Assembly: GCA_949752735.1 (NCBI GenBank)
Contig: OX457050.1
Location: 41,998,784-42,062,783, forward strand
Origin: Lumbricus terrestris
Taxonomy: Eukaryota > Annelida > Clitellata > Crassiclitellata > Lumbricidae
Direction of reading: 5' to 3'
DNA length: 64,000 bases
The notes beneath the pieces were generated by a model. That model was not told the origin of the DNA, did not search any database, and was given only the letters and a program-made list of their open reading frames with translations. Within the stretch, counting starts at the first letter, position 1, and each line of letters opens with the position of its first letter. The position numbers were made by a program, and so were the translations under genes. Shown here piece by piece: positions 1 through 64,000 of this stretch.

Positions 1-75
1 AAGGCGGGAAACGAAGAGGCTGCCCTCCAAAAGAGGCAAAAGGCGAGAAACGAAGAGGCTGGTCTCCAGAAGAAA
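1..75. repeat. two-unit 39-bp tandem repeat
   Basis: Two imperfect copies of a 39-bp unit with the core GAAACGAAGAGGCTG start at 1 and 40. The array may continue left of the window. No coding potential is visible. Confidence 0.6.
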
Positions 76-332
76 ATAGGGCACCTCCAATTTTCGCCAC
101 AGGAAAAAAGGGCATGCTATCATGGTATTGTGTTCCCATTTAGAAACAACATGCAAATCTTTCACATAATTTTATTATAATAATATTATGTTCAAATAGT
201 AGCCTAGTTTTCAGTAACGTCGCAAGCTATATATGAGTTCTGACATAAAGTTGGACACTTTTTCTTATGACCGATGCTACACCGTAATGCAGCGTCATTA
301 TACAGAATATGTAAAATTTCGAAGCAGGACTT

Positions 333-720
333 TTTGGTGCAACCGTTTTGGCGCTGGACGTTTTGTCGCCGGATGTTTTTGACAGAAATAAATGCTTGCT
401 AGATGGAAGTTGGATTGAGAAAACTAATTCTTGGCGCAAGTGAAGGCCGGATTTATGGAAATAACTGATCCTGTCACTGGAAGTTAGGTGGATGAAACTA
501 GTTATTTTTTGCTTCAATAGAAACTGGATGGACGAAATTATTTTCTGCCTAAGTGGCCGTAAAGTGGGAGTGGGTTTTACGAAAAAAATCATCTATAAAT
601 GGTATAGCTGGATTGATAAAAAAACTTCTTACTTAAATAGAAGCTGGATTGCTGAAAATTATTTTACCTTACACAGAAGAGGGACTGTTCCTAATCGGGA
701 GGAAGGCAACGTGAAACCAC
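333..720. repeat. degenerate 35-bp minisatellite with a possible G-type transposon end
   Basis: From 395 onward the sequence is built of degenerate 35-bp units with the core GAAGCTGGATTGATGAAAAT, the same unit found across the window. Just before them, 333-390 holds three loose 16-bp repeats (CCGTTTTGGC, GGACGTTTTGTC, GGATGTTTTTGAC). This has the layout of the composite-element ends described elsewhere (short tandem TIR, then 35-bp units). The opposite end was not found, so only a possible one-ended remnant is claimed. Confidence 0.5.
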
Positions 721-820
721 CTCCCTACTCATCCAGAGGAATATGTTAAATGACAATACTAATGTTGCGTGCATGGCGTCATTAGACATACGAACCTGCC
801 TGACGGCAGAGAACTAGTCC

Positions 821-1157
821 GAAGAAGAAGAAGAAGAAGAAGAAGAAGAAGAAGAAGAAGAAGAAGAAGAAGAAGAAGAAGAAGAAGAAGAAGAGGAAGA
901 GGAAGAGGAAGAGGAAGAGGAAGAGGAAGAGGAAGAGGAAGAGGAAGAGGAAGGAGGAGGAGGAGGAGGAGGAGGAGGAGGAGGAGGAGGAGGAGGAGGA
1001 GGAGGAGGAGGAGGAAGAGGACGAGGACGAGGAGGAGGAGGAGGAGGAGGAGGAGGAGGAGGAAGAGGAAGAGGAAGAGGAAGAGGAAGAGGAAGAGGAA
1101 GAAGAAGAAGAAGAAGAAGAAGAAGAAGAAGAAGAAGAAGAAGAAGAAGAAGAGAAG
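821..1157. repeat. polypurine microsatellite (GAA/GGA/GAG)n
   Basis: About 337 bp of uninterrupted purine apart from two cytosines near 1020-1026 (GGACGAGGACGAGG). Blocks run GAA, then GAGGAA, then GGA, then GAGGAA, then GAA, so the tract has rough mirror symmetry. Such homopurine mirror repeats can form triplex (H-DNA). The long Arg-rich and Leu-rich reading frames across it are artefacts of the repeat. Confidence 0.9.
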
Positions 1158-2286
1158 TGGGATTGATAAAAGTTCTCTTTTAAACCTTACTTGCTTTGAT
1201 GATATAATAATCAATATTTAAATAGAAGTTGGATTGATAGAAATAATTACTGCTCCGTTAATTGGAAGCTGTTTTGATGAAAATGATTATTTCAAAGGCA
1301 GATGTCGGATTATTGTGTACCGACCTTGACAACGGCGGATAGATACATTTCCGATGGGGGGGACAAAATTAAGGGTCTTGGTCCAGGAAAAAAGTTCGTC
1401 CGGGTCCCCGAAAAAACTGATGACCTTTTTTTAGTCATCTGCCTCGGATTTCCTCCCCAAAAACCACGTCGTATTTTGCGAACCTCATGGTTGGAGGACG
1501 GACATACGGAGCAACTCACGGGGGGGGGGGCATGTCGACTTTCTGGGCTAGAATAGCTGGTAGAAAATAAAGAATTTTCTAAAAGGGGGCCATGGCAATT
1601 TTGGCCCCCCTGATTCCGCCCTGGACCTTGAGCAATAAAAACGACCGGCACCAAAATGGTGGAGCGACAGCGTCACGTAGCCACCTGTGAAATTTGTTGC
1701 ATAGATTATCATCTCTTTCAACTAAACGATTCAGTCATAGCTGGCGAATTTTATGTAACTCGACCAGGAGCGTGCCAAGTACAGCATCATCATCATGAAG
1801 CATGCCATCCTGGGGCGTTGAATGATGCGGCAACAAACTCCCTCCAGAGAGCGGATGAATTGTTGCTCATCATTTTCGTAGGCTAAGTAGGCTCCTCGGT
1901 TGAGTCGCCACTCCAACGCGAGTAGACCAGATCCAGGCAGACTGATTATCCCGGCGTTGACTACCTCAGTCATCCGTCTTCACTCCATGACCCTGGAGCA
2001 GAGGGGTTATTTTAGGCTAGCCCAAAGCCGGATGCAGTTTAACGTCATACCCAGGACAACGAGTACAGCGAGCTGACTAAATTTGATTTTTCGGTTAATG
2101 CTGGACACTTTGTTTTGTATACTTGGACAACAATTTGCTTATAGACCTACGCCTCATTTTGTTATATCGCACGAAAAATACGCAAAAACATATATTATAC
2201 TGTAGTTATTTCATAAAAATTCAAACTCTTACTCTTCAGCAATGAAAATTATCATAAACTCTTAACAGTGAATGATGGATTTCACT
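1158..2286. other. intergenic, no gene recognised
   Basis: The stretch contains two more degenerate 35-bp units (1217-1290), a G-run near 1519-1530 and a short hairpin whose arms GGGGGCCA and TGGCCCCC lie at 1585-1592 and 1602-1609. It also has a CATCATCAT run near 1785. Short open frames lack coding character. Confidence 0.5.
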
Positions 2287-2634
2287 GGTTTGGGTCCACA
2301 ATACCGAGGGTCCACTATTCCGAACCCTGACCCTACACCTAACTTAGGTCTATAACCTAACCCTCGCTCACCCAAACCCTAACCATAACCCTAAACCTAA
2401 CCCACTCCAACCATAACCCTTACCACAACCATAACCCTAAACCTAGCCCACTCCAACCATAACCCTAACCACAACCATAAACCTAATCCTAACCCACCCA
2501 ACCCTAACGCACCCTAACCCTAGCCCACTGTAACCCTATAACCACAAAGGATAACGAACAAAATATAGGTCTGGCGGATATTCGGAATAATGGACCGTTG
2601 GAATAGTGAACCATCGGAATAGCGGGCCGTTACC
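2287..2634. mobile_element. F-type composite transposon carrying a telomere-like array
   Basis: The termini are GGTTTGGGTCCACAATACC on the left and the inverse of GGTAACGGCCCGCTATTCC on the right. The inverted ends contain repeated units of the form GGTCCACTATTCCGA. The element is flanked by the 8-bp direct repeat ATTTCACT (2279-2286 and 2636-2643; nine bases with one mismatch). The interior (about 2320-2540) is a degenerate array of CCCTAACC, CATAACC and AACCCTAA units resembling vertebrate-type telomere repeats. No protein is encoded, so it is non-autonomous. Inference: the telomere-like DNA is transposon filling, not a fused chromosome end. Confidence 0.6.
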
Positions 2635-2643
2635 AATTTCACT

Positions 2644-3062
2644 ATGTCAGCTTGTAGAACTACAAATTCGACATGCATCGAAACCTTTCGACATTAGCCT
2701 ATAACCTACCATTCCATAATTTTAAATAAGATTTCAACGATTAATGGTTTCTATATTGATTGCCATTCGTTCCTGCTGTCACCGAAGGTTATCACCATCC
2801 AGCCACTTCGTTCAACATTCCTTCGCCCTCCCATCACTTTATCACTGAAATTCGCAAATTACCGTTCCTCCTCTTTGGAACAAACTTTCGCCAGCACTGC
2901 GTCAAACTTCCGACCCATCATACGAGCTCACCAAAACTCCACCTCTCGCTATCTCCCCACAAGTCTTTCACTAAAAACTGAAAACATTTCTCTTTCACAA
3001 ATCCTATCCTGATTCTTCCTCTTCTCACTTCCCTCGTCATTTCAACTCTAAACATCACCCAC
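2644..3062. other. intergenic, no gene recognised
   Basis: No convincing coding frame, RNA gene or mobile element end was seen in this stretch. Confidence 0.4.
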
Positions 3063-3222
3063 CTAAGGTGGGTGCAATCACGTCCTAAAAGTTGGGGGGA
3101 CCATAATGAATCACGTCCTAAACGTTGGGGGGACCATAATAATAAAGTTAGGGGACCACTCAAAAGTTGGGGGGACGCGTCCCGTGGGTCCCATAGGGTG
3201 GTTGCGCCTATGCCCACCTTAG
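3063..3222. repeat. small inverted-ended repeat with tandem GTTGGGGGGACC core
   Basis: Ends CCTAAGGTGGG (3063) and CCCACCTTAG (3213-3222) are inverted to each other. Inside are four loose copies of a unit containing GTTGGGGGGACC, two of them preceded by CACGTCCTAAA. It looks like a MITE of about 160 bp, but no target duplication is obvious. Confidence 0.4.
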
Positions 3223-4596
3223 CCGTCCATCTATCTGCCTCACTCTCCAGACTTGACCCGCTGCCATTCGATTTTTTCTCTAATCGGTTGTGAATAAGCT
3301 GGTTCCCGCGACTTCGCTTTTGTGAAGTAGAAGTCTCGAGATTACTATTACTAGAGTCTGTAACATTTTTGCTTAGAAACAAAATCAATACACCACTGGA
3401 AAATAATCTCTATGTAGTTCATAACAATGATAGTCATGTAATAATAATGTGTCTGATGGACTGGTGGCTGACACAATGGACCAAGGAAGGTCATCGCAGC
3501 AACCTGGCCCGCATGCACTATCTAATCCTGAGTAGGCTACGCGGAAGTAGCCATGCAAAAACCAGGTTCATTATCCAAAATTTAGGTTTATTATCCAAAA
3601 TGTAACGCATTCATTCAATAATAATTAGCGTAGGCAGGACGTAGGAAATTGAGTTTCCGATCAACTGCGATAAGATGCTTTTGAAATTCCATCATTATCT
3701 GTTTCCTCTCAAATGAGATCAGTGTGCGCCAATGTGTTAATGCATGTAATTTACACCGGTGTAACGGTTTCAAATTACCCACCGGTTTCAGATTACCCCC
3801 GGACACTAGATTTGCATCAATCATCGCATATAATTATTGCACTCAAAAATCAGAAAAATGATCCCGCTTATTTTGCTCTAAAGATTTTCATCCGTCATCC
3901 CACTTCGTGGTTTGTTATCAATATTTTGATCGGAAAAAATAATAGCTTCGAAGCCATTTCTCCATGTAACTTCAGCGGCGATTAGTATTTTAGTTACAGA
4001 TAGGCCTAGTTGTATATTATAGCGCCAAGAGACTTAGGTCTACTCTGAAGTGTAAAAAAATTCAACCATGGTCAAATAAAATTGTCTCAAGATGAGCGAG
4101 GGATGTTTTTCAGAACTTGTAAAATTATATAAAATTATTATGTGATAGCATGTAGCATAAATTTTATGGATGATTTTGGGATCAGGTTAACCGAGTCTTT
4201 ATCATGGATGGTGAAATTTAGCATCCTTTCCCAAAATCTATAAAATGGATATTTACATTGAATGGAAACGGAAAAATTCTGACCTTTAGGTGACAACAAA
4301 TAGCTTCCTGTTATGAAGAGTAATTAAATTACTTTTTTAAATATTTTGAAACAATCTATTAATGAGATGTTGCTTTGCTTTATTTCATTAGATGCTGGAA
4401 GATTTTTTCAAGTGCATGATGACAAGCAACATCAGGTTATAACTTGTCAATAAAATTGTCTCATAATTCCATGCTCTCCATGATCTTCTTCGAAAACATT
4501 GGAGCTGCAATATTCACCAGGAACGTTAACAATAATCAGTTATTTCTTCTTCCGTCGCAATGGCTTCTTCGTTAACAACGCAAGGGTGTCCAATTC
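3223..4596. repeat. diverged segments shared with 34 kb and 41 kb
   Basis: No intact gene is present. 3895-4005 matches 34320-34460 (shared start AATGATCCCGCTT), with the distal part inverted in the second copy. 4190-4450 matches 41040-41290 (shared GCATGATGACAAGCAACAT and CTTCCTGTTATGAA). The latter lies upstream of the zinc-finger gene at 6010, and its relative at 41 kb lies upstream of a decayed zinc-finger fragment. These are therefore diverged copies of a zinc-finger locus 5' region. Confidence 0.6.
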
Positions 4597-5534
4597 GAGT
4601 GTAGGACATTTCCCCCCCTGGACAAAAGCCCCCGGACAAAACCCCCCGGACAATTCCCCCCCAGGGTAGGACAATTCCCCCCCTGTCGAACATATTGCGT
4701 GTAAGTGGTATTACTATAAAACGGCGGTCCTGAGTGTCCTAAGTTGGATTGATGAAAATATATCTTGCTAAATAGAAGCCGGATTGATACAAAATAATTT
4801 TTACTTAAATGGAAGCTGGATTGATGAAAATATTCATGCTTAAATTGGAGCGGGATTGATGAAAATATTCTTGCTTAAATGGAAGTTGGATTGATGAAAA
4901 TATTCATGCTTAAATGGAAGCTGGATTGATGAAAATATTCTTGCTTAAATGGAAGCTAGATTGATGAAAATATTCATGCTTAAATTTGAGCGGGATTGAT
5001 GAAAATATTCTTGCTTAAATGGAAGTTGGATTGATGAAAATATTCATGCTTAAATGGAAGCTGGATTGATGAAAATATCCATGCTTAAATGGAAGCTGGA
5101 TTGATGAAAATATTCATGCTTAAATGGAAGCTGGATTGATGAAAATATTCTTGCTTAAATGGAAGCTAGATTGATGAAAATATTCATGCTTAAATTTGAG
5201 CGGGATTGATGAAAATATTCTTGCTTAAATGGAAGTTGGATTGATGAAAATATTCATGCTTAAATGGAAGCTGGATTGATAAAAATATTCATGCTTAAAT
5301 GGAAGCTGGATTGATGAAAATATTCTTGCTTAAATTGGAGCTGGATGGATCAAAATAATTGTTATTTAAATAGAAGTTGGATTAAACGCATTTTTGCCTA
5401 AATGGAAGCAAAGGGGGGGAATTGTCCGGGGGGGGTTAATGTCCTAGGCTAAATCAGGGGGGGAATTGTCCGGGGGGTTTGTCCGGGGGGGTTTGTCCGG
5501 GGGGGTTTGTCCAGGGGGGAAATGTCCGCGCCCC
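4597..5534. mobile_element. A-type composite transposon, copy 1
   Basis: Flanked by the 9-bp direct repeat GTCCAATTC (4588-4596 and 5535-5543). The diverged homologous locus near 41430-41460 has no insertion. The left end is GAGTGTAGGACATTTCC; the right end, inverted, is GGGGCGCGGACATTTCC. Both ends are short tandem arrays of C-rich (left) or G-rich (right) units of the type GGACAAACCCCC. The interior is a 35-bp minisatellite. A non-repeat segment near 4690-4730 contains AACATATTGCGTGTAAGTGG and recurs in other A copies. No protein is encoded. The target duplication size would fit a Mutator-like origin, but this is inferred. Confidence 0.75.
4740..5400. repeat. 35-bp minisatellite array
   Basis: About 18 tandem copies of a 35-bp unit with the core AAATGGAAGCTGGATTGATG followed by AAAATATTC(A/T)TGCTT. 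Variant units with GAGCGGGATTG recur at about 4851, 4991 and 5201, spaced 140 and 210 bp. This indicates higher-order repeats of four and six units. There are no unique spacers, so it is not CRISPR-like. Confidence 0.85.
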
Positions 5535-5902
5535 GTCCAATTCTATGAAAGTTTAGAGGCTTGTAAGCCTTATATATTTGATCACAAATGACAATTGTTT
5601 TTTTACGAAAAAAAAGTCTGGATGAATTACCATTGACCCACGAACGATATCAAAAGTTTGACTTCCATTGATCAACGAAAGAGGAAATTTTCTACACATG
5701 CGTAATGATTTGCTTTCAAGCGGAAACCACCCGTGCCGAAGAAAAGCCTTAAATCTTCTTATATTCAAATTATGCGAAGAATCAATCAGTTTGTGTGATA
5801 TACAAAAGATCAGAAAGAACCAATTGTGGTGAAATAACCATTCATTTTGTAGGAAATTATACGACCAAGGTGAAATTCCAGCAACTAAACATGCTACAGT
5901 GT

Positions 5903-6009
5903 AACCATGCGAGTGTCAGCTGTATAGGAAATCATTTACTGAAATACTTTAGTTGACAGTGCATAATTTTTGGAAAATAATACTGGAGAACAACATGTAA
6001 AAGCTAGCA
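5903..6009 (+). pseudogene. decayed C2H2 finger upstream of the 6010 gene
   Basis: Read across frameshifts, 5903-5945 resembles a finger start (P-C-E-C-Q-L-Y-R-K-S-F-T) and 5978-5995 resembles a linker (N-T-G-E). A similar fragment occurs at 41823-41960. Either the annotated gene once had extra N-terminal fingers, or these belong to a separate broken copy. Confidence 0.5.
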
Positions 6010-6753
6010 ATGTCAAAGATAATTTACTCTCGTCAAAACGTAAGCATGAGGAACCATGTTGGAGAGAAACCATACAAATGTCAGTTATGTCAGAAATCAT
6101 TTACCGTCGGTTGTAATCTGAAAACACACATAAGAACACATACTGGAGAGAAATCTTACAAATGTCAGTTCTGTCAGAAATTCTGGACTACAGGTGGTGA
6201 TCTGAAAAACCACATAAGAACCCATACTGGGGAGAAACCATTCAAATGTCAGTTATGTCAGAAATCATTTACTCTCAGTTCTAATCTGAAAAGACATATG
6301 AGAACACATACTGGAGAGAAATCTTACAAATGTCAGTTCTGTCAGAAATTAAGTACTAGACGTAGTGATCTGGAAAAACACATCAGAACCCATACTGGCG
6401 AAAAACCACATAGTTGCCAGATATGTCGTAAATCATTTGCCCAAAAATGTGGCTTGAAGGTGCATCTGAGAATCCATACTGGAGATAAGCCATACATGTG
6501 CCAAATTTGTCAGAATTCGTTTGCTAATTCCAGTTCTCTGAAAAAGCACATGAGAACTCACACAGGAGAAAGGCCTTACATATGTGAGGTTTGTAATAAA
6601 GGATTTACACAAAGTGGAAGTCTAAAGAATCACAGGAGAACTCATGCAACTGATAAGCAATATGCGCAAAATAAATTTAATACCAAGAGCAGTTCTTTAG
6701 CAAAGCAGCTTAATTATGTCAATGAAAAACACAGACACAGGATCTTCAAATGA
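6010..6753 (+). CDS. C2H2 zinc-finger protein, part 1 (fingers)
   Basis: The 247-residue frame holds seven consecutive C2H2 fingers (roughly residues 23-208) of the form C-x2-C-x12-H-x3-H joined by TGEKP-type linkers. These are the mark of sequence-specific DNA-binding nuclear proteins. A Lys/Asn-rich tail follows and stops at 6753. Related genes in this window (29474-30985 and 57513-58691, minus strand) continue past this point into a conserved C-terminal finger. Here that part lies in another frame (6750-7073) and overlaps the stop in the four bases ATGA. The simplest reading is a single gene broken by a frameshift, or a sequencing error. The start codon is uncertain because decayed finger sequence lies just upstream. 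No DNA target can be predicted. Confidence 0.75.
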   Translation: MSKIIYSRQNVSMRNHVGEKPYKCQLCQKSFTVGCNLKTHIRTHTGEKSYKCQFCQKFWTTGGDLKNHIRTHTGEKPFKCQLCQKSFTLSSNLKRHMRTHTGEKSYKCQFCQKLSTRRSDLEKHIRTHTGEKPHSCQICRKSFAQKCGLKVHLRIHTGDKPYMCQICQNSFANSSSLKKHMRTHTGERPYICEVCNKGFTQSGSLKNHRRTHATDKQYAQNKFNTKSSSLAKQLNYVNEKHRHRIFK

Positions 6754-7073
6754 AAAGTGAAGTAATTGCTAACCAATCTGATCATTTCAACACAAGTAGT
6801 ACTACATGTGCTATTGACAAACCTAATGAAAGTGTCTCAAACAGCGTATTTCCGCATTCTGGTGGATTTCCATGTCCTTTAGCGAAAATTAGAGATGGTG
6901 AATGTCTGCATATTAGCAACTTCGGATCGACTGTGGATAAAAACGCGCCTTTGTTGAACTCTTTTGGATGTGGTATATGTGACAAATTGCATGAAACAAA
7001 GAAAGAATTTCTGGAGCATTGCGCTAGTCATCGACTTTCTCCACCTGACGACTTAGCTGCTCACCTGTGCTGA
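6750..7073 (+). CDS. C2H2 zinc-finger protein, part 2 (C-terminal conserved finger)
   Basis: A 107-residue frame whose last 35 residues (from FGCGICDKLHETKKEFLEHC) align with the C-termini of the two related proteins at 29.5 kb and 57.5 kb. The motif is C-x2-C-x12-H-x3-H, so it is a lone C2H2 finger separated from the main cluster, followed by SPPDDLAAHLC at the stop. It probably continues the frame ending at 6753 after a one- or two-base shift; the ATG at 6750 need not be a real start. Function of the C-terminal finger is unknown. Confidence 0.6.
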   Translation: MKSEVIANQSDHFNTSSTTCAIDKPNESVSNSVFPHSGGFPCPLAKIRDGECLHISNFGSTVDKNAPLLNSFGCGICDKLHETKKEFLEHCASHRLSPPDDLAAHLC

Positions 7074-7635
7074 ATTATGATTCAAAGTATTTGTGATCGA
7101 AACATTTGTAGCGTGAGCTCATGTAAAGATGTTATAGAAGTTCTTGTTGGTATTTAAAGATGATTCGTGTCGCCGTTCTTCAGCCAAGTTTGGGACTGCA
7201 CTGTAAGAGTAAAACCAGTTGCAGGGTTATTATGAAACTTCTGAGAGACAATATACTTAAATAGCTAGGGTGTTTTGGGGCAAGTTGACGGGAGGGGCAA
7301 GATAATTGTAGCGCTATAAAATTATTGCGCGTTGCAGGGAAACAGTCTAACAATATGAGAAACAAAGAAGAAGCCAAGATCTTCCTTTTGGGAAATGGCG
7401 ACAACGTGATTAGATGTTTCGATCGCCGTTTTTTTCTGAAAGGCAACTTTTCCTATCTACCTCTTAACACATTTCGCTCTTAGAAAATAGCGTTTATCTT
7501 AATACCCATGAATGCCAAAAAACTGAGAATTATATTATTTTGTTAAGCATTTATTTTCAGTTGTTAGTGATGTATTTTATGTTTCCAAGTCACACTGTAC
7601 AAATCATAGCTCCCAGATTTTAGTGAGTGCCTCTG

Positions 7636-7710
7636 TCGGGGCAAGATGACGGGGGCAAGTTGGCGGATACAATCAACTTGCCCCACCGGTCAACCAACTT
7701 GCCCCACAAT
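7636..7710. promoter_or_regulatory. internal copies of TIR core (likely transposase-binding sites), left cluster
   Basis: Four GGGGCAAG-type or inverse CTTGCCCC motifs are packed in 75 bp, in both orientations. They match the terminal repeat core GGGGCAAGTTGAC. Repeated subterminal motifs commonly serve as transposase-binding sites; binding here is inferred. Confidence 0.55.
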
Positions 7711-8089
7711 TATAATAATTTGTTTTCTGCCGTTTAGAATTCTAAATTAGGCCTACTCTGTTCTGGTGGATGGGCCATGTGCTGCATGACTTCCCACCTT
7801 TGTAGGCTTCCTTCTACCACCTGCACCCTCGTGCCCATAATCGCACAAGCCCTTCGTCAGATGGTATTATGAGAAAAACTCATCAATAGGATTATATATT
7901 CGATTTTAGCATGATGTGGGTTTTTCATAAGTTGTATGAATTGTATAATTTATGTTTACTACTATGTCTGTACGCCAACACCAAAATACGTGTAGCTATT
8001 GGCTAAATAAAGAATAATCTTATAATTTTAACTTTTACTCGCCATTGCATGAATTTTAGTGTTGGTGGCATTCAAGTTGGATACGACAA

Positions 8090-8350
8090 GAATTCTCACT
8101 AAATAGAAGTCGGATTGATGAAAATAATTTTAAATTAAATATGAGTGAGGTCAATTAAATAATTCTTGTCTAAATTGAAACTGGATTGATAAAAAATAAT
8201 TGTTTAAATAGAATTTAGATTGATAAAAATAATTTGCCCAGATAGAATCTGGATTGGTTAAATGATTTCGTGCCTGCATAAAAACTGGATTGATGACAGG
8301 ATTCATGAGAAAATATAAGAAAATATAAGTCGGATTTATGAAACATACAT
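8090..8350. repeat. degenerate 35-bp minisatellite units inside pogo-PHD 1
   Basis: Roughly seven degenerate units with cores such as AAATAGAAGTCGGATTGATG and AAACTGGATTGATAAAAAAT lie between the left end and the transposase gene. They are the same family as the A to E composite filling. No flanking TIR was identified. Confidence 0.6.
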
Positions 8351-8701
8351 GTAAAAGTCTACATTGGACAAATAATTTAGAACTTTGTAACGATGGATTA
8401 CTTAATTAATTTTTGCTGTGACTAGGCGTTATTACATTAAAATGTGTTGTGTCGAAAACTGTTAATTCTAGGACGTAGGCCTAAGCCCATATGGATAGAC
8501 TTACAATAGGCCTAAGCAAGCTAATACCTTCTGAGAAGGTTTCTTGAATGGACACTTAAAATCTTGAAATGGTTGAATGAATGAAAAGACGTGATTTTAA
8601 AACGTTCTCTAATCGGGTTCTTTCCTTGAATAAACGATGTAATATTTAATTGTTTAAAAAATACTTTTTATGTTATCTCTTCAGGTCACAAAAGTTACAC
8701 A

Positions 8702-11554
8702 ATGGTCAGAAATTACAAAAGAAAAACCAACCATGGGCAGGACAGAAATTGGTCATCGACTGCATTAATTGCAGCCATTAATGAAGTTCAAGAGGGCAGC
8801 AAGCGTGCAAGTGAGGCTTGTCAGGCCTATGACATTCCTGAGGCTACTCTACGTCGCTATCTGAAAAAACAACCAGATCACTATCCTGTTCATGGTGGGA
8901 GATTTCGCCAGGTCTTCCCAAATACACTCGAAGAAGAGCTTTGTAATTATTCAATAGAAATGAGTGCCAGGGGATTTGGTATGACCCGTCAACAACTTTG
9001 CACTTTTGCGTTTGAATTGGCCGAGAAGAACCAGATCCAGCATAATTTTGACCAGCGTCAGAAAAAGGCTGGTGTTGACTGGTTGGCTGCATTTCTCCGG
9101 CGTCATCCAAATTTAAGTGTCCGTTCACCACAAGCGACAAGTCTCGGGAGAATGATGGGATTCAACAGACCCCAGGTGAATCGGTTCTTTGATGTCTTGT
9201 TCGAAGTCATGCAGAAGTACAAGTTCTCGCCTAGCCGAATATACAACTGTGATGAGTCTGGCTTGCCAACCGTTCCAACTAAACTACCAAAGGTGGTTGC
9301 AGGTAGAGGCGCTAAAAGGGTGCCAAAAGTCACAAGTGCTGAGCGAGGAAAAAATATAACTCTCGTCTGCTCCATGAGTGCATCTGGATCATACATTCCT
9401 CCTGCTTTCATTTACCCAAGGAAGAGAATGAGAGAGGAGTTACTGATCGGGGCACCAACAGAAGCTATTGGGATCGCACATGAGAGTGGGTGGATGACCG
9501 CAGAGGTATTTGTAAAGTATCTGCAACATGTGGTCAAACACTCACGGCCGAGTAAAGATGATCCAATTCTTCTGATCGTTGACAATCATGCTTCCCACGT
9601 GAGTCTGTCTGCCATCGATTTCTGCAGAGACTCTGGCATTGTCATGGTTAGTCTGCCTCCACACTCCACTCACAGGATGCAGCCGCTGGATGTGAGCTTC
9701 TTTGGGCCGCTGAAAACATATTACAGTAGGGCCTGTGATGCGTGGATGACTAGCCATCCAGGAATGGCCATTACTGAATTCTATGTGGCCAGCATAGTGA
9801 GTGAGCCATACCAGAAGGCGGCGACTGTTGCGGCAGCAGTCAATGGCTTTCGTTCTTCTGGTATATATCCACTGAACAGAGATGTGTTCACAGATGCAGA
9901 TTTCTGCGCTGCAATAACAACAGAGCGTGCAGAAAATCACACAATGTGTCTGACTGTTCCGAGTGTCAAAACAGAGTCCGTGGTTTCAGTTGTGAGTGAC
10001 GCCTCCTCAGTTTATGCTTCAATTGTTGACGATGTGATCCTGGCGCGATCTGCGGAAGGTAGTTCATCAATTCTACCCAATATTCCAATTGACAAAACAG
10101 AGTCCGTGGTTTCAGTTGTGAGTGACGCCTCCTCAGTTTATGCTTCGATTGTTGACGATGTGATCCTGGCGCGATCTGCGGAAGGTAGTTCCTCAATTCT
10201 ACCCAATATTCCAATTGACAAAACAGAGTCTGTGGTTTCAGTTGTGAGTGACGCCTCCTCAGTTTATGCTTCGATTGTTGACGATGTGATCCTGGCACGA
10301 TCTGCGGTTCTCCAAGGTAGTTCCTCAATTCTACCCAATATTCCAATTGTCAAAACAGAGTCCGTGGTTTCAGTTGTGAGTGACGCCTCCTCAGTTTATG
10401 CTTCGATTGTTGACGATGTGATCCTGGCACGATCTGCGGTTCTCCAAGGTAGTTCCTCAATTCTACCCAATATTCCAATTGTCAAAACAGAGTCCGTGGT
10501 TTCAGTTGTGAGTGACGCCTCCTCAGTTTATGCTTCGATTGTTGACGATGTGATCCTGGTGCGATCTGCGGTTCTTCAAGGTAGTTCCTCAATTCTACCC
10601 AATATTCCAATTGACAAAACAGAGTCCGTGGTTTCAGTTGTGAGTGACGCCTCCTCAGTTTATGCTTCGATTGTTGACGATGTGATCCTGGCGCGATCTG
10701 CGGTTCTCCAAGGTAGTTCCTCAATTCTACCCAATATCCCAAGTGTTGAATCAGCCTTGGTGGTTCCAGTCGTTGGAGGTAGGCCTTCTTCAGTTCCACA
10801 TGCTGATGGCACTTCCTCAGTCTCATGTTTTGATGATGGTTTTTCAGTCATTGGTTCTACACCGGTTCCGTCAACGTCTGGACCCATCGATGCACAATCA
10901 TTGAGCAGAACTGTGCAAGTGTTGAGTGGAACCATTGAAGTACCACCAGCAAGCAGAAATGAGGAAGCAACACCTTCAAAGGAAACTGACAATAGACCAA
11001 AGAAAGATGGAACCAATGAACCATTGTCACTAGTCGGTACTCCTTCAAGTGCTAGTCATCGTACATATGTTTCACCTCAACTTATTCGACCATACCCAAC
11101 TGCCGCAAGATCAGCAACTTCTCGGAAAAGAACAGCTGTCCGGGCACAAATCATTACGGCATCGCCGTACAAGAATGAGCTCGTTGCAAAAAAAATGGCC
11201 AAGGATTCAATCCAAGAGAAAAAGGATGCACGAAAGAAACTGAAACTAACTGTCCAGGAGAAGAGGCCTATGGAAAAGGTGAAAATATCTGCTGTAGAAA
11301 AGTCAAAGCAGAAAAATAAACAAGTGCGAGGTGATAAGCCAACAAACAGAAAGCAACCTTTAAAGATGAAACCGAAGAAGATCACAAATCCCCAAAAATC
11401 AAAAATCAGCGATGCCGCTAACGAAACATGTCCAGCTTGCGGCGAAGTGGGTGGGGCCGAAGAGTGGGTGAGATGTGGCCAGTGCCAAACCTGGTGGCAT
11501 GAAGCATGTTCGGCCTATGAAGGACGTGGGGGCTTTGTTTGTGACTTTTGTTGA
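8702..11554 (+). CDS. pogo/jerky-type DDE transposase with C-terminal PHD finger
   Basis: 950 residues. An N-terminal psq-type helix-turn-helix (about 17-55) and a CENP-B-type DNA-binding region (about 75-150) precede a DDE_1 domain (about 165-400). The acidic triad is visible as D184 (NCDESG), D294 (IVDNHASH) and D330 (MQPLDVSFFG). Residues about 423-680 are six near-identical repeats of 42-44 residues rich in Ser and Val. A basic Lys-rich segment follows, and the protein ends with a PHD-type C4HC3 zinc finger (CPAC...C-x2-C...H-x-x-x-C...C-x2-C at the final residue). It should excise and integrate the surrounding element in the nucleus. PHD fingers commonly read histone H3 tails, so chromatin targeting is possible but inferred. 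The ATG follows a possible splice acceptor (TTATCTCTTCAG, about 8673-8684), so an upstream exon cannot be excluded. Confidence 0.88.
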   Translation: MVRNYKRKTNHGQDRNWSSTALIAAINEVQEGSKRASEACQAYDIPEATLRRYLKKQPDHYPVHGGRFRQVFPNTLEEELCNYSIEMSARGFGMTRQQLCTFAFELAEKNQIQHNFDQRQKKAGVDWLAAFLRRHPNLSVRSPQATSLGRMMGFNRPQVNRFFDVLFEVMQKYKFSPSRIYNCDESGLPTVPTKLPKVVAGRGAKRVPKVTSAERGKNITLVCSMSASGSYIPPAFIYPRKRMREELLIGAPTEAIGIAHESGWMTAEVFVKYLQHVVKHSRPSKDDPILLIVDNHASHVSLSAIDFCRDSGIVMVSLPPHSTHRMQPLDVSFFGPLKTYYSRACDAWMTSHPGMAITEFYVASIVSEPYQKAATVAAAVNGFRSSGIYPLNRDVFTDADFCAAITTERAENHTMCLTVPSVKTESVVSVVSDASSVYASIVDDVILARSAEGSSSILPNIPIDKTESVVSVVSDASSVYASIVDDVILARSAEGSSSILPNIPIDKTESVVSVVSDASSVYASIVDDVILARSAVLQGSSSILPNIPIVKTESVVSVVSDASSVYASIVDDVILARSAVLQGSSSILPNIPIVKTESVVSVVSDASSVYASIVDDVILVRSAVLQGSSSILPNIPIDKTESVVSVVSDASSVYASIVDDVILARSAVLQGSSSILPNIPSVESALVVPVVGGRPSSVPHADGTSSVSCFDDGFSVIGSTPVPSTSGPIDAQSLSRTVQVLSGTIEVPPASRNEEATPSKETDNRPKKDGTNEPLSLVGTPSSASHRTYVSPQLIRPYPTAARSATSRKRTAVRAQIITASPYKNELVAKKMAKDSIQEKKDARKKLKLTVQEKRPMEKVKISAVEKSKQKNKQVRGDKPTNRKQPLKMKPKKITNPQKSKISDAANETCPACGEVGGAEEWVRCGQCQTWWHEACSAYEGRGGFVCDFC
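9967..10740 (+). repeat. in-frame tandem repeat in transposase gene
   Basis: Six head-to-tail copies of a 126-bp or 132-bp unit (core peptide TESVVSVVSDASSVYASIVD). The first two copies are 42 residues and the last four 44, differing by a Glu versus Val-Leu-Gln change after ARSA. Copies are nearly identical, indicating recent expansion or homogenisation. Confidence 0.9.
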
Positions 11555-11947
11555 CTCTAAAATAAGAACAGTGGACACTACAATTTTATAGACACCAATT
11601 TTATAGACAGCTTTCGTTGAGGCGAGCATTGTTAAATTTTTTGCCATTTTATTAATGAAATTCATCATCTTTATTCAGACTGGAGACACTGCAAGTTTAT
11701 AGACATTGCCATTTTATTAATACAATTGATTATATTTATAAGACTGGATTTCTTAACTAACACAACTGCGGTTTGCGGCTTTTGTTGCGTCTTCGAAGAA
11801 CCAAGGACACTGCAATGTTTGTATTGTGCTAATTTACTCATATAATTTTTTTCTTACATCTTTATTGATTCTGAATGTTTTAAAACTGAAACAACCACAG
11901 TTCACCAACTTTCCACTAATGAAACTAACAAAAATGCATGTATGTAT

Positions 11948-12012
11948 GGTCAACCAACTTGCCCCAAGCAGGCAACCAACTTGCCCCAGCACAGGGGCAA
12001 GTTGGTTGACTT
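11948..12012. promoter_or_regulatory. internal copies of TIR core, right cluster
   Basis: Three motifs of the form GGTCAACCAACTTGCCCC or its inverse GGGGCAAGTTGGTTGAC lie within 65 bp. The last two can pair as a hairpin. They mirror the left cluster and the element ends. Confidence 0.55.
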
Positions 12013-12194
12013 TTAGAAAATTTTAAAGTTCATTTTTGGCAAACTTAAAATATATTTTTGTGAATGATTTTTTGCTAGAATGTAGGTATTATCAATCAAT
12101 ACGTTGTGGGAAAAAAACAATCTTGCTGGCATTATTGAAGATGATCAGGGACCAAAAAACCCTTAACCCTGTCAACTTGCCCCCGCTTACCCTA

Positions 12195-13645
12195 CACTGT
12201 GCCACTTTGTTCAGGATAGGTCGACAAAACTCGACATCAGGCATTCTCATGCAGAGAAGTCAGAAGTGCTTCCTTTTAGTCAACTAATTTTGTGTTCATT
12301 CACTTACATTATTGTTAAACTAACATTTCTGAAGATTATCAGAATGAAGTTTTTATTCTACAGTTATTCAAGACAGTAGTCATTTGTTCCGGATTTCGAC
12401 TATCTGACAAATTTTGTGTTAAATATTATATATAGCTCTTTCAAATATACTTGATAAGTGATAAATTACAGTAGGCCCTATATCATTGTCTTAGCCTATT
12501 TCTGTATGTATATATATATATATATGAGCATTTGTTAGGACCCATTCTAAGATGCTACTCAGAGGCGCTCCCGGCTACTTTGCAGAGACTGAATCAAAGT
12601 TCATGCTTGAGCGCATGAGCAATTGTGAGTGAAGGATTCTAATCTGCAACCTTCCGGCTGCAAGGTACCAAACATAACCCTACACCACAGCATCCCGCAT
12701 ATTATTTATTGATACTTAGTATAATTATTACCGTTATTGTCAGTAAATATTGTGTAATCTTTTTCTACTTGGGGCGACTTTGTTTTTTTTTCATTTCTGT
12801 AATTCATTTCAGCAATGATTGTGTAATCATGATTGCTATGCTTCCTGAAAAATGTGGAATTTTGTTGTGTTGTTGATTATTTATGACGCACTTCATTCTC
12901 TTCTTCTCTAACCTCTAATTAGATGAGATGCATAACTTACTCATGCTTGTATTTCTTTTAATGGAATTTATTTGCATATTGGTGTTGCATAAATGATGCA
13001 TTACACAAATGAATAGAATTCATTATCTTAGTCTACATAGTTTCAGTATTGTGCTTTCTGTTGGGCCATTGTGAAAGATGCATCCTAAATATATTTTGTG
13101 TTTTGTTGACTTCGTAATTTGTATGACACACTTCATTTTGTTGGTATAGCTTCTAAATGAAAAAGCTGCAGTCACATAATTATCGTGCTTATGTTTCTAC
13201 TGATGCGATACATCTTATGCAGTTGTTGTCAGTAGTTATGCGACCAAGAGTTCTGGTGCAGATAGACTGGTTCCCTGCTCTACATAGATCGTTCACTGGT
13301 TACCAGGACCCTTGAAGTGAGTGGTCTCCGGACCGCCGGAAGTATTTAATAACATGTAGGCTGGGTCCCTTGCCCACGAGAAGACACCTATGCCGGTTCC
13401 ATGCACATAATTATACTGAGTCTGACTCTCTATATAGGCGCTGGCTCCCCGGTCAGACGGAAGTATGTCAACCGTACCTTACTTAGCATCTGGAGACCTA
13501 ATCTGTAGGCCGGGTCAACCCTACATCTGTACTTTGGCTCCCTAGATATTGAAGCGGAGTAACTGCATTGCACAGGCTTCATAATTTCCTTAGGGATTGT
13601 GCTCTATTTCCTTAATGGGTAGATTGGAAGTATATCATTGTAGGT
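12195..13645. other. intergenic, mostly AT-rich, no gene recognised
   Basis: A short TA dinucleotide run lies near 12508-12524. 12535-12680 (CTACTCAGAGGCGCTCCC...) resembles a repeat at about 59740-59840 (CTACTCAGAAGCGCTCCC...) and may be SINE-like. 13230-13560 is GC-richer with repeated CGGAAGTAT words, unassigned. Confidence 0.4.
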
Positions 13646-13900
13646 TCCACGACAATTGGTCTACAGACAACTCGTCCAACGACAGTTGGTCTACAGATGA
13701 TTTTCTAGCTTAAATGGAAGCTGGATTGATGATTTTCGTTAATGTATTTCAATATGCATCCAGCTTCTACTTCAGATCTAAAATACCTTCTATTTCTTGT
13801 TCCTTATTTTCGTCAATTCAGCTTCTATTTCAGATATAAAATACCATCATCCAGCTTCCATTACTTAAGTGATTTTTCAGCAATTCATCATAAAAAATTA
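13646..13900. mobile_element. B-type composite element, one-ended fragment
   Basis: The left end GGTTCCACGACAATTGGTCT is followed by two more loose units (ACAACTCGTCC, ACGACAGTTGGTCT), then 35-bp minisatellite units (GCTTAAATGGAAGCTGGATT). The matching right end is absent, so the copy is truncated. Confidence 0.6.
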
Positions 13901-13961
13901 AACTTAAATGGTTTTATTGTATATTGCATGAAACAGACTGCTATCAGGATGGGTAGTTATG

Positions 13962-14478
13962 GGTTCTAGGACATAATGGTACGGACAAAACGGTACGTTT
14001 AAATGGAAGCTGGATGAGGACATTTTATTGCTGAAATATAGGGTGGATGGCTTTTTGTGGCTGAAGTAGAGCTCTAGTGAAGAAAAAGTTAGAGAAAAGG
14101 AGACTGGATTGACGAAAGAAAAGCTTGAGAAATGGAAGCTGAATTGATGTCTTTCATTCATGTGTGTCATGATGTATCCAGCTTCTATTTCAGCCATAAA
14201 ATTCCTTAAATCAACCTCCATTTGTAATGCATCTTTCATTAATCCAGCTTCTATTTCAGCTATGAAAATACCCTGATACAGCTTCTATATCTAAAGCCTT
14301 AATTTCATCAATCCAGCTTCCATTTCATATAAAAAATATCCATGCATAGGCTTCATCCAGCTTCCATTTCACATGCGTCTTTTCATAAATCCAGCTTCCA
14401 TTTCATACATAGAAATTCAGTAATCCAGCTTTAATTTCATCCATACCAATTTTGTCCATACCATTTTGTCCGGTCACC
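13962..14478. mobile_element. C-type composite transposon, copy 1
   Basis: Flanked by the 9-bp direct repeat GTAGTTATG (13953-13961 and 14479-14487). The left end is GGTTCTAGGACATAATGG; the right end, inverted, is GGTGACCGGACAAAATGG. Both continue as tandem GTACGGACAAAA(C/T)G units. The interior is the 35-bp minisatellite in both orientations, mostly the CATCCAGCTTC(T/C)ATTTC subtype. No protein is encoded. Confidence 0.8.
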
Positions 14479-14526
14479 GTAGTTATGCTATGTTGCACTC
14501 ACTTTAAATTGAACAGTAAGGCAACT

Positions 14527-16153
14527 ATCCAATGGCAGTCAACAGCAGATGGAAGGAATATTGCGAAAAATTATACGACGGAGAGGAAGAAGAAGTAGAG
14601 ATTTCCTATCAAGAAAGAGAACCACCACCATTGATTGAAGAGATCAGAAGAGCAATAACGAGAACAGCGTCACGAAAGGCCCCAGGTCCGGACGATATAG
14701 CAGTTGAATTATTAAAGTTTGGAGGAGAAATGACAATAAGCAAGTTGCACGAGATATGCGTAGAGATCTGGAATACAGGAATATGGCCAGAGGAATGGAC
14801 ACAATCAACGTTCATACCGCTTCCAAAGAAAGGAGACCCGCTTCAATGCGGAAATTATAGAACAATCGCATTAGTCTCTCACGCAAGCAAGATCTTGTTG
14901 CGTGTAATACTGGAGAGAATGCAAAACAGACTAGCGGAAGAAATCGCTCCAGAACAGGCAGGATTTAGACCAAAACGAGGCACAAGAGATCAAATAGTGA
15001 ACATAAGGATCATCTTGGAGAAGGCAAGAGAGAGGAAACAACCGTTGTACCTGTGCTTCATAGACTTCTCCAAGGCTTTCGACACGGTTAGGCACGACCA
15101 GCTGTGGCTGGCCATGCTTGACACGGGATTCCCACCGCAGCTGGTAGAACTAATCAGAAATTTATATAGACAACAACACGCTAACGTGAGAACGAACGAC
15201 CTCACATCAGCATGGTTCAGGGTAAAGGGAGGGGTCAGACAAGGGTGCAACCTCTCACCATGCTTATTTAATATTCTATCGGAGCAGGTGATGCGAATAG
15301 CATTGGAAGGCTTTGGAGGAGGCCTTAGAATCGGAGGGAGGATTATAAACAACCTCAGATATGCTGACGATATTGTTCTGATTGCTACATCTCCGGAAGA
15401 ACTTCAAGAAATAGTGAACCGAGTAGAGAAGGCAGCAGAACAGTTCAACCTGAAGATAAACGTAGGGAAGACGAAGGTCATGACAACCACTGATGAAATT
15501 TTGACAACAGAAGTGAACGCAGGACAGCTGGATCAAGTGGATTCATTTGTTTATTTGGGATGCCGGGTTACAAAGGATGCAAATTGCACGGGAGAAGTAA
15601 AAGCAAGACTTGCGATGGGAATGACGAGTCTGGTAAATATGACGAAGATTTGGAAAAATAAAGCTGTCAGCAACAGAACAAAGATGAGACTACTGAAAGC
15701 ATTGGTGTTTCCAGTGGCGACATACGGGTGTGAGGCATGGACTTTAAAGAAAGAGGAGGAAAGACGCATACAAGCATTCGAGAACAAATGTCTTAGAAAA
15801 ACATTAAGAGTCCCATGGACAAAAAAACTGACCAACGAACAGGTGTACTTCATAGCAGGAACAAAGCAAGAACTGTTGACCCACGTAAAAACAAGAAAGT
15901 TACGATACTTCGGACACGTGATGAGACAGCAAAAGGAAAGCATAGAAAACAACCTGATGACGGGACTGATGGAAGGAGAAAGGGGAAGACGAAGACCAAG
16001 AATGGCATGGATAGACAACATCTTGAAATGGACTGGACTTTCGGGGAGGAGGTTAATGAACATGGCAGGAGATAGACAACTGTGGAAAATGCTCATCCAT
16101 TCGTGCAGCCAACCGTCGCAGAGCGACGATGGCGGAATGACATGACATGACAT
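14527..16153 (+). mobile_element. 5'-truncated RTE-type non-LTR retrotransposon
   Basis: Flanked by the 11-bp target duplication GTAAGGCAACT (14516-14526 and 16154-16164). The 3' end is a short tandem ATGAC run just after the stop codon, as is usual for RTE elements. The copy lacks the endonuclease domain and the N-terminus but keeps an open RT frame, so it is probably young and dead on arrival. Confidence 0.88.
14532..16145 (+). CDS. RTE-type reverse transcriptase, C-terminal part of ORF2
   Basis: 537 open residues. RT motifs in order: APGPDDIAVELLKFGG, FIPLPKKGDPLQCGNYRTIA, EQAGFRPKRGTRDQI, FIDFSKAFDTVRH, VRQGCNLSPCLFN and the catalytic LRYADDIVL (about residues 276-284). The C-terminal part has GCEAWTLKKEEERRIQAFE, RKLRYFGHVMR and RRRPRMAWIDNI, typical of RTE/BovB-like proteins. 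The endonuclease is missing because the copy is 5'-truncated; the first Met is internal, not a true start. The role would be target-primed reverse transcription of its own RNA; this copy alone could not nick DNA. Confidence 0.9.
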   Translation: MAVNSRWKEYCEKLYDGEEEEVEISYQEREPPPLIEEIRRAITRTASRKAPGPDDIAVELLKFGGEMTISKLHEICVEIWNTGIWPEEWTQSTFIPLPKKGDPLQCGNYRTIALVSHASKILLRVILERMQNRLAEEIAPEQAGFRPKRGTRDQIVNIRIILEKARERKQPLYLCFIDFSKAFDTVRHDQLWLAMLDTGFPPQLVELIRNLYRQQHANVRTNDLTSAWFRVKGGVRQGCNLSPCLFNILSEQVMRIALEGFGGGLRIGGRIINNLRYADDIVLIATSPEELQEIVNRVEKAAEQFNLKINVGKTKVMTTTDEILTTEVNAGQLDQVDSFVYLGCRVTKDANCTGEVKARLAMGMTSLVNMTKIWKNKAVSNRTKMRLLKALVFPVATYGCEAWTLKKEEERRIQAFENKCLRKTLRVPWTKKLTNEQVYFIAGTKQELLTHVKTRKLRYFGHVMRQQKESIENNLMTGLMEGERGRRRPRMAWIDNILKWTGLSGRRLMNMAGDRQLWKMLIHSCSQPSQSDDGGMT

Positions 16154-16164
16154 GTAAGGCAACT

Positions 16165-16714
16165 TTATTCGAATTGCATAGACCACTGGAAGTTTGTTTG
16201 CATTGATTAATGGTTACTTACACATTTAGACATTATCAACTGGAATATGATCTGTTGCCGTCTATATTAGACATGACTGGAAACAGATCAGTTGCTTGTC
16301 ACAATACACAACATGCATCGTCCCAATGAAGGTTTCATGTCGCCAAAATTTAATGCAAAAATTTCCCAATTCAGTACATTCTCCTCAACATATTATACAG
16401 GCCATAACAACAACAACTTCCCATTCAAAGGTCTCGATAGTCACAAAAGGCCTGAAATAAGTCAAGTGACTGATCCGTGTAAACTGCCCAACGAAAATCC
16501 TATGTACCATAGTTCACGACTATTTCAATATAAAATCCTCAAATGTGATTAAGCAAGTCCAAACAAAGATATCAAAGTCATATTGAGCGGATATCGTATA
16601 CAGCAGTATCATGACCTTCGTAAACCAGTTGTATTTCTGATTCAAATCGATGTCATTTTCAAATGAGAATCCAACTTTTGGTGCTCAAGGATGGAAGGAC
16701 CCGGGGGTGACTGA
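16165..16714. other. intergenic, no gene recognised
   Basis: An 86-codon frame at 16292-16552 has no recognisable domain and is not supported as a gene. Nothing else identified. Confidence 0.35.
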
Positions 16715-16911
16715 TGAAAATGGTACGGACAAAACGGTACGGACAAAATGGTATGGCTTAAATGAAAGCAGGATTAGTGAATTTTTATATATGAAATAGA
16801 AGCTGGATTAATGAAAAGACGCATGTGAAATGGAAGCTAGATGAAGGCTCTGCATGGATATTTTTATATATGAAATGGAAGCTGGATTGATAAAAATAAC
16901 GCTTTAGATAT

Positions 16912-17349
16912 TGTAGCCATTAGGTGTCTACGGCCCTTCTACTCTTCCGTACTCTTTCTGTCTTGGGATGCGTGGGTGTATTGAGGGTTGGGCATTGCCT
17001 ATATAAGCCTTTGCTTTCGTGGCAAACGGCCCTGTCGCCCTGTTCTGCGGTTGTGGTGATGTGTGAGGCGTGTGGGTTTGATGTCTCTCGTTGAGCGTGT
17101 TCCGTCTTCTACGTCGCCGTCTGTTGGTGTTCTGGCAGTTCATCCGTCTTCCTTGGCTTCGTTAGCCGTTGTCTGCTGTGCTGTCGTCCGTACTGCTTCG
17201 TCTGGTTTGGTCAACTTTGGTTCTACTAGACGGTAACCTTTGTTATTCGCTGTAAATATTGCTTGTATGAATAAAACGATCTTATTTTACAAAATTTGGG
17301 ACCTTATCTTTTTGATAGTCATCCTCGTAGACGGCCCGTGAACCTTACA
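16912..17349 (+). repeat. 5' LTR
   Basis: Begins TGTAGCCATTAGG and ends GAACCTTACA. It contains a TATA box (TATATAAG, about 17000) and a polyadenylation signal AATAAA near 17270, so promoter and poly(A) functions are both visible. A TGGGGGCCC stretch two bases after the end (17352) is a candidate primer-binding site; the tRNA was not determined. Confidence 0.9.
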
Positions 17350-17658
17350 AATGGGGGCCCTCCGTGCTTTTGCTCGTTTTGGGTGTTTTTGGTGAATGTT
17401 TGTTGGTGTAATTCCGTTGGGAAATTTCGGATATTTTTTGGTCCGTGTAGTTCGCCGGAATTTTGAGAAATTTGCCGTATTTGTCGGAAATTTTGCGGTG
17501 TCGCATTTCATTTTGGGGGCCTGGGCTATTTGAATTTCGTGCGTTGGCAGAAATTTTGTGCGTTGTTCGCATTTGTGACAGTTTTGAAGTGGACTGTCGT
17601 GAGAATTGGGAATTTTGGGGAGAATTTTGGTCTCCGTGGTCTGCGCAGGTAGACTAGT

Positions 17659-19774
17659 ATGGCGTCCTCAGAGGAAGTTACTCTTCTGGAATGGGACGAG
17701 ATAGTGGATTTGCCGGTGGACGAATTGAGAAAATATGTTGCGACGTTGGGTGAGGACGTTAAAGGGTTAACGAAAACTCAATTAATGAAGTTGGCTAGAA
17801 AAGCGTTGTCGCCTAAACAAGGAAGTGAGGAATGGAAACTTCGGGCACAAGCGAAGAGAGAGGTCGTTGAATTGGAGCGACTGAAATTTAAGGAGGACAG
17901 AGAATTTGAGTGGGAAGTAGAGAAAGAGAAAATGAGACTGGCGGCGGAGGTAGAGAAAGAGAAAATGAGAATGACAGCTGAGGCAGAGGAGAGAAAAATG
18001 AGGATGGAAGCTGAGGCAGAGACAGAGAGAATGAGAATGGCAGCTGAGGCAGAGGAGAGAAAAATGAGAATGGCAGCTGAGGCAGAGGAGAGAAAAATGA
18101 AGATGGAAGCTGAGGCTGAGGAGACGAAAAGGAGATTTGACATAGAGGAGAAACGGATGTCTTTGGAGGTAGACAAACAGAAGTTCGATATTGACTTGCG
18201 GACGTTAGAATTAGGAGGTGTGCCAGACCGTCCTGTGCAGCACAAGGAGGATTTTCGTTTTGGGGCGGCAATGAAATTTGTTCCTAAATTTGACCCCTCG
18301 GATATTGAACACTATTTTGCGGCGTTCGAACAGGCAATGGCTTTGCATAAAATTCCGATGGAAAAATGGTCATCCCTTTTGCAGCCACAACTATCAGGAA
18401 AGGCGGCAAATGTATTTGCGTCTTTGTCTTTGGAGGATTGTGTGAAATATGATGTTGTTAAATCCACACTACTCACAGCTTATGAACGGATACCGGAGTT
18501 CTATCGGAAGAAATTTCGGGGGTTGAAAAAAGAACCACGGGAGACTTTCGCAAATTACGCGTATCGCTTGCAGATACCTTTCCAACGTTGGGTAGAGGGT
18601 ACAAATTCGTGGGATGATTTGGCTGAATTTAAAGAGGTCGTACAGATGGAGCAATTTGTACAAGCGTTGCCGCTAGAAGTACACAAGTGGCTTTTGGACA
18701 AAAGTCCTGAGACGGTAGCGAGTGCTGCACGTTTGGCAGATGAATACGCTGTTTTGTATAAACAGGGGCCGAGTAATTATGCTGGGGGATTCCAAAGGAG
18801 TTTTTCTGAGCGTACAAACCGCTTCTCATGTGACGATAGTGAGAAGAAAGACGTGTGGGAGCGTCAGGGCTCAGGGTACAAGGAAGGTGTGCGCCAGGAG
18901 TCAAAATGGAGTAAGCGTTCGCCTCAAAGAGGGACGTATGGCTTTAAGCAGCAAAATCGAAAAAATGATGACGTTGAGGGGTTTGGAGAGCAGGTCACGT
19001 GCTCGTTCTGCAGATTTCCTGGGCATTTGAGGTCCCAATGTCGGAAATTACAACGAAAGGAGGGGCCTGAAATTGAAAATTGGAGGGGTCCGAAACCCGT
19101 GGGTTTAGTACAAACTTTGTCGGCGCCTGTTAAGGAACAGAGTTTTCAGAAGCCTATTGAAACTGTTGATAAAATGTATGCTCCTTTCTGTGTGAATGGG
19201 TGTGTCATTAATGATTTGAATGAACGCAAGGATGGTGTTTTTCTGAGAGACTCAGGTTGTCTTCAATCTTTAGTATCGGCTGAATGGTTGGATGAACATG
19301 ATTTTGTGCAGTTAAATGAGACACGCCTTCTGAGAGGTATTTCTGGTCAAATTATGGAGCGCCCTCTTGTGAAAGTGAACGTGGAATGTGCATTTGTGAA
19401 AGGCGAAATTCTCTGTTGTACACTGAGTTCTTTTCCTATGCATGGTGTGCACGTGGTGATTGGTAATGACGTTGCGCTGTCGGGTGATATTGTGGATGTG
19501 GCTATTACGACCCGAGCTCAGGCTAAGCAATATGCAGAGGAACGCAGTGCGACAGCGGGCGCTGTGTGCAGTGAACCGACGCGTTTGGAGCCGACGATTC
19601 TGGGTCAGAGTGCAGAGTCGGTCGATCGGGCAGTGTTGACAAATGATTTAATGTGTACGTCTAATGATCAAGCGAATTTAGACGAAGGTGATTTAGAAGC
19701 TTTATTCGAGTCGAATGAAATTGTTGACACTGACTGGCAGGATGTCTGTGTTCCGAGATCAGAATTAATTATGA
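17659..19774 (+). CDS. gypsy Gag-protease, 5' part of interrupted gag-pol frame
   Basis: Residues about 55-185 form a charged Glu/Lys/Arg/Met-rich coiled coil with internal EAEERKMRM repeats. A retrotransposon Gag/SCAN-like capsid region follows (about 195-370), then a CCHC-type knuckle (CSFCRFPGHLRSQC, from residue 448) that binds RNA. The aspartic protease motif is RDSGCLQSLV with the catalytic Asp at residue 531. The frame is open to 19774, where a LINE is inserted. The frame before the insertion and after it (from 21226) is compatible, so the ancestral element probably had one long gag-pol frame. The start ATG at 17659 is the first after the leader; it is inferred. Read-through into the LINE would make a chimeric protein ending at 20412. 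Confidence 0.85.
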
Positions 19775-21149
19775 AGCCCAATCTTGACCCTAGTCTCAGT
19801 CAAAACTATCGACCAATCTCTAACCTATCTTTTCTGTCCAAGACTCTTGAAAGACTTGTGTCAATGCAACTTCTCCCCTATCTTGAGCAATCGGGACTCC
19901 TTCCATCCCACCAGTCTGGCTATAGGGCTAATCACTCCACGGAAACAGCCCTCCTCTCCATGCTTTCTGATATATACTCTGCTGTTGACAAGTCTCATGT
20001 CACTCTTTTAGCTCTCTTCGACGTCTCCGCAGCCTTTGACATGGTTGATCATGAGATTCTATTGCAACGACTTGAAACCTCCTGCGGACTCAAGGGTTCT
20101 CCTCTCCTTTGGTTTCGGTCCTACTTGTCTGATCGCACCCAGATGATCATCTCTGGCGACTCTAGGACTCAGTGGGTCCCTGTTGTCTTGGGTGTTCCCC
20201 AGGGTTCTGTCCTAGGCCCACTCCTATTCATCCTTTACACGGCTGGTATTACTTCTCTTTTCCCTAGTAACTCTGCAACTGGCCACCTTTTCGCTGATGA
20301 TGTCCAAGCCTATGTCCATGGACCCCTTCTGCTCAACTCCTTCTTGCAAGTCGAATTGACGCTCTATCTCAAGATCTTCATCTGTGGATGTCGTCCAATC
20401 GTCTTTCCTTGAACTCTTCCAAAACCCAGTTGATTTGGTTTGGCACTCCTCAGCAGCTTCAAAAACTCGACTACACACTGCTCTCTCAAACTTTTCCTCA
20501 CTTCAACTTCTCCTCCAGTGTTCGAGACCTAGGTGTCACCCTTGATAGTTCTCTCACCTTCACTGAGCACATTGCCAATCTTACTCGCTCTTCCTATTTC
20601 CAGCTAAGGCGTCTCAAGGCTATTCGCAAATCTGTCTCATCATCGATCTTCACCTCAATTGTGCATGCTTTTGTATGTTCTCGGATCGACTATTGCAATT
20701 CTGTCCTTATTGGACTGCCTAAGGTTCGCCTAGCTCCTCTGCAAGCTGTACTCAATGCCGCTGCTAGGCTCATTGCCCGTCTTCCTCGATTCTCCCACAT
20801 TTCTACATTCATGACTGAACAACTTCACTGGCTTCCTCTCTCGGCCCGTATTCAATTTAAAGTCCTGATTTTGGTCATTAAGTCTCAAATGGGTCTTGCT
20901 CCGAAGTATCTGTGTGATCAGATACATCGCCCTCTTTCTGCCACTTCACTGCGTCCTCTTAGGTCCTCTGATCGGCTTGACCTCTTTGTCCCCCGAGTCA
21001 GGACTGCCATGGCTCAATCCAGATCATTTGCCTGCATTGGTCCCTCCCTATGGAATGGGCTACCTCCATCAGTTCGCTCTGCCATCCTCTCTGGTAGTGT
21101 GTCCTCGTCTTTCTCTCGTCTAAAAACTTGTCTTTTTTCTCGTAGTTAA
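19775..21149 (+). pseudogene. CR1/L2-type reverse transcriptase fragment with frameshift
   Basis: RT motifs NYRPISNLSFLSKTLE, HQSGYRANHSTETALL, LFDVSAAFDMVDHEIL, GVPQGSVLGPLLFILY and the catalytic LFADDVQAY lie in the first frame, which ends at 20412. The thumb and C-terminal region (SSVRDLGVTLDSSLTFTEHI to SFSRLKTCLFSRS) continue in another frame from about 20388 to 21149. A frameshift between about 20340 and 20400 therefore breaks the gene. The endonuclease is lost by 5' truncation. The first frame is shared with the gypsy frame upstream. Clade assignment (CR1 versus L2) needs a tree. Confidence 0.85.
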
Positions 21150-21225
21150 ACGCACTGGGAGCGCTTCTGAAAGGCTCTTGCTGCGAGAAGCGCTTTATAA
21201 ATGGTCAGATAAGATAAGATAAGAT
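19775..21225 (+). mobile_element. 5'-truncated CR1/L2-type LINE inserted in gypsy
   Basis: Flanked by a 4-bp direct repeat ATGA (19771-19774 and 21226-21229). The 3' end has the GCGCTTTATAAAT motif and a short AGATA-type tandem tail (about 21206-21225), typical of CR1/L2-like LINEs. Only the RT C-terminal half and 3' end are present. Confidence 0.85.
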
Positions 21226-23337
21226 ATGAGGCAGAGAAATTGTCCTGATTTGATTCCGATGTTTGAGCTGGCGGAGAATAAATCGAAGGGCGATGACCGT
21301 GTACAACCGTATGAGTTAGTGGAAGGTGTGTTGATACGTCGTTGGGACGACAAGTTAACGCCATTTAAGATGGGTGTGTCACAGATTGTGGTTCCACGTC
21401 AGTTGAGAATGAAATTGCTGCGTGTGGCACATGATATACCAGCATCGGGTCATCTGGGTACACAGAAAACTTTGGACAGACTGTTGAAGCATTTCTGGTG
21501 GCCACTGGTGAATAAGGATGTACGTGAGTACTGTCGTTCATGTGATGTTTGTCAACGGTTGGGTAAAGGTAACAGAAATTATAGAGCGCCTATGGTTAGT
21601 GTGCCTGTTATGCAAGAAGTGTTTGAACGTCTAGCGATGGATATCGTTGGTCCTTTAAGTGTTTGTGCCTTAACGGGTAACAGATTTATCTTGACTGTGA
21701 TTGATTTAGCATCGCATTTCCCATTTGCATTTCCGTTAAAGACGCATACGGCCCAGGATGTTGCGAAATGTTTATGTGAGGTGTTTACGATGTTCGGTTT
21801 TCCGAAAGAAATACTTTCTGATTGTGGGACTGAGTTCATGTCTGATTTGATGCAGGTGTTTGTGCATGAATGTGGCATTGTACAATTGAAGACTAGTCCT
21901 TATAGACCACAGACAAATGGTTCGTGTGAAAGATTCCATCGTACCATGAAAGATATGTTGAAAGCGGTGGCTGAAACGTATCCGGGTTCGTGGGATACCA
22001 TGCTCCCTTGGATTTTGTTTGCGTATAGGGAAGTTCCTGTACAGGGTACTGGCTTTTCTGCCTTTGACTTAATGTATGGTAGAGATGTGCGTGGAATGCT
22101 TCAATTAATGAAAGAGGCATGGTTGTCAAAAGATGTTGCAAATGAAGTATCTGGAAAGAATGTGATTGAATATGTCTTGCAGTTGCGTGAGCGTATGCGT
22201 GTTGGGTTGCACATGGCAAGTGAAAATGCTGTTGTTGCTAAGACTAAGTCGAAGAAAATTTATGATAAACATTCGAAGGTTGTGACTTTTGAGGAAGGTG
22301 AAAAGGTGCTACTTTTGATTCCATTGGTGGGTAAACCCTTACAGGCCAAGTATTGTGGACCTTATGTGGTATTACGTCGTCTGGGTCCGGTTGATTATTT
22401 GGTATGTACGCCGGATAGACGAAAAACGGAACGAGTGGTACATGTGAATTTGATGAAGCGATATGTGGATCGTTTGGATGTGATGCATGATGTGTCGAAA
22501 GATGATGTGATTGCTTCTGTGTTGTTGGTGGATACGGATGTGAAGGTGACTGAGTTGACTTTAGAGGATAAGGTCTTACAATGTGATGTGTCTGCTGAAT
22601 GTCGTGATGAATTACGTGATGTTTTGCATGACTTTGCACATGTCTTTAGTAAGTCACCGGGTAAAACCAACATGGTGTCACATAGGATTGAGTTGGTCGA
22701 AGGTGCTCGTCCTGTTCGACAATCACCTTATAGGTTGAATCCTGAGAGGATGGCTAAGGTGGAGAAAGAGGTGGAACAGTTGTTGAAGGCTGGGATTATT
22801 GAGGAGTCTGAGAATCCCGGGATTCCTTTTCGATGGAATGAGGAAGCAGAGAGTGCCTTTGTGGATTTGAAATCTCGTCTTGCTTCTCGACCTATTCTTA
22901 TACCTCCTGACTTTTCTAAACAGTTTTGTGTGGGTGTTGACGCATCTCAATTCTGTGTGGGAGCCTGCTTGTTTCAGATACATGAAGAACTGGAGCATCC
23001 GATTTGCTACATCAGCAGGAAGCTGCTCACGCATGAGGTTCGATACTCAACCATTGAGAAGGAGGCGTTGGCGCTGATGGTCGCGTTACGAGCCTTCAGT
23101 GTGTACTTCGGGTCCACACTGGTCCTTGTCTACACGGATCACAAGCCTCTGCAGTTCATCCGGCAGATGGCTAATAAAAACATGAAGCTCTTGCGTTGGA
23201 GTTTGGAACTGGAGCAGTATAATCTGGACATTCGGCATCGTCCGGGCAGGTTAAATGTCCTCCCGGATATTCTCAGCCGTCCGTCTCAGTTGTCAGAGGA
23301 AAGCAGCAGTTCAGTCACTGCCAAAGTAAAAAAATAA
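21226..23337 (+). CDS. gypsy integrase plus RNase H, 3' part of gag-pol, RT deleted
   Basis: 703 residues in the frame compatible with the gag-protease part. The HHCC zinc-binding domain uses H69, H76, C106 and C109. The integrase catalytic core has D139 (AMDIVG), D199 (LSDCGTEF) and E235 (NGSCERF), with 35 residues between the last two. After a C-terminal integrase region the frame enters the start of RT (VEQLLKAGIIEES), then jumps near 22812-22830 straight to the connection and RNase H region (FRWNEEAESAFVDLK, VGVDASQF, IEKEALAL, VYTDHKPLQF). The RT palm with its catalytic YxDD motif is absent through an in-frame deletion. The Met at 21226 is created by the target duplication and need not be a start. 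Confidence 0.88.
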   Translation: MRQRNCPDLIPMFELAENKSKGDDRVQPYELVEGVLIRRWDDKLTPFKMGVSQIVVPRQLRMKLLRVAHDIPASGHLGTQKTLDRLLKHFWWPLVNKDVREYCRSCDVCQRLGKGNRNYRAPMVSVPVMQEVFERLAMDIVGPLSVCALTGNRFILTVIDLASHFPFAFPLKTHTAQDVAKCLCEVFTMFGFPKEILSDCGTEFMSDLMQVFVHECGIVQLKTSPYRPQTNGSCERFHRTMKDMLKAVAETYPGSWDTMLPWILFAYREVPVQGTGFSAFDLMYGRDVRGMLQLMKEAWLSKDVANEVSGKNVIEYVLQLRERMRVGLHMASENAVVAKTKSKKIYDKHSKVVTFEEGEKVLLLIPLVGKPLQAKYCGPYVVLRRLGPVDYLVCTPDRRKTERVVHVNLMKRYVDRLDVMHDVSKDDVIASVLLVDTDVKVTELTLEDKVLQCDVSAECRDELRDVLHDFAHVFSKSPGKTNMVSHRIELVEGARPVRQSPYRLNPERMAKVEKEVEQLLKAGIIEESENPGIPFRWNEEAESAFVDLKSRLASRPILIPPDFSKQFCVGVDASQFCVGACLFQIHEELEHPICYISRKLLTHEVRYSTIEKEALALMVALRAFSVYFGSTLVLVYTDHKPLQFIRQMANKNMKLLRWSLELEQYNLDIRHRPGRLNVLPDILSRPSQLSEESSSSVTAKVKK

Positions 23338-23872
23338 AGTCGTCACGTTGTCAAATAAGGACGTCCGTCAATTGAAAGTTTCGAACAGCACACTTCAGTG
23401 AGTGTCTTGTCTGCGTGTAGCAGCCACTTTCCAGAAAAAGTGGTGGAAGCTTCATCGCCTTTTTCAAGAAGTACTCAAGAGTTGGGGGTTCTTGTTGGGG
23501 GTTCTTGTTGGGGAAATTAGGTTCTCTGTTAGCTTGCAGTGGTTGACACTGTTCTCGTTCGTCTCGTTTGGCTTTGGCCAATGACATGTTAAAATTTTTG
23601 GCTCATTTTTGTATACACGTTCAGTGTCCAAATTTTTTTCGTGTGTTATAGTTTATATGATTCGAACTTTTGAATGACTTTGAATTATATGAACTCTCAG
23701 TTACTTATGATGATGCTTTAGTTAGTAATTTGTGCTGCGTTAGTTGTTGCAATGAATTGCTTAGTACGCTTACTTGTAACGATTTAGTGCTTTGCGATTC
23801 TTGATGCTATGAACTGATAGGCGTAGCGTTTGTTGCTATATTTCGTCGTCCCTCAGGACTCCTCATGCTTTT
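23338..23872. other. gypsy 3' untranslated segment
   Basis: Between the RNase H stop and the polypurine tract. It contains a short duplicated GGGGGTTCTTGTT motif near 23483-23510. No gene recognised. Confidence 0.5.
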
Positions 23873-23884
23873 GGGAGGGGGATA
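23873..23884 (+). other. polypurine tract of gypsy element
   Basis: GGGAGGGGGATA directly before the 3' LTR start TGTAGCC; this is the expected primer site for plus-strand DNA synthesis. Confidence 0.8.
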
Positions 23885-24328
23885 TGTAGCCATTAGGTGT
23901 CTACGGCCCTTCTACTCTTCCGTACTCTTTCTGTCTTGGGATGCGTGGGTGTATTGAGGGTTGGGCATTGCCTATATAAGCCTTTGCTTTCGTGGCAAAC
24001 GGCCCTGTCGCCCTGTTCTGCGGTTGTGGTGATGTGTGAGGCGTGTGGGTTTGATGTCTCTCGTTGAGCGTGTTCCGTCTTCTACGTCGCCGTCTCGCCC
24101 TGTTGGTGTTCTGGCAGTTCATCCGTCTTCCTTGGCTTCGTTAGCCGTTGTCTGCTGTGCTGTCGTCCGTACTGCTTCGTCTGGTTTGGTCAACTTTGGT
24201 TCTACTAGACGGTAACCTTTGTTATTCGCTGTAAATATTGCTTGTATGAATAAATCGATCTTATTTTACAAAAGTTGGGACCTTATCTTTTTGATAGTCA
24301 TCCTCGTAGACGGCCCGTGAACCTTACA
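23885..24328 (+). repeat. 3' LTR
   Basis: Same as the 5' LTR except for a 6-bp CGCCCT-type insertion near 24095 and two substitutions (near 24255 and 24275). Confidence 0.9.
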
Positions 24329-24768
24329 ATATAGAAGCTGTATCATGGTATTTTCATAGCTGAAATAGAAGCTGGAATTAATGAAAGATGCATTGCAAAT
24401 GGAGGTTGATTTAAGGAATCGTATGGCTGAAATTGAAGCTGGATACATCATGAAACACATGAATGAAAGACATAAATTCAGCTTCCATTTTTCAAGCATT
24501 TTTTTGCCAATCCAGCCTCCTTTTCTCAAGCTTTTTTCTTCACTAGAGCTCTATTTTAGCCACAAAAAGCCATCCACCCTCTATTTCAGCATTAAAATAC
24601 CCTCATCCAGCCTCCATTTTAACATACCGTTTTGTCCGTACCATTTTGTCCTAGAACCCCCCTGGAGGTCTGAAAAAGGAATTCGAAAATGGGATCGCGT
24701 TAGTCAGACAAAAATGTTCGTAAACGGACGTTTCGTCAACGGATGATTCGTTCACGGATATAGTTTCT

Positions 24769-25311
24769 TCAGAACCACCACCAGTGGCTAGCATGAACAC
24801 CACTAGGGATGTCCTTCTCATCTAAATCTCTGTAGCCATTGGTTATCCAGGTTTTTAATTTCTTATCAAACCCACTCTCCACTTCTCCAGTATGATGCAA
24901 GTCACGCAGGACAATGTCAAATTGTGAATCCAGATTGCGAAACAAATCTAGCAGATACTGGATTCCAGATCGAGTACGGCAAATATCTTCGGCTGGAACG
25001 GCAAATTCAAAGTCCACTCTAGTTGTATAGTAGACAGAAACAAATGTCTGCAGCCAAACCTGGTGGCTTGTGACTTTATCAATTATGTCTTTCACAAGGT
25101 GGCTTTCTGAGCTGTGATAGATGGACCGAAGATGAGTGCTTTCAGTTGGTGGTAGTCCCAGTTCCAAAAATGTGCCAAAAACTTGGCAGCCAAGATCCAG
25201 TTGAATGTTTTGTGAAACACTGCGTCCTTTGAACGGTTGACCGTCAACTTGTTGCAGTTGAAGCACCAATTTTCTTAGTCGCTTTTTGACGATCTCAGTG
25301 GCCATGAGCAT
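24769..25311 (-). CDS. unrecognised 180-residue protein or terminal exon
   Basis: An open minus-strand frame with balanced, protein-like composition, ending in Gly-Val-His-Ala-Ser-His-Trp-Trp-Trp-Phe. No domain is recognised, no membrane segment or signal peptide is visible, and it is predicted soluble and alpha-helical. Directly upstream of the ATG on the minus strand is a pyrimidine-poor but plausible splice acceptor (TTGCAG then GAGAC), and the frame remains open across it. It could therefore be the last exon of a multi-exon host gene whose other exons lie to the right. It is the least repeat-like coding candidate in the window. It could also be part of an unrecognised transposon. Confidence 0.45.
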   Translation of the reverse strand: MLMATEIVKKRLRKLVLQLQQVDGQPFKGRSVSQNIQLDLGCQVFGTFLELGLPPTESTHLRSIYHSSESHLVKDIIDKVTSHQVWLQTFVSVYYTTRVDFEFAVPAEDICRTRSGIQYLLDLFRNLDSQFDIVLRDLHHTGEVESGFDKKLKTWITNGYRDLDEKDIPSGVHASHWWWF

Positions 25312-25639
25312 GTCTCCTGCAATTGATTGAATACATTCGTTATATACGTTTTATAACGAACGTTTTAAGTTTTAACACAATCATCACACAAGGAAACAAG
25401 TTTTTTTGTTAAGATGAAACCTGTTTTAAAAAATATTATGTTTTAATGATTAATATTTTAGGAATAAAAATGCTTCAGTACCATAACTTCTCAATATAAA
25501 AGTAAAAGGTTCTATGGTTGAAAGAAATTTATCAACAAACAATTATTTAACTGATCGAAATGGTGATGAAAACATAAAACAAAATATTTTGTCAAGATCT
25601 GACGAATGCTTAGACCAGAGAATAAACATTTGTTCCTCC
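25312..25639. other. AT-rich intergenic or intronic DNA
   Basis: No gene signal seen; it may be an intron if the frame at 24769-25311 is a terminal exon. Confidence 0.35.
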
Positions 25640-26570
25640 GGTTCTACGACAACTGGTCTACCGACAACTCGTCTACCGACAACTCATATCCGGACAATTC
25701 GTCTAACGACAACTGGTCTACAGACGAATAGTATTGATGAAATAGAAGCTGGATTTACAAAAATGGTTTCTTAGCTTAAATGGAAGCTGGATCGATGATT
25801 TTATTCATGTATTTCGACATGCATCCAGCTTCTACTTCAGATCTAAAAATACCTTCATCCAGCTTCTATTTCTCACCCGTTATTTTCGTCAATCCAGCTT
25901 CTATTTCAGATATAAAACAATACCCTTATCCAGCTTCCATTACTTAGGCGTTATTCATCAATCCAGCTTCTATTTCAGATCAAGAAATACTTTCATCCAG
26001 TTTTTATTTATCATACGTTATTTTCATCAATCCGGCTTCTATTTCACCTGCAAAAGAGCCATCATCCAGATTCCGTTTCTCTTGCGTTTTTTCATCAATC
26101 CAACCTCCATTTGACCTGTAAAAACTTTCATCCAGCTTCCATTTCCCCCCTGTCGAACATATTGCGTGTAAGTGGTATTACTATAAAACGGCGGTCCTAA
26201 GTGTCCTAAGTTGGATTGATGAAAAGATATCTTGCTAAATAGAAGCCGGATTGATACAAAATAATTTTTACTTAAATGGAAGCTAGATTGATGAAAATAT
26301 TCTTGCTTAAATTGGAGCTGGATGGATCAAAATAATTCTTATTTAAATAGAAGTTGGATTAAACGCATTTTTGCCTAAATGGAAGCAAAGGGGGGAATTG
26401 TCCGGGGGGGGTTAATGTCCTAGGCTAAATCAGGGGGGGAATTGTCCGGGGGGGTTTTGTCCGGGGGGTTTGTCCAGGGGGGGGAAATGTCCGCGCCCCT
26501 GTCGTAGACGAATTGTCCGGAGACCACTTGTCGTTAGACGAGTTGTCGGTAGACGAGTTGTCGTGACACC
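25640..26570. mobile_element. B-type composite transposon, copy 2, with a nested A-type copy
   Basis: The left end GGTTCTACGACAACTGGTCT continues as tandem ACCGACAACTCGTCT units. The right end, inverted, is GGTGTCACGACAACTCGTCT. The interior is the CATCCAGCTTCTATTTCAG subtype of the 35-bp minisatellite. Flanking sequences give no clear target duplication, so the ends may be recombined. An A-type copy (about 26150-26499) sits inside near the right end. Confidence 0.75.
26150..26499. mobile_element. A-type composite transposon, copy 2, truncated left end
   Basis: Contains the A-specific segment AACATATTGCGTGTAAGTGG, about five 35-bp units and the complete G-rich right end finishing GGAAATGTCCGCGCCCC. 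Only CCCCCC of the left TIR remains, fused to the host B array at TTCCATTTCC, suggesting deletion between similar C-rich words. Confidence 0.7.
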
Positions 26571-28889
26571 GGTCAAAGCGCCCTGTATGTCCCTATCTTG
26601 GCCAGCCATATTGTTTACTCGCTGCATATTCGTCCACTAATTATTTGCACAAAATCATAGAATCTCACCAGTTGTTGATTGAAGTAGATTTTCTCCTAAG
26701 ACTGTCATCAACTCAAAATGGCGACCGACAAAAGTGATTCGTTACGATGACATAAAATCTGTTTTAAAAGTGTGCCCTGTCATCTAGCGAATAAATTGAA
26801 ACGTTCTATCCAATCAGTCTTAGATTTTGAACCCCTCCACACATATTATATTGAGCTTGTCGACAGAAATTTTTGTCGCTGGGCAGAGCAGCCACGGGCA
26901 ATAAATTTTCCTTTACGATTTCTCAACTTATTTAACCAATGCAAAAGGTGGTGCGACCGCTTTCCACGGATAACTCTGGAAAGGCTAAAGATTTGCAAAA
27001 ATGCTTTTAGGACATCCTAGAGCAACCATTTGGATATTGAATGGTACTTTTTTGTGTGAATATTCTCAAAACCTGGGCCACGTAGCCTACACAACCACAG
27101 CATATATCATACCAAGGATACTGGCCCATAAATAAATGGTCAGCCCACGTTATATGAAAGAAAGGTTCATAAAATTCTTGAATTTAGAATTACTGATTAT
27201 TGTAGCACTGAAGGGCCTGTTTGCATCACGTGATTTTTAAAGCCTGCAATTAAGTATCTGCATCACGGTTACTGTTCTAAAGATTTGTTGTCCAATTAAA
27301 TTAAATTATATTGTAAATGTATGCAACATAAGAGCATTTCGGCTAAAATCTTGCTTTCCTTTTTTCAAAAACCTTACGTACATGTAACACAAAAATTCTG
27401 AGAACAGCATCGATCGTGTTCCGCACATCAGATTCTATAGCAAACAAAGTTTTTTCCGAAGTAAAAAAAGTTAAAATTTGTCCAGTGTAATTAAACCACA
27501 CATTGAAACGTTCCTGTTATATGATCTGTCAGGGCTGCTTGTCTGGAGAAATACTCAAATTTCCTAGCAGTCGATTCAATGGGATAGAAAACTATTCTGG
27601 TTAAGCAAAGTGTTTTAATAAAACTGTGCAACAAACATCTTTCAGGCTAGAGTCTGTTATCCTGCAAGCTGGAAAAAATCTTTTGATTTCTGCTCGGTTA
27701 AGTCTTCTTTTTGAATCAGCTCTATTTCAGTTTCAAACATTTTACATAAACTGAATCTGCCTTTTTCTTAAGTTCAGCCAGAGTGCATATAATATTAGGT
27801 TTATGTCCTTTAACAGATACAATTATAAAAAAAAAACAGAATAAGAGGACAAAAATGCATCTCTGCAGTTCAAGACCAAAGTTGACTTAGTCTTAATCTA
27901 GAATAAAATTTGTTTATTTCTAAGTCAATTGGATCAGCTGTTGCTAATAACTTTTGAAGATGAAGCCGATGATGAAGCGGATGAGGCAGATCGTTTATAT
28001 GTAGTCTAAACTAAGGAAGCTGATGACAATGGTATGCATTATGATATTGTCTATAGTTGACAATAGACAAGACTGATCGACAAAGATGACGATCCAGCAC
28101 TCAACTGCAAGTTTTCTTCTGTTTCTCTGCTAAAGAGATTTCCATGTGAGCCAGAGGACGATAAGTCAAGTTGGTGTTCAAAACGTTTTTCCCGATCATC
28201 CGTCTGTCTAACTCTTTCTCGTGTGGCCTACTTTGACAATAGCTGTACGTGCATCGGTATAATAACTCATCTCAAGTTCTCAAGCCGATCCATTGAATAC
28301 AGCGCCACGCCTCTAAGGTTGTCAGAGGCCCGCAGTTTAAAATAAATTATGTGCATTTTGCACAAACAGGTTTTCATAGGGGGCCATTATGTGGTAATCA
28401 CAGCACCAGGTCTGCAGCCTGCAGTCTTAATGCGGCCCTGCTCACTTTCATCAGGCTCCTCTGTACATCACAACTCGGGCTTTCCATTCGAAATATTGAA
28501 GTCACCTCTTCAAAAATTCTTACACCGCCTCATCCAATTACCAACCCAGACGACACCCGCCTTAGAAGCTGCTCTCACCTCGGATACTATGGCAACTGGA
28601 CTGGGATCTCGTTTGTACTTCTCTTATAAACAACCCTTCTGACTCGGCGCAGCGCTCGTGAATAAGCTAGTGCCCTGCGCTTGACTTTCGAGTGGTGCTT
28701 TATAAATTCAGAGTATGCATTTACGAAGGAAGCAGCCCAGTCATTTAGAGTCTTTGAAATAGCATAAAGCACAATTATGTGTGCTTGTTATTATTATAAC
28801 AGTTGTGGGACCCGGTCGAAATTCGAATCGGGGATACGGGCCGCACCAGGTTGAATGGTATATAGAACGCTATATATCTGTTAAGGTAT
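26571..28889. other. intergenic, no confident gene
   Basis: An 82-codon frame at 26772-27020 and overlapping frames at 28349-28642 have no recognised domain. 28655-28710 (GTGAATAAGCTAG... GTGCTTTATAAATTC) resembles the 3' ends of CR1/L2-like elements and may be a LINE tail. A GATGAAGC-type short repeat lies near 27956-27990. The remainder is AT-rich and unassigned. Confidence 0.35.
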
Positions 28890-29473
28890 AGGCCTATGGA
28901 TGGATCAATATGACGATACCTTATTCCATCAACTAATAAATTCATCTTGTAGCCTACTTTGACAATAGCTGTTCAGTGTTCACCAGTATGGCGGGCCATT
29001 GAGTGGCACATACGCCACGTCAGTATTTGATGTAAGCCTACTGTTTGTTTCCCGCCATACCCTGAAGTGGGGTCAGGGTGGTAGTGCGGCCACGTCCGGG
29101 TAGGCAGCATTTCGAGACCAGTTGCAAATAATAATAAGTCCATGTGATTTTATGACCTCTATTTACAACAATGGATCCTTTTTATGTATTAAAGAGACGC
29201 CTTTTGTTCATTGTACCACGCGCACGCGCGACACTACGAAGCGCATTGTATAATGTTCTCATTGCCACACAAAGACCTAACACTGAATTACAGTAAACAC
29301 CTATTCACCCAAACAGTCAGCCAAACACAGAGACAGACATACAGTCAGACACAAGAGCAAAAAGTCTGCTTGTATCTCTGCACAGTAACAGCACATCTAA
29401 TTTATATCACCACTAAGTGTCTCAGTCTTTTCTCTGTCTTCAACTACATTTTATGTTTATTTTTAATTGCGAA

Positions 29474-30985
29474 TCAGCAAAGATCAGCAAATAATTCGTC
29501 AACTGGAGAAAAGCAGTAGCTAGTACAATGCTCCAGAAATTCCTTCTCAATTTCAAACATTTCACTGCATATACCACATCCAAACGAATTTTCCACAAAT
29601 GGTTTTACATCCTCAGGTGATTCGATGTTGTCAATAAAATCACATTCTCGATGACGACTTTTTGGTAGAGCTATTGTCATTTCATAGTTCTTTATTATCT
29701 TTTTCATTTCATTGCAGTCATGAGGCAATTTTCTTTGCATGCGTTCAAATGGTTTATGAATATCATCAGCACGGCACCGAATGAATGGAACAGATAGATT
29801 AGCATTTGATCCATTTCCCAATGTATCATCCTTTTGCTGTATTAACTCATGACATTTATGCTGTTTAGTTGAAGAACTGCCATTACAATAAAGTTTACTG
29901 CACATGTGTTGCATCTCATCTGTGTGAGTTCTGTGTTGATTTAGATCTATAAGTGATCTGAGTCCTTTATCACCAACTTCACAAATGTATGGTCTTTCTC
30001 CAGTAAGGGTTCCCGTATGACGACTTAGATCAGCGTCTAACTTACATGATACCTGACTTAACTGGCACCTTTGTGGTTTCTCTCCAGGATGGATGCGCAT
30101 GTGCCTTTTCAGAGTACCACCATCAGTAAATGATTTCTGACATAACTGACATTTGTTTGGTTTTTCGCCTGTATGGGTTCTCATGTGTCTTTTCCGATGA
30201 CCAGCTGAAGTAAATGATTTCTCACACAACTTACATATGTACGGTTTCTCCCCAGTATGGGTTCTCAAGTGTGTCTTCAGAGCACTGCTTTGAGTATACG
30301 ATTTCTGACACAACTGACATTTGTATGGTTTCTCCATAGTATGGGTTCTCGTGTGTACTTTTAGAGCATAATCTCTCTTAAATGATTTCTGACATAGCTG
30401 GCATTGGAACGGTTTCTCCCCAGTATGGGTTCTCATGTGCCTTATCAGATCACCATCTCGGATAAATGATTTCTGACATACCTGACATTGGTATGGTTTC
30501 TCCCCAGTGTGGATTTTCATGTGGCTTTTCAGATGACCACCTTCAGTAAATGACTTTTGACATACCTGGCAATGGTATGGTTTCCCCCCATTGTGGAATT
30601 TCATGTGACTTTTCAGATTACCACCTTTAGTAAATGACTTTTGACATACCTGGCATTGGTATGGTTTCTCCCCAGTGTGGATTTTGATGTGACTTTTCAG
30701 ATTACCACCTTGAATAAATGACTTTTGACATACCTGGCATTGGTACGGTTTTTCCCCAGTGTGGATTTTCATGTAACTTTTCAGATTACCACCTTGAGTA
30801 AATGACTTTTGACATACCTCACATTGGTATGGCTTCTCCCCAGGGTGAATTTTCATGTGGCTTTTCAGATGACAACCTTCAGTAAATGACTTTTGACATA
30901 TCGGACATTTGTATACTTTCTCTCTAGCATGGGTTTCCATATTTACAATCAACCGACGCAATTCAGAGTTGCTTTTCCCACACAA
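29474..30985 (-). CDS. C2H2 zinc-finger protein with conserved C-terminal finger
   Basis: 503 residues. Ten good C2H2 fingers in tandem (about residues 24-300; finger 2 has Tyr for the first His) are joined by TGEKPYQC-type linkers. Two degenerate fingers follow (QRCQLSQVSCKLDADLSRH and YICEVGDKGLRSLIDLNQH), then a spacer of about 120 residues and the family's C-terminal finger (FGCGICSEMFEIEKEFLEHC), here with Tyr-Cys in place of the last His region. It is probably a sequence-specific nuclear DNA-binding protein. Upstream (31000-31080, minus strand) the sequence still resembles finger-gene leader. The closest relative in the window is 57513-58691. Start codon is the first Met; an upstream exon is possible. 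Confidence 0.85.
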   Translation of the reverse strand: MCGKSNSELRRLIVNMETHAREKVYKCPICQKSFTEGCHLKSHMKIHPGEKPYQCEVCQKSFTQGGNLKSYMKIHTGEKPYQCQVCQKSFIQGGNLKSHIKIHTGEKPYQCQVCQKSFTKGGNLKSHMKFHNGGKPYHCQVCQKSFTEGGHLKSHMKIHTGEKPYQCQVCQKSFIRDGDLIRHMRTHTGEKPFQCQLCQKSFKRDYALKVHTRTHTMEKPYKCQLCQKSYTQSSALKTHLRTHTGEKPYICKLCEKSFTSAGHRKRHMRTHTGEKPNKCQLCQKSFTDGGTLKRHMRIHPGEKPQRCQLSQVSCKLDADLSRHTGTLTGERPYICEVGDKGLRSLIDLNQHRTHTDEMQHMCSKLYCNGSSSTKQHKCHELIQQKDDTLGNGSNANLSVPFIRCRADDIHKPFERMQRKLPHDCNEMKKIIKNYEMTIALPKSRHRECDFIDNIESPEDVKPFVENSFGCGICSEMFEIEKEFLEHCTSYCFSPVDELFADLC

Positions 30986-33025
30986 CTGACATTTGGAAAG
31001 GCTGCTCTCTATTAAGTTTTCTGAATGCAGCTGTCAGATTTTCACAATGAGTATATGATTCAACAAGTACGGTAACTAATACAAATACGGTTTTTCACGA
31101 AAATGGATTTCTGTGTCTTTCAGTAAAATAACCAGAATATGCCACTGGTTCTTAGCACAATTTGCATTTTTGTGGAATAAATATCATCCATTTGAAACAA
31201 GTAATGCAGGTTGTAGATTATTTCTGGTTAAGTGCATTGAAGTACAACCTTTCTCAAGTTTCATTTCTCACCATAAACTCTTGTGTAACAAAGTAAACAA
31301 ATACCCTCACAGGAAACATGAATTCTTTTGGATGACATATTGAAGCCATAAAGTAATGTAGAATAGGACACCATAAAGTTCTCATTCAGTTGCGATGTTT
31401 ACTGAGACAGAAAGAATTAATGGTTTAAAATCTGAAGATAAATATGTCCACTCCAACGTTGTCTTTGATGCAGATCAATGATTGTAGGTCTACTCAAATG
31501 ACCATATTGAGAAGTTCTAACATGCAGCTGTTCATCTTCATGCACAGTTTGCAAAAAGAACTTGTGGCACCTATTAAGAAGAAGAAGAACATGAACATCT
31601 TAGTACGGGACTGTTTCAAGATAATTTTTATGACTGTTCAAGATGGAATGCTAATATCTGTTCTATTAAGGTCAGAGTTATTTATATTGTCATATTGCAA
31701 ATGCATTAATAGCAAGCATTATTTAGTATTTCATATCTCAATCATGTCAATAATTAAATTATAGCTTTCTAGAAAACATTGCTAAATTATCTTAATGTCT
31801 CCAATTGATGCCATACTTGATGTTGGTAAATAAGCAGTATTGAAATGACTGTGATAACCTTCCTCAACTCAGATTGCATTTAAGGAATAAATGTTTTTAA
31901 TTAATGCTTAAACAAAAAATATTGCATCAATCCAATTTAATTTAATTGGGAATTTCTCATTAATCCAATTTCTATCAATACAGAAATTTTTCCATCAAGT
32001 CAACTTCCATTTAGGCAAAACACATAATTGATTCAGCTCCATTGAGTCAAACCTTGTAATTCATTTCTGTTGGCCTTGATGGAAAATGTTGGACTTCAAT
32101 GGAAGTTGAATTGACGAGGGAATATATTGCTAAATTGTAGTTGGTTTTATGGTAATAATTCTTTTCTTAAAGAGGACATCGATTGATAAAATATTTCTTT
32201 CATTTAATGAAAGATGGATTAATGAGCAAACGTCAGGCTCTTGAAGGCGGCCATCTTGAACTTAAATCTTGTACTCCGGTGCCTGTTCCACCTATTGTTC
32301 GAAGGCTGTGTGCTCTATGTTCCATATCGCATGACTTAGAACTTCTTCTTACTTACTAATATCAAAAATGGCATTGAAGACATTGAAATAATTCAGCAAA
32401 GGATAACCTATCATTTAATCGGAATAAATTATAACAAAATTTGACTGGCACAGGATAATTATTTTTCAACAATCCGCAACTTTGGCACAAATCATTGTCA
32501 TAAACCAGGCTTCCATTTAAGCAAGAATTCGTCTAATTAATTCAGCTTCTATTTCCACAATAACTGTTTTTCCTTGGATCCAATTTCCATTTAATAACAA
32601 TAATCAATCCAGCTAAAATTTCAGCAATTTGTATCCATAAATTCCATTTCTACCTGGAGTAAAAATTATTTTCATCGACCCGATTTCTATTCAGCAAGAA
32701 TTGTTTCGTTAATCCGACTGGTATGCCATCAACACTGAATCCCATGCAATATTTATTCCGCTAAAACGGCAGATTACCCAGCAACGTAATAATTATACGC
32801 TTAACCACAACCGTCTGAATAACTGAATCGTGATTCAGACGGTCGTAACTTAAATAAGTTACACGTAACTGCTATCAGTTTATTACATGAATCTGAATAT
32901 AACGGAAAACATTGGCTTCTTGGTCTGGAGGACTTTCTACTGTACTCTCCTAGACTCAACTTTAACTTCGAACTATTCAATGATCAACACCAACAATGAC
33001 CGACATTTGCATTGCAAGCTTAAGA
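30986..33025. other. 5' flank of the 29.5-kb zinc-finger gene, no other gene
   Basis: AT-rich sequence shared with 58692-63075. It contains scattered degenerate 35-bp units (31920-32730, both orientations). A hairpin-forming repeat with CTGAATAACTGAATCGTGATTCAGAC at about 32813-32840 recurs near 41990 and 62860. Confidence 0.5.
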
Positions 33026-33033
33026 CAAAACTG

Positions 33034-33729
33034 GGTTATTGTTACTGACGTCTCGGTAGGAAGTAAACAGTATGGCGGTCACAGATACACGCAGAATAGA
33101 GCGGCCTCAACTCCGGCGATCGATAGCCCAATGTTTCCGCGCGAAACATTGGGGTCCCGCTTCAGTCAGTGATGTTGTGTGAAGTAAGTAAGTAAGTGAT
33201 GAAGGTATTTCTAGATCTGAAATAGAAGTCGGATTGATGAAAAAACGCTTAAGTAATGGAAGCTGGATGATGGTATTCTTATATTTGAAATAGAAGCTGG
33301 GCTGACTAAAATAACAGGCGAGAAACAGAAACTGGGTTAATAAAAATATTATAGCCTAGATTGGAGCAGGATTGATGAAAATGTTGTTGATTAAATTAGA
33401 GCTGGATGGATAAGGATCTTCTTAATTAAATAGGAGCTGGATTGATTAAAATGTTTCCGATTAAATTGGAGCTGGATTGATGAAAAATAATCATTATTGA
33501 AACAGAAGTTGGATTCATAAAACAGCTGATGCAATTGAAAAAGCTGGACTTTTACTGACTTACTTATTTTTGCCTTCTGTCTTATTGCACACTTGCCGTG
33601 TCTTTTGACCATTGACTATTAAGCGGAAACATTGGGCTATCGATCGCCGGAGTTGAGACCGCTCTATTCTGCGTGTATCTGCGACCGCCATACTGTTTAC
33701 TTCCTACCGAGACGTCAGTAACAATAACC
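33034..33729. mobile_element. D-type composite transposon with 107-bp TIRs
   Basis: Inverted repeats of 107 bp (33034-33140 and 33623-33729) begin GGTTATTGTTACTGACGTCT. The flanking 8-bp target duplication is CAAAACTG (33026-33033 and 33730-33737). The segmental duplicate near 63065 has an uninterrupted empty site (CAACACTGTGTAAAA). The interior carries about nine 35-bp minisatellite units (33225-33545). No protein is encoded. An 8-bp duplication fits hAT or Mutator-like elements. Confidence 0.88.
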
Positions 33730-33737
33730 CAAAACTG

Positions 33738-35037
33738 TGTAAAACGAACGATAAGAAATGACCCGTTGTTGTGTTCTCAATTATTGTATAATATTATAAA
33801 CGACAATCTGACTTCTACGTCCATCCGTACAAAATGGCGAGCGATACTAAATGCGTGTTTTTGGCGCAATGAAAGCTGGCGCCATAAGGGTATGACACTG
33901 CCATCTGGTGAATATCAGATTCTATATTATGGATTCTAGAATAAGCTATGTACGCTGACTTTCTAATATAATGGCTTTCTCTTTATGACAATTATATGCT
34001 AAAGAGTATACTGCCCTGTCATAAGCAAGAACCACGTAACTCAAAATTTGGCCGTTTTGAGTTAGATGCAGTTTCTGCATGTATTGATGGTCCTACACCT
34101 TGGAAAAATTAAGAAACTCTTATCTTGATTTCATCACAGGGAACCAGCGTGTATGAAAACCACGTATCTGCAGAAACCGTATGGCATAGCCTACTAATTA
34201 AGCAAAAACCACGTATCTGCAGATGCGTTGCTTTTTGCTTAGTAGGCCTATAATAGTGCGTTATTCGCAGATACGTAGATTTGAATCATTCATCTCCTTA
34301 ATTTATTGCGCAAAATATGAGAAAAAATGATCCCGCTTCTTGTTTTGCTCAGAAGATTTTCATCCGTCTTCCCACTTCGTGGTTAGTTATCAATATTTTC
34401 GTCTGTAACTAAAATACTAATCGCCGTTAAAGTCACATAAAGAAACGGCTTCGAGGCTATTAAATTTTGGTAGTTCAACACAGGTCAGCAACTAAGTCGT
34501 CATGTGGAGTAAATTGATGGCGGGAACAATGCTCAAGAAATTACCCAACTATCTCAATCAATTCATCGCATACACCACATCCAAAAGAATCCAAATTTTA
34601 CGTTTATTGAGAAAGGTTCATTTGACTCATCAGCGCGTTAGGCTAACTCAAAAATCTAACTTCTATAATAACGCCGCCACTGCTTGTATTCTGACGTAAT
34701 TAGCCTATTATGTTCAAAACCTGGATGAAGGAGGAGGACAACACTAATCATCTTTGTAATGGCAGTGTCATTAAAATTAATAGCAGCAAGAACTTCTACA
34801 ACATCTTTATCTCAAGTTACAACTGTTTTGATTGCAGATATTTGAAATCATAATTATTCAGCAGAGGTCAGCAGCTAAGTCGTCATGTGGATTAGGCCTA
34901 AGTCGATGATTAGAGCAACTTAGGCCCTACCAACGTCAAATAAAGCATTGAGGACATTAAAATGATCGAGCAACGATAACCAAATTAAATAATAAAGAAC
35001 AATGCCAACTATAAAATATCGATGTATTATAGCCTAC
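33738..35037. other. intergenic with repeat and zinc-finger remnants
   Basis: 33738-33800 continues the segmental duplication (matches 63075-63120). 34155-34262 can fold as a long hairpin (GCCTACTAA...AAGCAAAAA against TTTTTGCTTAGTAGGC) and contains repeated CACGTATCTGCAG words. 34320-34460 is related to 3895-4005. No intact gene. Confidence 0.45.
34524..34590 (-). pseudogene. fragment of zinc-finger C-terminal domain
   Basis: Read on the minus strand with small shifts, this resembles the family C-terminal finger (F-G-C-G-V-C-D-E-L-I-E-I...F-L-E-H-C). It is an isolated broken remnant of the zinc-finger family. Confidence 0.55.
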
Positions 35038-35047
35038 AACTTATGTG

Positions 35048-35917
35048 GGTGTCGGACATTTCCCCCCCTGGACATTTCCCCCCCCGGACGTTTCCCCCCC
35101 TGGACATTTCCCCCCCTGGACGTTTCCCCCCCCGATTTCGACTAGGACATTTCCCCCCCCGGACATTTCCCCCCCGTTCTATGCATACCTTCTAAATATG
35201 GTTGAAATATTTCAAATTGGTCATTAAACAGTTTATCCAACACTTTGTATTGTATTGTATTGATGCATACGGGGTTTAACTTGGAGCTGGATTGATGAAA
35301 ATATTCTTGTCTAAATTGGAGCTGGATTGATGAAAATATTCTTGTCTAAATTGGAGCTGGATTGATGAAAATATTCTTGCTTAAATGGAAGCTGGATTGA
35401 TGAAAATATTATTGTCTAAATAGGAGCTGGATTGATGGAAATATTCATGCTTAAATGGAAGCTGGATTGATGAAAATATTCATGCTTAAATGGAAGCTGG
35501 ATTGATGAAAATATTATTGTCTAAATAGGAGCTGGATTGATGAAAATATTCATGCTTAAATGGAAGCTGGATTGATGAAAATATTATTGTCTAAATAGGA
35601 GCTGGATTGATGAAAATATTCATGCTTAAATGGAAGCTGGATTGATGAAAATATTCATGCTTGAATGGAAGCTGGATTGATGAAAATATTCTTGTCTAAA
35701 TTGGAGCTGGATTGATGAAAATATTCTTGCTTAAATTGGAGCTGGATTGATGAAAATATTCTGGTTTAAATTGTTGAAGACGATAAAAGCAATCGTTTCC
35801 ACATACTGGGGGGGGGGAAATGTCCTAGGGTAGGGGGGGAAACGTCCAGGGGGGGAAATGTCCGGGGGGGGAAATGTCCGGGGGGGGAAATGTCCAGGGG
35901 GGAAATGTCCGTTCCCC
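35048..35917. mobile_element. A-type composite transposon, copy 3
   Basis: Flanked by the 10-bp direct repeat AACTTATGTG (35038-35047 and 35918-35927). The left end is GGTGTCGGACATTTCC; the right end, inverted, is GGGGAACGGACATTTCC. TIRs are tandem GGACATTTCCCCCCCT units. The interior (about 35275-35770) has about 14 copies of the 35-bp unit, partly as alternating GTCTAAATAGGAGCTGG and GCTTAAATGGAAGCTGG types. Confidence 0.82.
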
Positions 35918-36086
35918 AACTTATGTGATGCATTTTTGTTGTGTAATTTCACAACATAAAGCTAATTTTCTTATTACCATTGACAACAAAACACAAAATA
36001 GCGAGGAAGCACGACTATCAAGATTACACACAAATATAATGTTTAAGAGAAAATCGAAGTGTAGTTTATGCTAACTCAATTCACTA

Positions 36087-38089
36087 GGGGAGACTGGGGC
36101 TAGAAGTAACAATTTACACATTTCAGCGATTTGCGGTCAAACTTTTCGTCCAAACACTAAACATTGTATATCAGCGAAATCCTTATTGAAAGCTTTATTA
36201 GTGAACAAAATATCAAATGTCTAACTATCTTACTCTAGGAGATAAACGAAGTTAAAAAAATTTTTTTTGTGTTACATCCTGCCCCGGCTTGGGGTTGGTT
36301 GTAACACGACCCGGGGCAAATTGTAACGCCCCATTCAACATTGGGGTAGTTTGTAACAGGACTTATGTGGTCTAGTCTAGGCCTACTGTTATTCACCGTC
36401 GTCTGAATCACAGTTATGGCAAATGTAGTTCATAGCTCCATCGGTACATGCCACATGCGACCACTTTTTACAAACTATGCATTGTACCCATTCTTCTTCT
36501 TTTTTCCTGAGAGCACCGAATGGCTCACAACAAACGAGACAAAAGCATTCGTCTTCTGAAGAGGATGAACTGGATGCTTTTCGCGATCTTTGAAGAGTCT
36601 TCTTCTTTGCCAGTTTCTGTGTCTTGTGACCCTTGACAGCCTTCTTGTTCTTGTCTAGGTTTATTTCATCAGTCCATTGTTTTTTCTTTCCAGGCTGGTT
36701 CTTTTTTGTTTGAGGTTTCTTTGAGGTTTGAGGTTTCTTTGAGGTTTGAGGTTTCTTTTTTGTGGACTTCTCATTCTTTTTCTCTTGTTCCTCTTCCAGC
36801 ACTCGTTTCTCTGGCGTGTCCGTTAGAATTGCAGCGTGTCTTCGCTTTCTTCCACCTTTGGCAACGTTTCGTTCTCCAGCTTTTGGGTGAGGCATTACTA
36901 TGACAGGATCAAAGGACGACTTCTGCTGGTCAGTTGAGACGCCTGCAGGTGACTGTAATGCTGTTGCTGCTACTGCTGCTGCTGCTGCTGACGACGACGA
37001 TGGTTGCTGATGCTGCTTCTGAACCGTTGTCACCCCGGTCTCGTCCATGTTCCAAATGTCACATGCTGTAAGTTTGTGTCTATCCAGTACCTCTGCAAGC
37101 TTGTCGAAGAAGGCTTTCACATTAAAGGGATTGAAGCTGGTGGCGCGGGCAATACTAGTTGCCTCTGGAGTGCGAACTGAAATGTCCCTATTACGTTTCA
37201 GAAATCCACTGAACCAATCAGCCCCAGCCATCTTCGTAGATTTCCAGTTATCGAGAATCGGTATTTGAAAAATCATTGCACATTCGAAGGCAAGCTTCCG
37301 TACTGCAGTTGGAGATAATCCGAAATAAATGTTTGACGCGTTCTTAATGTACTCCACCAATTTAGCTTCTTCTTCGTCTGTGAAAATTTGTCTATGTCGT
37401 TTGTACCCAATGGAAAGATTTGAATCATTTGACTTTTTTAGCTTCTTAACAAACCGGAAAAGAGTAACATGGCAAATGTTGAATTCCCTCGCAACTTTAC
37501 GGCAAGGTCGATTATGGTTAATCACTTCTTCAGCCGCATCTTTCATTTCAGCTAGTGTGGTTTCTCCTCTAGAACTTTTCCTTTTGTAAGTTCTCATCTA
37601 CAGTTTAAAATATTTCGGCAGGATTCAAGTAAAAATAAATATTTTATAATATTGAAGGTGGCTTTGGGGCAGGTTGTAACACCGTTACAAGAAGCCCCTT
37701 GAAAAATGTTACAACCTGCCCCGGTCACGCGTCTAAGATGATTACACAAAAATTTCAAACGCCATGTTGGCTGACGAAATACTTCAGCGTGTCATGTAAT
37801 CTAACATAAACAAGCTTCGCATTGACCATCACTAAGTAAGAATATCGTGCGCCAGACAAAAGCAAGACGAAAAACAATGCGATTTGAAAAACTTACTTTT
37901 AGTGGCAAAAATCACACTTTTGGAAAAACGACTCTGTTATGGTGTAACACAGGCAACGCCGAAAGGAACATAAAACGGAAACGATATGACGCATGCTATG
38001 ACGTGCATACGCTGGTTCCCTGAATTTCAGTTTTCCTTATTTTTACGCTGTTACAACCTACCCCTGTTACTTTTAGCCCCGGTCTCCCC
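36087..38089 (-). mobile_element. internally deleted pogo-like transposon (pogo-PHD 2)
   Basis: Terminal inverted repeats are GGGGAGACTGGGGCTAGAAG and, inverted from the right, GGGGAGACCGGGGCTAAAAG. TA flanks both sides (36085-36086 and 38090-38091). Additional GTTACAACCTGCCCC-type motifs lie at 36275-36360, 37670-37725 and 38040-38060, as in pogo-PHD 1. The gene inside has lost its DDE core. Confidence 0.85.
36389..37597 (-). CDS. DBD-PHD protein from a pogo transposase lacking the DDE domain
   Basis: 402 open residues. Residues about 10-55 are a psq-type helix-turn-helix and about 65-165 a CENP-B-type DNA-binding domain (AGADWFSGFLKRNRDISVRT matches the transposase at 8702). The frame reaches the first catalytic motif (WNMDETGVTTVQ), then passes directly into a low-complexity Gln/Ser/Ala stretch. 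It continues through a Lys-rich region with PQTSKK repeats and ends in a PHD finger (CFCLVCCEPFG...CIVCKKWSHVACTDGAMNYIC). The second and third catalytic Asp are missing, so it cannot transpose. Because the frame is intact it could bind element ends and act as a repressor, or be a domesticated protein; both are inferences. Confidence 0.85.
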   Translation of the reverse strand: MRTYKRKSSRGETTLAEMKDAAEEVINHNRPCRKVAREFNICHVTLFRFVKKLKKSNDSNLSIGYKRHRQIFTDEEEAKLVEYIKNASNIYFGLSPTAVRKLAFECAMIFQIPILDNWKSTKMAGADWFSGFLKRNRDISVRTPEATSIARATSFNPFNVKAFFDKLAEVLDRHKLTACDIWNMDETGVTTVQKQHQQPSSSSAAAAAVAATALQSPAGVSTDQQKSSFDPVIVMPHPKAGERNVAKGGRKRRHAAILTDTPEKRVLEEEQEKKNEKSTKKKPQTSKKPQTSKKPQTKKNQPGKKKQWTDEINLDKNKKAVKGHKTQKLAKKKTLQRSRKASSSSSSEDECFCLVCCEPFGALRKKEEEWVQCIVCKKWSHVACTDGAMNYICHNCDSDDGE

Positions 38090-38172
38090 TACTTTCAAGA
38101 TACAGCTTGAATATAGGCCTATGCTTAATTAACAGCAAAAAGCTTAAAATTGCTGCACAAACTGCGCTGAAT

Positions 38173-38836
38173 GGGGAACGGACATTTCCCCCCCCCTGGA
38201 CATTTCCCCCCCGGACATTTCCCCCCCTGGACGTTTCCCCCCCTACCCTAGGACATTCCCCCCCCGTATGCGGAAACCATTGCTTTTGTCGTCTTCAACA
38301 ATTTAAGCAAGAATATTTTCATCAATCCAGCTTCCATTTAAGCAAGAATATTTTCATCAATCCAGTTCCAATTTAAGCAAGAATATTTTCATCAATCCAG
38401 CTCCAATTTAAACCAGAATATTTTCATCAATCCAGCTCCAATTTAAGCAAGAATATTTTCATCAATCCAGTTCCAATTTAAGCAAGAATATTTTCATCAA
38501 TCCAGCTCCAATTTAAACCAGAATATTTTTATCAATCCAGCTTCCATTTAAGTTATATGTTTGTGTGTTCTAAACGCATAGCTATTTAAGTGGATTCCTT
38601 AGCATTTACTTCAAAGGAATCGTAAAAGTTTCAGATTTAATTATACAGGCCTAGGCGTAGGTCTAGAATTCAGGGTAGGACTTGTATGGTCATTTGAGGT
38701 GGTATGCACAGAAGAGGGGGAAATGTCCGGGGGGATGTCATAGTCGAAATCAGGGGGGGAAACGTCCAGGGGGGAAATGTCCAGGGGGGAAATGTCCGGG
38801 GGGAGGAAATGTCCAGGGGGGAAATGTCCTACACTC
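38173..38836. mobile_element. A-type composite transposon, copy 4
   Basis: The left end is GGGGAACGGACATTTCC; the right end, inverted, is GAGTGTAGGACATTTCC. The interior (about 38290-38550) has inverse-oriented 35-bp units (AATATTTTCATCAATCCAGC). The flanks give no matching target duplication, so the copy may be a recombinant. A unique segment (38550-38700) lies before the right TIR. Confidence 0.72.
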
Positions 38837-40303
38837 GTTTACAAGTAATCTACGCAAGTAGCAACAGTAAAAATGGTTCTTGTCTGCTTTACGACCCCCA
38901 AAATAGAAGCAGGATTTATCGCGTGAGGGTCGGTTTGGGCTCAGGTTATGCGTCGTGAGGGTCGATTAGGGTTAGTTTTAGGGTCAGTGCAGTCATTCTG
39001 CTGAAATTGAAGCTGGATTGATGAACAATAATTTTCAATTAAATAGAAGCTATATTGATGAAAAATATTTGTTGACGAAAGAGAAGCGGGATTGATTTAT
39101 CGAAGAAATTCTTGCCTAAATAGAAGCTGGACCGATTAAAAGAAGTTGGATTATATCGCCCCTTAATTCGATTACTTACTTACCTATCTTGCACGTGGGC
39201 AATGAGCCGGTTACTTAATTACTGAGTGCTTTGCATTTTGGTATAGATGTTGCGATGCCGTCGATAGGTCGCTGCGCTATAATTTTATTGCATTCGTTGG
39301 CAGCCATATTGTTTGGAGTACGGGCATCCAGTGGGCGTGTTTACCATTAAATTAGTAATACCAACAATGATCGAGAATTGCGTCGTAACTTCAATCGAAT
39401 GACACTTCAGACATGATGTGATTGAAGTTTAAAACATCGTGACATTGATTTAACACTCGAGTGCCCAAGGTATTTTTTGGTACACGAAGGCCCAAAGGGG
39501 GGTCCGCGCGGACCCCAGCGTTTTTTTGTGAATATCTTGAGAAGGGATAGGAATATCGTTACAGAATTTAGTTCTATGTGATCCCAAATGAATTTGCAAT
39601 CGATTGGTGTATCTTATAACACAATAGCACCACCTGGTGTAAAATAGGAGTGTAAAATATCGTGATACACATTTTATGCTTGCTTGCGTCATTTACCGAA
39701 GGAAGCCTATACTAACCATGGGCTTTCAGCAAATTTATTCTCATCAAATAACTAAATGATACACAAAGTGAAACCCGGAAAACACCTTTAGAAGTCGCAA
39801 TAAAAGGCATTTTCTAAGTTTTCAAGCTCGTGACAATACTGCCCATTGTTGTGCTCCTCCTGCAGTGCCCATGTAAACAGTACAGATTTTAAATTGCGTC
39901 ATGAAGATCTAGGCTACTTAGATTAATAGGCGTTAAACAGGCACAATATAAAATTGTTAGCTTAGCATACAATGTCATGTTTCGCATCGGAAAGTTCACT
40001 CTGCTGCCGCTTTGCGGTCTTCTCAGGTGATTCTGGAATTTATTATGGTGTTTAGTTTATTTTAAGATCCCTGGCATTCGTATGGTTTCACTCCAGTGTT
40101 GATTTTTATGTGACCTTCAAGACCTGATTGGCGATGTAATGCGCTTTTAGGCAAAATCGTGCATCGGTATTTTCTCCAGCATGGATTCTAATATGTAGTC
40201 TGGTCTTCTCATTAGTTTCATTACTTCAACTGCCACTTAGACAAAGAATTATTTCCAGTAATTCAGTTTCAATCAATAATACTAGCAATACAACCATAAT
40301 TTA
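38837..40303. other. intergenic with several remnants
   Basis: Contains scattered 35-bp units (38998-39150) and a short GGGTTAG-rich piece near 38975. A possible piggyBac-like left end starts after TTAA at 39451 (CACTCGAGTGCCCAAGG), with a GGGTCCGCGCGGACCC hairpin at about 39498-39513; no right end was found. 39700-40060 is unassigned. Confidence 0.4.
40070..40230 (-). pseudogene. decayed C2H2 zinc-finger fragment
   Basis: Minus-strand translation with shifts shows linker and finger pieces (H-x-G-V-K-P-Y-E-C-Q, H-A-G-E-N-T-D-A). It is a broken member of the zinc-finger family without an open frame. Confidence 0.55.
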
Positions 40304-40927
40304 GGTTCCACGACAACTGGTCTACCGACAACTCGTTTACCGACAACTCGTCTCCGGACAATTGGTCTAACGACAACTGGTTTACAGACGAATAGTATTG
40401 ATGAAATAGAAGCTGGATTTATGAAAATGTTTTTTAGCTTCAATGGAAGTTGGATCGATGATTTTATTCATGTATTTCGACATGCATCCAGCTTCTACTT
40501 CAGATCTAAAAATACCTTCATCCAGCTTCTATTTCTCACCCGTTATTTTCGTCAATCCAGCTTCTATTTCAGATATAAAAATACCCTCATCCAGCTTCCA
40601 TTACTTAAGCGTTTTATCATCACTCCAGCTTCTATTTCGGATCAAGGAATACTTTCATCCAGCTTTTATTTCTCATTCGTTATTTTCTTCAATCCAGCTT
40701 CTATTTCACCTGTAAAAGAGCCATCATCCAGATTCCCTTTTCTCTTGCGTTTTTTCATCAATCCAACCTTTAATTGCACCAAACTCCATTTCACCTGTAA
40801 AAACTTTCATCCAGCTTCCATTTCTCAAGCGCTGGATCAGTTGTCTGTAGACCAGTTGTCGCAGACGAATTGTCCGGAGACCACTTGTCGTTAGACGAGT
40901 TGTCGGTAGACGAGTTGTCGTGACACC
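40304..40927. mobile_element. B-type composite transposon, copy 3
   Basis: The left end is GGTTCCACGACAACTGGTCT; the right end, inverted, is GGTGTCACGACAACTCGTCT. Both continue as tandem ACCGACAACTCGTCT units. Flanks CATAATTTA (40295-40303) and CATAATTA (40928-40935) look like an 8-9 bp target duplication with one base slipped. The filling is the 35-bp minisatellite, mostly CATCCAGCTTCTATTTC units. Confidence 0.78.
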
Positions 40928-41039
40928 CATAATTAGGTAGGTGTGCATTAACAAAATTGACACTTACATAAAATTAAGGCTACTTAGTATTTATCGTTCA
41001 GTTTGGTGCTACTTGCTACATTTTATTATATATTAATTT

Positions 41040-41960
41040 TCTAATGAATTTTGTCGAGTCTTTATCAAGGAGGTTGGAATTGTGAGCTCTTTGTCGGAAT
41101 CTATACAATGGATCCATTCAACTGGAAATGGAAATCAGTTTGACCTCAATGTGACAATAAATAACTTCCTGTTATGAACAATAATTAAATGATTTTTTAT
41201 GTTTTGAAACAATCTGTTATTGGAATGTTGCTCTGCTTTGTTTCAATAGATGCAGGAAGTTCTCTTTCATCAAGTGCATGATGACAAGCAACATTTTGTT
41301 AGAACTTCTCAATGAAAATTATCTGATATTTCCTTGCTCTCATGCTTCATCAAAACATTCAAATCGAAAAATTCTCCAGGAAATTAAACTATCGCCAATA
41401 ATTTCCTCTTCAGTTCACATGGCTTTTGATTAACAATGCAAAGGTGTTCTATTCTATAAAACGTTTCAAGGATTGAATATTTCATCACAAATGACAATCG
41501 TTTTCTGTGTGAACAATTTTTCTTTAAAAAAATTCCAAAAGAATTATTATTGACCAATGAAACTTATAAAAAGTACGACTTGCATTGATCAGCCAAAGAG
41601 AAATTTTCTGCAAATGCATATTGCCTTGAAATGGAAACCACCTGTGTCAAAGAAAAGCTTTAACCCTGCATATCCGAATCATGAGAAGAATCAATTGCCA
41701 CTCCAGTGATTGACAAAAACTCATAAAGAACAAATTTTGGTGAGAAACACCAAATTCATCGGAAATTATAGGACCAAGGTGAAATTCCAGCAACTCTTAT
41801 GAGGAAACATAATTCAGAGTAACCATGTGAATGTCAATTACATGGGAAATCATTTACTGTTATTTCGGGTTACTTGACAGTTCATATTGAGACTAATACT
41901 GGAGAAGCACCTTGCAATTACCAGCAATATCGAGGATCATTTACTGTACAATAAACGTAA
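41040..41960 (+). repeat. diverged copy of the 4.2-6 kb zinc-finger upstream region
   Basis: Collinear with 4190-6000 but without the A-type transposon. Shared words include CAAGTGCATGATGACAAGCA and CCAAGGTGAAATTCCAGCAA. It ends in the decayed finger fragment listed separately. Confidence 0.75.
41823..41960 (+). pseudogene. decayed C2H2 zinc-finger fragment
   Basis: Pieces of two fingers are readable: P-C-E-C-Q-L-H-G-K-S-F-T, then a T-G-E linker and G-S-F-T. There is no continuous frame. It matches the decayed fragment at 5903. Confidence 0.6.
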
Positions 41961-42559
41961 TAAATATACGGCTTAACCACAACCGTCTGAATCACTGAAT
42001 CGTGTGATTCAGGCGGACGTAGCTTAACCCAGGTTATAGATAACTGGGTTCATCGGAATATGACTCCGCAGAGGGAACATAATATTAAGCTAAAAACATT
42101 GCTTGTCTAGTAAATTAGGTAATTGTTCATTTTAACGTCCGAAATTATCAATGTCAATAGCGTCATTCGTTAGTTGCTATCCAACTTCTATTACTCATGA
42201 ATATTGTCTTCAATCCACATCCAATTAGGCATGAATATTTTCATTAATCCACCTCCAATTAGGCATGAATATTTTCATTAATCCACCTTCAATTAGGCAT
42301 GAATATTTTCATTAATCCAGCTTCCATTTAAGTAAGTTTCTTCAAACATCCATCAGTGAACGCGTTAATTTGAAACGATGAAACCTAGGAGTACATAATA
42401 TCGGAGGCTACCATTGAAACCCTTGACTAAATAACTTCGGACGCTAAAGTGAACATTTACCACAAGTTATACGGGTAAAATAGCACTTTAGCGTCGGAAA
42501 TTATTTTAAGCGTGCTACTCATTCAGCAAGTGAAATAGGAGCTGGATGAAGACCTTTTA
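41961..42559. other. intergenic with hairpins and 35-bp units
   Basis: 41985-42035 carries the hairpin repeat CTGAATCACTGAATCGTGTG with its inverse. 42180-42340 has variant 35-bp units (TCATTAATCCACCTCCAATT). 42446-42457 and 42484-42495 form a hairpin (GACGCTAAAGTG against CACTTTAGCGTC). The sequence up to 42559 includes one more minisatellite unit and abuts the palindrome arm. Confidence 0.5.
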
Positions 42560-42814
42560 CTAGTATGTCTTTGCAGATCTGCAGCTCTGACAAATGTCTT
42601 TTTGCAATCCTGACACTGATATTGTTTTTCCTCTGAGTGGGATTTTTCATGAATTCTCAGAGTTGAATTGCTCGAGAATGTTTTCTGGCATACATTGCAA
42701 ATGTATTGTTTCTCTCCGGTATGTGTCCTAACGTGATTCTTTAGACTATGTTTTCCATTAGTTTTGAACTCACATAAATGACATTTGTGCGGCTTCTCTC
42801 CAGTGTGAATTCTT

Positions 42815-44728
42815 TCATGAATGACCTCTTAAAGTGGAAGATCGGGTGAAACTCTTTTTGCATACTTGACATAAGTAAGCCTTCTCTCCTGTGTGAACTC
42901 TGACATGATAGGTTAAACTGGAAAGCTGTGAAAAACTCTTTTTACACGTATCACAATGGAAAGGTCTCTCTCCAGTATGTGTTCTCATGTGATCCTTTAA
43001 TCCACCTCGGAATTTAAACACTCTCGAACATAGCTGGCATTCATATGGTTTCTCTCCAGTATGGATTATCACGTGAGACATGAGACCCGATCGACTGCTG
43101 AATGCTTTCGAGCAATCCTTGCACTGGTATTTTTCTCCAGTATGGCTTCTAAAATGTACTTGCAAAGAAGATGATTGGGCATATCCTTGTTTACATATCT
43201 GACATTTGTATGGTTTCTCTCCGGAATGAGTTCTTTCATGAACCTGCAGATTTGAATTTTGTGTGAATGATTTCTGGCATAAATGACACTGAAATGGTTT
43301 TTCCCCAGTATGTATTCTAATATGACTTTGCAGATGCGTAGATCTGCAAAATGTCTTTTTACATTCCTGACAGATATATTGTTTCTCTTCGAAGTGAGAT
43401 GTTTCATGAATTCGCAGATCTGAAGTGCTTGAGAATGTTTTCTGACATACAACACACAAGTGTGGTTTCTCTCCTAAATGTGTTTTCATGTGATCCTTAA
43501 GATTATTTGCATAAGTGTAACATTTCAACTCACAGACCTGGCATTTGTATGGCTTTTCTCCAGGATGAATTCTCTCATGACATCTTAAACTGCAAGATGT
43601 GGAAAAGCGTTTTTCACATATCTGACATTGGTAAGGCCTCTCTCCAGTGTGGGTTCTCGTGTGAATTGCTAAAGAATAAGAGTAGGCAAATGCTTTCGGA
43701 CAAAGCTGGCATTTATACGGCTTATATCCACTGTGGATTCTAACCTGAATGCTTAGACGGCAAGATCCTGAGAAACGTCTTTGACATACTTGGCATAGGT
43801 ATGGTTTCTCTTTGGTATGAGCTTTCATATGAGTAATAAATTGATAATGACATGCAAACGCTTTCGGGCAGTGTTGGCATATGTATGGTTTCTCCCCGGC
43901 ATGTCCGGTACGAAGCATATTCTGATATGTAGACTGTGAAAAAGAAATCTGACAAAACTGGCACAGACAGGATTTCTTTTCAGCATGAGTTCTAATATGA
44001 TTCTGTAGACTGTGCGCGCTACACAAGAGTTTTTGACATATATGGCATAGAAATTGTTTCTCCTCTGTATGAGTTCTGCAGTGAATTCGAAGAGAATAAT
44101 GTTGTGTGAATGATTTCTTGCATATATGGCATTGGTAAGGTTTTTCTCCAGTATGGATCATAGCATGCTTTCGTAGAGTAGAAGAGCTAAAATACCTTTT
44201 ATGACAAACCTGACATAGAAATGGTTTATCTCCAGAATGGATTCTAATATGAGCTCGTAGATATGAAGAACGAGATAATAGCTTCTTACACACCTCACAC
44301 TGATATGGTTTCTCTCCAGTATGGATTCTCATGTGAACTTGCAGATTAGCATACTGTGCAAATGTCTTTTGACAAAATTGGCATTGATATGGTTTTTCTC
44401 CAGTATGGGTTCTTGCATGAACACTCAGACCGGAAATTTTAGTGTAACTTTGTTTACATATCAGACAATGAAATGGTTTCTCTCCCGTATGGATTCTACC
44501 GTGAACCCGAAGATTGGATGACAAAGAAAACTTCTTTTGACACACCTGACATTTAAATGGTGTCTCTCCAGTGTGGACCATCCTGTGATTCCTTAAATTA
44601 CTGGCGGAATTAAACCCTTTATCACATAAATCGCATTTGTATGTCTTTTCCTTGAAGCGACTTTTCTTATTTTCTGCTGTTTGACCACATAGCATAAACG
44701 ATTTGCGACGCAGCTGGGAAGTTTGCAT
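42815..44728 (-). CDS. C2H2 zinc-finger protein, 22 fingers (left palindrome copy)
   Basis: 637 residues beginning MQTSQLRRKSF. About 22 tandem C2H2 fingers fill residues 30 to the end. Finger 9 (CLCQFCQISFSQSTYQNML) is degenerate, finger 11 has Gln for the first His, and the last is cut short. The frame stops after LRGHS because TCAT is duplicated relative to the finger consensus. In a shifted frame the fingers continue (HERIHTGEKPHKCHLC) until the arm ends at 42560. The product would be a nuclear DNA-binding protein with an unusually long finger array; the target is unknown. The same frameshift is in the right copy, so it predates the inverted duplication. The long 5' flank before 44728 has no obvious other exon. 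Confidence 0.85.
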   Translation of the reverse strand: MQTSQLRRKSFMLCGQTAENKKSRFKEKTYKCDLCDKGFNSASNLRNHRMVHTGETPFKCQVCQKKFSLSSNLRVHGRIHTGEKPFHCLICKQSYTKISGLSVHARTHTGEKPYQCQFCQKTFAQYANLQVHMRIHTGEKPYQCEVCKKLLSRSSYLRAHIRIHSGDKPFLCQVCHKRYFSSSTLRKHAMIHTGEKPYQCHICKKSFTQHYSLRIHCRTHTEEKQFLCHICQKLLCSAHSLQNHIRTHAEKKSCLCQFCQISFSQSTYQNMLRTGHAGEKPYICQHCPKAFACHYQFITHMKAHTKEKPYLCQVCQRRFSGSCRLSIQVRIHSGYKPYKCQLCPKAFAYSYSLAIHTRTHTGERPYQCQICEKRFSTSCSLRCHERIHPGEKPYKCQVCELKCYTYANNLKDHMKTHLGEKPHLCVVCQKTFSSTSDLRIHETSHFEEKQYICQECKKTFCRSTHLQSHIRIHTGEKPFQCHLCQKSFTQNSNLQVHERTHSGEKPYKCQICKQGYAQSSSLQVHFRSHTGEKYQCKDCSKAFSSRSGLMSHVIIHTGEKPYECQLCSRVFKFRGGLKDHMRTHTGERPFHCDTCKKSFSQLSSLTYHVRVHTGEKAYLCQVCKKSFTRSSTLRGHS

Positions 44729-45091
44729 CGTTTCTTGTTCTGCTATTTTGATGGGGTATTAAATTTAAGGCTATCTTACTTCAATAAAGTGTATGAAGTT
44801 TTGAGGTTATGTCAGAAACTGACAATAGCAAACAAAATGTTCAGCATCTACTTCTTGTTTTGAAAAATAAAGTTCCCACTGGAAACATTGCTCTAAAATA
44901 TTACAAACATCTTGAAAATGGCAAAACAAATCAGGATAAAAACGAAGCGCGATTTCTAATTCTTAGAAAATCAAGGCTATGGTAGTTTGAAGATCAGGAC
45001 AGAAGGTTAATGTGTTGAATGATAGATTTGGCTTAAACGTAACGTCCAAATTGCGCTCCGAACACCGTGTGACTGAAGTGCCCAAGTGGGG

Positions 45092-45759
45092 GGCAATCCT
45101 GCAGTTTAGGTGCTTTTATTATTTTGCATTGCTTTCTTCATCACTAGTCTTTGGTCGCTGTTTTGGCGAGAGAATGTTTTTAATTTATCCAGCCTCTATT
45201 TCTCCCGCGTTATTTACGTCAATCCAGGTTCCATTTAAGCAATAACACACCTTCATCATGCTTCCAGTGTTAATGTGTTATTTTCGTCAATCCAGCTTCT
45301 TTGTCAGGTATAAAAACACCTATATTCTGCTTCTATTTTTTAAGCGTCTTCTTCGTTCATCTAGCTTCGATTTCACCTAATATCTCCATCATCCAACTCC
45401 CATTTTTAAAGCTTTTTATCATTCATCCAGCTTCTATTTAAAATATAGAAAACCTTCATCCAGCTTCCATGTCTTAAGCTTTTATCATTCATCCAGCTTC
45501 TATTTCATATATATATAAACCTTCATCCAGCTTCCATTTCTTAAGAGTTTTATCATTCATCCAGCTTCTGTTTCAGATCTGTTAAAACATTAATCCAGCT
45601 TCTATTACTCATGCGTTTTTCATTAATCCAGCTTCTATTTCAGCTTTCTTTTATAGTTCAAAGGGGAAAACATTTTCAATGTCTTCCTTCAAACTATTGC
45701 TGATAACTATCCCGTATAACAGTGCAAAATAATAAAAGCACCTGAACTGCAGGATTACC
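45092..45759. mobile_element. E-type composite transposon (left arm)
   Basis: The left end is GGCAATCCTGCAGTTTAGGT; the right end, inverted, is GGTAATCCTGCAGTTCAGGT. The TIR similarity extends about 38 bp into TATTTTGCA. The filling is 35-bp minisatellite arranged as dimers of about 68-70 bp (CATCCAGCTTCTATTTCA alternating with CATCCAGCTTCCATTTCTTA). A possible 6-bp duplication GTGGGG flanks it. Related ends recur near 63493 and 63632. Confidence 0.65.
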
Positions 45760-46832
45760 GTGGGGTTCTAAAGAGTAGAAACTGCGTTACAGTTACCCGG
45801 ATGTGGACTAGACCCGAACGCTACATTTTTCCTACCTCCTAGCTGGTACCTAAGACCGTAAGTATTCTGCTTGGGTTAAATTAATTCCCGTAATCTATCG
45901 ATTTAGCGTTCCCAATAATTAGCCCAGCGAAGCCTAATTTTTATCAACCCGACAATTCACCTTGTGTGCGACGCTAAAACCAGTGCAATGGCGAGTAATT
46001 ATTCTGAACGCTAAAGCGATAGATTAGATGATCCACCCTGTTTTCTGCCATCCAAGAAAATCGATAACGCACCAGTGAGCAAGTTTCAAATGTTTTCAAC
46101 TTTCCACAGCAATTGCCAGAATTATGCTCTAAGCCTACTTGGAAGAAGTAAAATAATAAATCAGCGGTCAGTGACACTAACAAGTACAATGTTGGACGAA
46201 TTATAGCATGAACGTGCTAACGGAAAATTTGAAAGCTCAACTGAAAGTCGCTGACGTTTGTTACGTCATAATTCTAGCAAAAATAAGTAAGTAGGCCTAA
46301 GTAATTTCGTTTATTCAATAATCAAGCCGCATATTTAACCCTCAGGCTACCAAGCCTTTTTGTAACATGGACTACCAAGGGTTGGTTACCAAGGGGTTTG
46401 GTTTGAGATTTAATAACTTGCAAAACACCATTGGATAGAGCATTCATTTCTGCACAAAATGATATACAGGGTGGCCCAGCATAAATGTACCGACTTTGCA
46501 CGCGTATAACAACGCCAATTTTTAACATTTATTTATACTTAATGCATCAAATTAAAGGTATTTCACTCTAGTATTAGCTCTAAAAAGTCGAATTGATACT
46601 AGTTTAGGTTTTAATTATTTGCCAGGAACAGCGCTAGCTACCATATTTTGCTGTCATTTGTGACGCAATCTGGCGCCGTTGACAGACGATGATCGCGTTT
46701 CGTTCTTAATTTTACGAACTGATAAGGGATTTAATTCGTTTGAAATGATTAAATAATTTTCTAGCAGAGGATGGAATAAACAATACCTTGAATTATCTGC
46801 TACGGAAACTTGATAAAAAGGACTTTCTACTC
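45760..46832. other. palindrome arm DNA, no gene recognised
   Basis: AT-rich. Frames at 45974-46189 and 46322-46528 (minus) have no recognised domain and are duplicated only because they lie in the arm. Confidence 0.4.
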
Positions 46833-46995
46833 CAGTGGCGTAGGCAAGGGGGGTTTCGGGGGTTAAACCCCCCCCATTGGCTCCGAAAAGAAGGTTTTTT
46901 TAAGGTTATTTGTCCGTTTAAATAAGAAAACACAGCAAAAAACAGGGTATCCGGTCATAAACCCCCCCTATGAAAAATTCCTGGCTACGCTACTG
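46833..46995. mobile_element. hAT-like MITE (left arm)
   Basis: 163 bp with ends CAGTGGCGTAGGCA and, inverted, CAGTAGCGTAGCCA. The 8-bp target duplication is TTCTACTC (46825-46832 and 46996-47003). The interior has C- and G-runs able to pair. The 8-bp duplication and CA-G termini fit the hAT superfamily. Confidence 0.85.
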
Positions 46996-47003
46996 TTCTA
47001 CTC

Positions 47004-47713
47004 GCAAACCATGGGAATCGGTGCGCGCGGCGCTCACATCCGCTAACATTGCTCGTGTGTCCGAGTAAATTTGCAGCCAAGACAATCAGCGTTGCCACTC
47101 TAAAAAATGAAAAAACCCAAGTTGAAGGGCCGAAAAACCCAAGAAAACCGATGCTCAGGAAATCTTTCAAAAATAATTGTTGCTGCAACAGAAGCTGGAT
47201 TAACGAATGATACATTCCAAGGTAGAAGTCGGATTGATGAAAATACCTGCGGAAGTTCGAAAGCGCATCTAAATAATAAAATACGCTATTTATTTTGAGC
47301 TAACCTGTCTTGAATAAAATACGCTAAAATACACTTTTACCCATTAGGCTATCTTCTTTGAAGACTAGGCCTACTTGCTCGTCTTTCAAGGAGCATTTTA
47401 GTATTTGATTCCCGGATTCTGGTGGTAGATAAAATGCTGACAAATCAGCATTAGATAATCAGAATAATACTTCTGGCCTGGCAGGAAATCAACATTTTAC
47501 TCGTGACCGTGAAACTGAATCCAACGACAAACAATGGCTTCATTGTCTGAAGAACTTGCGACTGTAATCGTTTAGTGCAGACTCTACTCTAAGCTAGAGC
47601 TATTAAATTTGAAACGAGAACAATAACCGAGATCTGTGTTGTATCTTTAAGACAAAACAATATAAAATGAATGACAAGAAATGACCAATTGCGTATTTAA
47701 ACATAAATCTAAC
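47004..47713. other. palindrome arm inner segment
   Basis: 47180-47330 contains two 35-bp units followed by AATAAAATACGCTATTTATT and is related to 61970-62150 in the segmental duplicate. The rest is unassigned. Confidence 0.5.
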
Positions 47714-47715
47714 TA

Positions 47716-49646
47716 GGGGAAGGCGTACACAGTCGATCAGCGTACACAGCAGGTCACCGAACTTAATTGACAGACCGCTTTACCTGGGGAGATAAAAGTA
47801 GGTCAGCAAGACTGAATATGTGTCGCATCAACCGGAAACGTCTTTTGGGTCGCTTATTAATGTCCGAGACTGAAATTATTTGCATTTTAAAGTTTTTACC
47901 TCGTTAATGTAAAATTTTACGTCTTGGTGTGTCGACATTTTCGGAAGGGTATGTATAACCATAGGTATTTGCATTTATATATTTTGAAAACAGAATTTTA
48001 TAGAGTATTTAATAGATAACTGACAAAAGTAACACGCGCAACGGGTTTATCGCTATGTGTATTTTTTGAGCATCGTATAATGTAGTACACAGTCGATCAA
48101 TGCAATGTGGTGCACAGTCGATCACTGATCGACTGTGTACATACCATGTACTACTTGTATTTATAAAACGATATTTAACAAACAATGTTGTCATATCCAA
48201 CCCTATGGACATCTATGTCTTGTGCTATATTTCTAGAGCATTTTAGCCAGCAGCTGAAGTATGGGAAGAATAAAGTCGCACAGGAAAATAGGCATTGTCG
48301 CACCAGAACTAATGAAAGATGCAGTATCAAGAGTTATCTGTGACAACAGAAGTATCAGATCTGCAACCAAAGAATTTGGCATATCCTACTCTACACTGCA
48401 TCAATACATATTTGCACAACGTTATAGCACTAACATAAATGCATCAACACAAAGATAATGTAGGCTATGTCCAGGCTAACCAGGCACTTATTGATTTTTT
48501 TCAGGAATTTATCCGTTTGACAGCAATGCCTTCCACGGCGACGACTTTCTGGGATCATTCGTTACAGATCGACCTGAACTTGATGAAACAAATGGAGAAG
48601 ATCAACAAGGCAATCAAACAACATCTAATGTCTGCATCCAGGCTGAACCTAGTTCTGCTGCAACACCTGAACAGGTTCGACCATTCCATAATGCCTGCAT
48701 CCAGGCAGAACCAAGTTCTGTTGCAACACCTGGTTCGACCATTCCCTAAGGCAGCTGCCAGAAAGGCCCACAAAGATGGTAGAAAAAGAGCTGCGACTCG
48801 CATAATAACTGACACTCCAGTAAAAAATGCACCTGAAAATGAACTTCAGGCACGAAGTATGAGAAAAATTCCTGCCAAAAAAAGAAAACTGAACATGACT
48901 TCAATTGATGTCAGGTCATATGTAGACAAATTACCCATCAACAAAACTCAAGGCAGTTCACCAGCCACAACCAAAACTGGAACTAAATCAGCAGCCAAGG
49001 CGAGAAAGATGGCAAGTTCAAAAGGTAGGATTAGAGTTAAGCGTAGGCCTAAAAAGACCCATCAATATGCAGCCGAGACTGACTCGGATGAAGAAAGTGA
49101 CGAGAAGTAGCCTTGTCTGGTATGTTGCGAAGCCCTGGACACTGGCAGAAAAGAAGATAAAGATTCTGTACAGTGTTTGACCTGCCATAAATGGGCCCAT
49201 GTTGCCTGTACAGATGAGGATGAATTTTACATTTGTGAAAACTGTCGGAGTGACAATGACTAATTACATGGATTATGCCCAAATTACGCTCAATAATATC
49301 TATAAATTGTTAATAGGAAGCATAGGGGCTGATCTTCAGTTTATGAACTGTGTTCATTGCCATTTTAGAGAGTTAAAAAGATTTCTAATAAAGTTCTGAC
49401 ACTGATCAACTGTGTACTGTCAAATGATCAACTGTGTACTCCGGTAGTACACAGTTGATCAACTTTGGTCAAGCAAGTTAAACGATAGTAACCCAAACAA
49501 CGTGTATCAGACTTCTCAAAAACACCTTTTATAAAGTTTAAGAATGATTATATTACCGAATAAGCTTTTTAAAATGCATATAGGAGTTGAGACACACTTG
49601 TAACTGTAAAAATTTAAAAAAGTGATCGACTGTGTACTCCTTCCCC
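47716..49646 (+). mobile_element. pogo-like transposon at the palindrome centre (pogo-PHD 3)
   Basis: Terminal inverted repeats are GGGGAAGGCGTACACAGTCG and, inverted from the right, GGGGAAGGAGTACACAGTCG. TA flanks the left side (47714-47715); on the right only A remains, consistent with loss of one T. The core GTACACAGTCGATCA or its inverse recurs at 47731-47755, 48090-48155, 49403-49465 and 49622-49640. It is the only asymmetric DNA between the arms. It contains a broken gene with helix-turn-helix and PHD parts. Confidence 0.85.
48261..49263 (+). pseudogene. broken pogo-PHD transposase, DDE domain deleted
   Basis: 48261-48458 encodes a 65-residue psq-type helix-turn-helix (MKDAVSRVICDNRSIRSATK ... 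GISYSTLHQYI). The frame then shifts. 48439-49110 encodes a basic Lys/Arg-rich region with TDTPVKN and KKRK, comparable to the pogo-PHD 2 middle part (TDTPEKR). After a TAG at 49108, the same frame continues as a PHD finger (PCLVCCEALDTG ... CHKWAHVACTDEDEFYICENC) ending at 49263. The catalytic core is missing. It is closest in layout to the protein at 36389-37597 but not intact. Confidence 0.8.
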
Positions 49647-50365
49647 AGTTAGATTTATGTTTAAATACGCAATTGGTCATTTCTTGTCATTCATTTTATA
49701 TTGTTTTGTCTTAAAGATACAACACAGATCTCGGTTATTGTTCTCGTTTCAAATTTAATAGCTCTAGCTTAGAGTAGAGTCTGCACTAAACGATTACAGT
49801 CGCAAGTTCTTCAGACAATGAAGCCATTGTTTGTCGTTGGATTCAGTTTCACGGTCACGAGTAAAATGTTGATTTCCTGCCAGGCCAGAAGTATTATTCT
49901 GATTATCTAATGCTGATTTGTCAGCATTTTATCTACCACCAGAATCCGGGAATCAAATACTAAAATGCTCCTTGAAAGACGAGCAAGTAGGCCTAGTCTT
50001 CAAAGAAGATAGCCTAATGGGTAAAAGTGTATTTTAGCGTATTTTATTCAAGACAGGTTAGCTCAAAATAAATAGCGTATTTTATTATTTAGATGCGCTT
50101 TCGAACTTCCGCAGGTATTTTCATCAATCCGACTTCTACCTTGGAATGTATCATTCGTTAATCCAGCTTCTGTTGCAGCAACAATTATTTTTGAAAGATT
50201 TCCTGAGCATCGGTTTTCTTGGGTTTTTCGGCCCTTCAACTTGGGTTTTTTCATTTTTTAGAGTGGCAACGCTGATTGTCTTGGCTGCAAATTTACTCGG
50301 ACACACGAGCAATGTTAGCGGATGTGAGCGCCGCGCGCACCGATTCCCATGGTTTGCGAGTAGAA

Positions 50366-50528
50366 CAGTAGCGTAGCCAGGAATTTTTCATAGGGGGGGT
50401 TTATGACCGGATACCCTGTTTTTTGCTGTGTTTTCTTATTTAAACGGACAAATAACCTTAAAAAAACCTTCTTTTCGGAGCCAATGGGGGGGGTTTAACC
50501 CCCGAAACCCCCCTTGCCTACGCCACTG
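50366..50528. mobile_element. hAT-like MITE (right arm)
   Basis: Mirror copy of 46833-46995 with the same 8-bp target duplication, so it was present before the arms were duplicated. Confidence 0.85.
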
Positions 50529-51601
50529 GAGTAGAAAGTCCTTTTTATCAAGTTTCCGTAGCAGATAATTCAAGGTATTGTTTATTCCATCCTCTGCTAG
50601 AAAATTATTTAATCATTTCAAACGAATTAAATCCCTTATCAGTTCGTAAAATTAAGAACGAAACGCGATCATCGTCTGTCAACGGCGCCAGATTGCGTCA
50701 CAAATGACAGCAAAATATGGTAGCTAGCGCTGTTCCTGGCAAATAATTAAAACCTAAACTAGTATCAATTCGACTTTTTAGAGCTAATACTAGAGTGAAA
50801 TACCTTTAATTTGATGCATTAAGTATAAATAAATGTTAAAAATTGGCGTTGTTATACGCGTGCAAAGTCGGTACATTTATGCTGGGCCACCCTGTATATC
50901 ATTTTGTGCAGAAATGAATGCTCTATCCAATGGTGTTTTGCAAGTTATTAAATCTCAAACCAAACCCCTTGGTAACCAACCCTTGGTAGTCCATGTTACA
51001 AAAAGGCTTGGTAGCCTGAGGGTTAAATATGCGGCTTGATTATTGAATAAACGAAATTACTTAGGCCTACTTACTTATTTTTGCTAGAATTATGACGTAA
51101 CAAACGTCAGCGACTTTCAGTTGAGCTTTCAAATTTTCCGTTAGCACGTTCATGCTATAATTCGTCCAACATTGTACTTGTTAGTGTCACTGACCGCTGA
51201 TTTATTATTTTACTTCTTCCAAGTAGGCTTAGAGCATAATTCTGGCAATTGCTGTGGAAAGTTGAAAACATTTGAAACTTGCTCACTGGTGCGTTATCGA
51301 TTTTCTTGGATGGCAGAAAACAGGGTGGATCATCTAATCTATCGCTTTAGCGTTCAGAATAATTACTCGCCATTGCACTGGTTTTAGCGTCGCACACAAG
51401 GTGAATTGTCGGGTTGATAAAAATTAGGCTTCGCTGGGCTAATTATTGGGAACGCTAAATCGATAGATTACGGGAATTAATTTAACCCAAGCAGAATACT
51501 TACGGTCTTAGGTACCAGCTAGGAGGTAGGAAAAATGTAGCGTTCGGGTCTAGTCCACATCCGGGTAACTGTAACGCAGTTTCTACTCTTTAGAACCCCA
51601 C

Positions 51602-52269
51602 GGTAATCCTGCAGTTCAGGTGCTTTTATTATTTTGCACTGTTATACGGGATAGTTATCAGCAATAGTTTGAAGGAAGACATTGAAAATGTTTTCCCCTT
51701 TGAACTATAAAAGAAAGCTGAAATAGAAGCTGGATTAATGAAAAACGCATGAGTAATAGAAGCTGGATTAATGTTTTAACAGATCTGAAACAGAAGCTGG
51801 ATGAATGATAAAACTCTTAAGAAATGGAAGCTGGATGAAGGTTTATATATATATGAAATAGAAGCTGGATGAATGATAAAAGCTTAAGACATGGAAGCTG
51901 GATGAAGGTTTTCTATATTTTAAATAGAAGCTGGATGAATGATAAAAAGCTTTAAAAATGGGAGTTGGATGATGGAGATATTAGGTGAAATCGAAGCTAG
52001 ATGAACGAAGAAGACGCTTAAAAAATAGAAGCAGAATATAGGTGTTTTTATACCTGACAAAGAAGCTGGATTGACGAAAATAACACATTAACACTGGAAG
52101 CATGATGAAGGTGTGTTATTGCTTAAATGGAACCTGGATTGACGTAAATAACGCGGGAGAAATAGAGGCTGGATAAATTAAAAACATTCTCTCGCCAAAA
52201 CAGCGACCAAAGACTAGTGATGAAGAAAGCAATGCAAAATAATAAAAGCACCTAAACTGCAGGATTGCC
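51602..52269. mobile_element. E-type composite transposon (right arm)
   Basis: Mirror copy of 45092-45759, with the same ends and minisatellite filling. Confidence 0.65.
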
Positions 52270-52632
52270 CCCCACTTGGGCACTTCAGTCACACGGTGTT
52301 CGGAGCGCAATTTGGACGTTACGTTTAAGCCAAATCTATCATTCAACACATTAACCTTCTGTCCTGATCTTCAAACTACCATAGCCTTGATTTTCTAAGA
52401 ATTAGAAATCGCGCTTCGTTTTTATCCTGATTTGTTTTGCCATTTTCAAGATGTTTGTAATATTTTAGAGCAATGTTTCCAGTGGGAACTTTATTTTTCA
52501 AAACAAGAAGTAGATGCTGAACATTTTGTTTGCTATTGTCAGTTTCTGACATAACCTCAAAACTTCATACACTTTATTGAAGTAAGATAGCCTTAAATTT
52601 AATACCCCATCAAAATAGCAGAACAAGAAACG

Positions 52633-54546
52633 ATGCAAACTTCCCAGCTGCGTCGCAAATCGTTTATGCTATGTGGTCAAACAGCAGAAAATAAGAAAAG
52701 TCGCTTCAAGGAAAAGACATACAAATGCGATTTATGTGATAAAGGGTTTAATTCCGCCAGTAATTTAAGGAATCACAGGATGGTCCACACTGGAGAGACA
52801 CCATTTAAATGTCAGGTGTGTCAAAAGAAGTTTTCTTTGTCATCCAATCTTCGGGTTCACGGTAGAATCCATACGGGAGAGAAACCATTTCATTGTCTGA
52901 TATGTAAACAAAGTTACACTAAAATTTCCGGTCTGAGTGTTCATGCAAGAACCCATACTGGAGAAAAACCATATCAATGCCAATTTTGTCAAAAGACATT
53001 TGCACAGTATGCTAATCTGCAAGTTCACATGAGAATCCATACTGGAGAGAAACCATATCAGTGTGAGGTGTGTAAGAAGCTATTATCTCGTTCTTCATAT
53101 CTACGAGCTCATATTAGAATCCATTCTGGAGATAAACCATTTCTATGTCAGGTTTGTCATAAAAGGTATTTTAGCTCTTCTACTCTACGAAAGCATGCTA
53201 TGATCCATACTGGAGAAAAACCTTACCAATGCCATATATGCAAGAAATCATTCACACAACATTATTCTCTTCGAATTCACTGCAGAACTCATACAGAGGA
53301 GAAACAATTTCTATGCCATATATGTCAAAAACTCTTGTGTAGCGCGCACAGTCTACAGAATCATATTAGAACTCATGCTGAAAAGAAATCCTGTCTGTGC
53401 CAGTTTTGTCAGATTTCTTTTTCACAGTCTACATATCAGAATATGCTTCGTACCGGACATGCCGGGGAGAAACCATACATATGCCAACACTGCCCGAAAG
53501 CGTTTGCATGTCATTATCAATTTATTACTCATATGAAAGCTCATACCAAAGAGAAACCATACCTATGCCAAGTATGTCAAAGACGTTTCTCAGGATCTTG
53601 CCGTCTAAGCATTCAGGTTAGAATCCACAGTGGATATAAGCCGTATAAATGCCAGCTTTGTCCGAAAGCATTTGCCTACTCTTATTCTTTAGCAATTCAC
53701 ACGAGAACCCACACTGGAGAGAGGCCTTACCAATGTCAGATATGTGAAAAACGCTTTTCCACATCTTGCAGTTTAAGATGTCATGAGAGAATTCATCCTG
53801 GAGAAAAGCCATACAAATGCCAGGTCTGTGAGTTGAAATGTTACACTTATGCAAATAATCTTAAGGATCACATGAAAACACATTTAGGAGAGAAACCACA
53901 CTTGTGTGTTGTATGTCAGAAAACATTCTCAAGCACTTCAGATCTGCGAATTCATGAAACATCTCACTTCGAAGAGAAACAATATATCTGTCAGGAATGT
54001 AAAAAGACATTTTGCAGATCTACGCATCTGCAAAGTCATATTAGAATACATACTGGGGAAAAACCATTTCAGTGTCATTTATGCCAGAAATCATTCACAC
54101 AAAATTCAAATCTGCAGGTTCATGAAAGAACTCATTCCGGAGAGAAACCATACAAATGTCAGATATGTAAACAAGGATATGCCCAATCATCTTCTTTGCA
54201 AGTACATTTTAGAAGCCATACTGGAGAAAAATACCAGTGCAAGGATTGCTCGAAAGCATTCAGCAGTCGATCGGGTCTCATGTCTCACGTGATAATCCAT
54301 ACTGGAGAGAAACCATATGAATGCCAGCTATGTTCGAGAGTGTTTAAATTCCGAGGTGGATTAAAGGATCACATGAGAACACATACTGGAGAGAGACCTT
54401 TCCATTGTGATACGTGTAAAAAGAGTTTTTCACAGCTTTCCAGTTTAACCTATCATGTCAGAGTTCACACAGGAGAGAAGGCTTACTTATGTCAAGTATG
54501 CAAAAAGAGTTTCACCCGATCTTCCACTTTAAGAGGTCATTCATGA
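52633..54546 (+). CDS. C2H2 zinc-finger protein, 22 fingers (right palindrome copy)
   Basis: 637 residues, identical to the product of 42815-44728, with the same degenerate fingers 9 and 11. The stop at 54546 follows a TCAT tandem duplication (54537-54544) that shifts the frame. Downstream of it finger coding continues to about 54991 in another frame. Here the downstream fingers are complete, whereas the left copy ends at 42560. Together the two copies could produce twice the dose of one protein if expressed. The leader from 52270 to 52632 is shared by both arms. Confidence 0.85.
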   Translation: MQTSQLRRKSFMLCGQTAENKKSRFKEKTYKCDLCDKGFNSASNLRNHRMVHTGETPFKCQVCQKKFSLSSNLRVHGRIHTGEKPFHCLICKQSYTKISGLSVHARTHTGEKPYQCQFCQKTFAQYANLQVHMRIHTGEKPYQCEVCKKLLSRSSYLRAHIRIHSGDKPFLCQVCHKRYFSSSTLRKHAMIHTGEKPYQCHICKKSFTQHYSLRIHCRTHTEEKQFLCHICQKLLCSAHSLQNHIRTHAEKKSCLCQFCQISFSQSTYQNMLRTGHAGEKPYICQHCPKAFACHYQFITHMKAHTKEKPYLCQVCQRRFSGSCRLSIQVRIHSGYKPYKCQLCPKAFAYSYSLAIHTRTHTGERPYQCQICEKRFSTSCSLRCHERIHPGEKPYKCQVCELKCYTYANNLKDHMKTHLGEKPHLCVVCQKTFSSTSDLRIHETSHFEEKQYICQECKKTFCRSTHLQSHIRIHTGEKPFQCHLCQKSFTQNSNLQVHERTHSGEKPYKCQICKQGYAQSSSLQVHFRSHTGEKYQCKDCSKAFSSRSGLMSHVIIHTGEKPYECQLCSRVFKFRGGLKDHMRTHTGERPFHCDTCKKSFSQLSSLTYHVRVHTGEKAYLCQVCKKSFTRSSTLRGHS

Positions 54547-55450
54547 AAGAATTCACACTGGAGAGAAGCCGCACAAATGTCATTTATGTGAGTTCAAAAC
54601 TAATGGAAAACATAGTCTAAAGAATCACGTTAGGACACATACCGGAGAGAAACAATACATTTGCAATGTATGCCAGAAAACATTCTCGAGCAATTCAACT
54701 CTGAGAATTCATGAAAAATCCCACTCAGAGGAAAAACAATATCAGTGTCAGGATTGCAAAAAGACATTTGTCAGAGCTGCAGATCTGCAAAGACATACTA
54801 GAATCCATACTGGAGAAAAGCCATTTCAATGTCATTTATGCCAGAAATCATTCACGCTCAATTCAAATCTGAAAATTCACAAAATAACTCATACAGGAGA
54901 GAAGCCATACCAATGTCAGATATGTAATCGAAGATATACCCAATCCTCTCATCTGCGAGTACATAATATGAGAATCCACACGGGTGAGAAATAGTGCCCG
55001 AAATGCTTGAAAGCATTTGCACACTTGTCTGGTATTGTATTGTATCTGTAAATTTATATAGCACCTCTCACAGCGCAAACCAATCAGAGGCGCCCTGGTA
55101 CCAGGACTCACATAAGACCTTCCCTATATATATGAAACATGTTGACTTTATCATGCCACTCCACTGTATAGGCCTATCATGTTACAGTCCTTACCGGAGA
55201 GATTACTTATGCCAAGAATGTGAAAAGTCTCACTTGCTCTCCCAATCGAAGAGGTCATAAAGGATTTCATACCGTAGAGATGCTGCACAAATGTCAATTA
55301 CAAAATGTCATCTTGAAATAATGGAAATTCTTCTAAAGAATCGTATGTCATGTGTTAAATCTGCACAATCATGTTTGAATTATGCCGTTCAATAATAGCC
55401 TGGTGAAATTCCGTTCTGGAGAGAAGCAATATAGTATTCCAATTTGAGTT
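54547..55450 (+). pseudogene. downstream zinc-finger coding remnants of the right-arm gene
   Basis: 54550-54991 reads as about five further fingers (HERIHTGEKPHKCHLC, TGEKQYICNVCQKTFSSNST, FQCHLCQKSFTLNSNLKIH and others) ending at a TAG after HTGEK. 55026-55135 is a non-finger insertion (TATTGTATTGTATCTGTAAA...) of SINE-like look. Decayed finger words resume at 55185-55440. The intact ancestral gene was probably about 28 fingers or longer. Confidence 0.7.
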
Positions 55451-56043
55451 ATACATTACATGCATATGTAATGGTCTTGTTTGTGACAGCAGATGAAGTC
55501 TTGTGGAATTATTGAACATTATAAGTTTCAGATGCACTTTGTTTGAGAATGCCATTGGAAAACTTGATATAGCCTGCTTGGAATGTTTCTGCTACAGTTT
55601 ATTTCCTTTCTTTTACACTTTAAGAGTTTCAGAGTTTCTAATAATCTACCAGTTACAAAACTTGAATAATGTTGACATTCAGTTGTTTTTTATAATTCAC
55701 TTTTGTCATAGCCCTATTGAAATTATGAAAGTGGTCTAACATGGCACTGATTCTGATAAATATTGACAATTAGGGGTCGTCCATAAAGGACGTCCGCAAT
55801 TAGGGGAAGGGGGCTCATTCAAATGCAGACAAATGCGGACATGGAGGAGGGGATCGTGACAAGTGTGGACGTCCGCATATAAATTTGGTAAATAGACCTA
55901 TTTCAGTACAATCTGTGCTATTTTAAAGCTTGTTCACACACTAATCACCCAATTCAGTCAGATAAATATTTAATGTTTCAGACTTCCCAAACCAGGAATA
56001 GTTTCTTCTTCATCATGTTATGCCCCAGTGTACTACCATACAC

Positions 56044-56083
<40 letters not shown>

Positions 56084-56959
56084 TTGCACCAGAAAAATAC
56101 CTTCCAATACGGATTTTCAGCCGGGGGGAAACTGTTTCGGGAGACTTTGTATCGGGTTAAACTTTATTTCGTGACACCGGCTATATTCCACTCTTCAAGC
56201 AAGTTAAAACAGCTGTAGCTTGTTCCATTAGGCAGTATAGGGACATCTGAACTTTCAGTGTTTCTTTATATGGCGCCAGCACAGCATGGCAACGTTCCTT
56301 CGACGTAGAAGCCTTCAACAACCTGTCATCCCAATGAACTTTATGTGGAACTTCAAAACCTAATGATGCATGGGATTTCAGCAGGATCACGCCCCATTGA
56401 TTGTCCTTTGCCTGCTATGATATTATGACGTAGGCCTATTATTTTAAGTAACTAATTTAGTCCTGTCGAATGCTGTAGTGACATAAGCATTCAAAATGAT
56501 ACCAGATCTTCTTAGCTTCTTATCCGCAGGTGCAAAAGTCAATTTAACATAACTACCTACCCACAACATTTTCTTGTATAATTTTCAAATTGACTTATTG
56601 GTTTTTAATTGAATAATAACTAAACCCAATGCACATCATGACTGATAACAAAAGACATTGAAATAAGCAGTAGAAATGAAATTGGTAGAAAGAAAATAAT
56701 ATTTGGCACATTGCCTATTCAACGCTGTCTGTAGGCCTAGCTATTGACAGATCAAGGTCGTTGGGCCACCCCTAAACGTTTTTAAATTTCCCTACCAATT
56801 TCACCAGTAGTCCTGATATTATACAGACCAATTTTGAGGGGCGAGACTTTAGAAATTCTAAAAATAATTTTTGTGTGGCTTACATTGTCACCCTATTACA
56901 TACATACATACATACATACATACAAAAACTAATGTAAACATTATGCACGTAACATCTAA
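55451..56959. other. intergenic, no gene recognised
   Basis: 55770-55880 is a repeat-like block with GGGGTCGTCCATAAAGGACG and GACGTCCGCA words. 56049-56081 is a TA dinucleotide run and 56897-56924 a CATA tetranucleotide run. Short frames are unsupported. Confidence 0.45.
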
Positions 56960-57512
56960 CAATTTCAACGTGTAGCCTGCTCTCACAATTATCTGTACAC
57001 CAGTATAATGGCCGGCCATTGAGTCGTACACAGGCAACGCCAGTATTTGATGTACTGTTTGTTTTCCGCCATAACCTGAAGTGGGGCCAGGATGGTAGTG
57101 CGGACACGTCCGTTAGGCAGAATTTCGAGACCAACATTGCTAATAATAATAAGTCCATGTGATTTTATGACCTCTATTCAGAACAATGAATCCTTTTATG
57201 TATGAAAGAGACGACTTTTGTTCATTGTACCCCGCGCCTGAACAACACTACAAAGCGCATTGTATATTTGCTCAATGCCATACAAAGACCTAACAATGAA
57301 TTACAATAAACACCTATTCACCAAATCAGGTCAGCCAAACAGACAGACAGCCACACGTACACAAAAACACAGATACAGACAGTCAGACACAAGTGCACAA
57401 AAAGGTCTGTTTGTATCTCGGCACAGTAACCAGCACATCTAATTTCTATCACAACTAAGTGTCTCAGTCTTTCCACAGTCTTCAACTTCATATATTTATT
57501 TTTAACTACAAA

Positions 57513-58691
57513 TCAGCAAAAATCAGCAAATAATTCGTCAACTGGAGAAAAGCGGTGGCTAGTGCAATGCTCCAGAAATTCCTTCTCAATTTCAAACATT
57601 TCACCGCATATACCACATCCAAACGATTTTTCCACAAACGGTTTTGCAACTTCATGTGATTCGATGTTGTCAATGAAATCACATTCTCGATGACGACTTT
57701 TTGGTAGAGCTATTGTCATTTCATTGCAGTCATGAGGCAATTTTCTTTGCATGCGTTCAAATGGTTTATCAATCGCATCAGCACTGCACCGAATGAATGG
57801 AACAGATAGATTAGCATTTGATTCCTTTTCCAATTTATCATCCTTTCGCTGTATTAACTCATGGCATTTATGCTGTTTAGTTGAAGAACTGCCATTACAA
57901 TAAAGTTTACTGCAGATGTGTTGCATCTCATCTGTGTGAGTTCTGTGTTGATTTAGATCTAAAAGTGATCTGAATCCTTTATCACCAGCTTCACAAATGT
58001 ATGGTCTTTCTCCAGTAAGGGTTTCCGTATGACGAGTTAGATCACTGTCACGATGGGTTCTCATGTGTGTTTTCAGATTACCACCTTCAGTAAATGATTT
58101 CTGACAAAACTGGCATTTGTATGGGTTTTCACCAGTATGGGATCTATTGTGTACTTTCAGAGAACTAGCCTGAGTAAACAATTTCTGACATAACTGACAT
58201 TTGTATGGTTTCTCACCAGTATGGGTCCGCATGTGTCTTTTCAGATGACCACTTCCAGTAAATGATTTCTGACACAACTGGCATTTGTATGGCTTCTCCC
58301 CAGTATGTGTTCTTGTGTGCCTTTTCAGATCACCATCTCGGATAAATGACTTCTGACATACCTGACATTTGTATGGTTTCTCCCCAGTGTGGATTTTCAT
58401 GTGCCTTTTCTGACTACCATATTCAGTAAATGACTTCTGACATAACGGACAGCTGTACGATTTCTCTCTGGTATGGGTTGTCATGTGGCTTTTCAGATGA
58501 CCACATTGAGTAAATGACTTTTGACATACCTGACATTGGAACGGTTTCTCCCCAGTGTGGGTTCTCATGTGTACTTTTAGATCACAACCTGCATGAAATG
58601 ATTTCTGACATAACTGACATTTGTATGTTTTCTCCATGGTATGGGTTGCCATATTTACATCCAACCAACGTAATTCAGAGTTGTTTTTCAC
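57513..58691 (-). CDS. C2H2 zinc-finger protein with conserved C-terminal finger
   Basis: 392 residues. Seven canonical C2H2 fingers (about residues 20-215) carry TGEKPYKCQ linkers. A half finger (DSDLTRHTETL) and a degenerate finger (YICEAGDKGFRSLLDLNQH) follow, then a spacer of about 100 residues and the C-terminal finger FGCGICGEMFEIEKEFLEHC-TSH with intact C-x2-C-x12-H-x3-H. Compared with the 29.5-kb relative it has three fewer fingers and a shorter spacer, suggesting loss or gain of whole 84-bp finger units. It is probably a nuclear DNA-binding protein. The first Met is taken as start; an upstream exon is possible. Confidence 0.85.
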   Translation of the reverse strand: MKNNSELRWLDVNMATHTMEKTYKCQLCQKSFHAGCDLKVHMRTHTGEKPFQCQVCQKSFTQCGHLKSHMTTHTREKSYSCPLCQKSFTEYGSQKRHMKIHTGEKPYKCQVCQKSFIRDGDLKRHTRTHTGEKPYKCQLCQKSFTGSGHLKRHMRTHTGEKPYKCQLCQKLFTQASSLKVHNRSHTGENPYKCQFCQKSFTEGGNLKTHMRTHRDSDLTRHTETLTGERPYICEAGDKGFRSLLDLNQHRTHTDEMQHICSKLYCNGSSSTKQHKCHELIQRKDDKLEKESNANLSVPFIRCSADAIDKPFERMQRKLPHDCNEMTIALPKSRHRECDFIDNIESHEVAKPFVEKSFGCGICGEMFEIEKEFLEHCTSHRFSPVDELFADFC

Positions 58692-61600
58692 ACATAACTG
58701 ACATTTGGAAAGGCTGCTCTCTATTAAGTTTTCTCACTGCAGGTGTCAGATTTTCACAATGAGTATATGATTTCACAAGTACTGTAACTAATGCAAATAC
58801 AGTTTTTCACGAAAATGTATTTGTATAGCTTTCAGTAAAATTACCAGAATATACAACTGGTTCATAGCACAATTTGCAGTTTTGTGGCATAAATAGAATC
58901 CATTTGAAAACAAATAATGCAAGTTGTAGATTATTTCTGGTTCGATGCATTGAAGTGCAATCTTCTTCAGGTTTCATTTCTCATTACAAGCTCTTGTGTA
59001 ACAAAGTAAACAATTGCCCTCGCAGGAAACATGAATACTCTGGGATGAAATATTGAAGTCATAAATAAATGGCTTAAAATCGGCTGTTAAATATGTCCAC
59101 TTCAACATTGTCTTTGAAGGACTTGCCCAAGATTCCAATGAGGAAGCTTGAGGTGGTAAATTCTGTTTCATTAAGGTCAAAATTTTTCAATCAATGATTG
59201 TAGGTCTACTCAAATGACGACACTGAGAAGTTCTAACATACAGCTGTTCATCTTCATGCACTTGCAAAAAGAACTTGCGGCACCTATTAAGAAGAAGAAG
59301 AACATGAATATCTTAGTAAGAAACTGTGTTTCAAGAAATAAAATACATATTTTTTATCACCGTTCAAAATGGAATGCTAAATTCTGTTTCATTAAGGTCA
59401 AAATTTTTCTGCTGGTCGATGCATCGATAGCATAAATTTGTATTTTACTTCTCGAATCATGCAGCTTACGTTGCTAAATTATCTTAATGTCTCCAATGCC
59501 ATATTTGATGTTGGTAAGTAAGCAGCTTTGGAATGTGTATGATAACCTTCATGAACCCAGATTTCACTCAAGGAATAAATGTTTTAATTAAAGCTAACTC
59601 TTCTCAACTTACGTCATAGCTAACCTGGGGTCTAGCTGTATTTTTTAAATATCTGGATATGTAAAAGCGATATCGATGATGAAAATCAATTCCACACTAT
59701 TTCAAAAGGTAAATTGTTTATGCATGTGCACTTGTAATAGCGCCCATTCAAGATCCTACTCAGAAGCGCTCCCAACACTGAATCTGAGTTTCACGCCGAA
59801 ACGTGCTGAGCAATTGAGAATGAAGGACTTGCCCAAGATTCCAATGAGGAAGCTTGAGGTGGATTTTATGCCCTACTATAATATGCAAATATCTTCAAGT
59901 AAGTAACTCAATGAGCACAGAAATTTAGTCAACTCTATAATATTATCCTCTTGTCATAGTGAACATTTAATTTCCTCTTATCTACTACTTTTGTAAATTG
60001 ACAGTTTTAATAATCTTTTAATGCAATGTTCTAGCTCTTCTTTTAGCTTCACATACAGTCTGTGCATATAACTCTCACAACACTGTGCTCACTGAACACG
60101 TTTCGGTCACACGCTGCACACACTTGCTTGACTTTTCTGTCTTTGTTTCTTGGACACGTTGGTCATAACATTGGATACAGGTACATTAGCAAAAGTGTAA
60201 GTCGAGTAGTCCTAGACTTATAGTTGCATACCATAGAATATTTAGATGAAACTAATTACCAAAGCTGACCTGCTAAAACTGAAAATGGTATGGTATTTAC
60301 ATTTTTCGCACTGAAATATGGAAAAAATCTTATGAAAATCCTATGCAATAGGAAACAATCATAAAAAATTGTGTGCACTATTTAAAAAAATTCACGAGAA
60401 GCAGCTTAACATGACACCAAATGTTAATTACATAAAAATGAAGGTTGCTGCCACTTCACAAATCTGAAAAAAATCAGGATTAACATGCCCGCATGGACCC
60501 AAGGTTAGCTGTTGATGGTTAAACAAGAAATATTGCATCAATCCAACTTTATTTAACCAGGAATTTCTCATCAATCCAACTTCTATCGATACAGGAATCT
60601 TTCCATCAAGTCAACGTCTATTTAGGCAAAACACTTGATTGGTTCAGCTCCATTGAGAAAAACTTGTAATTCATTTGTGGATGCTTTGGTGGAAAATGTT
60701 GGACTTAAATGGAAGTTGGATTGATGAAAAAAAAATTTCTAAATTCTAGTTGGATTGATGGTAATGTTTCTTAAACAGAATATCAATTGATAAAATGTTT
60801 CTTTCAGGCTCTTGAAGGCGGCCATCTTGAACTTAAATCTTGTACTCCGGTGCCTGTTCCACATATCGTTTGAAGGCTGTGTGCTCTATGCTCCAGATCG
60901 CATGACCTAGAACTTCTCCTTACTTACCAACATCATATACTTCATTGGAGACATTGAAATCATTCAGTAGCCCAACTGGCAACCTATCGTTTAAACGGAA
61001 TAAAAAAATTAAAAATTTGACTGGTGCAGGATAATTATTTTTCAACAATCCGCAACTTTGGCACGAATTATTCGGTAAATGTGTAGTTTAGCGTCGCAAA
61101 TTATTTGCTCATTGCAGCATTGTTATTTTTAATCAATCCAACTTATAGTTTGTTTAGAATCCTTTTCATTGATCCAGCTTCTGTTAGGCCAGAATCTGTT
61201 TGATCAATCTCGCTTCTATTTCGTCAGCAAATATTTTTGGTCAGTATGACTTCTATTTAATTGAAAATTATTGTTCATCAATCCAGCTTCATTTTCGGCA
61301 AGATATGTTTTCATTAATTCCTCTTCTATCACAATATAAATTACTTTCATCAATCCGCCTTCCGATGGTCTATTTGGAAAGAATTATTTTCGCCAATCCG
61401 ACTTGCACTCCACTAATGCTGAAACCCATGCAATGGCGAATAATTTAAGACCCTAGAATGCATGCTTACCAATTATAATTATCAACCAGGCTTCCATTTA
61501 AACAAGGGTAAACGTGTATTTTAGCGTATTTTATTATTTCGAAATCGATATCGTGCATTTTAGCGTAGTTATTTATTTAGCATGCGTATTTTCGTCTTTC

Positions 61601-62219
61601 GTTGATGAAATCGTTATAACGGTTCATGTTTCTATTGAAAAGTTAAAAAACAACTTTGAAGCGGATACTGGGGGTTGGATTGATGATAAACGTCTTGGTG
61701 AAATGAAAGCTGGATTGATGAAAAAACGCTTGAGAAATGGAAGCAACATTAAGGTATCTTATGACTGAAATAGAAGCTAGATTGATTAAATGATCACTTG
61801 AGAAATGGAAGCTTAATTGATTAAAAGAATGCTTTAGAAATAGAGGTTGGATTGATGAAAATAAGTTCCCTTATATAGAAGCAGGTTGCTGAAAAGATAA
61901 TTAATTAAATGAGAGCTGGGTCGTTGGCAAATAATTGTTATTTAAACAGAATTTGGTTGATGAAAAATAATTGTTGCTCCAATAGAAGCTGGATTAACGA
62001 AAATGATACCATACATGCCAATGTAGAAGTCGGATTGACGAAAATACCTGCGTGAGTTCGAAAATCGCATCCAAACAATAAAATAAGCTATTTATTTTTA
62101 GCTAAGATGTTTGGAATAAAATACGCTAAAATACGCTTTTACCTAAACAAGAATTCAACTAATTAATCCAGGACTTTTTTTCGTTAATCCAACTTGTTAG
62201 CCATCAACACTGAATCCCT
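58692..62219. other. 5' flank of the 57.5-kb gene, no other gene recognised
   Basis: Shares blocks with 30986-32760. 59735-59860 resembles the SINE-like piece at 12535. Degenerate 35-bp units occur at 60530-60800, 61140-61400 and 61675-62050. 61970-62150 is related to the inner part of the palindrome arms (47170-47340). Confidence 0.5.
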
Positions 62220-62761
62220 GGGGCACGGACATTTCCCCTCCTGGACAAACCCCCGGACAAAACCCCCCCGGACAATTCCCCCTGATTTAGCCTAAGACAT
62301 TAACCCCTCCCCGGACAATTCCCCCTTTGCTTCCATTTAGGCAAAAACGCGTTTCATCCAAGTTCTATTTAAATGACAATTATTTTCATCAATCCCGCTT
62401 CCATTTAAGCAGGAATATTTTCATCAATCCAGCTTCCATTTAAGCAAGAATATTTTCATCAATCCCGCTTCCATTTAAGCAGGAATATTTTCATCAATCC
62501 AGCTTCCATTAAGCAAGAATATTTTCATTAATCCAGCTTCCATTTAAGTAAAAATTAGTTTGCATCAATCCGGCTTCTATTTAGCAAGAAATCTTTTCAT
62601 CCATCCAACTTGTGTACTTCGGACCGCCGTTTTGTAGTAATACCACCTACACGCAATATGTTCGACAAGGGGGAATTGTCCTACCCTGGGGGGATGTTGT
62701 CCGGAGGTTTTGTCCAGGGGTTTTGTCCGGGGTTTTGTCCAGGGGGAAATGTCCTACACTC
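62220..62761. mobile_element. A-type composite transposon, copy 5
   Basis: Flanked by the 8-bp duplication GAATCCCT (62212-62219 and 62762-62769). The homologous site in copy A near 32738-32752 (ACTGAATCCCATGCAAT) is empty. The left end is GGGGCACGGACATTTCC; the right end, inverted, is GAGTGTAGGACATTTCC. About six 35-bp units and the A-specific segment (inverse orientation, near 62625-62670) fill it. Confidence 0.88.
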
Positions 62762-63075
62762 GAATCCCTTGCAATGGCGAATAATAATTTATTCCGCTAA
62801 AACGATAGATTGCCCAGCAACGTAATAACTATACGGCTTAACCACAACCATCTGAATCACTGAATCGTTTGATTCAGACAGTCGTAGCTTAACCCTGGTT
62901 ATACGTAACTGCTATCAGTTCATTACATGAAACTTAATAAATCGAAAAACATTGTTTCTGGTCTGGAGGACTTTCAACTGTAATCTTCTAGACTCAACTT
63001 TAACTTCGAACTATTCAATGATCAACACCAACAGTGACCGATATTTGCATTGCAAGCTTAAGACAACACTGTGTA

Positions 63076-64000
63076 AAATGAATGATAAGAAATGATCGGA
63101 TGTCGTATTCTCAATTGTTCGACGATGCCATACAAGTTGGATTGACGAAAAGAATTCTTGCTAAATAGAAGGCGGATTGATGAAATAATTTTTCACGCAA
63201 TAGAAGTGGGACTTGCGAAAACATCATTGCTGAAATTGGAGCTGGAATGATGAAAAATAGTTGTTATTTAAATAGATTATTGAATTGATAAAAAACTGCT
63301 ACTTTTGAAATAGAAGCTGGATTGGTTAAATGAAATCTTGACTATATGGAAACCTGACTGATGATAATGATTTATGCCAAAGTAGAAGCCGGAATGTTGA
63401 AAAATAATGAAGCGGCGACTGCCCAGAAATTTCGTATAATTTATTCGCTATTCCGTTTTCCGAAATGAGAAAAATAATTAATTCCGTTAAAACGATAGGG
63501 TAATCCTCTAGTTTAGGTGCTTTTATTATTTTGCATTGCTTTCTTCATTTCTGACTCGGACGCTTGTCTGCGGTGGCCAGCTTGGAATATTAGCGAATAT
63601 TAAAACTGCCAACGGATATTATATTCGTAAAGGTAATCCTGCAGTTTAGGTGCTTTTATTATTTTTGCACTGTTATACGGGATAGTTATCAGCAATAGTT
63701 TGAAGGAAGACATTGAAAATGTTTCCCCTTTGAACCTATTCCTGTACACACTTAAGCAATGGAAGCTGGATTACGGCATTTTTATATCTGAAATGGAAGC
63801 TGGATGCATGCTAAAATACCTGAATGAAAACCAGCAATCCAGCTTCCATTTCAGATATAAAAATACCTTAGTCCAGCTTCCATTTCTTAAGAGTTTATCA
63901 TTCATCCAGCTTGTTTCAGATCTGTTAAAACATTAATCCAGCTTCTATTACTCATGCGTTTTTCATTAATCCAGCTTCTATTTCAGATATATAAAAACCT
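63076..64000. repeat. 35-bp units and E-type element fragments
   Basis: 63125-63410 holds degenerate 35-bp units. Two E-type ends (GGTAATCCTCTAGTTTAGGT at 63490 and GGTAATCCTGCAGTTTAGGT at 63632) are followed by sequence matching the E element of the palindrome arms, then minisatellite from 63755 to the window end. The right end lies beyond the window. Confidence 0.6.

Follow-up and report, generated by a model that had tools for sequence, protein, structure and literature searches.

One minisatellite carried by transposons with six types of ends in Lumbricus terrestris

Introduction

The 64,000-nt stretch of the Lumbricus terrestris genome analysed here and called the window (GCA_949752735.1, contig OX457050.1; G000:C16:41998784-42062783) contains short elements whose ends differ but whose interiors are arrays of one and the same tandem repeat, which raises the question of how a single satellite came to fill different transposons. 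A sequence-only reading of the window had listed nine such copies and suggested either end-swapping by recombination within the arrays or an unknown transposase family. We followed these suggestions through the window and through 1.056 Gb of genome sequence.

Results

Elements in the window and their satellite

All nine copies were found, with coordinates within ±1 bp, and a sixth end type (F), a second C element and half of a B element can be added to them. The satellite is thus cargo in six end types (A-F), as follows (TSD, target-site duplication; TIR, terminal inverted repeat).

4597..5534, forward strand: A-type non-autonomous element; array 4741-5383; ends GAGTGTA and GGGGCGC with tandem GGACATTTCCCC; TSD GTCCAATTC (9 bp)
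13643..13880, forward strand: left part of a B-type element, starting GGTTCCA with CGACAATT; right side cut off, right border approximate; absent from the earlier list
13962..14478, unstranded: C-type element with inverted satellite parts; ends GGTTCTA and GGTGACC with GGACAAAATGG; TSD GTAGTTATG (9 bp)
16706..24658, unstranded: second C-type element, interrupted by a gypsy-type retrotransposon; no TSD recognisable; absent from the earlier list
16907-24329: the gypsy-type retrotransposon inside this C-type element; LTRs 98% alike
25640..26570, unstranded: composite B-type element; ends GGTTCTA and GGTGTCA with tandem CGACAACT; without TSD
about 26145-26499: left-truncated A element nested in the preceding B-type element
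33034..33729, forward strand: D-type element; simple 109-bp TIRs (98%), chimeric array; TSD CAAAACTG (8 bp)
35047..35917, forward strand: A-type element; array 35274-35771; ends GGGTGTC and GGGGAAC; TSD AACTTATGT (9 bp)
38173..38836, reverse strand: A-type element; array 38301-38552; ends GGGGAAC and GAGTGTA; without TSD
40304..40927, unstranded: B-type element with inverted satellite parts; ends GGTTCCA and GGTGTCA; imperfect TSD, 7/9
41420..41520, forward strand: empty site for the A insertion at 4597, a paralogue without insertion
45092..45759, reverse strand: E-type element; ends GGCAATC and GGTAATC with CTGCAGTTTAGG; flanks match over 6 bp only
51602..52269, forward strand: E-type copy of the preceding E element, in the other arm of a 5.2-kb inverted duplication
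61507..62143, forward strand: F-type element; ends GGTAAAC and GGTAAAA with GTATTTTAGCGTATTTT; mixed array; TSD TAAACAAG (8 bp); absent from the earlier list
62220..62761, reverse strand: A-type element; array 62381-62611; ends GGGGCAC and GAGTGTA; TSD GAATCCCT (8 bp)
63021..63130, forward strand: empty site for the D insertion at 33034, a paralogue without insertion
63499: further E-type end
63632..64000, unstranded: start of an E-type element that continues past the window edge

The 35-bp unit described earlier is that of A; arrays in B, C and E are built of ~68-bp dimers, two half-units with different linkers. A 16-bp core, GAAATRGAAGCTGGAT, is common to all element types, and the linkers vary. 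A 20-mer core has 102 matches in the window (≤3 mismatches), where shuffled sequence predicts 0.03. Genome-wide, a 29-mer of the A-type unit has 11,944 matches (≤2 mismatches) and the dimer-type half-unit 28,611 (≤3 mismatches), with none in the control in either case. Inverted A ends flank both sides at 22 of 24 array loci sampled from the head of the list of A-type 29-mer matches. As had been suggested, the elements do spread satellite DNA. Some matches in the window that fall outside delimited elements belong to old diverged satellite runs, for example at 8060-8300 and 61100-61440.

Target duplications and mobility

Most copies had been credited with target duplications. Strictly, perfect duplications of 8-9 bp flank five of the nine; the match is 7/9 at 40304-40927 and 6 bp at 45092-45759, and comparison of the flanks revealed none at 38173-38836 or 25640-26570. 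The genome-wide search for the unit and its flanks that the same reading had proposed uncovered, in addition to the defined ends on A-type arrays, perfect duplications in 15/21 sampled array-bearing A elements (8-9 bp; 1/1260 in a cross-pair control), 10/11 D elements and 10/13 E elements (8 bp each; 0/186 in a cross-pair control with six D and 13 E loci). The C duplications are weak (1/4 short C pairs perfect), which counts against the explanation that we favour below. A B element is inserted in a MULE copy (L015) with TSD AATTTTAGG, and the matching empty site is present in L016. The D copies are young and homogeneous, with a mean identity of 98.4%. The satellite lies inside 14/14 D loci (12 independent), 13/13 E pairs and 4/4 short C pairs. 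These observations support the view that the array-bearing units are genuine transposons, unlike at their ends but filled with a common satellite.

Helitrons have neither TSDs nor TIRs, and the TIRs and TSDs found here rule out that identity. Membership of the P superfamily (Galileo; 7-bp TSD, THAP transposase) was likewise rejected, as the duplications are of 8-9 bp and B has a FLYWCH+MULE protein.

Architecture of the ends

The ends had been called unrelated, a description that does not survive comparison. A, B and C have a common design, an asymmetric 7-nt tip followed by (G/C)GACA in tandem repeats of 14-16 bp, the motif being GGACA in A and C and CGACA, a one-base departure from GGA, in B. 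The tips lie outside the inverted repeat and differ between the two ends of each A, B or C element. Of the 21 A rows sampled, 20 have one tip of each A kind, and in the other (L054) our script misplaced an end; C tips are asymmetric in 3/4 pairs. The GGT or GGGG termini reported earlier leave out GAGTGTA, with which the GGGG end is paired in A. A second group consists of D, E and F, with simple TIRs and 8-bp duplications. Their duplications (8 bp each, for F in the window copy) fall within the 8-11 bp of the MULE superfamily, and the MULE elements L071 and L076 likewise make 8-bp duplications; D, E and F may be of MULE type, although their simple TIRs, their 8-bp duplications and the failure to find a transposase partner count against the explanation that we favour.

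Transposase-bearing elements

A search for a transposase flanked by these ends, also proposed earlier, yielded a B-ended element of 11,860 bp (C8:45154775-45166634) with the tips GGTTCCA and GGTGTCA and CGACAACT, as in the B elements of the window, and the TSD ATCGCTCAC (9/9). Its 510-aa frame (L042:3410-4939) contains a MULE domain (PF10551, 1e-15) and an N-terminal FLYWCH finger (PF04500, 1.4e-6, residues 21-80), and both domains are present in many of 44 relatives. MULE domain, FLYWCH finger and a duplication within 8-11 bp are thus found together, and the element is a Phantom-type MULE, apparently autonomous. Its inverted arms are 3.4 and 4.4 kb of satellite (100 and 131 units). Complete arms were observed in this one element only; a second B-family copy (L015) has a satellite run at the corresponding position upstream of its gene, and the 3.3 kb viewed of a third (L029) are free of satellite. 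The single occurrence of complete arms and the result for L029 both speak against our favoured explanation.

Frames with a MULE domain, of 281 and 260 aa, lie between A-like, though not identical, ends in L010 (TSD 6/8) and L041 (2369-5820; TSD GTCTTCTAC, 9/9, without satellite). The L041 element and the B-ended element imply that Phantom/Mutator-type machinery serves B at least and probably A as well, and the unknown transposase family suggested before is not supported. For C ends no transposase-bearing partner was found, nor was one found for D, E or F ends in 42 of the 143 MULE matches, for most of which the view extended 1.5 kb to each side. A D-like end match in L040 was due to chance, and a short E-like element in L041 lies ~1 kb beyond the MULE frame, outside that MULE element. 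The stretches viewed of the MULE elements L010, L033, L071, L075 and L076 contain no satellite, and a C-ended element (L108) with a 9-bp TSD also lacks it. Given such MULE and C elements, the satellite is a passenger.

Relationships among the arrays

Arrays are mostly most similar to arrays of their own end type, so routine swapping of ends within arrays, as first envisaged, is not supported. Exchange has nevertheless left traces. The first 160 bp of the D array are nearest B (score 104; A 56) and the remainder is nearest A (107; B 65), a B/A chimera that shows that arrays have recombined. The E-like element of L041 has an array whose closeness to the B-MULE arms (86.5%) exceeds that to other E arrays (78.6%). 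Two results count against our preferred explanation: the first half of the F array is equally near the B-MULE arms (78) and A (75), and the in-register similarity of the D and F arrays is modest, reached by 0/200 and 7/200 shuffles, respectively. Elements also lie within one another, A in B (window 26145-26499, and in a B end at L053 with TSD TACGGCAAC) and D in F. No mixed-end element was met, the A, D and E loci having been chosen by A, D or E patterns.

Discussion

The reading that we consider likely is that the satellite formed the arms of a Phantom MULE and was captured by other MULE-like families. The window elements would then be non-autonomous Mutator (MULE) DNA transposons, whose outer 14-16 bp (G/C)GACA tandem repeats are probably transposase-binding sites, and the proteins described above would be those used for transposition. 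The 34/35-bp satellite is a second, inner repeat, which builds the inverted arms of the B-ended Phantom-type MULE and may have originated there, the short B elements retaining B ends and a remnant of the arms. A, C, D, E and F would have gained the satellite, probably through nesting of one element in another and later exchange between their arrays by recombination or template-switching repair. Each recipient family may then have amplified under a transposase recognising its own ends, homogenised its own version of the array, and dispersed it.

It is possible instead that satellite arms were present in an ancestral foldback MULE, whose ends diverged into A-F while the inner satellite was kept, with no transfer between families. 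The tip and (G/C)GACA plan common to A, B and C would fit such descent, as would the grouping of arrays by end type, and an ancestral array with both kinds of linker could account for the mixed D and F arrays. We nevertheless think it unlikely, given that the A-like MULE elements, MULE elements with other tandem ends and a C element lack the satellite, that the D array falls into two parts, one far closer to B and the other far closer to A than to the remaining families, and that the D copies are young. Separate capture of pre-existing genomic satellite blocks by several families, the B-MULE arms being one such capture, seems to us distinctly unlikely: nearly all A-type arrays sampled have an A end at either side, and no long free block was met, an incidental observation rather than a systematic survey. 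In its favour, 43 of 188 core matches in the window, partly old diverged runs, lie outside delimited elements (a loose 15-mer, with some matches surely due to chance), and uptake of a pre-existing tandem repeat by a MITE has been proposed for Xenopus miDNA4 in the portion of the review available (PMC12628747).

Continual trading of ends by crossing-over within arrays would explain why correct ends occur without a TSD at 38173-38836, 25640-26570 and 16706-24658 in the window, at L002 and L055 in the A sample and at L092 in the E sample; these resemble recombination products, as expected of recombinant copies, and TSD-less copies of Tm1 (PMC3169594) and Galileo (PMC3573991) are described, in the passages available, as possible crossover products. 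The chimeric D array and the E-like element of L041 point the same way. However, the regular pairing of tips in A and C, the clustering of arrays by end type and the absence of mixed-end elements among A-, D- and E-pattern loci make such trading, as a routine process, improbable.

Capture of the satellite from Phantom MULE arms remains our preferred reading. A more speculative proposal, which we rate as unlikely, is that the satellite is a second-order parasite, its core GAAATRGAAGCTGGAT being a putative functional site, used by a transposase or a host factor or in array amplification, that favours retention of the array. If this were true, different transposon families would repeatedly acquire and spread a satellite. 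With six end types, a transposase-bearing satellite-armed element, young D copies, empty sites and a chimera, a satellite's change of vehicle becomes directly testable, and one element separates two tandem repeats, the outer specific to a family and the inner shared among families.

A close known parallel is Tm1, a Mutator/Foldback family of root-knot nematodes. The available part of its description gives TSDs mostly of 9 bp (8-10), 7-bp tips (A1/A2) that are asymmetric and external to the inverted repeat, a GGA motif followed by tandem repeats of 13-15 bp, MITE-like members, a FLYWCH+MULE (Phantom) protein and some TSD-less copies (PMC3169594). A, B and C share with it the tip plan, tandem ends and TSD size, and B also the protein domains; they differ in the added inner 34/35-bp satellite, which occurs with six end types and in one element forms arms of several kb, and B has CGA for GGA. 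Phantom MULEs have, in the sections available, a MULE domain, in some a FLYWCH finger, and 8-10 bp TSDs, and Rehavkus has a minisatellite preceding its 3' TIR and aphid Phantom one that follows the transposase ORF; as described there, the minisatellites belong to single groups, whereas here one unit is shared across families with different ends (PMC6446971). In the Tetris foldback element of Drosophila virilis (8-10 bp TSDs), internal tandem repeats of the TIR seeded satellite arrays, according to the text available, but these TIR-220 repeats are of one family, whereas the repeat described here, of 34/35 bp, occurs with six end types and in an element that encodes a transposase (PMC4079207). 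Galileo, in the parts of the account available, exchanges TIRs and inner regions between subfamilies, with chimeras lacking TSDs and one subfamily proposed to derive from exchange of the inner part; it is a P-superfamily element with a 7-bp TSD, and its exchanges join subfamilies of one element rather than families with different tandem ends (PMC3573991). Transposable elements carry and disperse satellite repeats in molluscs as well, and tandem-repeat-bearing MITEs of a clam are named in a review's reference list; the mollusc carriers described in the portions available are Helitrons, unlike the cut-and-paste elements here, with their TSDs and MULE-type gene (PMC12628747; PMC5139131). That single transposon families carry satellites is already known; here one repeat fills elements of at least six end types in one genome.

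Results

The satellite is a 34/35-bp tandem repeat that fills non-autonomous DNA transposons with six types of end (A-F); 102 occurrences of its core were counted in the window, where 0.03 would be expected. The nine elements that the sequence-only reading had described are all real and correctly placed, as was seen when their exact ends were determined. Its statement that most of them have target duplications stands for five of the nine, with perfect 8- or 9-bp duplications; the remaining four lack perfect ones. Empty-site paralogues for the A insertion at 4597 (41420-41520) and the D insertion at 33034 (63021-63130) lie within the same window. The following elements are additional to the nine.

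Elements and ends newly placed in the window
61507-62143: F-type element, perfect 8-bp duplication
16706-24658: second C-type element, interrupted by a gypsy-type retrotransposon
13643-13880: left part of a B element
51602-52269: E-type copy, within an inverted duplication
63499 and 63632-64000: E-type copies or ends

Diverged satellite runs that lie outside any recognised pair of ends, at 8060-8300, 31960-32610, 39000-39140, 61100-61440 and 63160-63380, are perhaps decayed elements. The open frames of the window include ones of zinc-finger, LINE and gypsy type and one DDE-type transposase, a set that points to an animal-like eukaryote. The gypsy-type retrotransposon (16907-24329) inside the C-type element has LTRs that are 98% identical, and its first frame matches a SCAN domain and a second reverse transcriptase, the latter suggesting a LINE piece within. 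A 541-aa reverse-transcriptase frame (14520-16145) immediately adjoins a C element, with the truncated B element (13643) close by, and a 974-aa frame (8630-11554) combines Psq, Tc5-type and DDE_1 domains with a 132-bp unit repeated in frame about six times (9967-10742). Paralogous zinc-finger blocks at 28930-32496 and 56953-61072, pieces of which are roughly 76-82% alike, serve as empty-site references. Finally, 42560-47739 and 49623-54801 form an inverted duplication of ~5.2 kb (99.96% identity, 1.9-kb spacer) that contains a C2H2 zinc-finger frame as well as an E element, and is either a recent palindrome or an assembly product.

The ends of these elements had been taken to be unrelated, which was not borne out: their structures are ordered, and A, B and C share one plan, in which (G/C)GACA comes after a 7-nt tip and leads into tandem repeats of 14-16 bp. 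Each of these types has two kinds of tip, one kind per element end: GRGTGTM with a GGGG- or GGAG-type tip opposite in A, GGTGTCA with GGTTCYA in B, and GGTGACC with GGTTCTA in C. Both kinds were present in 20 of 21 A rows of the genome sample (in the exception, L054, one end was misplaced by the script), and the direction of the array relative to the tips was constant in 19 of 20, with L060 differing. In D, E and F the inverted repeats are simple, starting GGTTATT, GGTAATC and GGTAAA, respectively, and the duplications are of 8 bp. Merlin and other superfamilies likewise produce duplications of 8-9 bp.

Genome-wide (1.056 Gb, 331 contigs), the satellite gave 11,944 A-type and 28,611 dimer-type matches. 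A ends flank the array on both sides in 22 of 24 A-type loci (on one side in L047, on neither in L063), a sample that is the head of the A-type match list with the neighbouring array C1:9434155 left out, that comes from a single chromosome (C1) and was chosen by exact A-type unit matches, and that bears on A-type arrays, not on the share of each end type among all arrays; it includes one near-duplicate (L053 and L054). After two of 23 rows with unresolvable ends were dropped (L048, L055b), the duplication was perfect in 15 of 21 (9 bp long in ten, 8 bp in five); in two it had one mismatch in nine, in one it was of 7 bp, and three had none (L002, L055 and the misplaced L054).

The D ends have 651 matches (control 2), and the satellite lies inside all 14 fetched D loci, 12 of them independent (L088/L089 and L081/L082 are each the same locus). 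Counting the window copy, 10 of the 11 D copies with both ends have perfect 8-bp duplications, and the copies are 97.4-100% alike. The E ends have 353 matches (control 2); in the 13 fetched pairs, which are all the exact-match pairs among the matches listed, the satellite was always present and 10 had perfect 8-bp duplications. L094 and L095 are near-duplicates. The C ends have 2822 matches (control 2), and of the many listed pairs four short ones were taken, all with the satellite: one has a perfect 9-bp duplication, one a 7-bp duplication as read by eye, and two have none. A further C-ended element picked for its long arms, L108, has a perfect 9-bp duplication, no satellite and no frame matching the B transposase. 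Five D copies (L079, L080, L087, L085, L086) have a common target, ACCATATTGT, in either orientation, which suggests one repeated target or duplicated loci.

These samples bear on several other readings of the arrays. Plain satellite blocks are ruled out for the A-type unit by the ends on both sides of 22 of the 24 arrays. Chance matching of the duplications is also ruled out, as pairing left and right flanks across different elements gave one perfect match in 1260 trials for A and none in 186 for D/E, and the terminal inverted repeats together with the target duplications rule out Helitrons. Among individual hits, a viral_contigs match in L001 lies in coding DNA and appears fortuitous, a D end apparently beside a MULE frame in L040 was a chance match, and the genome_contigs search returned no match.

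An unknown transposase family had been suggested as one possible explanation of these ends; a B-ended element with a FLYWCH and MULE frame is present in the genome. A PF10551 profile search gave 143 MULE matches, and at C8:45154775-45166634 lies an element of 11,860 bp (B-MULE) with a perfect 9-bp duplication, ATCGCTCAC, and B-type ends, both tips identical to those of the window's B elements. Its inverted arms of 3.4 and 4.4 kb contain 100 and 131 satellite units, and its open frame of 510 aa encodes a FLYWCH finger together with a MULE domain. The protein has 44 relatives, the top ones unnamed (74%) and the closest named one from Arctopsyche grandis (57%). The element is apparently autonomous. 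Two further copies of the B transposase were seen. In L015 a run of 11 satellite units lies upstream, in the arm position of the C8 element, and on the other side of the gene is a short B element flanked by a 9-bp duplication (AATTTTAGG; empty site in L016); L029 has no satellite in the 3.3 kb viewed.

Satellite was found in three of 42 MULE loci (18, 11 and 4 matches in L015, L016 and L026), mostly viewed for ~1.5 kb per side, at which distant arms would be missed; that in L026 is part of a separate E-like element, and L067 has three matches at its edge if one extra mismatch is permitted. An A-like MULE element (L041, 2369-5820) has tips GAGTCTA/GGGAGCA followed by repeats of GGACAATACCCC type, is flanked by a perfect 9-bp duplication (GTCTTCTAC) and encodes a MULE domain in a frame of 260 aa; a search for the satellite within it found none. 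L010 is related to it (91.5% over 1.9 kb). Other MULE elements have like-built ends with different tandem repeats (L033, L071, L076 and L075, with 9-bp duplications in L033 and 8-bp in L071 and L076; less completely seen in L028, L017 and L065). The outer repeats are thus specific to each family, and the satellite is not a required part of a MULE. One MULE family (L017, L020-L022, L024, L036), with 475-aa frames in copies ~99% identical and a single end seen, made of 14-bp repeats of CGTCAAAACAGCCC type, seems to have been active until recently.

Discussion

Our preferred reading, which we consider probable, is that the satellite belongs to the arms of a Phantom MULE and was captured by other MULE-like families. 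The core, GAAATRGAAGCTGGAT, is common to all arrays, and the linkers vary by type. Mean core information is 1.4-1.6 bits in all five unit sets, whose units were collected with a seed that sits in the core. For the linkers the B-MULE, B/C/E and D/F sets give 0.4-0.6, low values that stem partly from pooling two alternating linkers, versus 1.2-1.4 in both A sets, so that A arrays have conserved linkers as well. Such a profile is that of a shared core and would not amount to proof of function.

A arrays use two linkers; a different pair alternates, for the most part, in B, C, E and the B-MULE arms, and D and F contain both kinds. In whole-array comparison, C, E, B and A queries were each nearest their own type, so it seems that an early acquisition of the array by each end type was followed by amplification. 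Transfer between end types is shown by two arrays: that of D, whose first 160 bp are B-like (score 104 vs 56 for A) and whose remainder is A-like (107 vs 65 for B), and that of an E-like element in L041, which is nearer to the B-MULE arms (86.5%) than to other E arrays (78.6%). The raw material would be provided by nested insertions: L053 has an A element in a B end, the B element of the window has a truncated A at 26145-26499, and in L088 a D element lies within the array of an F.

The build of A, B and C follows the plan of Tm1 (PMC3169594), with a 9-bp duplication, asymmetric 7-bp tips, GGA, tandem repeats of 13-15 bp and a Phantom-type protein. On this agreement we have filed B as a putative Phantom-type MULE, with A and C sharing its plan; D, E and F are not so assigned. 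The window elements at 38173, 25640 and 16706 have no target duplication, which fits recombination between copies, as has been suggested for duplication-less Tm1 and Galileo elements (PMC3169594, PMC3573991). The seeding of satellites by foldback elements (Tetris) and their carriage by MITEs or Helitrons are already known. The literature searched, in part and with no transposon library included, held no description of one satellite common to MULE families with different ends, or of a transposase-bearing element armed with a satellite shared by several end families. The observation is real and, in kind, explained; it is the sharing of one cargo that is unusual.
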